Below the pieces are notes generated by a model. The model ran no database searches. It was not told the DNA's origin and worked only from the letters and a program-made list of their open reading frames with translations. A stretch of 64,000 nucleotides of DNA from Nymphaea colorata. Taxonomy: Eukaryota > Streptophyta > Magnoliopsida > Nymphaeales > Nymphaeaceae. The translations under genes and the position numbers were made by a program. Numbering within the stretch: the stretch's first letter is position 1; the number at the start of each line of letters is the position of its first letter. Shown here one piece after another: positions 1 to 64,000 of the stretch. The DNA lies in contig NC_045139.1 of assembly GCF_008831285.2 (NCBI RefSeq), positions 24,036,412 to 24,100,411 of the forward strand, written 5' to 3'.

Positions 1-265
1 TCCATATGTATGCTTCAGTTTTTGATTACTTTCTTAGTTAAACTTTGCTACTTTGTAAAAGAGAACAATGGAATAGTGACCACCAACAAATGGGCAAAGT
101 GGCATTTTGAGGAATAAGACCTGTTCTATGTGCAACTGAATAAAATGAAACTGCCCCCTTTTCCTGAATATGAAGTTAGAGTTTGGTGTGCGCAGCAAGA
201 TTGTGCACACAGAGAATTGGTCGGACAGACACGGTGCCAGAGTTCTGTTTGGAAGTTGCATGGTA
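1..265. other. Left flank, no gene seen
   Basis: AT-rich sequence before the GC-rich retrotransposon leader. I see no conserved coding motif. The short ORFs that cross from here into the GC-rich leader are compositional artefacts. It may be the original genomic flank of copia-1, but no target-site duplication can be matched with the other end of the element. Confidence 0.4.
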
Positions 266-555
266 AGGTACCGAAGGCGCAAAGGACGGCGGCGCGGCAG
301 CAAGGGCGACGGCACGACAGCAAGGGCGACGGTGCGGCAGCAAGGGCGGTGACGCCGGTGGCGGTGTCAGCAGCGTCGTCGGACGACGCAGCAGAAAGGT
401 AACGGCGTCGGACACGGCGGCGGCGGAAATGACTACGGAGACAGCAGCGGCGGCGGGTGAAGAAAACTCCACGATCACCAAAAAAGTCCCAATCTCGTGG
501 GCTCTGATACCATGTAGAAACACGAGCACAGAGAAAGAGAATACGAGGAACACGA
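266..555 (-). mobile_element. Inverted 5' end of copia-1: leader, PBS and LTR tail
   Basis: Read on the minus strand, this is the end of an LTR (513-555), a primer-binding site (500-512) and a GC-rich untranslated leader running left to about 266. Positions 513-555 match, with one difference, the reverse complement of the last 43 bases of the 3' LTR at 3849-3891. The leader has the same GGCGGCGG-rich character as the leader of copia-2 (20325-20688). Its orientation is opposite to the copia-1 body that starts at 556. The first part of gag is missing and the rest of the 5' LTR is cut off at the junction. The long ORFs on both strands of the leader are by-products of its GC-rich repeats. Confidence 0.75.
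500..512 (-). promoter_or_regulatory. Primer-binding site of copia-1 (inverted)
   Basis: GGCTCTGATACCA on the plus strand is the complement of TGGTATCAGAGCC, the usual plant copia PBS that pairs with the 3' end of initiator Met-tRNA. It directly abuts the LTR terminus TGTAGAAAC at 513, as expected for a 5' LTR on the minus strand. The same 13 bases occur at 20689-20701 in copia-2. Confidence 0.85.
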
Positions 556-3500
556 CATGTTCCCCATCTTCCCTTGAACCTCTTGTCGGTTAGCAAGATT
601 ACGAAAGAGTTGAATTGCGAACTCATTTTTTCTGCTGATCACTGTGTTATGCAGGACTTGGTGACAGGGAAGAGGATTGGGATTGGTCTGACTTCTGACG
701 GGCTATATCGCTTACCTATGCGTACTGCTTAGGCTCTCATGACGGCAGTCAGTCTAGCAACGAAGAACAGAGAGGAGTCCCTTCAATGGCTTCTACGGTG
801 GCATGAGCGCCTTGGACACCTGTCTTTTGGAATTCTTAGACAGTTGTTTCCTGATTTATGTTCCAAGTTAGATATGACTATGGTGTCCTGTGATGTCTGT
901 CACCTGGCCAAACATGTTAGGGCTTCATATCCTTTGTCTAGCCATCGGTCTAATGAGGTATTTGCCATGATTCATTCTGATGTGTGGGGGCCTTCAGGGA
1001 TTTCTTCTTTATCATGGTTTTCAGTATTTTATCACCTTTATAGATGATTGTTCTCGTAACACTATTGTCTACTTGTTGAAAGACTGTAGTGAAGTTCCTA
1101 CTGCCATGGAGACTTTCATTGCTTATGTGGAAACTCAATATGCTTATGTGGAAACTCAATATGGAGCGTCTGTTAAGACCTTTCGATCTGACAATGCTCG
1201 TGAGTATATGTGTCAGTCTGTTGATAGCTTCTTTCGAAAAAAGGGAATTGTTAATGAGACTTCCTGTAGTTATACTCCTCCTCAAAATGGAGTTGCTGAA
1301 CGAAAGAATCGTATATGACTCGAGCTCTTCTTTTTCAACGTCATGTTCCAAAAAGGTATTGGGGGGATGCTGTGTTGACCAGTGCGTATTTTATAAACCG
1401 TTTGCCTAGTCGTGTGTTGAATGGGCAGACGCCTCACTCTATGTTACCGGGGAGTCGTGAACCTTTCTCTCTTCCACCAAGAGTCTTTGGCTGTGTTTGC
1501 TTTATTCACTATCATAGTCCTCACATTAAAAAGCTTGACCCAAGGTCTATTAAGGGCGTATTTCTAGGTTATTCTCCCACTCAAAAAGGGTATAAGTGTC
1601 GGGACCCTTCCACTGATCGTGCCTATGTTACCAAAGATGTCAGTTTCCTTGAACATACTTCCTATTTTGGTGAGAATCCTCTTTAGGGGGAGAATTCTAT
1701 GTCAAAGGAAGAGTATTCTTCGAGTCAGGAAATTCTGTTTACAAATTTTTTAGACTACAGGCGTGAATCCATTGGTCCTTCTATTGAGGTGCTTGAACAA
1801 GAGAAAAATGGAGAGTGTTCTACTGGGGCAGGAGAGGAATGCAATCGTCTGTTTGGGCAAGTTTATTCTGAGAATTCTGCTCCCAATCCAGTTTGTCCTT
1901 CCCTGGATGACCCAAGTCGTGCTCAGAAACAACCTGTTGAAGAAGATATTCAGACTGTTATTGCAAGTGAAGAGCTTCCCATCGCCCTGCGAAAGGGTGT
2001 CAGGTCATGTACTCAACATCCTATTGGTAATTTTGTTTCATATTCTAGATTGAGCAAGGACTACAAATGTTTTGTATCTTCTCTTTCATTGGCTATGATT
2101 CCCAGGAATGTTGTTGAGGCTCAAAGTGATCCCAAGTGGACTTATGCAATGCAAGAAGAGATGGAAACCCTGAGAAGAAACATGACATGGGAAGTTATAA
2201 AGATTCGTGAGGCGGCTCACTTGGTTGGATCTAAGTGGGTCTACACCATCAAGTACAAACCAGATGGAAGTGTTGAAAGATACAAAGCTCGTCTTGTGGC
2301 CAAGGGGTTCAGTCAGAAATATGGTATTGATTATTTGGAGACCTTTGCTCCTGTTGCGAAGATGAAGACCGTTATCTCCTTAGCTGTGATGAAGGAGTGG
2401 AAGATGTACCAACTTGATGTCAAGAACGCATTTCTCAATGGAGACCTTGAAGAGGAAGTATATATGTGTATGCCTCCAGGATATGAGGAACCTGGAAAAT
2501 GTTGCAAGTTAAGGAAAGCTTTATATGAGCTCAAGCAATCTCCTCGAGCATGGTTTGAACGACTTAGACTTGTCATGAGACAATGTGGATACCATCAAGG
2601 GAATGGAGATCATACACTCTTTGTGAAGAGAAATGAACAAAAGGTTACTATTTTGTTGGTATATGTTGATGATATGATTGTCACAGGTGATGATGAAGAT
2701 GAAATAATTAAGTTAAAGAAACTGTTGGCGATCGAGTTTGATCTCAAGGACCTTGGTAAATTGAAATATTTCCTTGGCATTGAAATTGCTAGGTCTGGGA
2801 CTAGCCTCGTGCTAAATCAACGGAAGTACACCCTAGATTTGTTAAAGGAGACCGGGAAATTAGGGTGTAGACCAGCTTCTACTCCTCTAGATGCTGGCCA
2901 TAAGTTAAGTCTTAGAGTCTTAGAGATGGGGAGCCTCTCTGTGAAGAGGCCAAAAGAAGATATCAATGTCTTGTAGGGAAGTTGATTTATCTTACTCTCA
3001 CTAGACCTGATATTACCTTTGCTGTGAATGTGATGAGCCAGTTCATGCATGCTTCCACGGATGCCCACTTGAAGGCTGTTGACAGGATCTTGTGCTACTT
3101 GAAGAGAAATCCTGGCAAAGGTCTTTTGTATGTCAAGCAAGATACTCTTGGGATTGAAGGTTATTCAGATGCAGACTGGGCAGGCTGTATTGAGACTAGG
3201 AGGTCCACCTCTGGCTATTGTATCTATTTGGGAGGGAATCTCATAGTGTGGAGAAGTAAAAGGCAAGATGTGTGTTCTCGTTCCAGTGCTGAAGCAGAAT
3301 ACAGAGCAGTGGCTATGGGAGTTTCAGAGCTTTTGTGGCTAAAAGTATTGTTGACGGATATTGGTATAAAGGTTGAAGAACCAATGAAGATGTATTGCGA
3401 TAACAAGTCTGCAATCAACTTGGCCAACAACCCTGTGCTTCATGACAGAACAAAGCATGTTGAGATTGACCGACATTTCATTCGAGAGAGAATTGATGCT

Positions 3501-3644
3501 AAAGAACTTGTACTTCCTTACATGAGATCTGAAGACCAAACAGCTGATGTTCTGACGAAAGCTCTATTTTCAACTTCATTCGAGAGAAATGTATCCAAGT
3601 TGGGCATGTTTGATATGTATGCCCAACTTGAGGGAGAGTGTTGA
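556..3644 (+). pseudogene. copia-1 gag-pol remnant (PR-IN-RT-RNaseH)
   Basis: Ty1/copia polyprotein remains in the order protease tail, integrase, reverse transcriptase, RNase H. The body starts mid-protease at 556 (reading HVPHLPLNLLSVSKI), directly at the inversion breakpoint. Integrase shows the HHCC region (WHERLGHLSF, CDVCHLAKHV), IDDCSRN and YTPPQNGVAERKNR. RT has YVDDMIVTGDD near 2660, and RNase H has YSDADWAGC and RSSAEAEYRAVAMG. It is dead: stop TAG at 730, frameshift near 1010, deletion with frameshift near 1315, stop TAG at 1684 (CAG expected from copia-2), a one-base loss near 2926, and no gag. The last codons overlap the 3' LTR, as in copia-2. It resembles copia-2 closely enough to be of the same or a sister family. 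Confidence 0.9.
1121..1162 (+). repeat. 21-bp tandem duplication inside copia-1 integrase
   Basis: Two identical 21-base units (1121-1141 and 1142-1162) duplicate the residues AYVETQY in frame within the integrase core. The corresponding part of copia-2 has a single copy (FVAFVKTQFQTS). An in-frame 7-residue duplication here is unusual for the family and is probably replication slippage. Confidence 0.9.
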
Positions 3645-3891
3645 AGTATGTTAGACGGGTCTCGAGACTGGGTTCGGATTCATACCCAATCCATCTTGTA
3701 GCCCTTGTTGGGCATTACTTAAGTCGTGTAACCCTAATCTTTATGGTTAATGAAATCTTAAGAGAGAGAGAGTCTGGCGGCTAGTGGGCAACCAGCTCCT
3801 CCTCATCCGTGGTTTTTTTCCTTTTGTTGAGAGTTTTTCCACGTTACATCGTGTTCCTCGTATTCTTTTTCTCTGTGCTCGTGTTTCTACA
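3639..3891 (+). repeat. 3' LTR of copia-1
   Basis: Starts TGTTGAAGTATG directly after the purine tract GAGGGAGAG and ends GTGTTTCTACA, giving the TG...CA termini of LTRs. Length about 253 bp. Its terminal 43 bases recur inverted at 513-555. The stop codon of the pol frame (3642-3644) lies within its first bases. No second full LTR is present in the window. Confidence 0.85.
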
Positions 3892-4286
3892 TCAGTAAAC
3901 CATCCAAATGATAGAAAATGCCAGACCACTTGGGTAAGAAAAAAACCAGGTTCAAATAATTTATTGAAGTATTTTTTTTACAATCTAATCTTATAAATAT
4001 GATCTTAAAATTGATTTAGGAGAAACATATATTAAGTTGGTCATTTTTATTTTAATAATATTTTTTTAATAATAAAAAAATGATGTCTAGTATAACATCA
4101 GAATTTTGAAATGTTGATTGTAGGAAGATCAATTGTTTTACAAAAATAATTTGAAACTAAAACATGATTTATATTAAATTATTATTTATAAACACATCAG
4201 GAGGTTCACATTTTATTTAAAACCTTTTTTAAGATAAATTTAAGAGGTTTGGTTTTTGTTCCTTACTTAAGTAGTTTGGTATTACT
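3892..4286. other. AT-rich intergenic DNA
   Basis: Very AT-rich stretch with runs of A and T. No ORF with recognisable motifs, no RNA gene and no clear repeat boundaries. Confidence 0.5.
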
Positions 4287-4324
<38 letters not shown>

Positions 4325-4338
4325 AGACACACACACAC
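4287..4338. repeat. Compound microsatellite (TC)n(TA)n(AC)n
   Basis: Three adjoining dinucleotide tracts: about nine TC units, about nine TA units and, after a short break, about six AC units. Simple-sequence repeat with no coding role. Confidence 0.95.
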
Positions 4339-4489
4339 AGCGTCATGGGGGGAAAATGAAAATAATTGATCCAAGGTAGAGTTGACATATCAACCAATTT
4401 AGGTGGTGGTGCCATCTCAGCAATGGCTAGCAGAAATCATGCCTGTGACAATCGCCTCCTCCCATAAGAGCCTCCATCAATTTTCCCAT

Positions 4490-5070
4490 CATCTGATTCC
4501 GCTGTAGCAACTGATTTCAGTTTTCGAGTGGAGTCTTCAAAAGAATTCCAATAATCAACTGAATCACATCGAATTGAAATCTTGTCTCAGACTGGGAAAC
4601 TAGAAGTTCGAATTTCTTTGTGGATTCTTATCAACCGATTCCAAATAGATGGCGTTGAAACAACTGTTTTCAGAATCCATTCTTGAATTGAATCTTTCTT
4701 TGAAAGAATTAAGAGAATCAACCCAATCACATCAAATTGAAAAGTCAAAAGTTCTAATTTATCTTTAGATTCTTATCATCTTATTCTACCAAATTGGTGG
4801 AGTCGTTTTCCAGAATCAGTTTCTTGAATCGAATTATTCATTGAAATAATTCAGCGAAACAACCAATCACATCAAATTCAAGTCTTTTCTCAATCTGAGG
4901 GTAAAAATTTTGATTTCTGTCCTAGATTCATATGATCTGATTCCAGATTGGTAGTGTTGTAGCTACTGTTTCCATAATATTTTGAATCAAATCTTTCTTT
5001 GAAAGAATTCAGAGAATTAATAGAATCAAATCAAATCAAAATCTTTTCTCAATCAGAAAGCCTAATGTCT
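4490..5070. repeat. Degenerate tandem repeat, about 150-bp period
   Basis: Four diverged units begin near 4490, 4640, 4783 and 4938. Each carries in the same order a GATTCC-type start, GAATCxxTTCTTGAAT, CTTTCTTTGAAAGAATT, AATCACATCAAATT and CTTTTCTCAATCTG. The last unit ends near 5070. Unit length drifts between about 143 and 155 bases. The repeat is AT-rich and non-coding. Its period lies in the range of plant satellite monomers, but four units are too few to call it a satellite array. Confidence 0.75.
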
Positions 5071-5182
5071 TGTTTGGATGGAAAGGAAAGAAAGAAACAG
5101 AAAGAAAAGAGAATGGGGAGGGAAATGAGAGGAAAGGATGTCATACGTCTTTCATTTCGATTCCAATCTCTCCAATTTTAGT

Positions 5183-5360
5183 GGGACTGAATTTACATTG
5201 TTCTTTCACTTCTTTTCTCTCTCCCTCTTTTTCCTTTCTTTTGCATCCAAGATAATCACAAATAACGTCGGCGGGATTGAATTTACATTATTCTTTCACT
5301 TTTTTTCTCTCCACCTCTTTTTCCTTTCTCTTGCATCCAAGATAGTCACAAATAACGTCT
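5183..5360. repeat. 90-bp direct tandem duplication
   Basis: Units 5183-5272 and 5273-5360 both contain GAATTTACATT, a pyrimidine-rich centre (CCTCTTTTTCCTTTCT), GCATCCAAGAT and CACAAATAACGTC. They differ at only a few positions. The two reading frames across it are not conserved as protein. Confidence 0.9.
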
Positions 5361-5937
5361 CGGAGTTTTAAACGGCGAGGTTTTTCTCAGGTATAATACA
5401 GCGAACTTAAAAAATGCATGAAAAAACAATATTTAAAAAGCCGACCACCCATTTCCAGCCTTTGAGTGAAGCAGTGTTGCTTGTTGGAGGAAGATTCTAT
5501 GTTCATCTTGTAGAGACAAAAAAAGGACATGCCAATGGATATGAAATCTTAGTTCTTAATAATTGGGATGACAGGGGGAGAAAGGATAGAAACAAGATGT
5601 GAGTTTGAAAGGATAAAAATTTCGGAGAAAGGTCCACCCCCACTCGGATCAAACTGTTGCATAAAATTTCAAAGAATCAGGTCACAAAACAGAGCTGCCA
5701 AAATCATATGTATCCTGCTTTATCATGGGACGTACATACCTTTGTACTTTTTATTGGTGCTATTGAATTAAGAGTTACATGTGGGTCATCTAGCTAGATT
5801 TTCTAAATCACTAGTGCTTTGCTTTTTTTCCTTTCTTCTTTGGTTTTTGTGAAATTATATGTCCAGTTACATATTCAAGCATGTTTGACAGTTGATTGTT
5901 TTTCTAATTCGATAAGGCTACACTTTTTCCAAATCAG
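5361..5937. other. Unassigned sequence upstream of ABC1 kinase exons
   Basis: Contains one 62-codon ORF (5414-5602) with no motif I recognise. I looked for earlier ABC1 kinase exons (nucleotide-binding loop, KxGQ motif) and did not find them. The stretch ends in a pyrimidine-rich tract and CAG that would be a good 3' splice site for the exon at 5938. Confidence 0.4.
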
Positions 5938-6160
5938 GAGTTGGACTTCTTATATGAGGCCAAGAACAGTGAGAAGTGCTTGGAAAACTTTAAGAAGCTC
6001 TCTCTTCATCTTGTAAACTACATATATGCTCCAAAGGTGTACTGGAATTTGAGTACCAGTAGGATGCTGACAATGGAATTTATGGATGCCGCAGAAGTGA
6101 CTGATGTCTCTGCTATTCGACGACTTGGCATTGATCCAAATGATGTTCCTAAACTAGCCA
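5938..6160 (+). pseudogene. ABC1 kinase exon A
   Basis: 74 codons without a stop, preceded by ...AAATCAG and followed by GTATGA. Encodes the C-lobe start (LDFLYEAKNSEKC, LTMEFMDAAEVTD). This is the best preserved exon, with both splice sites plausible. Confidence 0.8.
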
Positions 6161-6228
6161 GTATGATAATTGCATTCTTAGTTATTTTCCTGGTTGCCTG
6201 AGGTTTATATCTAAAGTTTTACAGGTAA

Positions 6229-6327
6229 GCCAAGTCTTTGCAGAAGTGATTTTTAAGCATGGGTTTGTCCATTGTGATCCACATGCTGCTAACATGATGG
6301 TGTGTCCATCTGGAAGAAGTTTTCTGG
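6229..6327 (+). pseudogene. ABC1 kinase exon B
   Basis: Encodes SQVFAEVIFKHGFVHCDPHA followed by ANMMVCPSGRSFLG, the catalytic loop. The donor G/GTAAGG at 6328 is good. The acceptor is odd: TTTTACAG ends at 6224, and the four bases GTAA (6225-6228) would shift the frame against exon A. Confidence 0.75.
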
Positions 6328-6726
6328 GTAAGGCGTTTTTCTTGCTCTGCTGAACCCCAAGCATGTTGTTTCATGATTTTTTAGCAATCTTTGGATCTTT
6401 ACTAAGAACATCATATGTCTACTTATTTATTTATTTATCAGATAGCATCTTTCCATTTACGATGTCTCATCACATCTACTAAATGAACATCAAGATTTTT
6501 TACAACATCTGAAAGATGCCAATTTTTTTTTTTTCTCTGAACAACTGTATCCTATTGAAGGGTTCCAGAGTTAACTCTTCAGTTGGATCTATACTTCAAG
6601 AAGCAGTGTCTCGGTTGCTGTAAGACTTGCTGAGCCCTAATTTTTTGTCATTATATTTTGGGAAAAATATAATTGTTTCTCAAGTAATTTTCATCTTTCA
6701 CTTTCATTAAATAAATGATCCTCATT

Positions 6727-6933
6727 CTAATAGTCATCCATGTACAAGACAGGATAGCAATGACCACTGACAACCACATTTATGGGTGGCCCACATACAT
6801 CAAAATGCAAAATTTGGAAGAATGAACTTCTCGACTCACCATGAGGGAATGCAGTTTTACCATGCTTGAGCTTTGCGATAAACGACAACTCATTTAGTTC
6901 AACATTATTCCATTTAGAACTACTCTGTAGCAT
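6727..6933 (-). pseudogene. Copia integrase scrap inside the ABC1 intron
   Basis: The minus strand reads LAKLKHGKTAFPHG-like sequence (KLKHGKTAFPHGESRSSFFQ), then ILHFDVCGPP and YMDDY. This matches the copia integrase segment between the zinc finger and the first catalytic Asp (typically HSDVWGP...FxDDYSR). No LTR or other domains are attached. It lies in the 1.9-kb intron between exons B and C, antisense to the kinase. Confidence 0.6.
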
Positions 6934-8244
6934 TCTGACTTACAAGAAAATAAAAGCATATGGAATGTATGGTATCACAGTCTTTACTCTATAATTCACC
7001 AATTAGTGTAAATTACCATTTAAGCAGATAAGAGTGAGGATGATTGCAAAGTGGGTGAATGTTAACCTCCTTTGGACGGTTCTTTGGTTTCTCCTTTTAA
7101 TATGGCCTGCATTGAAAATTTATGTGGTCGAATCATAGTGTGGTTTATCTGAATGATATAAAGGCTGTTGATTCTTAGACTAAGTTCCTACTGTACACAC
7201 TAATAGAAGATCATAGTTTTAACTGTACATGTACCCTTATCTGTAGTAGTAGAGCTGTCGGCCAGTCTTGCAGGTGTGTTAGGTCAAGGGAATGAACTGA
7301 AAGAAGCACCTGTGATCCGATCCTATAATTGTTGCTTGCTGAAATATATAATTCATCCAATAAGCAGTTTAAAGTTGATTTAGCTTGGAGCTTATATCTG
7401 CTGCTATCCAACAGTAAATTTGGAAAAAGAAAAAATGACTTTGACAGCTGCAGGAAGCAATCGGTAGATGGTGGCTTTTTAGCTGATACATAAACAACAG
7501 CTAGTGTTTCCTTTCTTCAAGTATGTCATGAATAGCAAGATTACTGAGCTCAGAATATGTCCCTTAAGGACATGAAAGTATAAATGAGCTTCACCAGCAG
7601 CTCATATTCTGCACCCAAAGTGATTTCAGCTCGTTCAGCATTCAACCACTACTCCAAACAACAGAAATTTGAGACCTCAAAACAATTCAACAGATTTAAG
7701 ATAACCAAGTCGCTCAATTTTCTGAGAAAAGGGGTGAGTATCCAAAAACAAGGAGAAAAATGAGGAAAGGCACAAATTTAATCGAATCTTCATAAAACTT
7801 TGTTTCTTATTAAACTAAAGATGGTGCACAGCAAATTCTAGTTCAAGATGATATCCATGAGTGTCCAGAGAAAGAGACACACGAACAGAATGAACTGTTC
7901 ATTTGCATCAGCTTATATTTGCCAAATCTTTTTTCTTATCCTTCTCATATGGCTTTAGTGCTGTGTTCAAACTTTCATATTACATACACAGAGGAAAAGG
8001 AGCTCTTTAAGCGTTTACATCCTCAGCCCTAAAAGTTAACAATAGATGCAAACTTAAAATAGTTATCAATTGTTTTATGCCTTATGCATAAATCTATTAA
8101 ATGTTGAAGAGAGAAGTTCCATTTCATTATTAACCCTCATCAAAGTCTTAATATACCGCTACCATGGTTTAACTTTAAATTGATAGAGTTGTTTTTTGGT
8201 TGAAGGCTAGGTGATTGTTTGTCTCCCGTGATTGCCTGCATATG
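6934..8244. other. Rest of large ABC1 intron
   Basis: AT-rich DNA without recognisable coding motifs, RNA genes or clear repeat termini. It could contain further decayed insertions that cannot be recognised by eye. Confidence 0.4.
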
Positions 8245-8337
8245 GGTAGAAGAAGGCCCCAGCTGATTCTGCTGGATCATGGATTGTACAAGAAACTTGA
8301 TTTTTCTACAAGGACAAGCTATGCTGCACTTTGGAAG
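8245..8337 (+). pseudogene. ABC1 kinase exon C
   Basis: Encodes RRRPQLILLDHGLYKKLDFS and TRTSYAALWK, with donor AAG/GTGTTT. The base pair before the expected exon start is GG instead of AG, so the acceptor looks mutated. Confidence 0.75.
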
Positions 8338-8426
8338 GTGTTTTAATAATCTTTTGATTGTCTGTGTATGGTCTAATTGCATTACATTATTCTCTGTTAC
8401 TTCTTATACTTCTGTCAATTTTGTTG

Positions 8427-8606
8427 GCTCTTATATTTGCTGATGTAAATGGAATAAAAGAAAACAGTGTTAAACTTGGTGCTGGAGAGGATTTGTATAC
8501 CCTTTTTGCAGGAATCTTGACAATGCGACCGTGGAATAGAGTCATTGATCCAGCAGTGGATCATTTGTTTTTGCAGGGGAATGCTAGTGACCGTGAAGAA
8601 CTCCAG
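8427..8606 (+). pseudogene. ABC1 kinase exon D
   Basis: Encodes ALIFADVNGIKENSVKLGAG, then EDLYTLFAGILTMRPWNRVI and DPAVDHLFLQGNASDREELQ. Acceptor (TTGTTG before GCT) and donor (CTCCAG/ATTAGT) each differ from the AG/GT rule by one base. No later exon of the family is seen downstream. Confidence 0.75.
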
Positions 8607-9193
8607 ATTAGTAATTATTGATTGTAGCATGTGATCATAAATATTGACTAGATTTTGACATTATACCTTTGAAACTGTAAGAAAAATGGGTAAATAGCTG
8701 GAGATTGTTCCATCTGAGCTACATATTTGAAAGTTTGTGAAATAATGCAAGGATCTTCTAAAGGAGATTCACTAAAAAGAAAATAATCTTCACAAGATTA
8801 AATGCATTAAGCATGCAGGAAACACATGCCAAACACACACAGACTGAATACGGAAGAGGACCTTTATTAGAAAAAAGCCATGTGAAGAAACGGGGCCGAA
8901 GTCCCTAAGAAATATATGAAGGATAAGGTGGATATGGTTGCTGGGCTAGCTCCTAGGTCTAGAAGTCTAGGGGTTGGGGCTGTCAGATTACAACAGAACT
9001 TGTCAACAGATGGGAAGAAGGAGAAAACACAAAGATGCGGGCTCAATCTCATCACAATTTCCAAAATGGGTCATGACTCATGATCTATCTGTTATGAATG
9101 TATTTTCTGTTCTTATTTGCATTCTTTTTCCTTTTCCTTTTCTTTTTGTGTTTTCCATTATTTTTGTTTTTTCCTTTTTTCTCTTCTAAGAGA
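8607..9193. other. Intergenic DNA, no gene seen
   Basis: No further ABC1 exon and no other motif. Several short ORFs have T-rich composition and are not credible. Confidence 0.45.
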
Positions 9194-9733
9194 TGTTAGA
9201 GCCCCAATGGCTAGATTTGCCTAAAGCCCTCTTGCCTGCCTCTTTAAAACGCCATGATGGTCCATTTGTAAGCATTAGTCTTGAGGTTTAATGACACTTT
9301 TTGTGCCTTAGTGCACAAATTATTTTCTAGTTGTCTTTGTGTGTGCTCTCTTGTGAGAGTTTGTGGTGTGAGAAGGTATACATTTATATTTATATCTACT
9401 TTCCTTACATGATATTGAAGTAAGAAGAACTTGGCAGCCAAGTAAGTTCTCCGACGACTCTTTTCTTCAGCAACTTCTTTCCTTTCGTCTCTCCTCGTCC
9501 TCTTCTTGTCGCCTCTCTCTCCTCGTCCTCTTTTCGTCTTCTTCCTCTTAATCCACCAGCAGGGAGACGGTAAGAGAATAGAACTTGGTTGTGCTATGTG
9601 GAAGACCTATTGTAAGATTTTGATATCTAATGCCAAACCACCGGATGAAGTTAGATGCAAAAGGAGAAGAAGAGGAACGGGTTGCACGTACAAGAGAGAG
9701 AGAGAGAAGAAAAAGAGCAGCAACCCTAACGTC

Positions 9734-10031
9734 TAGAGGTGGGCATCGGGCCGGCCTGATAAAACCGGGTCGGGAACGGCCCGATGGGCCGACCCATTGG
9801 GCCCGGGCCCGGCCCGATATTTGAAACCCGGGCCCAACCCGGCTCGGCCCAGTTATAATAAAATAATCATTTTAAATTATAAAATGTTTTTTAAATATAA
9901 AATATATTTTTAGTAATAAATATATATTATTAAATTAAAAAATAAAAAAATATATTTTTTAATCCTTAAGAGGCCGGATCTGGCCGGCCCCTGCTCGGGC
10001 CAGGTTTTTCCCAGCCCGGGGCCCAGCCCTA
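9734..10031. mobile_element. hAT-type MITE, GGGCCGG family
   Basis: 298-bp non-coding element with terminal inverted repeats TAGAGGTGGGC (left) and TAGGGCTGGGC (right, reverse complement). Subterminal GGGCCGGGC-like motifs face each other and the core is AT-rich. It is flanked by 8-bp target duplications CTAACGTC (9726-9733) and CTAATGTC (10032-10039). The one mismatch is CG to TG, as expected from deamination of a methylated cytosine. Being non-autonomous, it needs a transposase supplied in trans. Confidence 0.8.
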
Positions 10032-10455
10032 CTAATGTCTGCCTCTTGATATCATTATATATTGATTTGGTATACAACAAAGTGCACAAAACAATGTTAA
10101 AAATTACAAGTATGCCACCGTCCATTATGATTTTGCGTGTAGAGAAGATAGGTCGGGTCTGGTTGACCCGATCCAAATCGTACAATCTTAACACTGATCA
10201 TGCCTATGTGGAAAGCGAGATCAGATCTTCAAGTGGATCATGTGAAGCAAAATAATTCTGTGATCGTGGGTATGAAACCTGTTCGTGGATGCTGTTTGGA
10301 GTAGTTTTTCGTGGAACAACCTATGTCGTGCGTTGTGGAGGAGTATAACAGTAATCAAGGTACCCAATTGATAGTTGTATGTGGACTAATTGAACTTGGG
10401 AGTAGTAGTAGTCATCGGCTGAAATAGTAGTCATCGGCTGGTCTGTTTCTACTGT

Positions 10456-10547
10456 TCAGAATTGGTCAGGTCACGTGATTTATGGATTCGTTTTTGTTAC
10501 TTCAGAATTGGTCAGGTCACGTGACTTATGGATTCGTCTTTGTTACC
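10456..10547. repeat. 46-bp tandem duplication
   Basis: TCAGAATTGGTCAGGTCACG and its continuation occur at 10456-10501 and again at 10502-10547 with two differences. Just upstream, TAGTAGTCATCGGCTG is also repeated (about 10406-10440). No coding content. Confidence 0.9.
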
Positions 10548-10735
10548 CAGTTTGTGATATTCTTATGATTTTCGTAGTCAGTAGAGATACATTTCACTAT
10601 TATGATTGACTGTTGCATCTTATGCACACATATATTGTACATCATATGATTTCTTTTTTGTTTTTTGGAAAATTTATTATGGTTGATGGTAGTAAATCTG
10701 AAGGTTCTAATGGAGGTGCTATTTCTTTCAACAGT

Positions 10736-10842
10736 TGTTCTCTCCTTGTGATTCTACTAAATATCTTATGCTTTACCAACTGGCACATGTTCAAAGAGCC
10801 ATTGTTCTCTCCTTGTGATGCTACTAAATATCTTATGCTTAA
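10736..10842. repeat. Direct repeat, 66-bp period
   Basis: TTGTTCTCTCCTTGTGATxC and CTACTAAATATCTTATGCTT occur together from 10736 and again from 10802. This lies at the point where the gag-like frame of the relic breaks down. Confidence 0.85.
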
Positions 10843-10859
10843 CCTAAACCATTTGTAAA

Positions 10860-13690
10860 ACTTCCAATCAGTTGAGGACTCTAACATTTATGGAAAATCG
10901 TCACCATTAAACCAACCTTTTGTATAGAAGTCCCTAGGAGAGTTAGTGAAGTTCATTTTTCTATCGAACCAACCTATGTTGTTTTGCATTCACCCTCTTC
11001 TTTAGAGTAGAATTCCTTCCTCTTGATGATATATTATTTGATGTCAAGATTTTTTTGTGAAAGTGATAATTTTCAGTTTTGCTTGAAAACATTTTAAAAG
11101 TGTCTTCTCACACCATGATGTGGCTTTGCTTTATTCTTAATACCTCCTTGAGTAGAAGAATAAAATTTCAAGTTTTTGTTGCCAAACAATGGAAGAGGAA
11201 AATTGGAAAGATCCTGGATATGAGCAGGAAGAAAAGGTCATGTGAAGTTGAGAAAGTCAAGACTAGGAAATGCTATTGACTCTCTGGTAATCAAGCATTT
11301 GCAAGGATTTAGCAGGAAATTTCTTGAGAGAGAAGCCAAAATGCTTTGTAAGATCTTGGAAGATAGCAAAATGAGAGTTGAGAGATGGGCTTGGGGCTTG
11401 TGTAGTCATTTCTCTGGGTTAGTAATCAAGAGTACCGGGTAGGCATATAAGTGATTTATGTCTATACCACGAAGATAACGACTTATGAACCTTTGGCTCG
11501 TCGAAAACCCACAAGGTGAAGCGGGTTAGATATGCGACAAAGCTATACACAACCACCAAAGGGGTGGAGCTTCGTAGTAGCCTTTGGGGTGGTGAGGTAT
11601 TCCTCAAAGGTGAAGGTCGACCTAAAAAAAAAAAATCAAAGAAAAAGAAAATCAAAAGACAAAAGCTGAATGCAAGAGAAAGAAAGAAAAAAAAAATAAA
11701 AGAGGAATAAAAAGCAAAAGGTGTCTGCCAATAGATTAAAGGCATGAAGGCTGAACTTGCAGGAATTGAATGTGACAATCTTTGGTAGATGTGCGATTCT
11801 AGGGTCAAGATCTTCTTTTATTTTTTATTACCTAACATGTTGAGGATAATTCCTTTATGTTCATATTTTGGAAATTGAAAGACATCCCTTCTAGAGATTT
11901 GATGGCATTGACGCGAAATGAATCCTAATGCTTGTACGGTACTATGTATAAAATGAAGGTCATATTATTTGCACAACACGAGCACTCATCCTTATTAGTT
12001 AAATTGATCGTCTTTGAATTATTTCAAAGTAAATACTTGACATCTCTAGTCATAGGAGGAACAAACCAATCTCCTTTGGTCTTGAAAGATGTTTGTCATT
12101 TTATTACCTACCCCCTTTGGCTTTGAAAGATGTTGGCCATTCCATTACCAAACCATTAGTCCATTTATGGGATAGATGAAACTCCTCAAACCTAGTCAAC
12201 TCCTGTTGAGTGTGACGTGTGACGAATTTCATTTTCTTCGTCTCAAGAGATGCATATCATTTGGGATAAATGATTAAGGCTGACCCATTATTCCATCTTA
12301 ACCGAGTGTCTTCAACATAACCCAGTCTTAGGATTGAGTCTATCATAGAAAACCTCTTATCTCTTCTCAAATCGATTTTGAACTGTGACATTTTTGAAAG
12401 GTTCTATTCGTTGAAGTTGCATGAGTTTTGGGTTTTATGTCCTCGGGTCCTTCATGGTTTTAGACCAGATTATTACTCGGATTCTTTCTTCTTGTGTCAC
12501 GTTAGTGTCAGGTTAGTTGAATAGATCCTTTAGTTAGCTATTGCACATGTCCAGGATAGGTTAAGGTCATTGCCTTGTTTTGTTTTCAGTAGGACCTTAT
12601 TTTGATTTAGTTTGATTATTTAGTTTGTTGAGTTGGGCAATTGCTGGTTTGATTTTATAATAGTTCAATCTTGCTTATTTTTTGCTTTAATGGCTTCCAG
12701 CATAGTGTCATGTTTAGTTTTCACTTTCATTGTGACATGGGTTGTTTAGGTGCTTTGTTGTCTTAGTTGCTTGGTTTTCATTTTTCAATGCATTCACTTG
12801 TGTTGCAGACCGACTATCCCTCGGCGTCATGCGGGCCAAATAGGCCTGAAAAAGTCAGCCCATGAGAACTTGATTCTTTTGGTAAATATAATCTCATCAA
12901 GTTCATGGGTTTGTGTGTCACATTCTGATAGAGTCTTTGAATTGCATATCGTACATTGCTTAAGTTTGTAGGTTGCTTGACTGAATATCTTTGACAACAA
13001 CTTCGCATCTCACATCTAACTTGGTTATGATACAATCATGTGTTTGCTAACATGGAAGCCTACATTCTAAAAATATGCGAAGCTATTTTGTTCATTTTTG
13101 TTCATTATCCTGTTCGGTTATGATACAATCATGTGTTTGGTAACATGGAAGCCTACATTTTAAAAATATGCTAAGGTTTGTCTCTAGGGTACTAGAAAAG
13201 TTTTGTTCTTGTTGCCTAATATGTGGGTGTGTTTTAAACCTTAAGGACTGTCCTTTTTATGACCAGAGAAGTGGTACATGCTATTTAGTTACTTGGAATT
13301 GTAAGAATCGTGCCTTTTAACAATGTCATGCTTCTTCTCTTCGTGAAATATTCAACTCTAAATTTTGGATTTGTAGCCCCATAAATGTAAAACTAAAACC
13401 CTTCCACAGCTACATCATTTACACCATGGTGATAGCATATGCAACAAAAGTGTCACTTTTTTTTTTCTTTTTTTCCATTATCTCACCTAAACATTTTCAT
13501 GAAATGATAAAATATGCTAAAATTATCAGTTGCAGGCAATGTTAATATTTGAAGAAGAAGAGTTGCTGCTAGTAATTAGAAAATTATCAACAGGCCAGTC
13601 AACTGTGCAATGGAGCATACCTTGGTCAACCGATGGATTTGATGTGGAGTCTTACTGACAGTAGATGATACCCTAGTGATTCATTAAAAA
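10860..13690. other. Unassigned intergenic DNA
   Basis: No conserved protein motif on either strand. An A-rich stretch (11622-11710) gives a Lys-rich shadow ORF. Diverged direct repeats occur at about 12068/12111 (CCTTTGGxxTTGAAAGATGT). A clearer one is at 13023/13116, where about 55 bases (GGTTATGATACAATCATGTG and onward) repeat with a 93-bp period. The region may be old LTR-retrotransposon DNA, but I cannot show it. Confidence 0.45.
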
Positions 13691-14162
13691 TTGAAGATGA
13701 CTTCAAATTCCCTTTGTGGATTTGTCTTCCAAGGCTTCTACCCATTTTTTGGAATCATAAAGTGTTTAGGGTATTACTGCCAGTTTGTGAGAAGAGTTTT
13801 TGGATCTACATATGCTTTCCATTCTCATTTAGGATTTGTGCATGTATGCGTTATTGTCCCCTTACAGTTTACTCCTAAATCGGTGATACAAATGGAAGTT
13901 GGAGGAAACAAGATTTTTCAAGGAGTCATTCATGAAGGTAGTATCAAATATTGTGCTCAATATAAGTAGAACACTCACTTGACCGAGCACTGCCATTTGG
14001 AAGAGGATGAAGTCAATTGTAATACCAAAATGGATAATGTGGCAAATGGCTGGCCTAATTTGAAAATTGCAAGAAGAGGATCAAAGGAGACAGTTAATCT
14101 TGACCACAATCATGCAACAACTATCACCAAACTAAAGATAGGAATCTCAAAAGATAAAGGTT
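13691..14162. other. Unassigned ORFs next to block A
   Basis: Two adjacent plus-strand ORFs of 92 and 73 codons (13691-13969 and 13979-14200). The second is hydrophilic (EEDEVNCNTKMDNVANGWPN). I recognise neither, and no paralogous copy is present in the other duplication blocks. They could be a fragment of an unknown gene or chance ORFs. Confidence 0.3.
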
Positions 14163-15733
14163 GCTGTTTGCATACATTTTTATCAGAATTTGGAGTGTAA
14201 TCTCTGAGATTTTCACTGTAATGGCATTTGTTTCTGCGATCTTATGCAGGAAATCATGTGTTCAATGTATGCCTGATTGTTTTTTGGCAATGTTAATGGC
14301 GCTTGATGATGTATCATGGATTTTGGGTTAAATGTGGTTATTTAAGTTCCTTTTACTGCAAGGAAGTTTGAGCAAGCATGTGGTTTGTTTGGCATTTGCT
14401 TTTCAATAATTGGCACATTTTAAGTTTTCTCTACAAACATTGAACTTCCTTAACATATTTCAGTTGCAAGCCATAATGTTTTTTATTGTAGGAATGCTCG
14501 TTGTGTATTCCATAGAGTTTGGTAGTTTTCTCTATAGTGCAAGTAGCCATAGTGTCTAACTTTGGGTGATTTTTAAGTTGTCTGTTATGCTATTGATCAT
14601 GGGATCATCAGAAAGGTTTGTCGCCATAAGTTCATTAATTTGAGAATACGAGTTTTTTGTTATATCCTGTTAAAAATATAAAAATCAATGCTAAATAAGG
14701 AATAAGCCTGTTGTGGAGTTGGAATTTCAATTTTTCTTTATAAATATGAACAAAACAGGGGACCAACAGGCTCAACCCCAACTTATTACTATGAAATCTA
14801 GAATTTTAGGCTAAAAATGATTCTCTATGTTGGTTTTTTTGACAGAGAGATGATGGAATGGTAATGGGGCCCAACCCCACCACATTATTCTTTCTTTCTT
14901 ATCATCTCATGCCAAATCCGGTCTTCAAACCAGTACTTTTGGTTGTTTCTCATTCTTCTACTTTTATATGACCTAAACTTCTTTTAGGTTTTACTAAGCA
15001 AATACCAATTTGAACTCGTGTTTGGACTGCAACTTATTCCTAAGCTTGTCCACATTCTTTGATGTTTCTGAACATTTTTAACAATTGTATTATTCTAGTT
15101 AAAGCACTAAATAATATCTTTTTGAAATGACAACAATTTGCTGATTAACCAAGATGCATAATTTTACTTCATGATCAGGAAGGAGCTATGTTATCTAAAT
15201 ATGTTGAGAGAGGGACTCTTATATGTAGGTTACTATTTTTTTGAGATGGGATGGCCTCGCTAGATTTCCACTATCAATAAATAGGATTTGTAGCTCATAT
15301 TCTCCAAAAATAAATTCTAAAATGTGTGATATTCTGTCTTCTTTCAAATATTCCTGTAAAGCAATAAAATGACGAGATCTTCATTCTTTCACAGGATCAT
15401 GCAGGCTTTCTTGGTTGGAAACTTGGAGAGCAGATAATTGTTAAGAAGGCATCAACATAGGCTCTTTTTCAAGGGACATTTTCAACATCAATTGTGTGTC
15501 ATATTCAAGTTTGTTTTTGTTAGGATCATAGTCGAAAATGGTTATTGTAAGCTACAAGATGGTGTTTTATTTTCTTTTGTCATTATAATTTGCTATTTTT
15601 TTTTATGCACTCGAGCGATATTTGATTATTAGTTGTCATTTAGCTTTTTTGGGCGAGGGCTCCCCCCCTGCTTCTTCCTCCCTCAACGGGATAAACTAAC
15701 AGCACCTAGCTAGCCCAATGGCAGCGGCAGCAT
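14163..15733. repeat. Duplication block A: S module plus kiwellin stub
   Basis: Homologous to the S modules at about 34440-35700, 40877-41556 and 56478-58240. Shared marks are GGAGTGTAATCTCTGAGATT, GAACTTCCTT..CATATTT, AAATGTGTGATxTTCTGTCT, TTTCTTGGTTGGAAACTTGG and CTACAAGATGGTGTTTTATT. It ends in 16 bases of the kiwellin coding start (ATG at 15718), then jumps to post-K sequence. The S module is non-coding as far as I can see. Confidence 0.8.
15718..15733 (+). pseudogene. Kiwellin stub K5 (five codons)
   Basis: AGCCCAATGGCAGCGGCAGC matches the start of K3 (41557), coding MAAAA. After 15733 the sequence continues with TTCAAAATGGGAATTGGAAG, which belongs about 2.5 kb downstream of the intact copies (compare about 50005 and 63587). 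All the rest of the gene has therefore been deleted. Confidence 0.75.
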
Positions 15734-15783
15734 GTTTTTCTTTCAAAATGGGAATTGGAAGTTGGGAATCCTAGTTTAGCTTT

Positions 15784-16069
15784 TGTAGAAACACGCAACA
15801 CACGAAGGAAGCAGAAAGGAACACACGGTATACGTGGAAAAACCTCAGAAAGAGGAAAAAACCACGAGGGAGCTCTAACCTAGGTGCACCACCGCAACCC
15901 TAGGAGAGAGAAAATCTATTCACTTAACTTAACAATTACACATAAGTGAAGAATATATAAGAGGGAGAGAAAGAGTGCCGCCTAGGGTATCGAGCCAGCC
16001 TCGGTACTCGTGCCCCATGGGACCGGGTCCAGATATGGACCCGGTTCTCCATTACAATCTATTTTAACA
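15784..16069 (-). repeat. 3' LTR of copia-2
   Basis: 286 bp. In plus-strand view it runs from TGTAGAAACACGCAAC to ATCTATTTTAACA. The final RNase H codons run up to its edge. Confidence 0.95.
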
Positions 16070-19000
16070 CTTTCCCTCAAGCTTGGCATACATGTCAGAC
16101 ATGCCAAGCTTGCTAACATTTTTCTCAAATTGAGATGTACATAAAGACTTAGTTAAGACATCAGCAACTTGATCTTCAGACTTCATATAGGGCAGGATCA
16201 ACTCCTTTGAATCTATGCGTTCCCGTATGAATTTGCGATCGATCTCCACATGTTTGGTTCTGTCGTGCAGGACTGGATTGTTTGCCAAGTTAATAGCCGA
16301 CTTGTTGTCACAATACATCCTCATCTTCTCTTCCATTTTCACCCCAATATTTGCTAAAAAAATTTTGAGCCATAACATTTTTGTAACCCCCATAGCAACC
16401 GCCCTGTATTCAGCCTCAGCACTGGACCTGGAGCAAACTTCTTGTCTTTTACTTCTCCATACCACCAGGTTACCTCCAAGAAAGATGCAGTATCCTGTGG
16501 TAGACCTTCTAGTAGTCGGCGTCAGAGTATCTTTTAATGCTGAGTTGACCTTGTCGAGTATAGAGCAGTCCTTTTCCTAGGTCATTCTTTAAGTATCCCA
16601 ATACTCTTTCAGCACTTTTCCAATGACAATCAGTAAGAGCATGCATAAATTGACTTAACACACCCACAACATACGTAATATCTGGGCGAGTAAGAGTGAG
16701 ATAAATGAGTTTACCAACCTGCCGCTGATACCTTTCTTTACCTTCCTCATCCAAGATCGTCCCAGTTTTGATACTTATTCTTGTGCCAGACTCCATTAGA
16801 GTAAGAAAGGGCCTATCCCAGTTTACTTGTCTCTTTTAGAAGATCCAAAGTGTATTTCCTTTGGCTCATAACAAGTCCAGTCTCAGATCGTGCGATCTCA
16901 ATTCCTACCTCAATTTACCCAGATCTTTGAGATCGAATTCAGCAGCTACCGTTTCTTTCATCTTCCTTTTTTCTTCTTCGTCATCACTTGTGACAATCAT
17001 ATCATCAACATATACAAGTAGAAGGCTCACCAGACCATTTCTCTGCTTGATGAAGAGGGTGTGATCACAATTTCCCTGTTTATATCCATTAGTCTTCATC
17101 ACAACCCTTAGTCTTTCAAACCACGCTCTAGGGGACTGCTTGAGACCATACAATGCTTTCTTGAGATAACAACACTTTCCGCTCTACGCATATCCAGGCG
17201 GCATGCTCATATAGACTTCTTCCTCAAGGTGACCATTCAAGAAGGCATTCTTGGAATCAAGTTGGTCCATGCTCCACTTCTTTTGCACTGCCAGAGCTAA
17301 GATGACCCTTACTGTCTTCAGTTTAGCAACGGGAGTGAACGTCTCAAGATAGTCAATCCCATATTTCTGGCTAAACCCCTTTGCAACGAGACGAACTTTA
17401 TAGCGTTCTACAGTGCCATCAGGTTTGTACTTCACAGTAAACACCCACTTGGAACCAACTAAGTGAGTTCCCTCGGGAATATCAACAACCTCCGACGTAT
17501 TGTTCTTTGTCAGGGCGTCCATCTCCTCTGTCATGGCCTGTAGCCATTTAGGATCCTCCCTGGCATCTTTCACTGACCTGGGAATAACAACCATAGATAA
17601 AGAGGTAATAAAGCACTTATAGTCTTTACTGAGTTTAGCATACGAAACAAATCTTTGAATAGGATGAGAAGTACATGACCTGGTGCCTTTGCGCAGGCCT
17701 ATGGGAAGATCTTCATTCATTGGACTTGGATCATCCGGGGAGCTCACAAGATTGGGATTGGTAACATCAACAACCTCCATCACATCCTTCTTCTTCCTGT
17801 TATATACTTGACCAAACAAATGATCACGGGACTGTTCTTCCACAAGCCCCCCTCTATCTGACTGTCTCTGTCCTCACTGACTGTGTCTATCACACTCGAA
17901 GAACTAGCCGTGTAATCCAAGAAATCCGTGAACTGAATCAACTGATGCGAAGAATACTCTTCCACTCTCTCACCTAGACACTCCCCCTGAAGAGGATTCG
18001 CAGGAAAGTATGCCTCATGTTCATGAAAGGTAACATCCCTAGAGACATATACTCTGGAAGTGCTAGGATCGACACACTTGTATCCCTTCTGGGTGGAGGA
18101 ATACCCCGAAAAGACCGCTTTGATGGACCGAGAATCAAGTTTCTTGAGAGTGGGACTATGATCATGGACAAAGCAAACACACCCAAACACCCGAGGGGTC
18201 AAAGGCTAGGGATTCTGAGTAGGCCACAAAACAGAATAAGGGGAATGACCATTCAACACACGAGTAGGCATACGGTTAATGAGATGAGCACTAGTGAGAA
18301 GTACATCACCCCAGCACCGCTTAGGGACACGACGTTGAAACATAATGGCCCGGGTGACATTTAACAAATGACGGTTCTTCCTTTCCATTCTGAGGAGGTG
18401 TGTAGCTACAGGATGTTTCATGTATAATACCCTTGCTTCGCAAGAAGTCATCAAGGGATTGGGAGACATACCCTCGAGCATTGTCAGTACGGGCCTGAAC
18501 AGAGGTCTGGAATTGAGTTTTAACAAATGCAACGAAGTTTTTGACAATGCCGGGAACTTCACTACGTTCTTTCAACAAATACACGAACGTACACCGAGAG
18601 TAGTCATCAATAAGAGTCATGAAATAATGAAAACCATGACAAGTGGGTACTTCCGAAGGACCCCAAACATCAGAGTGAACCAAAGCAAATGGACGGCTGG
18701 TTTTATTGAACGAAATAGGGTACGAGGCCCTAACATGCTTAGACAACTGACACACTTCACAGGCGAAGGTGTCCAAAGAAACAGACTAAAACATCTTAGG
18801 AAACAACTGTTTAATCAACTGAAAAGGAAGATGACCAAGTCTCTCGTGCCAGCGCATAATAACGGATCTGTTCTCCACGCCAGACAACTGTCCACTGGTG
18901 GCTGAAATCAAAGCAGGCGCAACCTGTACTGGCATTCTGTAGAGACCATCAATAGCTGAACCAATCCCAATCTTCTGCCCCGTCCCCAAATCCTGCAGGA

Positions 19001-20324
19001 AACAACGATCAGCAGAGAATATTAGATTACAGTTTAGCTCTTTGGTAATACTGCTGACAGATAACAAATTTACGGGAATATTGGGAACATGCAGGGCATT
19101 ATGAAGACAATATTTGTTCAGTAATGATAAACTCCCTTTTCCAGCCACATAAATAGAAGAACCATCAGCCATAGAAATACGCTGCTGCCCAGAAGTCAAC
19201 TTGTAATCTTGAAACATCTTAGGATCCCCGGTCATATGATGAGTAGCCCCACTGTCAACAATCCAATCACCGAGAGAGGAATTACCTTGATCACTAGTAG
19301 CAACAAGAGCCTGAGCTAACTTAGCTCCATCAGACGTAGATGTGTCCTTTGATGTAGTAGAAAGACGACTGATATAAGCTTGTAGTTCCTTGATTTGATC
19401 CGGGGAAAGCCTCGACTTTTCACCACTTGAAGAACCACTCTGATTTGAGTCCTGCACAAGAGAACCTCGCCGAGTAGACGGAGGGCGACCACGAATAAGT
19501 CTCTTCTCAGGGTGAAGATCCCAACAAAAGTCAACAGAATGTCCTGACTTGTGACAATGGGTACATCGTCTAACAGGGCGCTGGCCAGGCACAAAAGAAC
19601 GGCTAACAAAGGCCGAGGGACCACTCCCATGACTGGGGTCAATCTGCATCACTTGGCGTCTTTGTTCCTCGGATTCCACTCTGGCATATACATCCTCTAT
19701 TCCAGGAATCTCATCACAGTTGAGAATTTGACTTCGAATGGATTCAAATGCATCAAGCAAGCCTCCAAGGAAAAGGAACGTCCGGTCCATCCATTCCTTT
19801 TCCCAGTACCGGGCATGATCGGAACCACAGTCCCAGTTATCATTCACATGATAATCAAGTTCCTCCCACTTAGTTTTCAGGGCTGCATAGAAGGAGGCAA
19901 CAGACAAGTCACCCTGATTCAGAGAATAAATACTGCGTTTAATCTGGTACGTACGCAGAACCCTTTTTTTGCGACCATACATCCTCGCAAGCACAGTCCA
20001 CATATCAAACGAAGTCGGCTTCCGCAGAATAAGAGGCTGAATATCAGCGGACACAGAGCTGATGATCCACAATTTAACCTGACTGTCTTCCAACACCCAA
20101 GTCGCCCATTGAGGATCAGTTTTGCTGGGCGCCGGTTTGTCGCCTGTGATATAGGGGAGACGACCACGGCTCGTTATCCCAATCTCGAGAGCAGCAGAGC
20201 AAGAGAAATAGTTATCTTTAGTCAGACGAATGGGTGTGACCTGGACCAGCAAGTTCTCGCTCTTGGAAGCGCTGCCCGCGTCAAAGGCCACATCACTTTT
20301 AGGTGCGATCTCTTCCGCCATCAC
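16064..20324 (-). pseudogene. copia-2 gag-pol, multiply broken
   Basis: Polyprotein on the minus strand from ATG at 20324. Gag has the CCHC knuckle CTHCHKSGHSVDFC. Protease has DWIVDSGATHHMTG. Integrase has WHERLGHLPF, CEVCQLSKHV, LIDDYSRC and ERKNRHLLNVTR. RT has [19 protein letters not shown] and YVDDMIVTSDDE. RNase H has SDADY, RSSAEAEYRAVAMG and CDNKSAINLANN. Breaks in reading order: stop near 18786, frameshift near 18385, stop near 18206, frameshift near 17845, stop near 17184, loss of the YFLGIE region near 16905, and a deletion in RNase H near 16509. The 512-codon gag-PR portion is intact. Relatives of copia-1 share the linker motif NPLQGE. Confidence 0.9.
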
Positions 20325-20688
20325 ACGCAGTCAAGTCAGACGCAACACCAGGCAACAACAAGACGACATAGCAGCGGCTGAAACACGAGCGCCACACGGA
20401 AACCAAGGCGGCGGCGAGAGGTGTGACGGCGCTGGATCGTCCGACGGCGGAAAAGAGAGACACCCACGGCAGCGGAAACTTCAGAAGGCAACCGGCGGCG
20501 GCGCTGGATCGTTCGACAGCGGCTGCGCGGAAACTGGCGGCGGCGGCGGCGCTGGATCGTCCGACAGTGCCTGCGCGGAAACTGGCGGCGCAGGAAACCC
20601 CAACGGCGGCCGAAAAAACTCCAAAGGCGGCAGCGGCACAGGGACGACGACGGAAACACGAGATGCAAACGAACGATCTCACCAACCA

Positions 20689-20701
20689 GGCTCTGATACC
20701 A
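20689..20701 (-). promoter_or_regulatory. Primer-binding site of copia-2
   Basis: GGCTCTGATACCA in plus-strand view is the complement of TGGTATCAGAGCC and pairs with the initiator Met-tRNA 3' end. It abuts the 5' LTR. Confidence 0.9.
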
Positions 20702-20987
20702 TGTAGAAACACGCAACACACGAAGGAAGAAGAAAGGAACACACGGTATACGTGGAAAAACCTCAAAAAGAGAAAAAAACTACGGGGAAGCTCTAACCTT
20801 GGTGCACCACCGCAACCCTAGGAGAGAGAAAATCTATTCACTTAACTTAACAATTACACATAAGTAAAGAATATATAAGAGGGAGAGAAAGAGTGCCGCC
20901 TAGGGTACCGAGCCAGCCTCGGTACCCATGCCCCATGGGACCGGGTCGAGATATGGACCTGGTTCCCCATTACAATCTATTTTAACA
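20702..20987 (-). repeat. 5' LTR of copia-2
   Basis: 286 bp, the same length and ends as the copy at 15784-16069, with about 14 substitutions, mostly transitions. It adjoins the PBS at 20701. Confidence 0.95.
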
Positions 20988-21485
20988 GCTTTGAATAATT
21001 TTCTTAATTTTTGAATTCTGATTTTGGGACTGACTGAGGTTGGGAACTTTGTAAAATTTCCTTGGTTACCGATAGAAATAGATTTGGGAGGTTTGACCTG
21101 ATCAACTTTGATTCAGATTTTGGTTTTGATTTGGTAATTTTGGAAATCTAGAAATATTCTTGGTATTGGAGTGAGAATTTTTGATTTACCTTCAAGGTTG
21201 AGTTTAAAGAATTTTGGACGTTGGTTAGACTCTAAGATTTTTAAGAAGAGTCGAGTTTGGAATCCTGAAATTTTTAAGACTTTGGTCGTGGTCATGAAAA
21301 TTTGCTTGATTTTAAGTACATTTTGGACTAAAAATTGGTTTCAAGATGAATTTGATTTTGAGAGAAATCCAATCATGGAATCCAATTGAAATCGATTTTG
21401 AAAATTTTAGTTTTGCTGCCAGGTTATGTTTTCACGTCAAAGTGAGGTTTTTGTGCAATATGACCTAGTCATGGCAGCGACTCCA
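20988..21485. repeat. Block A continued: post-K module
   Basis: Matches 50030-50530 and 63610-64000 almost base for base (TTTTTGAATTCTGATTTTGG, GTTACCGATAGAAATAGA, AGAGAAATCCAATCATGGAA). It is T/G-rich and non-coding. It joins the sequence at 15783 once copia-2 and one target duplication are removed. Confidence 0.85.
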
Positions 21486-23046
21486 ACTGAACTCATACCG
21501 GTTTCGTATCAGCCTGATTTTGTATTTTTCAATGAATTTATTAAAAAATAATTTTTGAAGCGGAAAGATAAAAATATATATTACCTTAACAATTGCCAGA
21601 ACGGGTCGATAGGGCTTCTTGTTTAAGTTTCCAATACACGACCAAGTGCGATCTTTGCTACATTGCATCTTATTATTGTAACTTTGCAAGTGTTGTTGCA
21701 AGTGTAAATTGTACCTGAAATCTAAGTATGCATTCTTTATGCCATAGTCAACTCTAAAAACGGGGTAGAGGGAAAAAATGTGACATCAAGGCATATAATT
21801 AGAACTCTCTGGCTCACATACCTAATCATATGGCATTATGGCATTGCTCTAGTCCTTGTAATTGCAGCCACAAGTTTTGTCTTCTGGATCATGTGGTGGA
21901 GATTTGTAGCAACAAGTTTCTAATATATATATGTGTAACATTAAGGAAAATCATGCTTACAGATTGTATTATTGGAATCAAATCGTACGAAAGCAAGAAC
22001 TTAAAAAACGGATATCTTATGTCATTTAGAAATAAAAAATATTAATGTTTAAGTTGTGAAAATTGGCAACATTATGGGTGAGCTCGACTTGAGTACTCTC
22101 TTTCTCGATCTGGTCTATATAATATATGCATGTATGTCTGTCTATGTATTTTTACTATTGCCAACTAGCTATTAGTGCCAATTATGTTAAATTGGTTTCG
22201 GTGATTGAATGGGATTATGGGAGGAGATATGTGACTGAAATTCTCCACCACGTGAAGTATATTCGACAAAAGGATGAAAATCCATTAAAAAAAAACACCT
22301 TGTTGCTGCGGCATCTCCATTATACATCTCTTGAATTCAACGAAATTAGAATTTGTTGTAGCTTTTACATTTTATAAGGTGTCCTCGCTCCTCAGAACTA
22401 CCGTTTGTAACGACTTATTTTTCTCTTTTTGTAGGGTAGGCACCACATTCGTACACTTACTGGAACCTGACTTAGAAAGAAAAAATGACAACACTGACCA
22501 TTATGTCTGTTTGCTTGTTAAATGTTAAAGATAAAATATTTATTAGAATTTTAGAATTATATGGATTTAATTTATATGTATATATATATATATATACACA
22601 CACATATAAATATCCACTTTCAGTTAAAGCTTAGCCATCTCTCTCATTCGATGAGATAAATTTGTAAGTGTAGCCATACAACTCAATTTTCACGTTGCCT
22701 CATGGGGGTCGCTGCTTCTATCTCTTGTCTGTATAGGCATAAAGTTTGTAAAAAATGGATCAATTCGAAGGTGGCTTTCTAACCAGCTAAATTCTGTGTG
22801 TCCAACTTTGGTAGAAGTGCAACTTCTAAAGGGTTTCTGGTCACAAGCTAGAGAAGCCACTCAGGTTCAGATTCTGCTGGATAAGAGTTAGCATTAAATC
22901 TAATTAATTTGGTTGCGTACATCTATCATGAGCCCAATGCCTACTGGATTCACATGAAAATAAGTTAGGGATAAAAATTTGGTCGTTTAACAAACTTTTC
23001 TTTGGGAACCTTGGTTGAGACCCAACTTTTCTGTTCCGGCAGCCAC
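21486..23046. other. Intergenic DNA, no gene seen
   Basis: AT-rich. Contains a (TA)n(CA)n microsatellite near 22575-22608. No motif-bearing ORF on either strand. Confidence 0.5.
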
Positions 23047-23054
23047 CCTACTGG

Positions 23055-23503
23055 TAGGGCTGCACACGAGCTGAGTCGAGCTCGAGCTTGCCCAGCTCGA
23101 GCTCGAGCTCGACTCAACGAGCTCGAGCTCGAACTCGACTCGAACTCGAGTCGAGCTACCTAACACAAGCTCGAGCTCGACTCGATTAAATAAAGTCGAG
23201 CTCGACTCGATTAGCTCGTCTAAATAAAATATGATCCTTCTTTTTAAAAATATAATCCTTCTTTTTAAAATATCTAGTAAATTTCATGACGTGGGATGAA
23301 ATTTGTTTACTCGTCGAGTATAAACGAGTCGAGTCGAGTATAAACGAGTCGAGTTCTTAAAACTCGAACTCGACTCGTTTACTCATTCGAGTTTCATTGT
23401 AAGCTCGAACTCGACTCGTTTATAAACGAGTCGAGCTCGAGTCGAGTTTAACCGGGTGAGTTCGAGTCGAGCCCGAGCTGGCTCGACTCGTTGTGCAGCC
23501 CTA
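23055..23503. mobile_element. hAT-type MITE, GAGCTC/CTCGAG family
   Basis: 449-bp element with terminal inverted repeats TAGGGCTGCACACGAGC (left) and TAGGGCTGCACAACGAGTCG (right, reverse complement). It has a perfect 8-bp target duplication CCTACTGG at 23047-23054 and 23504-23511. Subterminal zones consist of many GAGCTCGA and CGAGTCGA repeats on both sides, which allow long hairpins; the core is AT-rich. No transposase is encoded. ORFs through the repeats (poly-ELTRV-like) are artefacts. Confidence 0.92.
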
Positions 23504-23511
23504 CCTACTGG

Positions 23512-24540
23512 TGGTGTTGAAAAGAGAAAAGGACCACATTGCCCTGTATCGGCTGTTGCGTCTCGTTTTGCCGACGGCCCATGTCTTTCATGGCCGGATA
23601 TGGATCTGGATCCTATTCTTGGCTGGATTTGTGGTTTCTTCCCCTTTCTCAACTAATCTTAGTATCATTCGGACCCGTAGTTTGGAAAAACCAACCCACT
23701 GGATGCGACTCTTGACCACGAGGCTTCGAAGATCATCTCCGCCTATAGTCACATGAAACCAACAAAAGACTGCTTTATTTTTCACAGTCTATGCAACTCA
23801 GTGCATCTCATCGGCTCTTGGTTGGTTCAGTATGTCTTGCTCTTCTATGGGATCCGATTCAGAAATAGAGTTGATCCTGTTTTGGTTCCTTGTATACATT
23901 GACGTATATGCAACTCATAATCCCAAGCTTGTCTCCCGACCAAATCTGTTCAGATTGATGCATGATTGAGACCAAACAAAGAAACTAGCCATGGGCATGA
24001 GTATTTGGTTGGGCGAACTCGAATCGAACCCGAGTAGCATGTTAGTTGTGATCAAGATGTAATCTTGCCTCATTGTCCTACCTTTTTTCAGTAACGGAGA
24101 AACCATTTTGGGTGGGAGACACTTCGGGGACCCAGTTTGGCCTTTGATATTATACATCTAAGTGGTGAGATTTCATCGTTTGTATACTTGGGCTTCATTA
24201 GAGTTTATGACATCAAATTGTTCCATGGCTTATGCACATCCCAGCGGAAGGAGCTAAGAGCCTTACGTATAAATTTATTTTGTGAAAGAACTACTAGCGA
24301 TTCACATTTTTGGAGACGTAATTTTACACATAACTACTTGTGAATACTGAAGGTTTCAATTGGAAGACTCACATTTAACTTGTACAGTTCTGTATTGACT
24401 TAATTTACATAGTTCATGAATCATTTATGGATATATTGTGTTATTCTAATTCATATTTCAATCCATTGAAAGATTAAGGTGCAAAACCCAAGACTAAGTG
24501 TGTACTTCATGATTTCCATTTTCTTACCAGTAATTAGGAT
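23512..24540. other. Intergenic DNA, no gene seen
   Basis: Somewhat GC-richer than its surroundings at 23520-23760 but without a recognisable gene. A short GAACTCGAATCGAACCCGAG stretch at about 24017 resembles the repeat units of the neighbouring MITE. Confidence 0.45.
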
Positions 24541-24559
24541 CTACTTTATTATAAGATGA

Positions 24560-24735
24560 CAGATAGAGGCCCCGCCAGATTAGCGATCAAGTGTTCTTGT
24601 TCAGGTTTTGACCATCGAAAAGTAACGACGGTGGACTCTCTAGTCGGTCAATGCATGGTGGAGTCGGTCAGGGGCTGACTCGAACCCATCACAACGCTGT
24701 TACGTCTGCTTTAACCCAGTGCAATTAGACTATGA
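24560..24735 (-). repeat. Possible tRNA-derived SINE
   Basis: On the minus strand GCACTGGGTTAAAGCAG is followed some 20 bases later by GGGTTCGAGTC, which matches the pol III B box (GGTTCGANNCC). The order and spacing would suit a tRNA-like head. No clear poly(A) tail or target duplication was found, so this is tentative. Confidence 0.3.
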
Positions 24736-26601
24736 AAGCTTGTGTGAAAAAGATTACTACTTGAATTTCCTTTGACTATATGAGGTACATAGTCATTGAT
24801 AACAACAAGCATTTATAAGGAGGACTTATATATATATATATAAGAAATGAGTTGAAGCAGTCTGTAAAAGAAATTGCTTTAACTCAATTATTTTATATTG
24901 TATAAAATCAATTGATGATTTGAATTAGCAATAATCGAGCATGATAGGTGATGTCTCTAACTTGATAAGATCAACTTGCTGATGATTTGTCCAATTTAAA
25001 GTTTCTCTTGGATGAAAAGACACAAAAGTATAAAATCAAATGGAATATTTGAAATATACATATAGACGCAAAGCGAATATACTTTGGATAAATAAAACTT
25101 TCATGCCTCTGTGTGTGTGCAAGTTCACCAGTACAATGAAATGGCACAACACATAATGCTGTGAGACACACATTTATTCAAACTGTTAACGATAGAAGAC
25201 TCACCAGCCTATCCGTTAGATATAATTTGAAAAGGTTTGTTTAGATATATTTTGAAAAAGTGACTACACTTTATGTCGTGTTGATACAAATTTAACTTTT
25301 GATGACATTTAGAGGTCGACCCTTTCCCAGTCCTTTGACTCACGACTCACGACTCAGGTCTGTAGCTGTCTTTCTCTTTTGTGATGATAAAGAACCCTTT
25401 TGAGGTCCCTAATAGACAAACTATTCCTAAACCCCAATATTGGAGAAGCTTGCAGAAGTAGTGTTAAGACTCGATACATGAAATGATTTTCATAAAGTAA
25501 AAAGGAAAAAAAGGTCCTGGCATGAGTGTACAATATCTCAATTTTCAAATTAATATATAAGATTTAATTTGAAAGAAAATTGTCAGCAAAAGTTCAACCT
25601 GGACCTGGAGAAATTATACTTTGCCGTTCTCCTAAAATGGCAATCTCTCAAAAGTTTAGGTTTTGACTCCTAGTCCAATCTCGATGGCTCTCAACATATC
25701 AGTACAAACTTTTCTCTTGACTGTGGAAAGATTATGGACTTAGCAATCAGAATATTAATTTCTCTCAGTGGGAACGCCATAAATGTTGGGCCGCTCTTGC
25801 GAGTGTGCTATAACGAGTCTTTATCTCCATAAATCAAATCGGACATCTATCGCCTTCCATCGTGCAGAAGCAACCATTGCCCTTATCCGATTTTATTATG
25901 TGTCTACTTCTGGAATCACAAACTACCTACCTTTTTTTTTTTTTATGTGTAACTGGTAGGCATCTGCATTACCAAAAAACTAAAAGGGAAAAGAGACATT
26001 TCAGGCTCGCACATGAATATTTTATTACTGCTTGCACACTCAATTCAGGTGATTCATGTACCTTCTTCTTTGTTTAGTCATATAATTTTATGCATATACT
26101 TTTTAGCGAGCTACATAAACAGGCTTAGAGAAGACAAACCAGGACAACCACCCGAATCATATCTAAATCCGACAAGCATAAATTGCTCATCTCATTGGAC
26201 AAGCTTAGTACATTTTTCCACCAAACAAACAGAGTCGAGCTACAAGCTGCTTATTTTTTATCAGTTATCACGAATTTAGGCATCCAAATCTTCTTCATCG
26301 ATGATTTTAAATTTGCAAACAGGTTGATCCTAGCTTAAATAACCAGATCTCTTTCTTCTTATGGTTTAAGCATTCAACGACGAGAGAGGGACATTCAGCT
26401 GTTTGAATTGTCCCACCAGCAAATGATAAGGATTGACTTAGGTGTCACATATATATATGAAATATACAAAGGCTATTTGGATATTCCCTGACTATATACT
26501 TCTCGGTTCTCAAATCTAACCATATAAAAATGTGAATATCGAAGTGTCTAAAACAACATTATATATAACCGTCAAAATCAACAATTTGGAACGACCATGT
26601 C

Positions 26602-26656
<55 letters not shown>

Positions 26657-27756
26657 GCTGTATTTTAAGCTCATCTAAACTAATATATCATTGGATTTTG
26701 AGCATGCTTCAACTAAAGTAATTAAATATTTAATATTATAGGTGAGTTTTTATACACGCCAACGGTGGACTCGTTTTATATTCCAAATAAATCCATTGTG
26801 CTGTGATACTTGTCATGAATTTTTAGAAGGATGCGATTGTTATGAAGAATTTCTTTAATTTATTTGCAAGTTTGCCATGGAAGTACACATAAGGCAGTTC
26901 ATAAAGTAAGAATTTCATGGAGGATTCGTGTTATTGGCACGCATGATATATTGAATTTTTTTCGTAAGAAACCAATTCCGAACAAGACTATGAGCAGGGA
27001 AAGTACTGTTGGAATTCAAGAAGGCTAATACGTTTGAAGTCAGGTGGAAATTAGATACAGTAAAATGCTTATACGTTGAAAGATGTTGTCATTTCGATGG
27101 TAAGTGTTTAAGTAGAGTGTTTTAACAAGAAGGGTCATTCTGCGAGAAAACTAACGAAGTAGTTTCTCCCTTGAGTGTACCAACAACCTTGGAAATAAAT
27201 GGGGCACAAATTTAAGAAATGAGAACCGACTCATTCCATTTTCAGTATATGATAATTTTTTGTATTAATATTCAATTACCATGATCCTTTTTTCTTCTCT
27301 TAGCTGGGTTTGCCTCTTTCCCTCAGCAGCCATTGTGCCTTAAAGTTCAACTCTTAATCTCTGCTGTCAGTTGCCAATGTGCCTTAAGGTTGCTCTAGTT
27401 CCAAAAAGGAAATGAAGAAAAATTAAAGAGCAACTAATTTACAGGTTCAAAGAAATACTATTTCAGAAGTGCAATGAAAATCACAGGCTATGACGAGTAA
27501 ATTCACACCGCTCTTCGACCTGCTGACATGAATTTTTAATTTATTTGTTCAATGATCTTATCAACATTGTTGTTTCCTAACGGGGCGTTTGGTGGTAGGT
27601 AAAAATAAATTGAAGAACTCTTTTTTTTCCTTCAATGTGTACCAGTATGGTTGCAAACTGGTTGGGTTTGAGGGAACAAAATGCAATCATGGTTAGGTTG
27701 GAATCGAACAACTACTTTTAGAAATATTACAAAATCTTAAATCCTGAAGTTGCTTA
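24736..27756. other. Intergenic DNA with microsatellites
   Basis: AT-rich sequence without recognisable genes on either strand. Contains short TA tracts (about 24828-24842) and a long AT tract at 26610-26653. Confidence 0.5.
26610..26653. repeat. (AT)n microsatellite
   Basis: About 22 AT units in a row. Simple repeat. Confidence 0.95.
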
Positions 27757-28201
27757 GGGTGCGTTTGACTGCCCCTGATTTAAAATCTTTAAGATTTTGA
27801 GGACAGTGGTTTTAAAAGCAGACCTTTCTCTTCCGATCTTAAATCTAACCTTTTCTCAATGTAAAAAAAAAAAAGTAAGGATCTTAATTGAACATATTAA
27901 GTCTGACCTGATACCCTTCTTTTGATGGACCATGGATTTTACTAGTAAGCTTACCCCATCAGATTAGGGAAGGTAGGACTCGCTTGGGACTTGGCCCCAC
28001 TTTAATTTTTTGTTTTAAATTACATATAAATTTTAAAAAATTTCAATTCTTTTATATAAAAATTTGGAAAAATGATATTTTGACCCTAATCATAATTTAT
28101 AAACTTTAGTTCGGCTCCCATCATAAAAATTTTTTGACTCTACCTTGCATCAATTCCGCATCAGTTTCATAGATTTTAGATCGGAAGTAATCAAATGGCC
28201 C
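27757..28201. mobile_element. Possible PIF/Harbinger-like MITE
   Basis: About 445 bp between inverted ends. Left: GGGTGCGTTTGACTGCCCCT then GATTTAAAATCT. Right (reverse complement): GGGCCATTTGATTACTTCCG then ATCTAAAATCT. The flanks are TTA and TAA, near the TWA target of PIF/Harbinger elements but not a true direct repeat. AT-rich interior, no transposase. Superfamily uncertain. Confidence 0.4.
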
Positions 28202-28926
28202 TAAATGTGTTGGAGTTTAAGATGTACTAAATATGGGTTTATTATACTGATACAAAATTTCTTTGTCTTTTTATATTTATATGAATATGAGAGAGATAGA
28301 AAAAGGATTATATGTAATAACTGAAATCCATGAAATTATGGAATTACCATTAATCTGATGGTTTTCCTTGGGACTCCCACACCTCAAGAAACAAGAGGTC
28401 ACCAACATGTTTTTACGACACCCTTGGGAAGTATTTATCTTAAGATGTGTTTTGGGATGCAAGAGTACGATATATAAATATGACTGTTTGCACACGGCTA
28501 TTTTTACAAGCAGTTAACCTCTTACAAGTGAGACGGCTTTCCACAGCACGTAGCACCAGATTGGACATTAATATTTTCCCTTTGGAGTGTGACTAAATCA
28601 TTTTCTTACCATCAATGACTTGTACCAATGAAAATGAACTGCGTAAAGTGAAATGACGACGTTTGGAAAAAAATATTTAATGAATCATGTGCCGCCTCTT
28701 GTCGTGTGATTTCAATTGACGACTTTCTTTGTATTTGAGATGAAAAGCATTGAACAGGTGATGGGAGTCCCATTTACGTGTGACTAGCTGTGAAGTTGAT
28801 CCGAGACCGCAAGAGCTAAGTCGGTCGGGTCAAGCTCGATCCATTCGAGTCTTGCAAGCCTTGGCTCAAGCTCAAGTCGAGCTTGAACCCACCAACTTGA
28901 TCTCAACTTGGATGAGTTCGAGAAAA
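28202..28926. other. Intergenic DNA with degenerate GAGCTTG-rich patch
   Basis: At about 28800-28905 a patch rich in CAAGCTCGA and CTCAAGTCGAGCTTGA looks like a worn relative of the MITE at 23055, without recognisable ends. No gene. Confidence 0.4.
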
Positions 28927-30418
28927 CGTATTGCCCAAACATTGAATGACACACGCATAAATTCCAATAGTATTTTAGATTTCTATGTTCAAAGAAAAGG
29001 TTTGACACGATATGCACTTAACAAGAGGAAGCTGCAAATGCTACGGCCTTACCCCTTGGGCTACATTCCACTATTCCAGTGAATCTGGTATTAACATCAA
29101 TAATAGTTAAATGGAACCTACTGTTATTGCTGAAAATACTATGTCCCTCCGCTCATAAATGTGGTTAAAATGCAATGGCTATCCCGGCAGAAAAAGGGAC
29201 AACATCTGACTAAGGGTGAAGACCAGGCTGGGTAAGTAGCAGATGAGCCTACTTCAGATTTGGGTTTGAGCCAGTTATCCCTGGGCTCAAACCCTGATTG
29301 CGGCAGGAGCCGATTCAGATCTCTTATCGGGTGAGCCCGATATCCGGCCCTAGATTGAGTAAAACTGGGGAAAAATTAAAGAAAAATTAAAAAAGAGAGT
29401 GAGTATCGGTATATCTTGTATCTCGTAAAAAAGATTAAATTTTCACGGTATTTTTCTAAAAATCTTTTTACAATGTACCAAAGTATAAACAAGCCCCCGT
29501 AAATAATATTGATGCCCTCCTTAACGTTTTTTATTCTTTCCCTAGCTCCGGTAATAGTTGGAAAGAAGGTTCTGAAACAAAAGAGAACAAATCAATTCCT
29601 ACTCTTAAGAAACTTGAACCACAGAACAGATCCTCCCCAAAACAGGTCAGGTTTCCCTGTAGGTTGGCGTCGTCATAAACCATGTGAATTTGTTAATTTC
29701 TCTTTCAAAATATTCACCGGCTGAGATGTCGGCTTTTTGTACACTAATTTCGACCACATTCATAAAATATTCCCTTGTTCTCTATTCCTATAACTTATTT
29801 ATCGCCACAATGCAAGGCTTCCATCAAAATTTTTTCAAAATGAAAGCGCCTGAATGAAAGCCGGTCCTGCTTCTGAAATTGAGGCAATCTCCTTTATTCT
29901 CTTGTTATGGGTCAGCAACTTAAAATCAGATCCTAATTGAATCTGCACTATAAAGAACTAAAGAACTCATTACGTGTTGTGCATGTGTTACGTCCTTTTT
30001 CATTTTATGCCCAGTTCGTTTTTATGGCATTTTATTGGAAGCAGAAACCTCACAAGATTTTTATATTTGGATTCGGCTGCAGAGCTGTTGTCTCAACTCT
30101 GCAGTTCCCTAGTATGATCTTTCCTTAATATTGTCCTTGTAAGGTTTGGTGCGAGGGCACATCTTTTGATATTTTTTTTTATTATTTTTTTATATGCTTT
30201 TTTTATACTTTATTCTTCGTTGCTAAATTGACTTCAGATTAACTTAATCTTGCAACATTTGCAGTTGGATGAAGAATAGAGATTAAAAACGATTGCTATC
30301 TGTTCCAAGATACAAATTGAATTGTTACCAGGACTTCGTTGACCATTCTAAGCATAATATAATAATTTTTTTCTAATTTTTATGCATATTGGGTGTTTGT
30401 TGACTCAATACTTGGTTT

Positions 30419-30631
30419 ATGATAGGGTGTCATCGGAGATGTAATTTAATGAACTGCGTTGGCTGTTCCATCAATTTCTGTGCTTATTCGTACTTCTCTG
30501 TGGAATCAATACCAATTCAATGTTCATCAATTGTGGTACTTGTTCCTAATCAGTTCTTAAATGCAATAGGACCACTTCTTACAAGAACTTATACAATGGA
30601 AGCAAGGGCTGATGCCCCTCGCCGGTACGAT
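30419..30631 (+). other. Conserved ORF of unknown nature (R copy B)
   Basis: Plus-strand ORF including CSINFCAYSYFSVESIPIQC and SSIVVLVPNQFLNAIGP, ending TYTMEARADAPRR before a poly-T tract. The D copy at 52525 keeps the same frame, with mostly single-residue changes and a 15-base in-frame insertion. The ORF follows GATAG, a possible 3' splice site. I do not recognise the protein. It might be an old exon, or only a recent duplicate whose frame has not yet decayed. Confidence 0.35.
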
Positions 30632-30883
30632 GCCTGTTCGTTTTTTTTTAAAAAAAATTTCTGTTATATTTTAAATAACATTATTATGTGCAGGTTTTTT
30701 TGCTTATGAAGTGGTCCTTTGAGAACCTTCAAAGGTTGTGGGCACGCAATGATGATGAAATTTACTGCATCGTGAATGTAGGTAAGTTTTAATGACCTAA
30801 CCTGAACGTTAGTGGAGAGAATATTCAGCTACATTATCCTTTATTTTTCTTTTTGTCAAGATTGCACATTAAGCTGCATATTA

Positions 30884-30890
<7 letters not shown>

Positions 30891-30956
<66 letters not shown>
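30891..30956. repeat. (TA)n(GA)n microsatellite
   Basis: About 20 TA units followed by about 12 GA units. The D copy has a pure AT tract at the comparable site (53245-53277). Confidence 0.95.
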
Positions 30957-30960
<4 letters not shown>

Positions 30961-31223
30961 AAAGAAAACTGAATCATAATAGTCAGTTTATAGTAACATT
31001 ATGGGACATTAAATCTAAACCGATTGAACTCACTCACATTAATCTCTATCCTGCTCTTTAATCTTGCTCTTTATCTCTCTTCCTTCCCTTCTCGTCTAAT
31101 GGCAGAGCTGCCCTCACCTTGCTATGGCTCGTAGGCGGTTGGGGTGCTCTTCCGATGCACTCTACCCAATGTTGGATGAAGGGTTCCTCCACTAAGGGAG
31201 GGCCCTAAAGATCTCCTTCTCTC

Positions 31224-31413
31224 TAGGGGTGGAGCTAGAATTTTTTTTAAAGGTAGAGTTAAAGTTTGTAAAGTTTGACGGAGGCTGAAATACCATCTTT
31301 CAAAATTTTTATAAAAGACAAGTAAAATTTTCTAAACTTTACATGAAAATTTTTTATTTTATTTTTTTAGGTAAAACTAGAGCTCATGTGGGCCCCCCTT
31401 GGCTCGGCGCCTA
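31224..31413. mobile_element. hAT-type MITE in module R (copy B)
   Basis: 190 bp with inverted ends TAGGGGTGGAGCTAG (left) and TAGGCGCCGAGCCAAGGGGG (right, reverse complement). AT-rich core. 8-bp target duplications CTTCTCTC (31216-31223) and CTTCTTTC (31414-31421). The same insertion exists at 53486-53667 in block D, so it entered before the B/D duplication. Confidence 0.75.
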
Positions 31414-32069
31414 CTTCTTTCCAGCAAGGTTGCCACTGGTGGTGGGTGGTGGAGTTTGATGTAAAAAAAAAAAATTAATCAAGGCATCTATGTGAAAGTA
31501 AATGAATGGCGTTGGTTTGAATAATGGTGGTTTGAATAATGGTTTACACACACACACACATATATATATATTGAGAATTACATCGTCAATCAGCTTAGGA
31601 AAACTAGATCTGCAATCTTAGCCGTCCATCTTAATGATAGACAGTAGAAAGTATGAGCATCAAGTAATTGCAGTTGCAATAGAAAATGACTTGAGGGATG
31701 GTCAGATTCATTTTGCTAAATGCTGAATGATTGTAGTCACATTCTTAATCAAACTGTGTTAAACGCATCTGTAAATGGAAAAAGTTTCCATAAAGCAGCT
31801 TTAAACCTTTCTCAACATTTCAAAGCCAATTAAAACATTTGGCAAAACCACTATTTACTTATCATCTCAATTCTCTTAAAGTAACTAATTTTGTCAAGCA
31901 AAATAATTCTTTATATTGTCAATGACACTTTAATTTTCATTAGAAAAAAACTAACAAGCAACAAATATTGGTTTTAAGCTAAGAAGGTTTACAAAAAAAA
32001 AAGTAACGTAGAAGTATAAACGGGTCAGTCTCAATACACACATGTATATGCAATATCAGACCAAATCAA

Positions 32070-32180
32070 GAACTCTTCTAACTGGAGAGTACCACAACCA
32101 AAGAGTAAGGGGTTTGAGGTTCGAATCCAGGGATCAATCTTATGCTCCGGGGCGTTACTTCTTTAAACTGAAAATGTCGG
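32070..32180 (+). repeat. Possible tRNA-like SINE head
   Basis: GAGGTTCGAATCCAGGG at about 32117 fits a pol III B box perfectly, and a looser A-box-like stretch lies about 35 bases upstream. There is no cloverleaf that I can draw, no poly(A) tail and no target duplication. Not a functional tRNA gene. Confidence 0.3.
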
Positions 32181-32393
32181 CAACCACAATACTTCAATTG
32201 AAAAATTGAAAGATGAATGGTAGATTCACTACATCTACAAGCTAGAACATTGAAGGTGTAGGACATAACTTTGAGGGTTTCACGGGGAAGACAGTTTCCT
32301 CCAAGTAAACATTAGAAAAAAGAAACAACTCTTTTGGATGCAACTAGGACACCAACTTGATATTGGAAATTGTCAAATACTATATGACTGATG

Positions 32394-32394
<1 letters not shown>

Positions 32395-32433
<39 letters not shown>
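32395..32433. repeat. (AT)n microsatellite
   Basis: About 19 TA units. Confidence 0.95.
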
Positions 32434-32435
<2 letters not shown>

Positions 32436-33280
32436 GACTAGTTAAGAGCTGGATCTATTCTTCTTTTCCAAATACAGTTGAAAGGATTTCAAGCTTGAGT
32501 TGATATCCAGCTGTGATGCATTAACATCTCAATGCATTTAGACCCACTTAGTAAATGTGGCACGTCACTGTTACTAGAATAGTTGTACTAAACTTATCAG
32601 GTTATTAACCCATGCAAGAGAGTCATGTTGATCTCAAGCAATCATGTAAAAGGCAGGTTGCCTGCTGGATTCTCATGATTCTGATTTTTTTGGATCTTAA
32701 ACAATAAGATTCAACATTCTAGTAGATAGGTGTATTATAATTTAGAAAAACGGGGGTATTTAGTATTTTTCCAGCATTATGTTAACTTCTTTCTCACCTA
32801 AAAGAAAATTGCATGTCAACTTTTAGTTTTTTTTTTGTAAATATATGTGAAAAATTTTAATTTTTAGTGACTATATATATATATATATTTGTTTTTAAGA
32901 AAATAATTTTTTTATATTGGCGACGAATTCAAATTGGGCCCTGCCGTTTCGGTTCACAGCCAATTTTTCAAAAGAAAATGGAATTCTTAAACAAAACCTC
33001 GAACCCAAAAAAATTGTAATTAAAAAGTGAGTTCATTCAAGATTATGGCCGCACCTTTCGGCTGCCGCCATGTCTATGGGAGCCAGTAAGCTGACGTGGA
33101 GTGTTTCTAGTGGCTGACAGTCGAAAGGACATCATTAGAAGCTGAAGATTTCTCGCCCTTCAGCTTGTGGCCATAGCTTTTGGTCTTCGATCGTTGTTAC
33201 AGTTGACAAAGAGATTGAAGACGCGTGATACGTTAACGCCTCCCCTTAACTGCACTTGCCTTCGTTTATCTCATCTTCTC
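32434..33280. other. Upstream region of K1
   Basis: AT-rich to about 33030, then GC-richer up to the ORF. No coding motif recognised. I could not see homology with the promoter regions of K2 or K4. Confidence 0.45.
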
Positions 33281-33286
33281 TATAAA
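33281..33286 (+). promoter_or_regulatory. TATA-like box fused to the K1 start codon
   Basis: TATAAATGG at 33281-33289 forms a good plant TATA box whose last A is the first base of the ATG at 33286. If it acts as a TATA box, transcription would start about 30 bases inside the ORF and the first ATG would not be in the mRNA. In K2 and K4 the TATA-like box lies 93-97 bases before the start codon. Confidence 0.5.
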
Positions 33287-33717
33287 TGGCCGCTAGTAGC
33301 CCCTCCGGCACCTTAACGTGCGCAGGGACGGCCTACCCCACATGCTCCCCTCCCGTTTCTTCCTCCACTGCCGCTCTTCTTACCCTCAACGACTTCAGCG
33401 AAGGTGGTGATGGCGGCGGCCCTTCGGAGTGCGATGAATCTTACCATGCAAACACCGAGAGAGTGGTGGTGCTGTCGATCGGGTGGTACGCCGGAGGCAG
33501 CCGGTGTGGGAAGATGATTAACATCACGGCAAGCAATGGGAGGAAGATGACGGTGAAAGTGGTGGACGAGTGCGACTCGAGGAACGGGTGCGACCCTGGG
33601 CACGCCGGGCAGCCACCATGTAGGAACAATATCGTCGATGGGTCCAAGGCTGTGTGGGAGGCTCTCGGCCTCAACCAAGATCTGGGCGTCGTTCCAATAA
33701 CCTGGTCCATGGCTTAA
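33286..33717 (+). CDS. K1, kiwellin-like protein without signal peptide
   Basis: 143-residue ORF of the kiwellin / ripening-related protein family, cysteine-rich plant proteins with a double-psi beta-barrel related to barwin and expansin folds. Some kiwellins bind and inhibit secreted chorismate mutase of a fungal pathogen. Hallmarks in order: [45 protein letters not shown] (about residues 40-54), [51 protein letters not shown] and VPITWSMA at the C-terminus. The family usually has about 190-220 residues with a signal peptide and an N-terminal Cys-rich module; both are missing here. The ORF begins at the point where that module should end. AATAAA poly(A) signals follow at 33749 and near 33775. 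It is the only undamaged kiwellin frame in the window. It may be an expressed truncated gene or a fragment that happens to stay open. GC-rich codon use stands out from the surroundings. Confidence 0.65.
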
Positions 33718-33840
33718 CTTTAATACAGTCCTACTCCTTGCCAAGTTGAATAAATGTACCACCTTCGGTCTGAAAAATAAATGGCAACCTGAGAAGGAAA
33801 GTTAAATAAATGGCTTAACTTTGATACAATTCTACTATTT
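33709..33840. repeat. Direct repeat of the K1 3' end
   Basis: ATGGCTTAACTTTxATACAx plus TCTACT occurs at the K1 stop codon and again about 101 bases downstream (33810). It is a small tandem duplication covering the last codons and the start of the 3' UTR. Confidence 0.75.
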
Positions 33841-34124
33841 CCAAAGTTAAATATTATTTGATATGTAGTAATATCTTTAGTTTTGTGGGTGCTACTGTTG
33901 TGGGGCTGTCAATACCATTTGAAAGGTACAACATACTCCACCCAAGTAATTGTTAACCTTTTGCTCGTACAAGAATGTTGCACATTTTATGAGTTTCTTG
34001 TCGATGGTAATTGTTGCAGTTATTTTCATATTCATAGTTTTGACATTGAGTTTCAGGAGATACACAAGCTCCCTTCAACCACCACCAAAAAACTTGTGAA
34101 TCTTTGTGTTGGATAAAAATAAAT

Positions 34125-37100
34125 TCATAAGGTAAAAGAAATGAGATTGAGAAGCATGGTTATGTTAATTAATTTCTTACAATTTACAATGCCGAGACCA
34201 GAATTTGCACAAATAAACATATGAAAAGAAGATTCATGTGTATAGCCTTCCATGCTTTAATTAATTTTCAAAGCCATCTCCGCTACTTTTCTATTCTTGA
34301 ATCAGAGGTCAGACTGTGTTTTTAGTTAAAATTGACAATTTCCTCAGGCAAATGTATACGATAATTTCAAAAGCTGAAGATAATTTCAAAAGGCAGAGTC
34401 ATTCTTTTCATCATTTTTGCAAGCAAAAAGCAGCCAAGAAATTATAGGCATTTGATTTTCAATACTTTGCACATTTTAGTTTTCTCTTCAAACATTGAAC
34501 TTCCTTTCCATATTTAAGTTGCAATCTAGAATGTTTTACTGCACGAATACTTGTGGATTCAGTAGAGTTTGGTAGTTTTCTTCATAATGCGAGTAGCCAT
34601 AGTGTCTAATTTGGGTGACTTTCAAGTTGTTTGCTATGCTAGTGATCGTGGGATCATCAGAAAGGTTTGAAGCCGTAAGTTCATTAATTTGAAAGTATGA
34701 GTTTTTGTTATATCCTGTTAAAAGTATAAAAATCAATGCTCAATAAGAAATAAGCTTGTTTTGGAGTTTCAATTTCATTTTCTGTTTATAAATATAAACA
34801 AAACAGGGGATCAACAGGCTCAACCCTAACTTATTACTATAAAATTTAGAATTCTTGGCTGAAAATGGTTTTCTAAGAAGGTTTTCTCGACAGAGAGATA
34901 TGGAATGGTACTGAGGACCAATGGTACTGAGGACCAACCCCACTGCATTGTTCTTTTTTTCTTATAATCTCAGGCCAAATGCAGTCTTTACATCAGTGCT
35001 TTTTGTTGTTTCTCATTCTAATAGTTTTAAATCTTGTAGGTTTACTAAGCAATTGCCAATTTGAAATCTTGTTTGGATTGCAACTCACTCCAAAGCTTAT
35101 CCATATTCTTTGATGTTTCTGAACAGTTTTAACAATTCTATCATTCTAGTTAATGCACTAAATTATATATTTTTTTAACATGACAACATTTTTCTGAGTA
35201 ACCAAGATGCATAATTTTAGTGCATGATCAGGAAGGAGGTATTTTATCTAAATGTGTCGAGGGAGGGACTCTTATGTGTAGGTTACTATTTTTCTCTGAT
35301 GGCAGGGCCTCGCTAGATTTCCACTATCAATAAATGTTTTGTTGCTCATATTCTCCAAGAATCAATTCTAAAATGTGTGATCTTCTGTCTTCTTTCAAAT
35401 ATTCCTACAAACTAATAGAAAGGTCTCCATACTGTCATAGGATCATGCAGGCTTTCTTGGTTGGAAACTTGGAGAGCAGATAATTGTCGAGAAGGCATCA
35501 ACACTAGGCTCTTCTTCAAGGAACATTTACAACATCAATTGTGTGTACAAATTCAAGTTTTTTTTTTTGTCAGGATCATGGTCAAAAGTGGTTATTGGAA
35601 GCTACAAGATGGTGTTTTATTTTCTTTTGTCATTAAAATTTGTTGTTCTTTTTTGTGCATTTGAGCGATATTTGATTATTGGTTGTTATCTAGCTTTTGT
35701 TTTGTTTTTGTATTTGCTTATGTCGCAAAGAAGGCTGACTTGTCATTTTCCCAATGGCGTCATGCTTACATATTTTTCAAATTTGTTTGATGCTACAATT
35801 TGCAAAATTGCTAAATAAATTCTCATATTATTTTATGATGATTTTCATCCCAGCTGTTTTTATTTTGTAGGATTTTTCAATTGCTAGGTACTCTAGTGTT
35901 TTTGTCATTAACAGTATCCAACAATTTAGGTAAATCCAATGAACTCCCAATTCCAGAATCTTAATTTCCTTAATTCAAACAAAAAAATTTCAATTCTAGA
36001 ATCAAAATTCCGAGTTATAGGTAAAATTTTGGTTCCATAATTTTAGATTTTTTTAGAATTGGATGGAATTGAAATAGAGATTGATAAGGCCGAATTTGTG
36101 GAACTGTAAAATTAAAATTCTCATTATTGATGAAGTGGAAATTGCATTATCAAACAAATAATTTTCATTCCAGAATTATAGTATCATTCTTGGATCAAAA
36201 TTTCGGAATTGTTACTTTACCTTGCGGGTGGACTTATTATTTCAAAATTTTTTCATCTCTCAGTATTAGGACATATGTTATGATCGTTTTAATTCATCAG
36301 TTCTAGAATTTTAATTCATGTTTTATCACTCTTGTCATTTTCAATTCTGAAATCAAAATTACATTCTATCAAACACAAAAGGAAACTAGAACTAGAATTT
36401 TCATTCCAATTCCAATTTTGAGGTGGAATTTTGTTTCTAGAATTTTAAATGTAGAACCAAAATTCAAGGCCGTCAAACACATGTCAGTAACATAGACTTA
36501 CAATTCCATTCTTCTTGAAAAACTAGAAATAGAAAGTTGAAAACAAAAAAGAACTAACTTCCAATGGTAAGAACAAAATTGACCTGGTTCGGCTCCAGGT
36601 CTCAAGGGAAAATTTCCTGACAAACATAGTAAGGAACAGCATTTTCTTGCTGATTTCAAAAGGAAATCATGTTTATGAATCAAAAGTACATCATACTCTC
36701 ATGAAGAAACTGGGGAAAAAAATTTAAAGAACAAAATTAGAAACCCAAACTTTAGATAGACATTAAAAGGTAAAATATTTAATAGACATTCCATGTGGCC
36801 TTTAAACATTGGAGTGTTACTGATTAGCACTCTCGTTTATGTGCGTTAACTTCTTGATGCTGAAACAGGGTTGGTCAAATCTGATGCATCTCTTGGTCTT
36901 CATGTGACTGATTAATGTGCAACAGAAAATAATAGTAACAAAAAATTATCATTTATATATGGATGTCTAATGTTTTAGTTATACGTAAATTATGTCCATG
37001 CACGCATACAACAGAGCTTATAAAGGAAGGGAAAAAGATGAACATGTTTTAATTGACTTTGCTAGTGACAAAGTAGACCATCAAACGAGTACTTTATCCA

Positions 37101-37549
37101 ATGGAGCAGATTTCTATCTCTTAAAAGAAAAAAGCAACTTGTTAATGGGACAACCCTCGGTTGAACATAAGTGGACCACCTGCCCACCGTGCTGCAAGAC
37201 CTTGAAAACCAAGTCTTCCTAGTCAAGATTACAAGCCTCTGTGTTCATATATTGGTTCTTCCTTTCCAACAACCCCATATTCATGCCATTCGTGCCACAT
37301 TCTTCCACACAGCAAGCTCTTATCAGCGCCTTTCGAAAATTTCCTTCCAACTTGCTTAAAAGAGAGGAGATTTTTTCCACACATTGAATACCAGAGGAAA
37401 CAAAAATCTTGACTTTAAAATTTCTTCTAACAAATAGCGTGACCATCCTCCTTATAATGATGCCTTTTCTACTCACTGGCTAAGAGCACCACCTCCCCCT
37501 CTTCCTCCCTTGATGGGATAATCAAACAGCAGCTGGGCTAGCTAGCCCC
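34125..37549. repeat. Duplication block B: S module, long form
   Basis: Collinear with D (55405-61054, apart from D-specific insertions). Marks: AAAAGAAATGAGATTGAGAA, GGGATCATCAGAAAGGTTTG, AAGAAGGCTGACTTGTCATT, GGAAATCATGTTTATG and ACCACCTGCCCACCGTGCT. Minus-strand ORFs at 34536 and 36498 have counterparts in D at 56712 and 59001 but no recognisable motif. I treat the module as upstream non-coding DNA of K2. Confidence 0.8.
37453..37458 (+). promoter_or_regulatory. Candidate TATA box of K2
   Basis: CTTATAATG, about 97 bases upstream of the K2 start codon. The paralogous site in K4 reads CTTATAAATG (60957-60962). Confidence 0.45.
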
Positions 37550-37848
37550 ATGTGAGCGGCAGCATCTTTCATAAACCTTCTTCTTGCTCTTCTTTCCTTT
37601 CTCCTGATCTGCCTCTTTCCTTCAACCCTCGCTAGCTCTGCCTGCAATGGCTCTTGCAACAACTACGAGGACTGCGAAGGGCAACTTACCTGCACCAGCG
37701 GGTGACGCACCGACGATCTGGACGCCGGCACTCACATCTATACTGGTGCAGGATCACCTTCGAAGGATGGTGGTTGGATGGTGGTTGTAATCCGACTGGA
37801 TCAATGACATGCAATGGGATGAACTACCCCACTTACACATGTTCTCCT
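37550..37848 (+). pseudogene. K2, kiwellin pseudogene cut by copia-3
   Basis: N-terminal half of a kiwellin: signal peptide region (SFINLLLALLSFLLICLFPS), Cys module (CNGSCNNYEDCEGQLTC) and part of the next segment up to the YPTYTCSP motif (37826-37848). The start ATG at 37550 is followed directly by TGA (GCA in K3). A second stop TGA at 37703 replaces the CGA of K4, and the next Cys codon is CGC. The remaining 3' half is missing because the sequence jumps at 37849 into LTR-like DNA of copia-3. Confidence 0.85.
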
Positions 37849-37916
37849 TGTATAAGAGGAAGAAAAAAATGAAAAAAATGAACAGAATTTTTTAACGTGG
37901 TTCAGAATTTTTTTCT

Positions 37917-38273
37917 AAGTATGCCCTTAACACCTCATCTTTTCCAATGGAACCCTCCCATTACTCCATTGCTCTTAAACACTCGGGTTGGCATCAAGCT
38001 TGAAAGATGAGATGGCTGCTTTACAGGCTAATCATACTTGGGATCTTGTGCCTTGAGCCTTTCAAGATGCCCATCTCCTTTTGGTTTAGTTTTGAAAACC
38101 CAATGGCTACCGATCACCTGCATGTCTGAAGTTCGAGGCACAAGACCCCAAGCGTGATTAGCCTGTAAAGCAACCATCTCATGTTTCATAGCTTGATCCC
38201 AACCCGAGTGTTTAAGCGCAATGGACTAATGGTTGGGTTCCGTTGGAATAGATGAGGTGTTAAGGGCATACTT
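37917..38273. repeat. Inverted repeat (fold-back) in copia-3
   Basis: Left arm 37917-38053 and right arm 38136-38273 are reverse complements over about 137 bases with roughly a dozen differences. They are separated by an 82-bp spacer. Both arms encode the RT start segment GW.QA...EM.ALQANH, on opposite strands. Confidence 0.85.
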
Positions 38274-38758
38274 GGGATTAGGTTTGACAATGCCAGATTT
38301 GGATCGAGTAGCCATTGGATGAGTAGATGAGGAAGAGGATGTCGGTGAGGCTAGTGATGGAACCAGTTGGGCTAATTGGCAAGGTAATGGTGGGTTTGAT
38401 ATTTCTTTTTGGAGCTCATTAGGTGGGTCTTCGGAATTATGCATTTGTGCTAGATGTTGAGACTCTAAATGGTCGTCATTTGAAGAGTATGAAAATGATA
38501 CAAAATCAGCATTAGCGGATATTGCCCTAGAGGTTGGCATGGTAGTTTGGTAGGGAAAAATGTTTTCATCAATTACAACATGCCAAGAGATGTATACCCG
38601 CCCAGTTGAAGGATAAAGGCATCTACATCCCTTATGATGATTGGTATAGCTAGCAAACACACATGGTAGAGACTTGGGTTGAAATTTATGATTTGTATAA
38701 CCCTGAATATAAAGATAACATCCATATCCAAAGGTGCAAAGACAACAAGAAGGCTGTT
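38055..38758 (-). pseudogene. Second copia lineage joined to copia-3 (IN C-terminus, RT start)
   Basis: Minus strand reads CTFGYGCYLYIQGYTNHKFQ, CRCLYPSTGRVYISWHVVID and the linker HPMATRSKSGIVKPNPKYAL, then RT start GWDQAMKHEMVALQANHAWG and VIGSHWVFKTKPKGDGHLER. This repeats the IN C-terminus and linker already present at 38770-39250, but in a clearly different sequence. It stops where the inverted arm begins. Confidence 0.75.
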
Positions 38759-40887
38759 GAAAAGGAGGATTTTGGTCTTCTTGTGCCATCTTGTGAGCGG
38801 GTGGTCATGCTATGAGTTCGAAGTGGAGGCATGGCTGGAGGTGGAGGAATGGCTGAGTCGTCTAGTGTGGGAGGTGGAGCTGGAGTAGGAGGTGAGTCAT
38901 GGGTAGAAGTGGTTTGAGATGATGGTGGTGGGTGATTTGAGAGGGAGTTGGTTGTGGTAGGAAGCATAGGTAAAAAAATGGGTAGTGGTATGTTGGTACT
39001 ATGGGGATCATGAAGTGGTTTTGGTTGTTCATGAAATAGAAAATCTGACTCATTGAAAACATTTTGGATGACGATGATTTTGGAATTGTTGAGGTTGTAA
39101 CAAAGATAACCCTTGTGAACATTTGAGTATCCAAGAAAGGCGTGTTTGGAGGACTTAGGTTGAATCTTGTGTTGATGATAAGGTTGTAAGTTTGGGTATG
39201 CGGCACAACCAAACACTCGCAAGAACTTATAATTTGGAGGTTTTTGGTATAAAGTTTCAAACAGAGACTTCCCTTTGAGACCTGTTGTAGGAACACGGTT
39301 CAATACATATGTTGCTATGCTGAATGCATAAGTCTAGAATTCTACTGGAATGCCTCCATGATTAAGATGAGAGAGACCTGTTTCAACAATGGTGCAATGC
39401 TTCCTTTCAGTTGTGTCATTCTGTTCATGTGTATGAGGGCAGAAAATTTTTCTTTCGATACCATGATCTTGAAAGAATTTGTTGAGAGCGGCATACTCAC
39501 CACCACCGTCAGATTGAAAAAATTTAATTTTTGAATCAAAGATATTTTTGACTTTCACCTTGAACGCTTTAAAGGCCTTTTCAACATCAGACTTATATGT
39601 CAGAAAATAAATCCATGTATACTTCGAGTATTCATCTATAAAGCAGACATAATATCGATATCTATCTTTGCTAATCATGGGTGCAGGACCCCATAGATCC
39701 GAGTGAACCACTTCAAGTGGTTTAGTAGCATTGTGATCAAACAGAGTAAATGGAAGAGCATGTGATTTTCCAAATTGACAAGCATCACAAAAGTTATTGT
39801 TTTTGACATCACTCTCAAAAGGGAGTTTAAATTGTCTCAAAATAAAATGAACATTATTCAAGGCTATGTGTCTAAGTCTAGCATGCCATCTACTAATAGT
39901 AGTCTGTTCTCCATAGAGTGCCACCTTCTTAGTTTGATGTTGATTACTTTCTGGTTGTTGGAGTTGGAGACGATAGAGACCATTGTTACTCCTTCCTTGT
40001 AGGATCACCACCCCTATATGTTGGTCCTTCACCACACAATGATTTGCAGAAAATTCAGACACAACTTGATTATCTTTGCAGAATTTATTCACAGATAACA
40101 GATTATGAACCATTTTTGGAGCATGAAGAATATCTCGCAGAGCAACAGTAGATTTAGGAAGATGAAAAAGAGCTGACCCAATGTTTTGAATACACACACT
40201 TGATCCGTCCCCAACCTTAATAGTGTCGTTGCCTTCATAAGGTTCATGAATTGTCATCGATCCAAGAGAGTTGATGATGTGATGAGTTGCTCCTCTGTCA
40301 GGGATCCAATTTGCAACATCTAACATTTGAGGAGATGAGTGATATACCTGAGAATTTGAGGATGATGATGTATTCGAGATGGTAGTTGCTGCTGCGGTGT
40401 GATCTTTCCTTGCTATTTTAAAGTAATTCTTGGCACTGTGGCCCATTTTATCACAAAACTGACAGATAATACGTTTTCTTCCATTGTAATCAGATCTGCC
40501 ATGTCCGAAATCAGATCTGCCTCGGCCTTGACCACGACCTCTATGCAGCGTTGAGGGCTGTCTAAAATTTTCCCTTCCTGCTGAATATGGTTGGGCATAA
40601 TGCGCGGCAAGAGCAAACGTATCATGCTCAAGATTTTGTTCTTTAAGTTGTGTTTCTTGTGTGAGAAGGAGGCCATGTGGATCACTGAGAGATATCGGAT
40701 CTACATGAGGGGTCAGAGATGTTTTGAAGGCTGAGTATTCACGAGGAAGTCCTCTTAGGATATGCATAATTAAATCTTCCTCTTTTACTGGTTTTGAATC
40801 AACAACGAGTTGGTGAGCCAACATCTTGGCTTTATAGAAATAATCGTCCATAGTTAAGTTTCCTTTCCTTAGTCTAAGCTTGTGCAT
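38686..40887 (-). pseudogene. copia-3 gag-PR-IN portion
   Basis: Minus-strand frame beginning inside gag (MHKLRLRKGNLTMDDYFYKA). CCHC-like knuckle CQFCDKMGHSAKNYF has Tyr where the last Cys should be. Protease active site reads WIPDRGATHHI; the family has DSG or DTG, so Ser is replaced by Arg. Integrase shows WHARLRHIALNN, CDACQFGKSHALPF, VVHSDLWGPAP, FIDEYSKYTW and a glutamate region changed to EQNDTTERKH. A TAG stop at 39334 replaces the expected Trp codon. The frame continues as LNRVPTTGLKGKSLFETLYQ and FGCAAYPNLQPYHQHKIQPK to the linker HSMTTRSQDGTRRPK, where the second lineage begins. Confidence 0.85.
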
Positions 40888-41556
40888 ATTGTTTGATGTT
40901 TTTGAACATTTTTAACAATTCTATTATTCTAGTTAAGCACTAAATAATATCTTTTTGACATGAAAACAATTTGCTGATTAACCAAGATGCATAATTTTAC
41001 TTCATGATCAGGAAGGAGCTATGTTATCTAAATATGTTGAGAGAGGGACTCTTATACGTAGGTTACTATTTTTTTGAGATGGGATGGCCTCGCTAGATTT
41101 CCTCTATCAATAAACAGTTTTGTAGCTCATATTATCCAAGAATAAATTCTAAAATGTGTGATATTCTGTCTTCTTTCAAATATTCCTGTAATAGCAACAA
41201 AATGACGAGGTCTTCATCAGGCTTTCTTGGTTGGAAACTTGGAGAGCATATAATTCTTAAGAAGGCATCAACACTAGGCTGTTCTTCAAGGGACATTTAC
41301 AACATCAATTGTGTGCCATATTCAAGTTTGTTTTTGTTAGGATCGTGGTCGAAAGTAGTTATTGTAAGCTACAAGATGGTGTTTTATTTTCTTTTGTCAT
41401 TATAATTTAATATTTTTTTTATGCATTTGAGCGATATTTGATTATTAGTTGTTATTTAGCTTTTTTGGGCTAGAGACATGCGCCTCGCCCCCTTTTGGCT
41501 CCGCCCCTGCTTCTTCCTCCCTCAACGGGATAAACTAACAGCAGCTAGCTAGCCCC
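40877..41556. repeat. Duplication block C: S module, short form
   Basis: Matches 15044-15717 of block A very closely, including the junction where TTATTTAGCTTTTTTGGGC runs into a GC-rich scrap (GGCTCCGCCCCTG, about 41484-41509) and then directly into CTTCTTCCTCCCTC before the K start. In B and D about 1.8 kb lies between these points. The K core promoter is therefore missing here. Confidence 0.85.
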
Positions 41557-41661
41557 ATGGCAGCGGCAGCATCTTTCCTATTCCCCGCTCTTCTTTCCCT
41601 TCTCCTGATCCTCTCACCATCAACCCTTGCTTTCTCCTCCTCCTGCAATGGCCCTCGCAGC

Positions 41662-41970
41662 TGTTAGGGAAAGAGATGACAAACCGTGTGAAGCATTAAG
41701 GAAAGAGGCAATCAAGGATTACTGCGTGGAGAAATAAGGGAAGAAATGAAGATTGGCAATCAAGGAATTGCCGTGTGAAGATTTATCCGAGCGAAGGAAG
41801 ATTCTCAAATGTTGTAACTCCTTATCATATGTATAGCAGCCTCCTCACGTTGTATTAGTTACCATATCTATACCAGCCGTGTAAACATTATAAATAGGAT
41901 GAAAACTCTTACAAAAAAATAACAGTAAGAGAATTACTCACTTGCCTGCGTCATCTTCTTATTTCTTTCA
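41662..41970 (+). repeat. 5' LTR of copia-4
   Basis: 309 bp from TGTTAGGGAAAG to TTATTTCTTTCA. Contains a TATA-like box in ACATTATAAATAGG (about 41886-41899), the likely core promoter of the element. Confidence 0.9.
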
Positions 41971-41972
41971 TA

Positions 41973-41985
41973 TGGTATCAGAGCC
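41973..41985 (+). promoter_or_regulatory. Primer-binding site of copia-4
   Basis: TGGTATCAGAGCC, complementary to initiator Met-tRNA, two bases after the LTR end. Confidence 0.9.
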
Positions 41986-42504
41986 ACAGTGCGTGGTTGT
42001 TGGTGCTCCTCAAATTCACCTAGTGCCCTTTGTTCAGACATAGTTCTTTTGAGTGTTCCCATTTACCTGCACATGAACACAGGTATCAACCTTCGTTGGT
42101 CCTCACACTGCTCAGGAAACATCTCTTGCTTGTTGCGGTTCCAAAGAGACTATTCTTGCCCAAAACAGTCACCTGAGCCGGCTGAAACCTTCCATTTTCT
42201 TGCCGCCTCTCCTGCTGGGTCTTCTTCTATGAAACAGGGAAAAACTGCCGCCCCTCCCGCTGGGTCTTCTTATGTGAAACAGGGAAAACAGGGGAAACTA
42301 CCTTTCGTCTTTAACACCAGTGCTGTCTTCTTGTTCATCGAATCCCCTCGAGGTTGCACAGGAAGCATCGCTAAGGAGTCTTCTTTCCGACGGACTGGTG
42401 CTTGACCGGACTCAGTGCTGGAGTTGGCCGGAATCTCGTGATTTCCGGTTGCATATTTGTGGATCCTCTGTTCAGCGTAAAAAAAAAAGGGGAAAACGCC
42501 TGCT

Positions 42505-42800
42505 CGCCTTCGTTCGTGCGCTACTGCTCGCCTCCTTTTTCCTCAGCGTCTATCTCCCTCGCCCGTGCGCTACCGCTCGCCTCCTTCCCGTTGCGCTATC
42601 TCCTTCGCCCGTGCGCTACTGCTCGGTTCTTTTCCGCGCACCACCAAAAAGCGTTCTCTCTCTCTCTCTTGCCAGGACCTCGAGTGCTCGGTCGGTGCTG
42701 TCTATCTCTGGCGCTATTTTAAAAGGTGCACGCTCTCTCGACCTCGAGCGCTCGGTCTTCATCACCTGAAGGCTCTCTCTCTCTCTCTCTCTAGCGTGGT
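42505..42800 (+). repeat. Tandem repeats in copia-4 leader
   Basis: The motif CGTGCGCTACxGCTCGCCTC or close variants occurs three times between about 42515 and 42635. A second motif, ACCTCGAGxGCTCGGTC, occurs twice (about 42677 and 42740). Both are followed or preceded by CT dinucleotide runs (42655-42670, 42773-42793). This GC- and CT-rich block lies between PBS and gag. Confidence 0.8.
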
Positions 42801-42891
42801 GCTGTCTTTGAAAGGTGCGCTCTCTCCCTCTTTGACGAAGGAGACATTGCCGACTCCCGATTCCTTGGAAATCTGTATTTTTGGTAGTGCC

Positions 42892-45800
42892 ATGGCTGCC
42901 ACCATGCCTATCCAATGGAATGCTACTGCTGCACTAATTTCGGTCAAACTCAACCGAGATAACTACTTGTTATGGCGAAGTCAGCTGGAGTCAGTAATGG
43001 ACTCTCAAGATCTTCTTCAATTTGTTGATGGGACTTAAGTCGAACCACCGAAAGAGATAATGAAGGTTGGCAAAACTGAAGTGAATCTAGAATTTGTTGC
43101 GTGGAAAAAGATGGATCGTCTTGCATTAAGCTGGATCAAGACAATGGTCACGGAAGCTGTGTTAGGGCAGATTATGCGAGCCAAAACTGCCTATGATGCT
43201 TGGTCGACCCTTGAAAAATCTTATGGTTCTCAGTCTCCTTTGAGAATCACGTTGTTGCGAAAGGAGTTGCTTCTTATCAAGAAGGGAAGTATGTCTATGC
43301 AAGCTTATTTAGATCAAATCAGATTTCTTTCAGATACTTTATCTACTGCTGGTCACGAAATTTCTGATCAGGATTTAGTACAAGTCACGCTTAATGGATT
43401 ACCATCGAATATGAAAGTTTTATAACCATGCTTACTGGTCCATCATCATCAAACCTTTCATTTTCTGAACTTTTTGATCTTCTGCTCAATCAAGAAAAAC
43501 GGCTTGCCCTACTTAAGTCGACTTCAATGAACTCGACTGCATTTGTTCAGCCAGCAACGCAGGTTGTCAACCACACTGCATTCAATGTTTTTCGTGGGCA
43601 ACGCCGAGGCCGAGGATTTTTCCATGGTCGAGGAGGAAGAAATCAAGGTGGTCGTGGAAATCAATTTCAGGGACGTGGAAATCGGCCTCAGTCACAAATG
43701 CAACATGGTACGGCCAATTCACAATACCAACATCCTCCAATTGTTTGCCAATATTGTGGACGAAAGGGGCGCTCAGCTCGCACGTGCTACGACATTCCAC
43801 AGGCCTACTCTGCCATGAGTTTGCAGGACTCATTAAATGAATACTGGTACCCAGATACAGGGGCTACAAACCATATTGTAGCAAGTGATGATATGATGCA
43901 CAACAAAGCTCCTCAGGGTGGACAAGAGAACGTCATGATTGGTAATGGCCCTCGTCTTTCTATTAAACATATTGGTGATCTATTAGTTGATGTTGATGGG
44001 AATTCTTTTAAACTGAAGAATACTCTTCACGTCCCCACTATTGCTCATAATTTGCTATCAGTCGGAAAATTTACTACTGATAATGACTGTATTTTTGAGT
44101 TCTCACCGTATGAATTTGTGATCAAGGATCGACGAACAAACAAGATTCTTCTTCGGGGACCAAAGAAGCGTAATGGACTCTATCCCATTGCGCTTAAGCG
44201 AGCTAAGGAGAATCAAGAAAGAGCCTCCTTCAGCAGTTGGTTTTCACGTCACAATAATGCAGCCTCATATGAATTATGGCATCGCCGGTTAGGACATGCA
44301 AATACAAGGATTGTGAATCTTTTAAATACTAGTTGCTTGATTTCAATAAATTCCTCATCTCGAAAAGAGATCTGTGAATCATGTCTTATTGGCAAAATGC
44401 ATAAACAACCATTTCCTTCTTCTGATTTTCATGCTTCTCGAGTTCTTGAAGTTTTGCACATGGACGTTTGGGGACCGGCTCCTGTACTCTCCAAGGATGG
44501 TTTCAAATATTTTCTTCTAATAGTTGACAATTTTTCTCGCTACTCATGGTTATTTTCTTTAAAGACAAAATCCGAAGTGGTTGACTGTGTTTGCAATTTT
44601 AAGGTCCTGGTAGAAAATCAATTAAGTTCTAAAATTGCCACCATTCAATCAGACAATGGAGGAGAATTTTGCAACAAGGTGTTGGAGTCATTCTGTGAAG
44701 CAAATGGAATTCTTCATCGTTTTTCATGTCCCTATACGCCTGAGCAAAATGGCATAGTGGAAAGGAAAAATAGACACATTGCGGAAATCGGTTTGAGTAT
44801 GATATATGACTCTGGCCTCGATTATAAGTTTTGGAATGAATCTTTCAGGATTGCAGTATATATTATTAATCGGCTCCCGACTCTCAAGCTTAAACGCAAG
44901 ACTCCTTTTCAATTGGTGTTTGACAAGGTGCCTGATTATACTCATCTACGAGTTTTTGGGTCCATATGTTATCCACTGCTTTCTCTATCAAACAACACCA
45001 AATTCCAATCAAAGACCACTTGGTGCATTTTTCTTGGCTATGCAAGCAGACACAAAGGGTATATATGTTATGATACTACACTTCAAAAGACTCTTATTTC
45101 CCGACATGTCATTTTTTATGAAAGCTTGCATATTGGGCAATCACCAACAACTTTTAATTCTTCTTTGTGGACACCCATGGCTCAAATTGATCAATGTACG
45201 TTCGATCTTGAACATAGCAACTCTCACAACATGAGCCCTTCACTAGTAGAGCCAACATATCAAGATCATCCTCTTTCATTAGTCAATCCTGCATCATCAC
45301 CATCTCATCACCAAAGTTCTTTTGTGCCACACGTTGTTGAACTACCAGCCTCTCAGTCAGACATGTCCATATCTCCTTTACAACCAAACCCTTTGTCACT
45401 GGTAGATAATCTTCCACACACACACGAGGCTGAAAATGAAGCAATACAAGAACTTGCTGAAAGCTCATCTCGACCAGCTCAACATACTCATCCTATGGTA
45501 ACCAGGTCGATGACCGGTTCCTTGATACCAAAAACTTTTTGTGCTATGTTGGATCAAAAGGAACCGTCCTCCTTTAGAGAAGCAATTAAGCATGGTGACT
45601 GGCAGCAAGCAATGAAACATGAGATCAATGCACTCAAAGAAAATAAAATGTGGCGACTCATTCCCCCACGTCCTGATCTTCATGTCATTAGCTCAAAATG
45701 GGTGTACAAGATCAAACGGAACGTTGATGGAACCATAGCTAGACATAAGGCACGTCTTGTTGCTCGTGGTTTCCTTCAAAAAGAAAGCATCGACTACTTG

Positions 45801-47042
45801 GAAACATTCAGTCCAACAATAAAACCCACTACTATTAGGGTTTTACTTTCCTTAGCCATACAATATGGGTGGCCTCTTCGTCAACTTGATTTTGACAATA
45901 CTTTTCTTAATGGCTACCTTCATGAAGATGTTTATATGACTCAACCTGAAGGATTTGAAGATCAAGAACATCCTACTTATGTATACAAACTGGAAAAAGC
46001 TATCTATGGCCTCAAACAAGCACCACGAGCGTGGTATCATCGACTCAGTTGTCATCTTCAGAAGTTTGGTTTCTTCATCTCACAATCGGATGCGTCACTG
46101 TTTATCTACTCCAAAGTCAAAGATAACCTTTACATACTTGTTTACGTAGATGACAAAATTGTTACTGGCTCATCTCCGTCTCTTATTGATTGGGTTGTTC
46201 GACAACTCCAGGATACATTTTCAGTAAAAGATATGGGATTCTTATCGTACTTTCTCGGGATTGAAGTCAAAAGGACAACACACTCATTATATCTATGCCA
46301 ACATTCTTATATCACCAACATCATCAAACGTACCAATATGGCTAGGGCTAAGCCTACTGTTTCACCGATGAGTACTAGTAAAGACAAAGTGTCATCTCCG
46401 ACGTCATTTGATGATCATTCATTGTATCGAAGTGTGGTAGGGGCATTACAATGTGCAACCCTTACTAGACCTGATATAGCGTTTGCTGTTAATCGATCAT
46501 GTCAATTCATGCACTCTCCTACAATGAATCATTGGATCATGGTGAAGAGAATCCTGTGATACTTGAGTGGCACCAGTCACTATGCTTTGCACTTCAGAAC
46601 ATCGTCAACATTACAACTCTGCGCTTATGCAGATGCCGATTGGGCAGGAAGTCCAGAAGACCGAAAATCTACAGGTGGATTTGTTGTATTCCTAGGAGAA
46701 AATATCATATCTTGGGCTTCTAGAAAACAAAGAACTGTAGCCCGATCTAGCACTGAAGCGGAATACAAATCCCTGGCATGTGCAGCTGCTGAACTGCTTT
46801 GGTTAAAAGCTCTTCTCAAAGAATTAGGGATAAATTCCTCATCTTCACCTGTTCTTTGGTGTGACAACATTGGAGCATTATACCTTGCAGCTAATCCAGT
46901 CTTTCATGCTAGAACTAAACATGTGGAAGTGGATTTTCACTTTGTTCGAGATCATGTCAATCAAGGAAATATCCAAGTTAAATTCATACGATCCGCTGAG
47001 CAAGTGGCTGATGGAATGACGAAAGCTCTCAGCACTGGTTAA
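42892..47042 (+). pseudogene. copia-4 gag-pol, nearly intact
   Basis: Gag starts at ATG 42892 (MAATMPIQWNATAALISVKL). Stop TAA at 43036 replaces an expected CAA. A one-base loss near 43412 shifts gag into the pol frame. From 43428 a 1,043-codon frame carries the knuckle CQYCGRKGRSARTC (Arg replaces the His of CCHC), protease WYPDTGATNHI, integrase (WHRRLGHANTRI, CESCLIGKMH, MDVWGPAP, IQSDNGGEF, TPEQNGIVERKNRH), RT (KWVYKIKRNVDGT, GLKQAPRAWY, YVDDKIVTG) and RNase H up to MVKRIL. Then TGA (46557, for CGA) and the frame goes on with [29 protein letters not shown] and ARTKHVEVDFHFVRDHV to TAA at 47040 (for CAA). It resembles Ale/Retrofit-type copia by gag and RNase H, from memory. Confidence 0.9.
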
Positions 47043-47086
47043 TTCCAATCGTTTCGAGACAAGCTAAACGTGGTTGATCCAACGTT

Positions 47087-47335
47087 CAAGGAAAGAGGCA
47101 ATCAAGGATTACCGTGTGGAGAAATAAGGGAAGAAATGAAGATTGGCAATCAAGGAATTGCCGTGTGAAGATTTATCCCAGCGAAGGAAGATTCTCAAAT
47201 GTTGTAACTCCTTACCATATGTATAGCGGCCTCGTCACGTTGTATCTAGTTACCATATCTATACCAGCCGTGTAAACATTATAAATAGGATGAAAACTCT
47301 TACAAAAAAATAACAGTAAGAGAATTACTCACTTG
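47087..47335 (+). repeat. Partial 3' LTR of copia-4
   Basis: Matches 41697-41944 of the 5' LTR with few differences and contains the same TATA-like box. Both ends are missing. The left deletion joins the integrity-losing tail of pol (LNVVDPT) to LTR position ~36. Confidence 0.9.
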
Positions 47336-48003
47336 AAGGGCAGCTGATCTGCACCACGGGCAATGCAGCGATGAACCCAATGTTGGCACTCACATCTGAC
47401 GGGATCCTGTCCCAAACAACTTTTTCTGCTTTGCTGAAAAGAAATCAGAGTTGATTTTGGTTTTAAATTTTACATATCTTACGTTGCTTACCAGCTTACC
47501 TTACTGTTTGTCGATATTTCAATACAACTTTTATTGAGGTTGAGTTTGGTTCCTTCCTCATTTCGAAGGATGATGGTTGTAATCTCCTACCGGATCAATG
47601 ATGTGCAATGGGGTGAACTACCCCACTTACACATGTTCTCCTCGCATTTCTTCCTCCACGGACATCATCCTCACAGTGAACAACTTCAGTCGAGGTGGAG
47701 ACGGAGGTGGGCCATCGGAGTGCGATCAGTCCTACCAAGATAACACAGAGCAGGTGGTGGCTCTGTCAACCAGGTGATGTCTCCGACCGCCGCCAGTGTT
47801 TTCAAACGATTTGCATCACCATCGCTGATGGGAAGAGCACAACGGCAAAGGTGGTGAGCGTGTGCGATTCGAGGAATGGTTGTGACGCAGAGCATGCTGG
47901 GCAGCAACCATGTAGGAATAACATCGTCGATGGATAGTCTGGAACGCGCTTGGGCTCAGTACAGACGTTGGAGAGGTGCACGTTACTTGGTCCATGTCCT
48001 AAG

Positions 48004-48885
48004 TAACTTGCCGCCTAATAGGACGCATACTTGCATATTTTTGGCGTGTGGCATGTATTGAACTGTTACAATAAGCGGCTTCTTATCTGTTTAGTGGATC
48101 ATCGTTCCAACTTTTACTAGGAAATCAAATATGGCTTTGTGGAATTTGCTTCAATATGCCAGGTGAAAGTAATTCACATGAAAGTAAATTGGCTTCCATA
48201 ATAAAGTTCTAGAGTACTATATAGAACAAGATCGTATAATTTCAGGTCCTTAGAAATAAAGTTCTAGTGTACCATATGGAACATGATCATCCAATCAGAA
48301 GCAAGATTAGAGTTTTCAAAAATGGCATACCAAAATCTCAACTCCTCTACTATATGGCAAGAAGGAAGATATTCTTTGAGCAATTGACTATGTGTTGCTT
48401 CGCTTTTTGTGGAACTATGCCTATTCCGGCAATGTATTGTGGGATATAATATATAGTAGCTAAAATTAAGCTGTAAACATCGAAGCCAAGTGTCCTTTCC
48501 AAGAGTTTGAATTACCTTTCTAGGCAGATAAGGGATTTTATTTAACAAAATTAATTCAGTTGTTCCTCTCTCCCTCCCTTTTCAAGGCCATTTTTGGATT
48601 ATTAAAAAATATCTTACCTTTTATATTTGAAACTTAATTTCCACCATCAAAGTCTTTGAAATTGACAACACTAGACTTGATTGAAATAATCTAGTTGTAG
48701 ACTTCAAGGAGGTCAAATGGTAGAAATTTAGCTGCCGTCAACATAGAAGTCGCGTCTTTTGAAGAATCTGAATTACATCTTAAAGAAGACCAGAGGATTT
48801 ATTTAACAAAATTAATTCGCTTCTCTCTCTCTTTGTCTCTTTCTCTGCTTCCTCTTAAGCGGGCACATTGCATTATTGAAAAAAC

Positions 48886-48926
<41 letters not shown>

Positions 48927-50560
48927 GTTTGTAACTTAATCTCTAGTGTCTAATATCGTTGAAATCAACAGCCCAAATGACTCCTGTAAAAGTATGCTCG
49001 CAGCGGCCGGCCTGGTGGGATGCCCAGGTATCCATTTTGTTGACTGGCCTAGGGACCAAGTCAATTTGGTTGACTTGACTGGGTTTTCAAACACTAGGTT
49101 AGAGAAAGGGAGGGGGAGATACGTGTTGCTTGTCAAAGGGAATGGAGTCTACAACGATCTCCTTCTCCTCTCTTGGCGATCTACCAGCCTCAATGCAAGT
49201 TACTGGGCACACTAAGAAGAGGGAGGAGAGGGGGAGAAATAAAACATGAAAGAATCCCTCCGCCTAGAGTTGACATTTAAATGCACATAAATTTCATACC
49301 CCAGCATGTCCCCACTACTCTATAATCTGCAGACATGGGCGTGTTTTCATCCCCACCCGTCGAATGAGGAGTCGCGCGCGAATCAGCAAAATTGGAGCTT
49401 TGTTTAAATATATATTTTAGGAGAGAGGGAGCTACCCATCGATACGAGGATCAACTGTTCCTGCCACCATTAACATGAGTGATCGATCCAAGGTCTAGAT
49501 TTCTCAAGCCTGACAAGTTACTTTTTGCACATGTTTGTGCAAGGAATGGATTTTGGACTTTTAAAGTTCATTTTGAACAAAGATTTGGATCTTGTTTAGA
49601 ATTTTTTTTGTATTTCAGGAACTTTAAAGATCTAGAAATTGTCCTTGGAATAGGATTGTCGAATTAATCCCAGATTTTGGTAGTTGAACTCTAACAATTT
49701 TGATTTGATCCCAAAAATTGGAACTTTGAATTGGGAAACTGACAGTTTGAAATTTGGATTTTAACTAGAATTGAGGAATGCGTAATTAAAGTCTAGCTAG
49801 GCTTTTTTATAATGTAATTTTAGAGTTGATTGGGTGCTAAAGATTAGAGACTGGATTTGAGAATTTGGGTTACGAATTGACTTGACCTTAGGAAGTTTGA
49901 AAATAACTTTGGTTTGGATTTTTGAGACTTGAACATGGTTTTGAAGATAATTGGCATTTTGAGAGTTTTGGAGAAGCTTGATTCTATTTGGTTGGTTTTC
50001 CTTCTAAAATGGGAATTGGAAGTTGGGAATCCAAGTTTAGTTCTTAGTTTTTGAATTCTGATTTTGGGACCGACTGAGGTTGGGAACTTTGTAAAATTTG
50101 CTTGGTTACCGATAGAAATAGACTTGGGAGATTTGACCTGATCAACTTTGACTCAGATTTTGGTTATGATTTGGTAATTTTGGAAATCTAGAAATATTCT
50201 TGGTATTGGAGCCAGCATTTTGATTTACCTTCAAGGTTGAGTTTAAAGAATTTTGGACGTTCGTTAGGCTCTAAGATTTTTAAGAAGAGGCGATTTTGGA
50301 GTCCTGAAATTTTTAAGACTTTGGTCGTGGTCATGAAAATTTGCTTGATTTAAGTACATTTTGGACTAAAAATTGATTTCAAGATGAATTTGATTTTGAG
50401 AGAAATCCAATCATGGAATCCAATTGCAATCGATTTTGAAAATTTTAGTTTTGCAGCCATTTTATGTTTTCACGTCAAAATAAGTGAGGTGCGCAAGTTT
50501 TTGTGCAATATGACTTAGTCATGGCAGAGACTCTAACTTAAGTCCCATAGATCTTGGAGA
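48004..50560. repeat. Block C post-K module
   Basis: Collinear with 61710-64000 (TTTAGTGGATCATCGTT, TGGAACATGATCATCCAATC, GAGGAGTCGCGCGCGAATCA, GGCATTTTGAGAGTTTTGGA). Contains a 37-base T run (48888-48924) that is short in D. No coding motif. The 62-codon ORF at 49479 has a relative in D at 63056, but T/G-rich composition explains it. Confidence 0.85.
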
Positions 50561-50792
50561 GAGTGAGAGAGAACATGTATGCATTATTTTCCAAAATTTT
50601 AACAGGAACCAAGACATTAATTTTTCAAATTTTTTGTATCGGTTAAACTAAAGCTTTTAAAATTTATATATAACTAATTAATTTTTTTTTAAATCTGAGG
50701 AGGACCATGGCCCCCCGCCCCCGCCCCCCTTCTTGCACACGGCAACCTCTTATCAGAAATTTCCTTCATACTTGCTTAAAAGAGAGAAGAAG
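50561..50792. other. Junction segment between post-K (C) and R (D)
   Basis: AT-rich, then GGACCATGGCCCCCCGCCCC, a likely end of a worn hAT-type element. Next comes about 55 bases (50734-50790, CACGGCAACCTCTTATCAGA) homologous to the region upstream of K2 and K4 (about 37310 and 60820). The tandem duplication joint apparently runs through a K-upstream fragment. Confidence 0.5.
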
Positions 50793-51605
50793 TTTTGTAT
50801 TGCCCAAATATTGAATGACCACACGCATAAATTCCAATAGTATTTGAGAATTCTATGTTCAAAGAAATGGTTTGACATGATATGCACTTAAAAAGGGGAA
50901 GCTGCAAATGCTACGGACTTACCCCTTGGTCTACATTCCAGTGAATCTGGTATTAACATCAATAATAGTTAAATGGAACCTACTGTTATTGCTGAAAATA
51001 CTTTGTCCCGCCACTCATAAGTGTGGTTAAAATGCAATGGCTGTCCCGGCAGACAAACGGACAACATTTGATTAAGGGTGAGCACCAGGCCGGGTAAGTA
51101 GAAGATGAGCCTACTTTTTATTTGGGCATTGGGCTGGCCTGAAAAGTTATCTAGGTCTTGCTGGGTTGGCTCGAGTCAGCCTGATAAGTGTGTGTGTGTA
51201 ATCAAGCGAGGCTGGGCTCAACCCTGGCTACAGCGGGAACCGATTCAGATAACCAGCCTTAGATTGAGTAAAGCTGGAAAAATGAAAGAAAAATTAGAAA
51301 AGAGAGTGAGTATGGTTATATCTTGGATCTCGTAAAAAAAAAAAAAAATTTTCACTGTATCTTTCTAAAAATCTTTTTACAATGTGCCAAAGTATAAAGA
51401 AGCCCCTGAAAATATATTGATACCCTCCTTTGATGTTTTTTTTTTTTTCCTTAGCTCCCGTAATGGTTTGGAAAGAACGTTCTGAAACAATAGAGAACAA
51501 ATCAATTCCTCCTCTTAAGAAACTTGTACCACCGAACAGATCCTCCCCAAACAAGGTCAGGTTTCCCTGTTGGTTGGCGTCGTCATAAACCATGTGAATT
51601 TGTTA

Positions 51606-51788
51606 CTCAGCCGTATTTGTAGAGTCAGCCGTCTGCAGCTATCTGCCGTCTGCAGTCGGGCCGTCTTCTCCGGGACGCCTTTCGACGTCCCTCCGAGTAC
51701 TCCGCCGTCAAGTCAGCTATTCGCTTTCTAGATGATCCCTCTAGAGGAGGGGTATTATAAAAACCCTTCTAGTTACTTCGTTCCCTAC
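51606..51788. mobile_element. 183-bp insert present only in D
   Basis: In block B, TGAATTTGTTA runs directly into ATTTCTCTTTC (about 29690). In D the two are separated by 183 bases that are GC-richer than the surroundings, with repeated CAGCCGT and CTGCAG motifs and a TATA-like box GTATTATAAAAACC near the right end. This looks like a small LTR (TRIM or solo LTR), but no target duplication or TG/CA ends can be fixed. Confidence 0.5.
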
Positions 51789-52524
51789 TTTCTCTTTCAA
51801 AATATTCACCGTGTCGGCTTTTTGTACATTAATTTCGACCACATTCATAAAATATTCCCTTGTTCTCTATTCCTATAACTTATTTATCGCCACAATGCAA
51901 GGCTTCCATCAAAATTTTTTCAAAATGAAAGCGCCTGCATGAAAGCCTGAAATTGAGGCAATCTCCTTTATTCTCTTGTTATGGTTCAGCAACTTAAAAT
52001 CAGATCCTGCCTGAATCTGCACTGTCAAGAACTAAAGAACTCATTACGTGTTGTGCATGTGTTACGTCCTTTTCATTTTATGCCCAGTTCGTTTTTATAG
52101 CATTTTATTGGAAGCAGAAACCTCACAAGATTTTTATATTTGGATTCGGCTGCAGAGCTGTTGTCTCAACTCTGCAGTTCCGTAGTCTGAACTTTCCTTA
52201 ATATTGTCCTTGTAAGGTTTGGTGCGAGGGCACATCTTTTGATATTTTTTTATTAATTTTTTTGATATGCTTTTTTTATACATTATTCTTAGTTGCTAAA
52301 TTGAATTCAGATTAAGTTTTACAGTGGGCAACATTTGCAGTTGGATGTAGAATAGACATTAAAAACTATTGCTGTCTGTTCCAAGTTACAAAATGAATTG
52401 TTACCAGGACTTCATTGACCATTCTAAGCATATTATAATAAATTTTTTCTAATTTTTATGCATATTGAGTGTTTGTTGACTCAGTACTTGGTTTCTGATA
52501 GGGTGTCATCGGAGATGTAATTTT

Positions 52525-52731
52525 ATGAACTGCATTGGCTGTTCCATCAATTTCTGTGCATATTCGTCCTTCTGTGTGGAACCAATACCAATTCAATGTT
52601 CATCAATTGTGGTACTTGTTCCTAATCAGTTCTTAAATGCAATAGGACCAATTCAAAATGAATCACTTCTTAGAAGAACATATACAATGGAAGCAAGGGC
52701 TGATGCCCCTCGCCGGCAGGATGGCTGCTTG
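52525..52731 (+). other. Conserved ORF of unknown nature (R copy D)
   Basis: Counterpart of 30419: MNCIGCSINFCAYSSFCVEP, then IPIQCSSIVVLVPNQFLNAI. The 15-base insertion adds IQNES after GP. The frame is open in both copies. Function unknown. Confidence 0.35.
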
Positions 52732-52869
52732 TTTTTTTCTGTTTTTTCTTTTTCTTTTTTTTTTTTTTTTCAGTTACATTTTAAATAAAATTATTATGTT
52801 CAGTTTTTTTTTTTAAGTGGTCCTTTGAGAATCACATATGAAAGTTGAGGGACTCTTTGATGAATCTCA

Positions 52870-52953
52870 AAGGTTGCGGGGTTATTTGATGCAATCACCA
52901 ACGAAACGTCAGAGGAAGAACGGAATGATGATGAAATTTACTGCGTCGTGAAT
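52870..52953 (+). other. Exon-like stretch with perfect 5' splice site
   Basis: 28 codons, KVAGLFDAITNETSEEERND then DEIYCVVN, ending exactly at AAT/GTAAGT, the plant consensus donor. In block B a deletion of about 40 bases destroys the frame and the donor reads GTAGGT (30776-30781). The acidic protein-like composition is unusual for this region, but I do not recognise the family. Confidence 0.3.
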
Positions 52954-53244
52954 GTAAGTAAGTTCTAATGACGTAAACTGAACCTCAGTGGAGAGAATAT
53001 TCAGCTACATGATCCTTTATTTTTCTTTTTTGTCAAGACTGCACATTAAGCTGCATATTAAACCTGCTATAACACCGAGAAGGTTACGTGTAATGAGGGC
53101 ATAAGTGGAATTTCTATTGATGACATGCCGTACAGGGGGGTTCATCAGGAGAACGCTCCCTTCACGCCTCCCAAACTAAAGCCAACTAAATAATGAAACT
53201 GAAATTAAAACCTGATAAAATATATGAAGGTTTGTCACAAGCTA

Positions 53245-53277
<33 letters not shown>
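53245..53277. repeat. (AT)n microsatellite
   Basis: About 16 AT units. Confidence 0.95.
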
Positions 53278-53280
<3 letters not shown>

Positions 53281-53485
53281 CTAAACCGATTGAACTCACT
53301 CACATTAATCTCTATCTTGCTCTTTACTTCTCTCCATTCCCTTCTTTTCTAATGGCAGAGCAGCCCTCACCTTGCTATGGCTGGTGGGCGGGAAGAGAAC
53401 CGGGGGTGCTCTCCCAATGCACTCTACCCAATTTCAAATGAAGAGTTCCTCCACTATGGGAGAGCCTTGGAGATCTCCTTCCCTC

Positions 53486-53667
53486 TAGGGGTGGATGTTG
53501 AATTTTTTCACGAGAGAGGTAGAATTAAAGTTTCTAAAGTTTGACAGAGGCCGAAATTCCATATTTCAAAGTTTTTATATAAGACAAGTAAAATTTACAT
53601 GTAAATTTTTACTTTTTTTTTGAGGTAAAGCTAGGGTTCATGTGGGCACCCCTTGGCTCCGCACCTG
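53486..53667. mobile_element. hAT-type MITE in module R (copy D)
   Basis: Same insertion as 31224-31413, 182 bp. Ends TAGGGGTGGATG and CCTTGGCTCCGCACCTG. Target duplications CTTCCCTC (53478-53485) and CTTCTCTC (53668-53675). Confidence 0.75.
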
Positions 53668-53779
53668 CTTCTCTCCAACAGGGCTGCCACTGGCGGTGGG
53701 TGGTGGAGTTTGATGTAAAAAAAATCAATCAAGGCATCTATGTGAAAGTAAATGAATGGCCTTGGTTTGAATAACAGTT

Positions 53780-53783
<4 letters not shown>

Positions 53784-53838
<55 letters not shown>
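53784..53838. repeat. (AT)n microsatellite
   Basis: About 27 AT units. The B copy has a shorter CA/TA tract at about 31547-31570. Confidence 0.95.
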
Positions 53839-53840
<2 letters not shown>

Positions 53841-54112
53841 CAGGTTAGGAAAAAAATTTCACAAGTTCAACTAGATCTGCAATCTTAACCATCCATCTTA
53901 ATGATAGACAATAGAAAGTATGATGATCAAGTAATTGCAGTTGCAATAGAAAATGACTTGAGAGAAGGTCAGATTCATTTTGCTAAATGCTGAACAATTG
54001 TAATCACATTCTTAATCAAACTGTGTTAGATGCGTCTGTAAGTGGAAAAAGTTTCCATAAAGCAACTTTAAACCTTTCTCAACATTTTAAAGCCAATTAA
54101 AACATTTGGTAA

Positions 54113-56700
54113 GGTAAAAGAAAAGAGATCGAGGAGCATGATTATTTTATTTAATTTCTTACAATTTACAATGCCGAGACCACAATTTGCACTAATAAAC
54201 ATATGAAAAGAAGAATCATGTGTGTTGCCTTCTATGCTTTAATTAATTTTCAAAACCATCTATGCTACTTTTCTATTCCTGAATCAAGGGTCAGACTGAG
54301 TTTTAAGTTAAATTTGACAATTTCCTCCAGGCAATTAACGAATGTGCATATGATATAATCAAGCAAGCTCTAATACAAAAGCTGAAGATAATTTCAAAAA
54401 ACAGAGTCATTCTTTTTGTCATTTTGCAAGCAAAAAGCAGCAGAAATTATGGGCAGGGCTCGGAGGTGGCTACTTTCTTTTATAAACTTTAGTAGTGTCA
54501 ATTTTCTTTGCTACAAAAGAAAAGCACTAATGTGCAAGTTGAAGCATATGACAAGAACCATCATAAGGCACTGAAAACAGCCCTCAATCTAATTGTGGTG
54601 ACCTTCGCTCAGGTGGTGAGATTTCCTACCATTTGCAGATTATCACATGCATGCTGGCCAAACAATAAGAACAATATGTTGCTTCTTGAAATGAAGATAG
54701 CAACTTGATTCTTTCCCAACCATGTGAATTAAAGCTGAAGGAATCTGACAATTACTCACCTTGAGACCACCCATATCTTAGGGGCACCATTATATATGAA
54801 TGAACAAAAAACTGAAAGTATCAATATGAAAATAACTGTTTTTTTTTGGGCTAGTGTGAGCAACTGCCCACAACAGCTTGTATGTGGCTCGACCACAGCT
54901 CTCTAGCCTCCTATGGCCAACATATAAGAAGTCCTCCTGATGGGAGGTGTGTGTTGGCCATGGCTGACTCACAATTCTTCTTCCTTCTTTTTTTATTTGG
55001 GGTCCAATCACAGTCAGATACATTAATAGTTCCTTCCCATGGAAATTTTGGGTGGTATTGAAGGGTGGCATCTATGTGTTTCAATTTCAGTGTTTGAGAT
55101 TTGATTTTTTTTTTGTTCGGTTGCAACTTGGGATCCATGTGATTGTGTTATATTTTTGTGGTTTGCATACATTTTTGTCAGAATTTGGAGTGTAATATCT
55201 GAGATTTTCATTTCAATGGCATTTGTTTCTGCGATTTTACGCAGAAAATTGTGTGTTCAATGTATGCCCGATTGATATCCAACATGGGAGGCCTTTGGAT
55301 TTTTTTCCTCGAGAGTAGTTGTTAACCTTTTGCACATACAAGAATCTTGCACATTTTATGAGTTTCTTTTCAATGGTAACTCTTGCAGTTAAAAGTAATT
55401 TCATAAGGTAAAAGAAATTAGATTGAGAAGCCTGCTTATGTTAATTAATTTCTTACAATTTACAGTGCCAAGACCACAATTTGTACAGATAAACATATGA
55501 AAAGAAGAATCATGTGTATAGACTTCTATGCTTTTCTAGTCCTGAATCAAGGGTCAGACTGCGTTTTAAGTTAAATTTAACAATTTCCTCCAGACAATGC
55601 AGGCATGTGCATATAATAGGATCATGCACGCTATAATACAAAAGCTGAGGATAATTTGAAAAAACGGAATCATTCTTTTCACCATTTTGCAAGCAAAAAG
55701 CAGCAAAGAAATTATGGACAGCGCTGGGAGGTGGCTATTTATTGTTATAAACTTTAGTAGCATCAATTTTCTTTGCTGCAAAAGGAAAGCACTGATTTTC
55801 AAGTTGAAGCAAATCAGAGGAACCATCATAAGGCACTGAAAGCAGCCTTCGATCTAATTGTGGTGACCTTCGTTCAGGTCGTGAGATTTCCTACCATTTG
55901 CCAAAAAATTATCACATGCATGCTGGCCAAACAATAACAATAAGTTGTTTCTTGAATTGAAGATAGTAACTTGATTCTTTCCCAACCACGTGAATTAATG
56001 CTGAAGGAATCTGACAAATTTCCCACCTTGAGACCACCCATATCTTAGGGGCACCATTATATATGAATGAACAAAAAACTGAAAGTATCAATATGAAAAT
56101 CACGGTTTTTTTTGGGGGCTAGTGTGAGAAACTGCCGTAGCAGCTTATATGTGGCTAGGCCACTGCTCCGTAGCCTGATATGGCCGACATATAAAAAGTC
56201 CTCCTGATGGAAGGTGTGTGTTGGCCATGGCTGACTCACAAAGTGGCTGCTCCATCAGCACCTTCTTTCTTTTTTTTCTTTTCTTTTCTTTTTTTTCTTT
56301 TTTTTTAATTTTCGGACCAAGCACGGTCAGATACATCAATAGTTCCTTGCCTTGCCGCGGAAATTTTGGGTGGTATTGAAGGGTGGCTTCTGTGTGTTTC
56401 CATTTCAGTGTTTGAGTTTTGAATTTCTTTTTTCCGCTTGCAGCTTGGGATCCGTGTGATTTTGGTATATTTTTGTGGTTTGCATACATTTTTGTCTGAA
56501 TTTGGAGTGTAATCTCTGAGATTTTCATTGGAATGGCAATTGTTTCTGTGATCTTACGTAGGAAATTGTAGATTCAATGTATGCCCGATTGATTTTTGAC
56601 AATGTTATTGGCGCTTGATGTATCATGGATTTTGGGTTGAGTGTGGTTATTGGAGTTCCTTTCACTGCAAGGTAGTCTGAGAAAACCTGTGGTTTGTTTG
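54113..56700. repeat. 1.3-kb tandem duplication within block D
   Basis: 54113-55404 and 55405-56700 are paralogous. ACCATTATATATGAATGAAC occurs at about 54786 and 56053, and GTTTGCATACATTTTTGTC at 55161 and 56478. Each unit starts near AAGGTAAAAGAAA and ends in the start of the S module. Block B has a single version. Confidence 0.85.
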
Positions 56701-59654
56701 GCATTTACTTTTTAATAATTGGCACATTTTAAGTTTTCACTAGGAGCATTGGACTTCCTTTCCATATTTAAGTTGCAAGCTAGAATGTTTTGCTGTACGA
56801 ATGCTCGTTGTGGATTCCATAAAGTTTGGCTGTTTCCTTTATAATGCAAGTAGCCATAGTGTCTAACTTGGGTGATTTTCAAGTTTTCTGCTATGCTATT
56901 GATCGTGGGATCATCAGGAAGGTTTGAAGCCATAAGTTCACTAAGTTGAAAATATGGGTTTTTGTTATATCCTATTAAAAGTATAAAAGCCAATGCTAAA
57001 TAAGGAATAAAATTGTTTTGGAGTTTAAACTTCATTTTTTCTTTATAAATATGAACAAAATAGGGGACCAGCAGGCTCAACCCTAACTTATTACTATGAA
57101 ATCTGGAATTTTAGGCTGCAAACGGTTTTCTATGATGGTTTTTTTCGATAACAAGATGATGGAATGGTACTGGGGATCGACCCCACCAGCCACCACATTG
57201 TTCTTTCTTTCTTATCATCTCAGATCACTGCTGGTTGACATTCATGATGAAAGAAACACAACCTGAAGTGAATTTGAAAGGACTGCCAACGTAACCCATA
57301 TAAAATGAACTTCTTAATTGCTTGTTGCAGATGAAACAGTGTTCGTGTAGTATTCTTAGGAAGCATTTTATATGGACAAACACCAAGAGTAATAGAAGCT
57401 TCTACATTATGATTTGCAATTTATAGAGAAATCTCTTCACTTAACATCTCACCAACCAAAAGATGCACCACATTTATGTCTTCTCCTTCCCCTAAAGGTC
57501 GTTTGGCTAATGGAAAAGTTGCATACTATTCCCTGAACCTGCCCTGATGACAGGTACAGTAATATTGGTTGTTTTTCGTTCTTCTACTTTTAAATGACCT
57601 AAACTTCTTGTTGGTTTACTAAGCAATTACCAATTTCAACTCTTATTTGGACTGCAACTTACTCCAAAGGTTGTCCATATTCTCTGATGTTTCTGAACAT
57701 TTTTAACAATTCTATTATTCTAGTTAAGGCACTAAATTATATCTTTTTGACGTGACAACATTTTACTGCATGGTCAAGAAGGATCTATTTTATCTAAATA
57801 TATTGAGAGAGGGACTCTTATAAGTAGGTTACTATTATTCTGAGATGGGATGGCTCCACTAGACTTCCACTATCAATAAATATGTTTTGTAGCTCAAATT
57901 CTCCAAGAATCAATTCTAAAATGTGTGATCTGCTATCTTTTTTCAAATTTTCATTCAAGCCAATACAATGACGAGGTCTCCATTCTGTCACAAGATAATG
58001 CGGGCCTTCTCGGTTGGAAACTTGAAAGCAGATAATTGTTAAGGCATCAACACTAGGCTCTTCTTCAAGGGACATTAACAGCATCAATTGTGTGTACAGG
58101 TTCAAGTTTTTTGTTAAGATCATGGTCAAAAGTGGTTATTGTAAGCTACAAGATGGAGTTTTATTTTCTTTTGTCATTATAATTTGTTATTCTTTTTTGT
58201 GCATTTGAGCGATATTTTATTATAGCATTTTGTTTTGGTATTTGCTTCTGTCGCAAAGAAGGCTGACTTGTCATTTTCCCAATGGTGTCACACTTACATT
58301 TTTTTAAAATTTGTTTGATGCTATAACTTCCAAAATTGCTAAATAAATCCTCATATTATTTTATGATTGTTTTCATCCCAACTGTTTTTATTTTGTTGGA
58401 TTATTCAATTGCTAGGTGTTGTTGTGTTTTTATCATTAGAAGTATCCAACAATTTAGGTAAATCCAATGAACTCCCAGAATTTTAATTCCCTTAATTCAA
58501 ACAAGGCATTTTCAATTTTAGAATCAAAATTTCAAGTTACAGGTAAAATTTTGGATTCAGAATTTTAGATTTTTTTAGAATTGGATGGAATTGAAATCAA
58601 GATTGATAAGGCCGAAATTGTGGAATTTTAAAATTAAGATTCTCATTATTGATGAAGTGAAAATTGTGTTATCAAACAAATAATTTTCATTCCAAAATTA
58701 TGGTATCATTCTTGAATCAAAGTTTCGGAATTGTTATTTTACCCTTGGGGTGGACTTATGATTTCAGAATTTTTTTCTCTCATTATTAGGGCATATGTTA
58801 TGATGGTTTTAATTCATCAGTTATATAATTTTAATTCATGTTTTATCAAACATGTCATTTTCAATTATGAAGTCAAAATTTCATTTTATCAAACAGAAAA
58901 GAAACTAGAACTAGAATTTTCATTCCAATTCCAATTTTGAAGTGTAGTTTTAAGTCAAACCAAAATTCAAGGCTATCGAACACAAGTTAGTAACATAGAC
59001 TTACGATTCCATTCTTCTCGAAAAACTGGAAATACAAAGTTGAAAACAAAAAAGAACTAACTTGCATTGGCAGGAACAAAATTGACATGGTCTTGCTCCA
59101 GGTCTGAAGGGGAAATTTCTTGACAAACATAGTAAGGAACAACATTTTCTTGCTGATTTCAAAGGGAAATCATGTTTATGCATGAAACGTACATCATACG
59201 CTCATGAAGAAACTGGGAAAAAAAATTAAAGAACAAAATTAGAAAACCAAACTTTCGATAGACATTAAAAGGTAACTTATTTAATAGACATTCCATGTGG
59301 CCTTTCAACATTGGAGTGGTATTGATTAGCACTCTGGTTTAGGTGTGTTTACTTCTTTGATGCTGGAACAGGGTTGGTCGAATTTGATGCATCTCTTGGT
59401 CTTCACGTGACTGCCTAATGTGGAACAGAAAATACTAGTAACAAAAATTTATCATTTATATATAGATGTCTAATGTTTTAGTTATTTGTAGATTACGTCC
59501 ATGCACCCATACAGCAGACCTTATAAAGGATTGGAAAAAGATGAACATGTTTGAATTGACTTTGCGGAGACAAATTAGGCCATTGAACGAGTACTTTATC
59601 CAATGGAGCAGATCTCTAGCTATTAAAAGAAAAAAAAAAAACAACTATGAGGAA

Positions 59655-60660
59655 GTTGGGCCGTGGCTGGTTAATTAATTACCATATAATTGAAATAAAA
59701 CATTTCCTTTTCAAAAATGTAATTTTTTTTTTCAAATTAAAATCCGACAGGTCCCAGTCAGAGCGTGTTTTAAACGGAGCCAAAGCCAAAAAATTCTGAT
59801 TTAGGGCAATAGTATTTAAGTTTGAGATTTTTAAGATGCTGCAATATAGTTCTTGACATCTTGTGAGCAACTGCCCACACATATGCCCTAAATGAAGTGA
59901 AATTTTTAAGATTTTTAAGTTGGAGATTTTTAAGATGCTCCGATATAGTATTTAAACAACTTCCTAGAATTGCAATAGATTTACTACAAAATTTAAACGG
60001 GGCCAAAGCCTAAAAAATAGCCACGACATGCCAACTTAAAAAGAAATATTTTTTTGTGTCCGTGTGAGCAACTGCCCACACATAGCCCACAGGCTACATC
60101 GTCGACTCTTCTGGCCTTCAACATTTAATCAGACCTTTTTTTCTCTGATAGAAATTATCAACGACATGTCTTATATAGGGAGGAGTTGGTTAAGGAAGGA
60201 AACTATGGTGAAATTTCACCAGAATGGATCGTTTCGCTGACAATGACTAGGGCAAGATGTCGTTAGGTGCAGGAAACCTACAAGCACTTGATGCCCACAA
60301 ATTGAATTGCACCAAATATCAAGCCACAGTAACCACAAAATGTTGTTAGAATCATCCTAAAAGGAATTTGAATCTGCTGCCGTTTCCATGGCCGAATCAA
60401 GCGGTCAGACTTTAATTATATTTAGGAAGATACTCTAAGAATATTTATATTTTTAGTTAATGTATATATGTTGTAGTAAATATTTCTTAATATTTTTACA
60501 ACATTCGAATGGTGGATGGCGAAGCATTTTTTTTTCCTTTTTAAGGATAGTGGTTCATTCCACCACTCCTAAGGTCACTATCTCTTGTACTAATTACTTT
60601 TACACAGCTTGCTTGAGACTTATTAGAAATTAGAAAAAGAAAGCATTAAGACTGAAGTGA
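59655..60660. other. About 1-kb insert specific to D
   Basis: In block B, the CTCTTAAAAGAAAAAAGCAAC region runs within a few bases into GGGACAACCCTCGGTTGAAC (37120-37165). In D the corresponding points lie 1 kb apart. The insert contains an internal repeat (TTTAAACGGxGCCAAAGCC at about 59769 and 59992; GATTTTTAAGATGCTxCxAT at about 59825 and 59925). TGAGCAACTGCCCACA occurs twice. No ORF or clear termini. Confidence 0.55.
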
Positions 60661-60956
60661 CTGGGACAACGTAGGTCGAACACAAGAGGACCACCTGCCC
60701 ACCGTGCTACAAGCCCTTGAAAACCAAGTCTTCCAAGTCAAGATTACAAGTCTCCCCGTTCATATATTGGGTCTTCCTTTTCAACAACCATATTCACGGC
60801 ATTCATGCCACATTCTTCCACACGGCAAGCTCTTATCAGAGCCTTTTGTAAATTTCATTCCAACTTGCTTAGAAGATAGGAGAATTTTTCTATACCAGCT
60901 GAAACAGAAATCGTGACTTTCATATTTCTTCAAACAGATAGCGCGACCATCCTCCT

Positions 60957-60962
60957 TATAAA
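60957..60962 (+). promoter_or_regulatory. Candidate TATA box of K4
   Basis: CTTATAAATG, 93 bases before the position of the lost start codon. The sequence and distance agree with K2. Confidence 0.45.
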
Positions 60963-61054
60963 TGTGTCTTTTTCTAGGCACCGGCTAAAAGCACCACCTC
61001 CCCTTCTTCCTCCCTCGACGGGATAAACTAACGGCAGCTGGGCTAGCAAGCCCC

Positions 61055-61710
61055 ATCGCAGCGGCAGCATCTTTCCTAAACCCTCTTCTTACTTTTCTTT
61101 CCCTTCTCCTGATCTGCCTCTCCCCTTCAACCGTCGCTAGCTCCTCCTGCAATGCCCCTTGCAACAACTACGACGACTGTGAAGGGAAGCTTACCTGCAC
61201 CAACGGGCGATGCACCGACGATCCGGACGTCGGCACTCACATCTGTACTGGTGCAGGATCGCGTTCGAAGGATGATGGTTGTAATCCGACCGGATCAATG
61301 ATGTGCAATGGGGTGAACTACCCCCCACTTACACATGTTCTCCTCCCATTTCTTCCTCCACAGACGCCATCCTCACGGTGAACAACTTCAGTCGAGGTGG
61401 AGACGGCGGTGGGCCATCGGAGTGCGATCAGTCCTACCATGACAACACGGAGCAGGTGGTGGCTCTGTCAACCTGGTGGTTCGACCACCGCCGCCTGTGT
61501 TTTCAAATGATTCGCATCACCACCGAGATGGGAAGAGCACAAGGGCGAAGGTGGTGGACGAGTGTGATTCCAGGAATGGTTGTGACGCTGAGCATGCTGG
61601 GCACCAACCCTGTAGGAATAACATCGTCGATGGATCCGCTGCCATCTGGAACGCGCTTGGGCTCAATACAGACGTTGGAGAGGTGCACGTTACTTGGTCC
61701 ATGGCCTAAG
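61055..61710 (+). pseudogene. K4, full-length kiwellin pseudogene
   Basis: The whole kiwellin layout is present: signal peptide region (FLNPLLTFLSLLLICLSPST), Cys module (CNAPCNNYDDCEGKLTC, CTDDPDVGTHIC), [92 protein letters not shown] and HVTWSMA before the stop at 61707. It is broken three times: the start codon is ATC (ATG in K3), two extra C in the C run near 61321 shift the frame, and a second shift lies near 61520-61535. The DPBB region also departs from K1 (W-W-F-D-H-R-R in place of GWYAGGS). The core promoter region looks intact, so a non-coding transcript is possible. Confidence 0.9.
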
Positions 61711-64000
61711 TAACTTGCTGCCTAATAGGAGGCATACTTGCGTATGTTTGGCGTGTGGTATGTATTGAACTGTTAGAATAAGTGGCTTCTTGCCTGTTTA
61801 GTGGATCATCGTTGGTACTTTTACTGGGAAATCAGATATGGCTTTGTGGAATTTGCTTCAATATGCCGGGTGAAAGTAATTCACATAAAAGTAAATTGGC
61901 TTCCATAATAAAGTTATAGAGTACTATATAGAACAAGATCGTATAATTTCAGGTCCTTAGAAATAAAGTTCTAGTGTACCATATGGAACATGATCATCCA
62001 ATCAGAAGCAAGATTAGAGTTTTCAAAAAAATGGCATACCAAAATCCCAAATCCTCTACTATATGGCAAGAAGGAAGATATTCTTTGAGCAATTGACAGT
62101 GTGTTGCTTCGCTTTTTGTGGAACAATGCCTATATCGATTATGTAGCTAAAATTAAGCTGTAAACATCGCAGCCAAGTGTCTTTTTCAAGAGTTTGAATT
62201 ACCTTTCTAGGCAGACAAGGGATTTTATTTAACGAAATTAATTCACTTGTTTCTCTCTCCCTCCCTTCTTAACGCCATTTTTGGATTATTAAAAAATTGT
62301 TTACTTTTCATATTTGTAACTTAATTTCCACCATCAATTTCTTTCAAATTGACAACACTAGACTTGACATAAATAATCTAGTCCGTAGACTTCTGTAAAC
62401 ATAGAAGTCGAGTGTCTTTTGAAGAGTCTGAATTACCTCTTTAAGAAGACAAGAGGTTTTATTAACAAAATTAATTCACTTGTTTCTCTTTATCTCTTTT
62501 TCCTCTTCCTCTTAAGGGGCACATTCGATTATTGAAAAATAGTTTATTTTTATATTTGTAACTTAATCTCTAGCGTCTAATATCTTTGAAATCAACTGCT
62601 CAAATGACTCACGTAAAAGTATGCTCGCGCCGGCCTGGTGGGATGCCGGGGTACCCATTTTGTTGACTGGCCTAAGGACCAAGTCAATTCGGTTGACTTG
62701 ACTGGGTTTTCAAACATTGGGTTAGAGAAAAGGAGGAGATATGCGCTCCTTCTCCTCTCTTGGCGATCTACCAGCCTCAATGCAAGTTACTGGGGCCACT
62801 AAGAAGAGAGAGAAATAAAACATGAAAGTATCCCTCCCCCTAGAGTTGACATTTAAATGAATATAAATTTCAGACCCCAGCACATCCCCACTACTCTATA
62901 ATCTTCAGACTTGGGCCGTGTTCTCATCCCCTCCCGTCGAATGAGGAGTCGCGCGCGAATCAGCAAAATTGGAGCTTTGTTTAAATATATATTTTAGGAG
63001 AGAGGGAGCTACCCATCTATACGAGGATCAACTGTTCCTGCCACCATTAACATGAGTGATCGATCCAAGGACTAGATTTCTCAAGCTTGACAAGTTATTT
63101 TTCGCACATCTTTGTGCAAGGAATGGATTTTGGACTTTTAAAGTTCATTTTGAACAAGGATTTGGATCTTGTTTAGATTTTTTTTTTTTGTATTTCAGGA
63201 ACTTTAAAGATCTAGAAATCGTCTTTGGAATAGGATTGTTGAATTAATCCCAGATTTTGGTAGATGAACTCTAACAATTTTGATTTGATCCCCAAAATTG
63301 GAACTTTGAATTGGGAAACTGACAGTTTGAAATTTGGATTTTAACTAGAATTGAGGAATGCGTAATTAAAGTCTAGCTAGGCTTTTTGGGAATAGGACTT
63401 TAGAGTTGATTGGGTGCTAAAGATTAGAGACTGGATTTGAGAATTTGGGTTAGGAATTGACTTGAACTTAGGAAGTTTGAAAATAACTTTGGTTTGGATT
63501 TTTGAGACTTGAACATACTTTTGAAGATAATTGGCATTTTGAGAGTTTTGGAGAAGCTTGATTCTATTTGGTTGGTTTTCCTTCTAAAATGGGAATTGGA
63601 AGTTGGGAATCCAAGTTTAGTTCTTAGTTTTTGAATTCTGATTTTGGGACCGACTGAGGTTGGGAACTTTGTAAAATTTGCATGGTTACCGATAGAAATA
63701 GACTTGGGAGATTTGACCTGATCAAATTTGACTCAGATTTTGGTTATGATTTGGTAATTTTGTAAATCTAGAAATATTCTTGGTATTGGAGCCAGCATTT
63801 TGATTTAGCTTCAAGGTTGAGTTTAAAGAATTTTGGACGTTCGTTTAGGCTCTAAGATTTTTAAGAAGAGGCGATTTTGGAGTCCTGAAATTTTTAAGAC
63901 TTTGGTGTGGTCATGAAAATTTGCTTGATTTAAGTACATTTTGGACTAAAAATTGATTTCAAGATGAATTTGATTTTGAGAGAAATCCAATCATGGAATC
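61711..64000. repeat. Block D post-K module (runs off the window)
   Basis: Collinear with 48004-50480, with a shorter T run and small indels. Contains GAGGAGTCGCGCGCGAATCA near 62944. No coding motif. The module is cut by the window end inside AGAGAAATCCAATCATGGAA. Confidence 0.85.

What the first reader, a model, noticed from the sequence alone, without database searches (positions are those of the whole stretch)
33281..61710. Kiwellin gene cluster in which nearly every copy is disabled by a different lesion
Seen: five kiwellin loci (K5 stub 15718, K1 33286, K2 37550, K3 41557/47334, K4 61055). K5 is deleted after 16 bases. K2 has a stop at codon 2, another stop, and a copia breakpoint. K3 is split by a retrotransposon and frameshifted. 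K4 has ATC for ATG and two frameshifts. Only K1 keeps an open frame, without a secretion signal. Family knowledge: kiwellins are secreted, pathogen-facing proteins that expand and decay quickly. Inference: independent losses after duplication, as in birth-and-death evolution of defence genes.
Basis: partly seen in the sequence, partly recalled or inferred. Interest (0 to 1): 0.75.

Follow-up and report, generated by a model that had tools for sequence, protein, structure and literature searches.

The report
Decayed kiwellin array beside living twin
A run of duplicated plant defence (kiwellin) genes has been wrecked almost completely on one chromosome while its sister run on another chromosome still holds intact-looking copies; comparing the two helps to tell older, shared damage from newer damage, but the process itself is ordinary gene birth and death.

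Summary
The lesions are real. The window's kiwellins form a tandem array of A- and B-type genes on contig C2, largely collinear with an array on C12; all 15 whole-genome Pfam KWL1 matches lie in these two. In the window 0 of 6 positions is an intact full-length gene. One full-length copy lies 4 kb past the window (C2) and four on C12.

"Independent losses" holds in part. K5's deletion junction recurs on C12, so it most likely predates the C2/C12 split; the copia beside it came later (5-bp target duplication, empty site on C12). K3 and K5 share a join that removed the promoter. K3 is probably a chimera. K1, K2, K4 and the deleted A copy carry lesions not seen in their C12 partners.

K1, the "open" copy, is doubtful: a ~250-bp deletion removed start, signal and kissper, and its ATG lies inside the TATA-box motif of its paralogs. 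Its substitutions still look constrained (7 N:10 S), so recent death or residual use remains possible.

Verdict: well-resolved birth-and-death; instructive, not new in kind.

The parts
15671..15737 (+). K5: 5'UTR and first 16 coding bases of a B-type kiwellin, joined directly to flank that in L007 lies about 2.4 kb downstream of the start
   Evidence: Same junction at C12:10597.36 kb; 2 of 11 genome matches span it
15784..20987 (-). copia-type element inserted later, 47 bp past the K5 deletion junction; target duplication GCTTT at 15779-15783 and 20988-20992; LTRs 94.8% identical (291 columns)
   Evidence: (empty site on C12)
33281..33287 (+). TATAAAT motif, taken as the TATA box of the ancestral A-type promoter; K1's nominal ATG (33286-33288) overlaps it
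   Evidence: same motif 57, 76 and 74 bp before the ATG in L002, L003, L004; box function inferred, not tested
33286..33717 (+). K1: A-type kiwellin, 143 codons open; start, signal peptide and kissper removed by a deletion of about 240-260 bp (junction about 33292; an 18-bp repeat makes the size uncertain)
37550..37848 (+). K2: B-type kiwellin, stop at codon 2, second stop, 11-bp frameshift insertion, rest lost at a copia-type fragment, TATA motif altered
37849..40873 (-). truncated copia-type fragment where the rest of K2 and its downstream flank would be
41557..41661 (+). K3 5' piece (K5-like lineage, promoter region missing)
41662..47333 (+). copia-type element inside K3 (borders read by eye), LTR stretches 97.2% identical, no target duplication seen
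47334..48004 (+). K3 3' piece; from 47562 it groups with K4 and L007; a 163-bp insert of unknown origin at 47399-47561; frameshifts and stop
54104..54112 (+). junction where an A-type copy (counterpart of window 31845-34128, 2.3 kb) is inferred to have been deleted, at a GGTAA microhomology
61055..61709 (+). K4: B-type kiwellin, ATG to ATC, +2 and -1 frameshifts, Gly to Trp in the core

Best explanation
The window holds 6 of the 7 positions seen in the C2 arm of a duplicated kissper-kiwellin tandem array. A unit with one A-type and one B-type gene was amplified in tandem, the array exists in two largely collinear versions (C2 and C12), and the C2 version has lost its genes by ordinary mutation: small and large deletions, frameshifts, stops and retrotransposon insertions. 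One loss (K5) most likely predates the C2/C12 split, and the promoter loss of the K3/K5 lineage predates the K3/K5 duplication; the losses of K1, K2, K4 and one deleted A copy came on the C2 side. Function is carried by five full-length open kissper-kiwellin genes (one on C2, four on C12). Shown: near-collinearity, lesions, the shared K5 junction, full-length relatives. Inferred: the order of events, that the full-length genes are expressed and act in defence as kiwellins do elsewhere, and that the decay is neutral.
For: Whole-genome KWL1 search: 15 matches, all in C2:24.070-24.105 Mb and C12:10.508-10.723 Mb. Matching blocks, mostly in the same order, at 79-98% from window 7148 to C2:24112.4 kb versus C12:10583-10681 kb (one search kept matches of 150 bases or more and left 12 of 113 rows, inside retrotransposons, unprinted). 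K5 junction on C12 and copia empty site there. Full-length open genes L002, L003, L005, L007, L008; L003 matches PDB kiwellin 4pmk over chain residues 1-189 of 189. Branch-private changes are neutral-like in K4 (13 N:3 S, one of the 13 being the lost start) and K3 (18:5) against 12:12 pooled in L002, L003 and L007, Fisher p 0.025.
Against: K1's private changes are 7 N:10 S, unlike K4 plus K3 (p 0.011) and like the full-length copies (p 0.75), so K1 may be alive or only lately dead. L004, dead by its frames, is 8:4 and was in neither pool. Collinearity is not perfect: L002's closest relative, L004, lies at the other end of the C12 array, and several blocks match more than one place. The shared K5 junction could also have spread by later exchange between the arrays. 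No expression data. Lesion calls rest on one assembly.
Confidence: 0.87

Rival explanations
1. K1 is not dead: it makes a leaderless, kissper-less kiwellin core that stays in the cell, transcribed from a start site upstream of the old TATA motif.
For: Open frame of 143 codons; 7 N:10 S private changes, where 73% N is expected without constraint (binomial p 0.011); a kiwellin in nucleus and cytosol, GhKWL1, is reported in cotton (PMC8306359, passages seen).
Against: The ATG overlaps the TATA motif, so a transcript from the native promoter would be expected to begin after it, and the next in-frame ATG is codon 77. The coding part changed as much as its flanks, 15 of 376 versus 33 of 917 sites. 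After 15-20 substitutions a frame stays free of stops by chance in 53-62% of cases, indels not counted.
Confidence: 0.1
2. The C2 and C12 arrays are divergent alleles of one locus, one of them misplaced in the assembly, so the 'dead arm' is one haplotype.
For: Best matching blocks reach 95-98%.
Against: No N in any fetched stretch; homology to the fetched C12 stretch stops at window 7148 inside gapless sequence, but window 4000-7100 is made of dispersed repeats (58 matches, best partner on C1 at 96%), so this edge may be a repeat insertion and is weak evidence; many blocks are only 79-90% alike and the arrangement differs; 1601 bases of C12's right end have no C2 match.
Confidence: 0.08
3. The lesions, above all those of K4, are assembly or polishing errors.
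For: K4's +2 lies in a short C run; one assembly only.
Against: K4 also has a start-codon substitution and 13 N:3 S private changes; K2, K3 and K5 carry large structural lesions; the K5 junction recurs on C12.
Confidence: 0.03

Closest known systems
Kissper-kiwellins (Kwl1 subfamily; Pfam PF24300 KWL1; PDB 4pmk, 4x9u)
   Same: The full-length relative L003 aligns with 4pmk over the whole 189-residue chain (E 6e-97); K1 aligns with residues 48-189 of it
   Different: In the window no copy keeps start, signal, kissper and core together
Clustered kiwellin genes of rice, chromosome 10
   Same: Clustering of kiwellins (PMC12672553, passages seen)
   Different: Those passages report no tandem or segmental duplication among its members, and 'pseudogen' occurs 0 times in its main text; here duplicates and wrecks are plain
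Birth-and-death evolution of plant resistance gene clusters (recalled, from no call)
   Same: Tandem amplification, unequal fate of copies, mosaics, transposons in dead copies
   Different: Here in kiwellins, with a sister array that helps to order the losses

Membership tests
Kiwellin (KWL1) | Pfam KWL1 core above its curated cut-off of 27 bits | tested here: met
   K1 167.7 bits, K4 piece 76.5 bits; K3 and K4 pieces over the cut-off. K2 and K5 have no core left and are placed by tblastn or blastn only
Kiwellin (KWL1) | secretion signal at the N terminus with a usable start | tested here: not met
   Region absent from K1 and K5; K2 and K4 keep the stretch without a usable frame or start; present by eye in L002, L003, L005, L007, L008. 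No signal predictor was on hand
Kissper-kiwellin | kissper module before the core | tested here: not met
   Lost in K1 and K5, interrupted in K3, kept in broken K2 and K4; met by L003
Decayed pseudogene | coding lesions and neutral pattern of change | tested here: met
   K2-K5 lesions; K4 13:3 and K3 18:5 N:S; K2 and K5 not counted. K1 inconclusive, 7:10
Birth-and-death gene family | tandem duplicates of mixed fate with losses on separate branches | tested here: met
   Five C2/C12 pairs: one shared loss, two lost on C2 only, two lost on both by different lesions
copia-type LTR retrotransposons | copia-type domains, LTRs, target duplication | tested here: met
   5 of 6 pieces searched match retrotransposon models: RVT_2 in 2, others gag, integrase or related models; the K5 element has LTRs and a 5-bp target duplication; none seen for the K3 and K2 elements

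The most novel reading that the evidence does not exclude
K1 is a newborn intracellular kiwellin: one deletion stripped signal and kissper and turned the TATA motif's ATG into a start codon, and the leaderless core is still expressed and kept by selection, a one-step route from a secreted to a cytosolic defence protein.
Probability: 0.08. Interest if true: 0.6.

Novelty: new member of a known kind. Interest (0 to 1): 0.3.

Why it matters
Two collinear kiwellin arrays in one genome, one nearly dead and one partly alive, let losses of defence genes be ordered lesion by lesion. They also warn that an open frame inside a pseudogene array (K1) can rest on a start codon that the native promoter would not be expected to transcribe; if so, a gene survey that counts K1 would overcount. 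Searches of the held papers for kiwellin with pseudogene and with birth-and-death each gave one paper, the same one, by its title about MADS genes (listings only).

Tried and rejected
Rejected: that copia insertion destroyed K5 (the deletion junction is on C12 without the element). Rejected as less probable: that K3 is simply one gene split by a transposon; its 5' piece falls outside a group holding K4 and L007 (96/96) while its 3' piece falls inside with them (99/98). The 5' piece is only 152 bp and its exact place has no support (38/0), so the chimera is probable, not proven. Rejected: that all wrecks are independent. Rejected as decisive: K1's N:S ratio, because its coding part changed as much as its flanks. 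Tried without result: naming the species. The genome (407.8 Mb, 783 contigs, contig numbers to at least C14) resembles in size the 409-Mb water lily assembly (PMC7015852, passages seen), but the scaffold counts differ (804 there) and nothing here identifies it. Not run: structure prediction, since no question turned on it. Never answered: a whole-genome search with the DNA right of L002 (L031).
Full report
WHERE. The window is C2:24036412-24100411 of a 407.8-Mb genome in 783 contigs. A whole-genome search with Pfam KWL1 gave 15 matches, all in C2:24.070-24.105 Mb and C12:10.508-10.723 Mb. Kiwellin remnants without a core (K2, K5 and several on C12) do not show in that search and were found by tblastn and blastn in the fetched DNA or by a junction search.

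ANATOMY. The window is a tandem array whose unit holds an A-type and a B-type kiwellin with spacer and downstream flank. Order on C2: K5 (B), K1 (A), K2 (B), K3 (B), a deleted A, K4 (B), then L002 (A) about 4 kb past the window end. Order on C12: L004 (A), a stub at 10597.3 kb (B), L003 (A), a 5' piece at 10611.3 kb (B), a broken copy at 10638.1 kb (A), L007, L008 and a decayed copy at 10662.6 kb (B), then L006, L005 and L029 (a third core type), with one more stub seen only as a search hit at 10718.35 kb. Full-length open frames: L002, L003, L005, L007, L008. That is 1 of 7 positions seen on C2 (0 of 6 in the window) and 4 of 12 seen on C12, counting the deleted A as a position. C12:10695-10713 and 10716.5-10720.5 kb, C2 beyond 24112.9 kb and C2 left of the window were not read base by base.

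TWO ARRAYS. Blocks from window 7148 to C2:24112.4 kb match C12:10583-10681 kb, mostly in order, at 79-98% (one search left 12 of 113 rows, inside retrotransposons, unprinted). The order is not perfect: L002 is closest to L004 at the far end of C12. Left of 7148 the homology to the fetched C12 stretch stops, but that left part is made of dispersed repeats, so the edge may be a repeat insertion. 1601 bases at the C12 right end match nothing else in the genome. No fetched DNA holds an N. A real duplication is favoured; two alleles are not excluded.

SHARED AND PRIVATE LESIONS. Five pairs can be read. (1) K5 and C12:10597.3 kb carry the same junction, 16 coding bases joined to flank that in L007 lies 2.4 kb from the start; of 11 genome matches to this stretch only these two span it: most simply one old loss, though later exchange between the arrays could also spread it. 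The copia element next to K5 sits 47 bp beyond the junction, is framed by GCTTT twice, and is absent from C12: a later event. (2) K1 lost its 5' end; its partner L003 is open and full-length. (3) K2 has a stop at codon 2, a second stop and an 11-bp insertion; its partner at C12:10611.3 kb lacks the codon-2 stop and is broken before the other two. (4) The A copy at 54.1 kb is gone, at a GGTAA microhomology; its partner at C12:10638.1 kb has a stop in the kissper and lost its core. (5) K4 has ATC, +2 and -1; its partner L007 is open and full-length. So: one shared loss, two losses on C2 only, two losses on both sides by different lesions. For K3 no C12 partner was recognised. K3's 5' piece shares with K5 the join of spacer to 5'UTR without the promoter, though the join itself differs by about 20 bp; in the C12 stub only the last 9 or so bases before the 5'UTR agree. 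Most simply, that lineage lost its promoter before K3 and K5 separated.

K3 IS PROBABLY A CHIMERA. The 5' piece (152 bp) falls outside a group holding K4 and L007 (support 96/96), while the 3' piece groups with K4 and L007 (99/98). The spacer before K3 is K5-like, 95.4% over 261 columns.

K1. In the three A relatives TATAAAT lies 57, 76 and 74 bp before the ATG, and the same motif stands before L005, L006, L007, L008 and K4, where the following bases vary; it is altered in K2 and in the copies at 10611 and 10662 kb. In K1 the deletion begins just after it, so the nominal ATG overlaps the motif. A transcript started about 30 bp downstream of a TATA box (general knowledge) would not hold it; the next in-frame ATG is codon 77. 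Against this, K1's private changes are 7 N:10 S, where 73% N is expected without constraint (p 0.011), unlike K4 plus K3 (31:8; p 0.011) and like L002, L003 and L007 pooled (12:12; p 0.75). L004, dead, is 8:4 and was in neither pool. But K1's coding part changed as much as its flanks, 15 of 376 against 33 of 917 sites. The fair reading is a recent death, with residual use not excluded.

FULL-LENGTH COPIES. L002-L003: dN 0.057, dS 0.183; L007-L008: dN 0.196, dS 0.429; in 10 of 10 pairs dN is below dS over the whole gene: purifying selection, weaker in the first 75 codons in these two pairs. No sign of positive selection over the whole gene.

LITERATURE. The family survey PMC9813671 (abstract, part 1 of the results section and passages seen) gives over 90% of kiwellins with a signal peptide and a median of five per genome; five full-length copies here fit. 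The tomato survey PMC11675693 found no tandem duplicates (passages seen). Searches for kiwellin with pseudogene, birth-and-death, gene conversion and Nymphaea gave 1, 1, 0 and 0 papers, the one being by its title about MADS genes (listings only).

VERDICT. It is an ordinary process, unusually well resolved.

Noticed in passing
L005 and L006 (C12:10713-10716 kb, 10692-10696 kb): Mosaic kiwellins: 5'UTR, signal and kissper of L005 are of the L007 type (first 75 codons dS 0.23) while the core is of a separate type (dS 1.19); best cut at alignment codon 65, 0 of 2000 shuffles reach it, against 63, 79, 67 and 884 of 1000 for four other pairs. L006 groups with L005 in both trees. Suggests exchange of the kissper module between paralogs.
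   Followed up: partly
window 49935-50544 versus about 63500-64000: The far downstream flanks of K3 and K4 are 98-100% alike while their genes are 89-95% alike: a recent conversion tract or partial duplication.
   Followed up: partly
window 47399-47561: 163-bp insert in K3; only chance-sized matches in the window or the 200 kb of C12.
   Followed up: partly
window 37917-38273: Imperfect palindrome (81.5% over 363 columns) at the K2 copia border.
   Followed up: no
window 556-3648: Another copia-type element at the left end, 66-69% like the K5 element.
   Followed up: no
C12:10638300-10644274: Repeat pair like LTRs (97.3% over 475 columns) in the 3' flank of the broken A copy.
   Followed up: no
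C12:10718351-10718423: One more kiwellin 5' stub, seen only as a search hit (85%).
   Followed up: no
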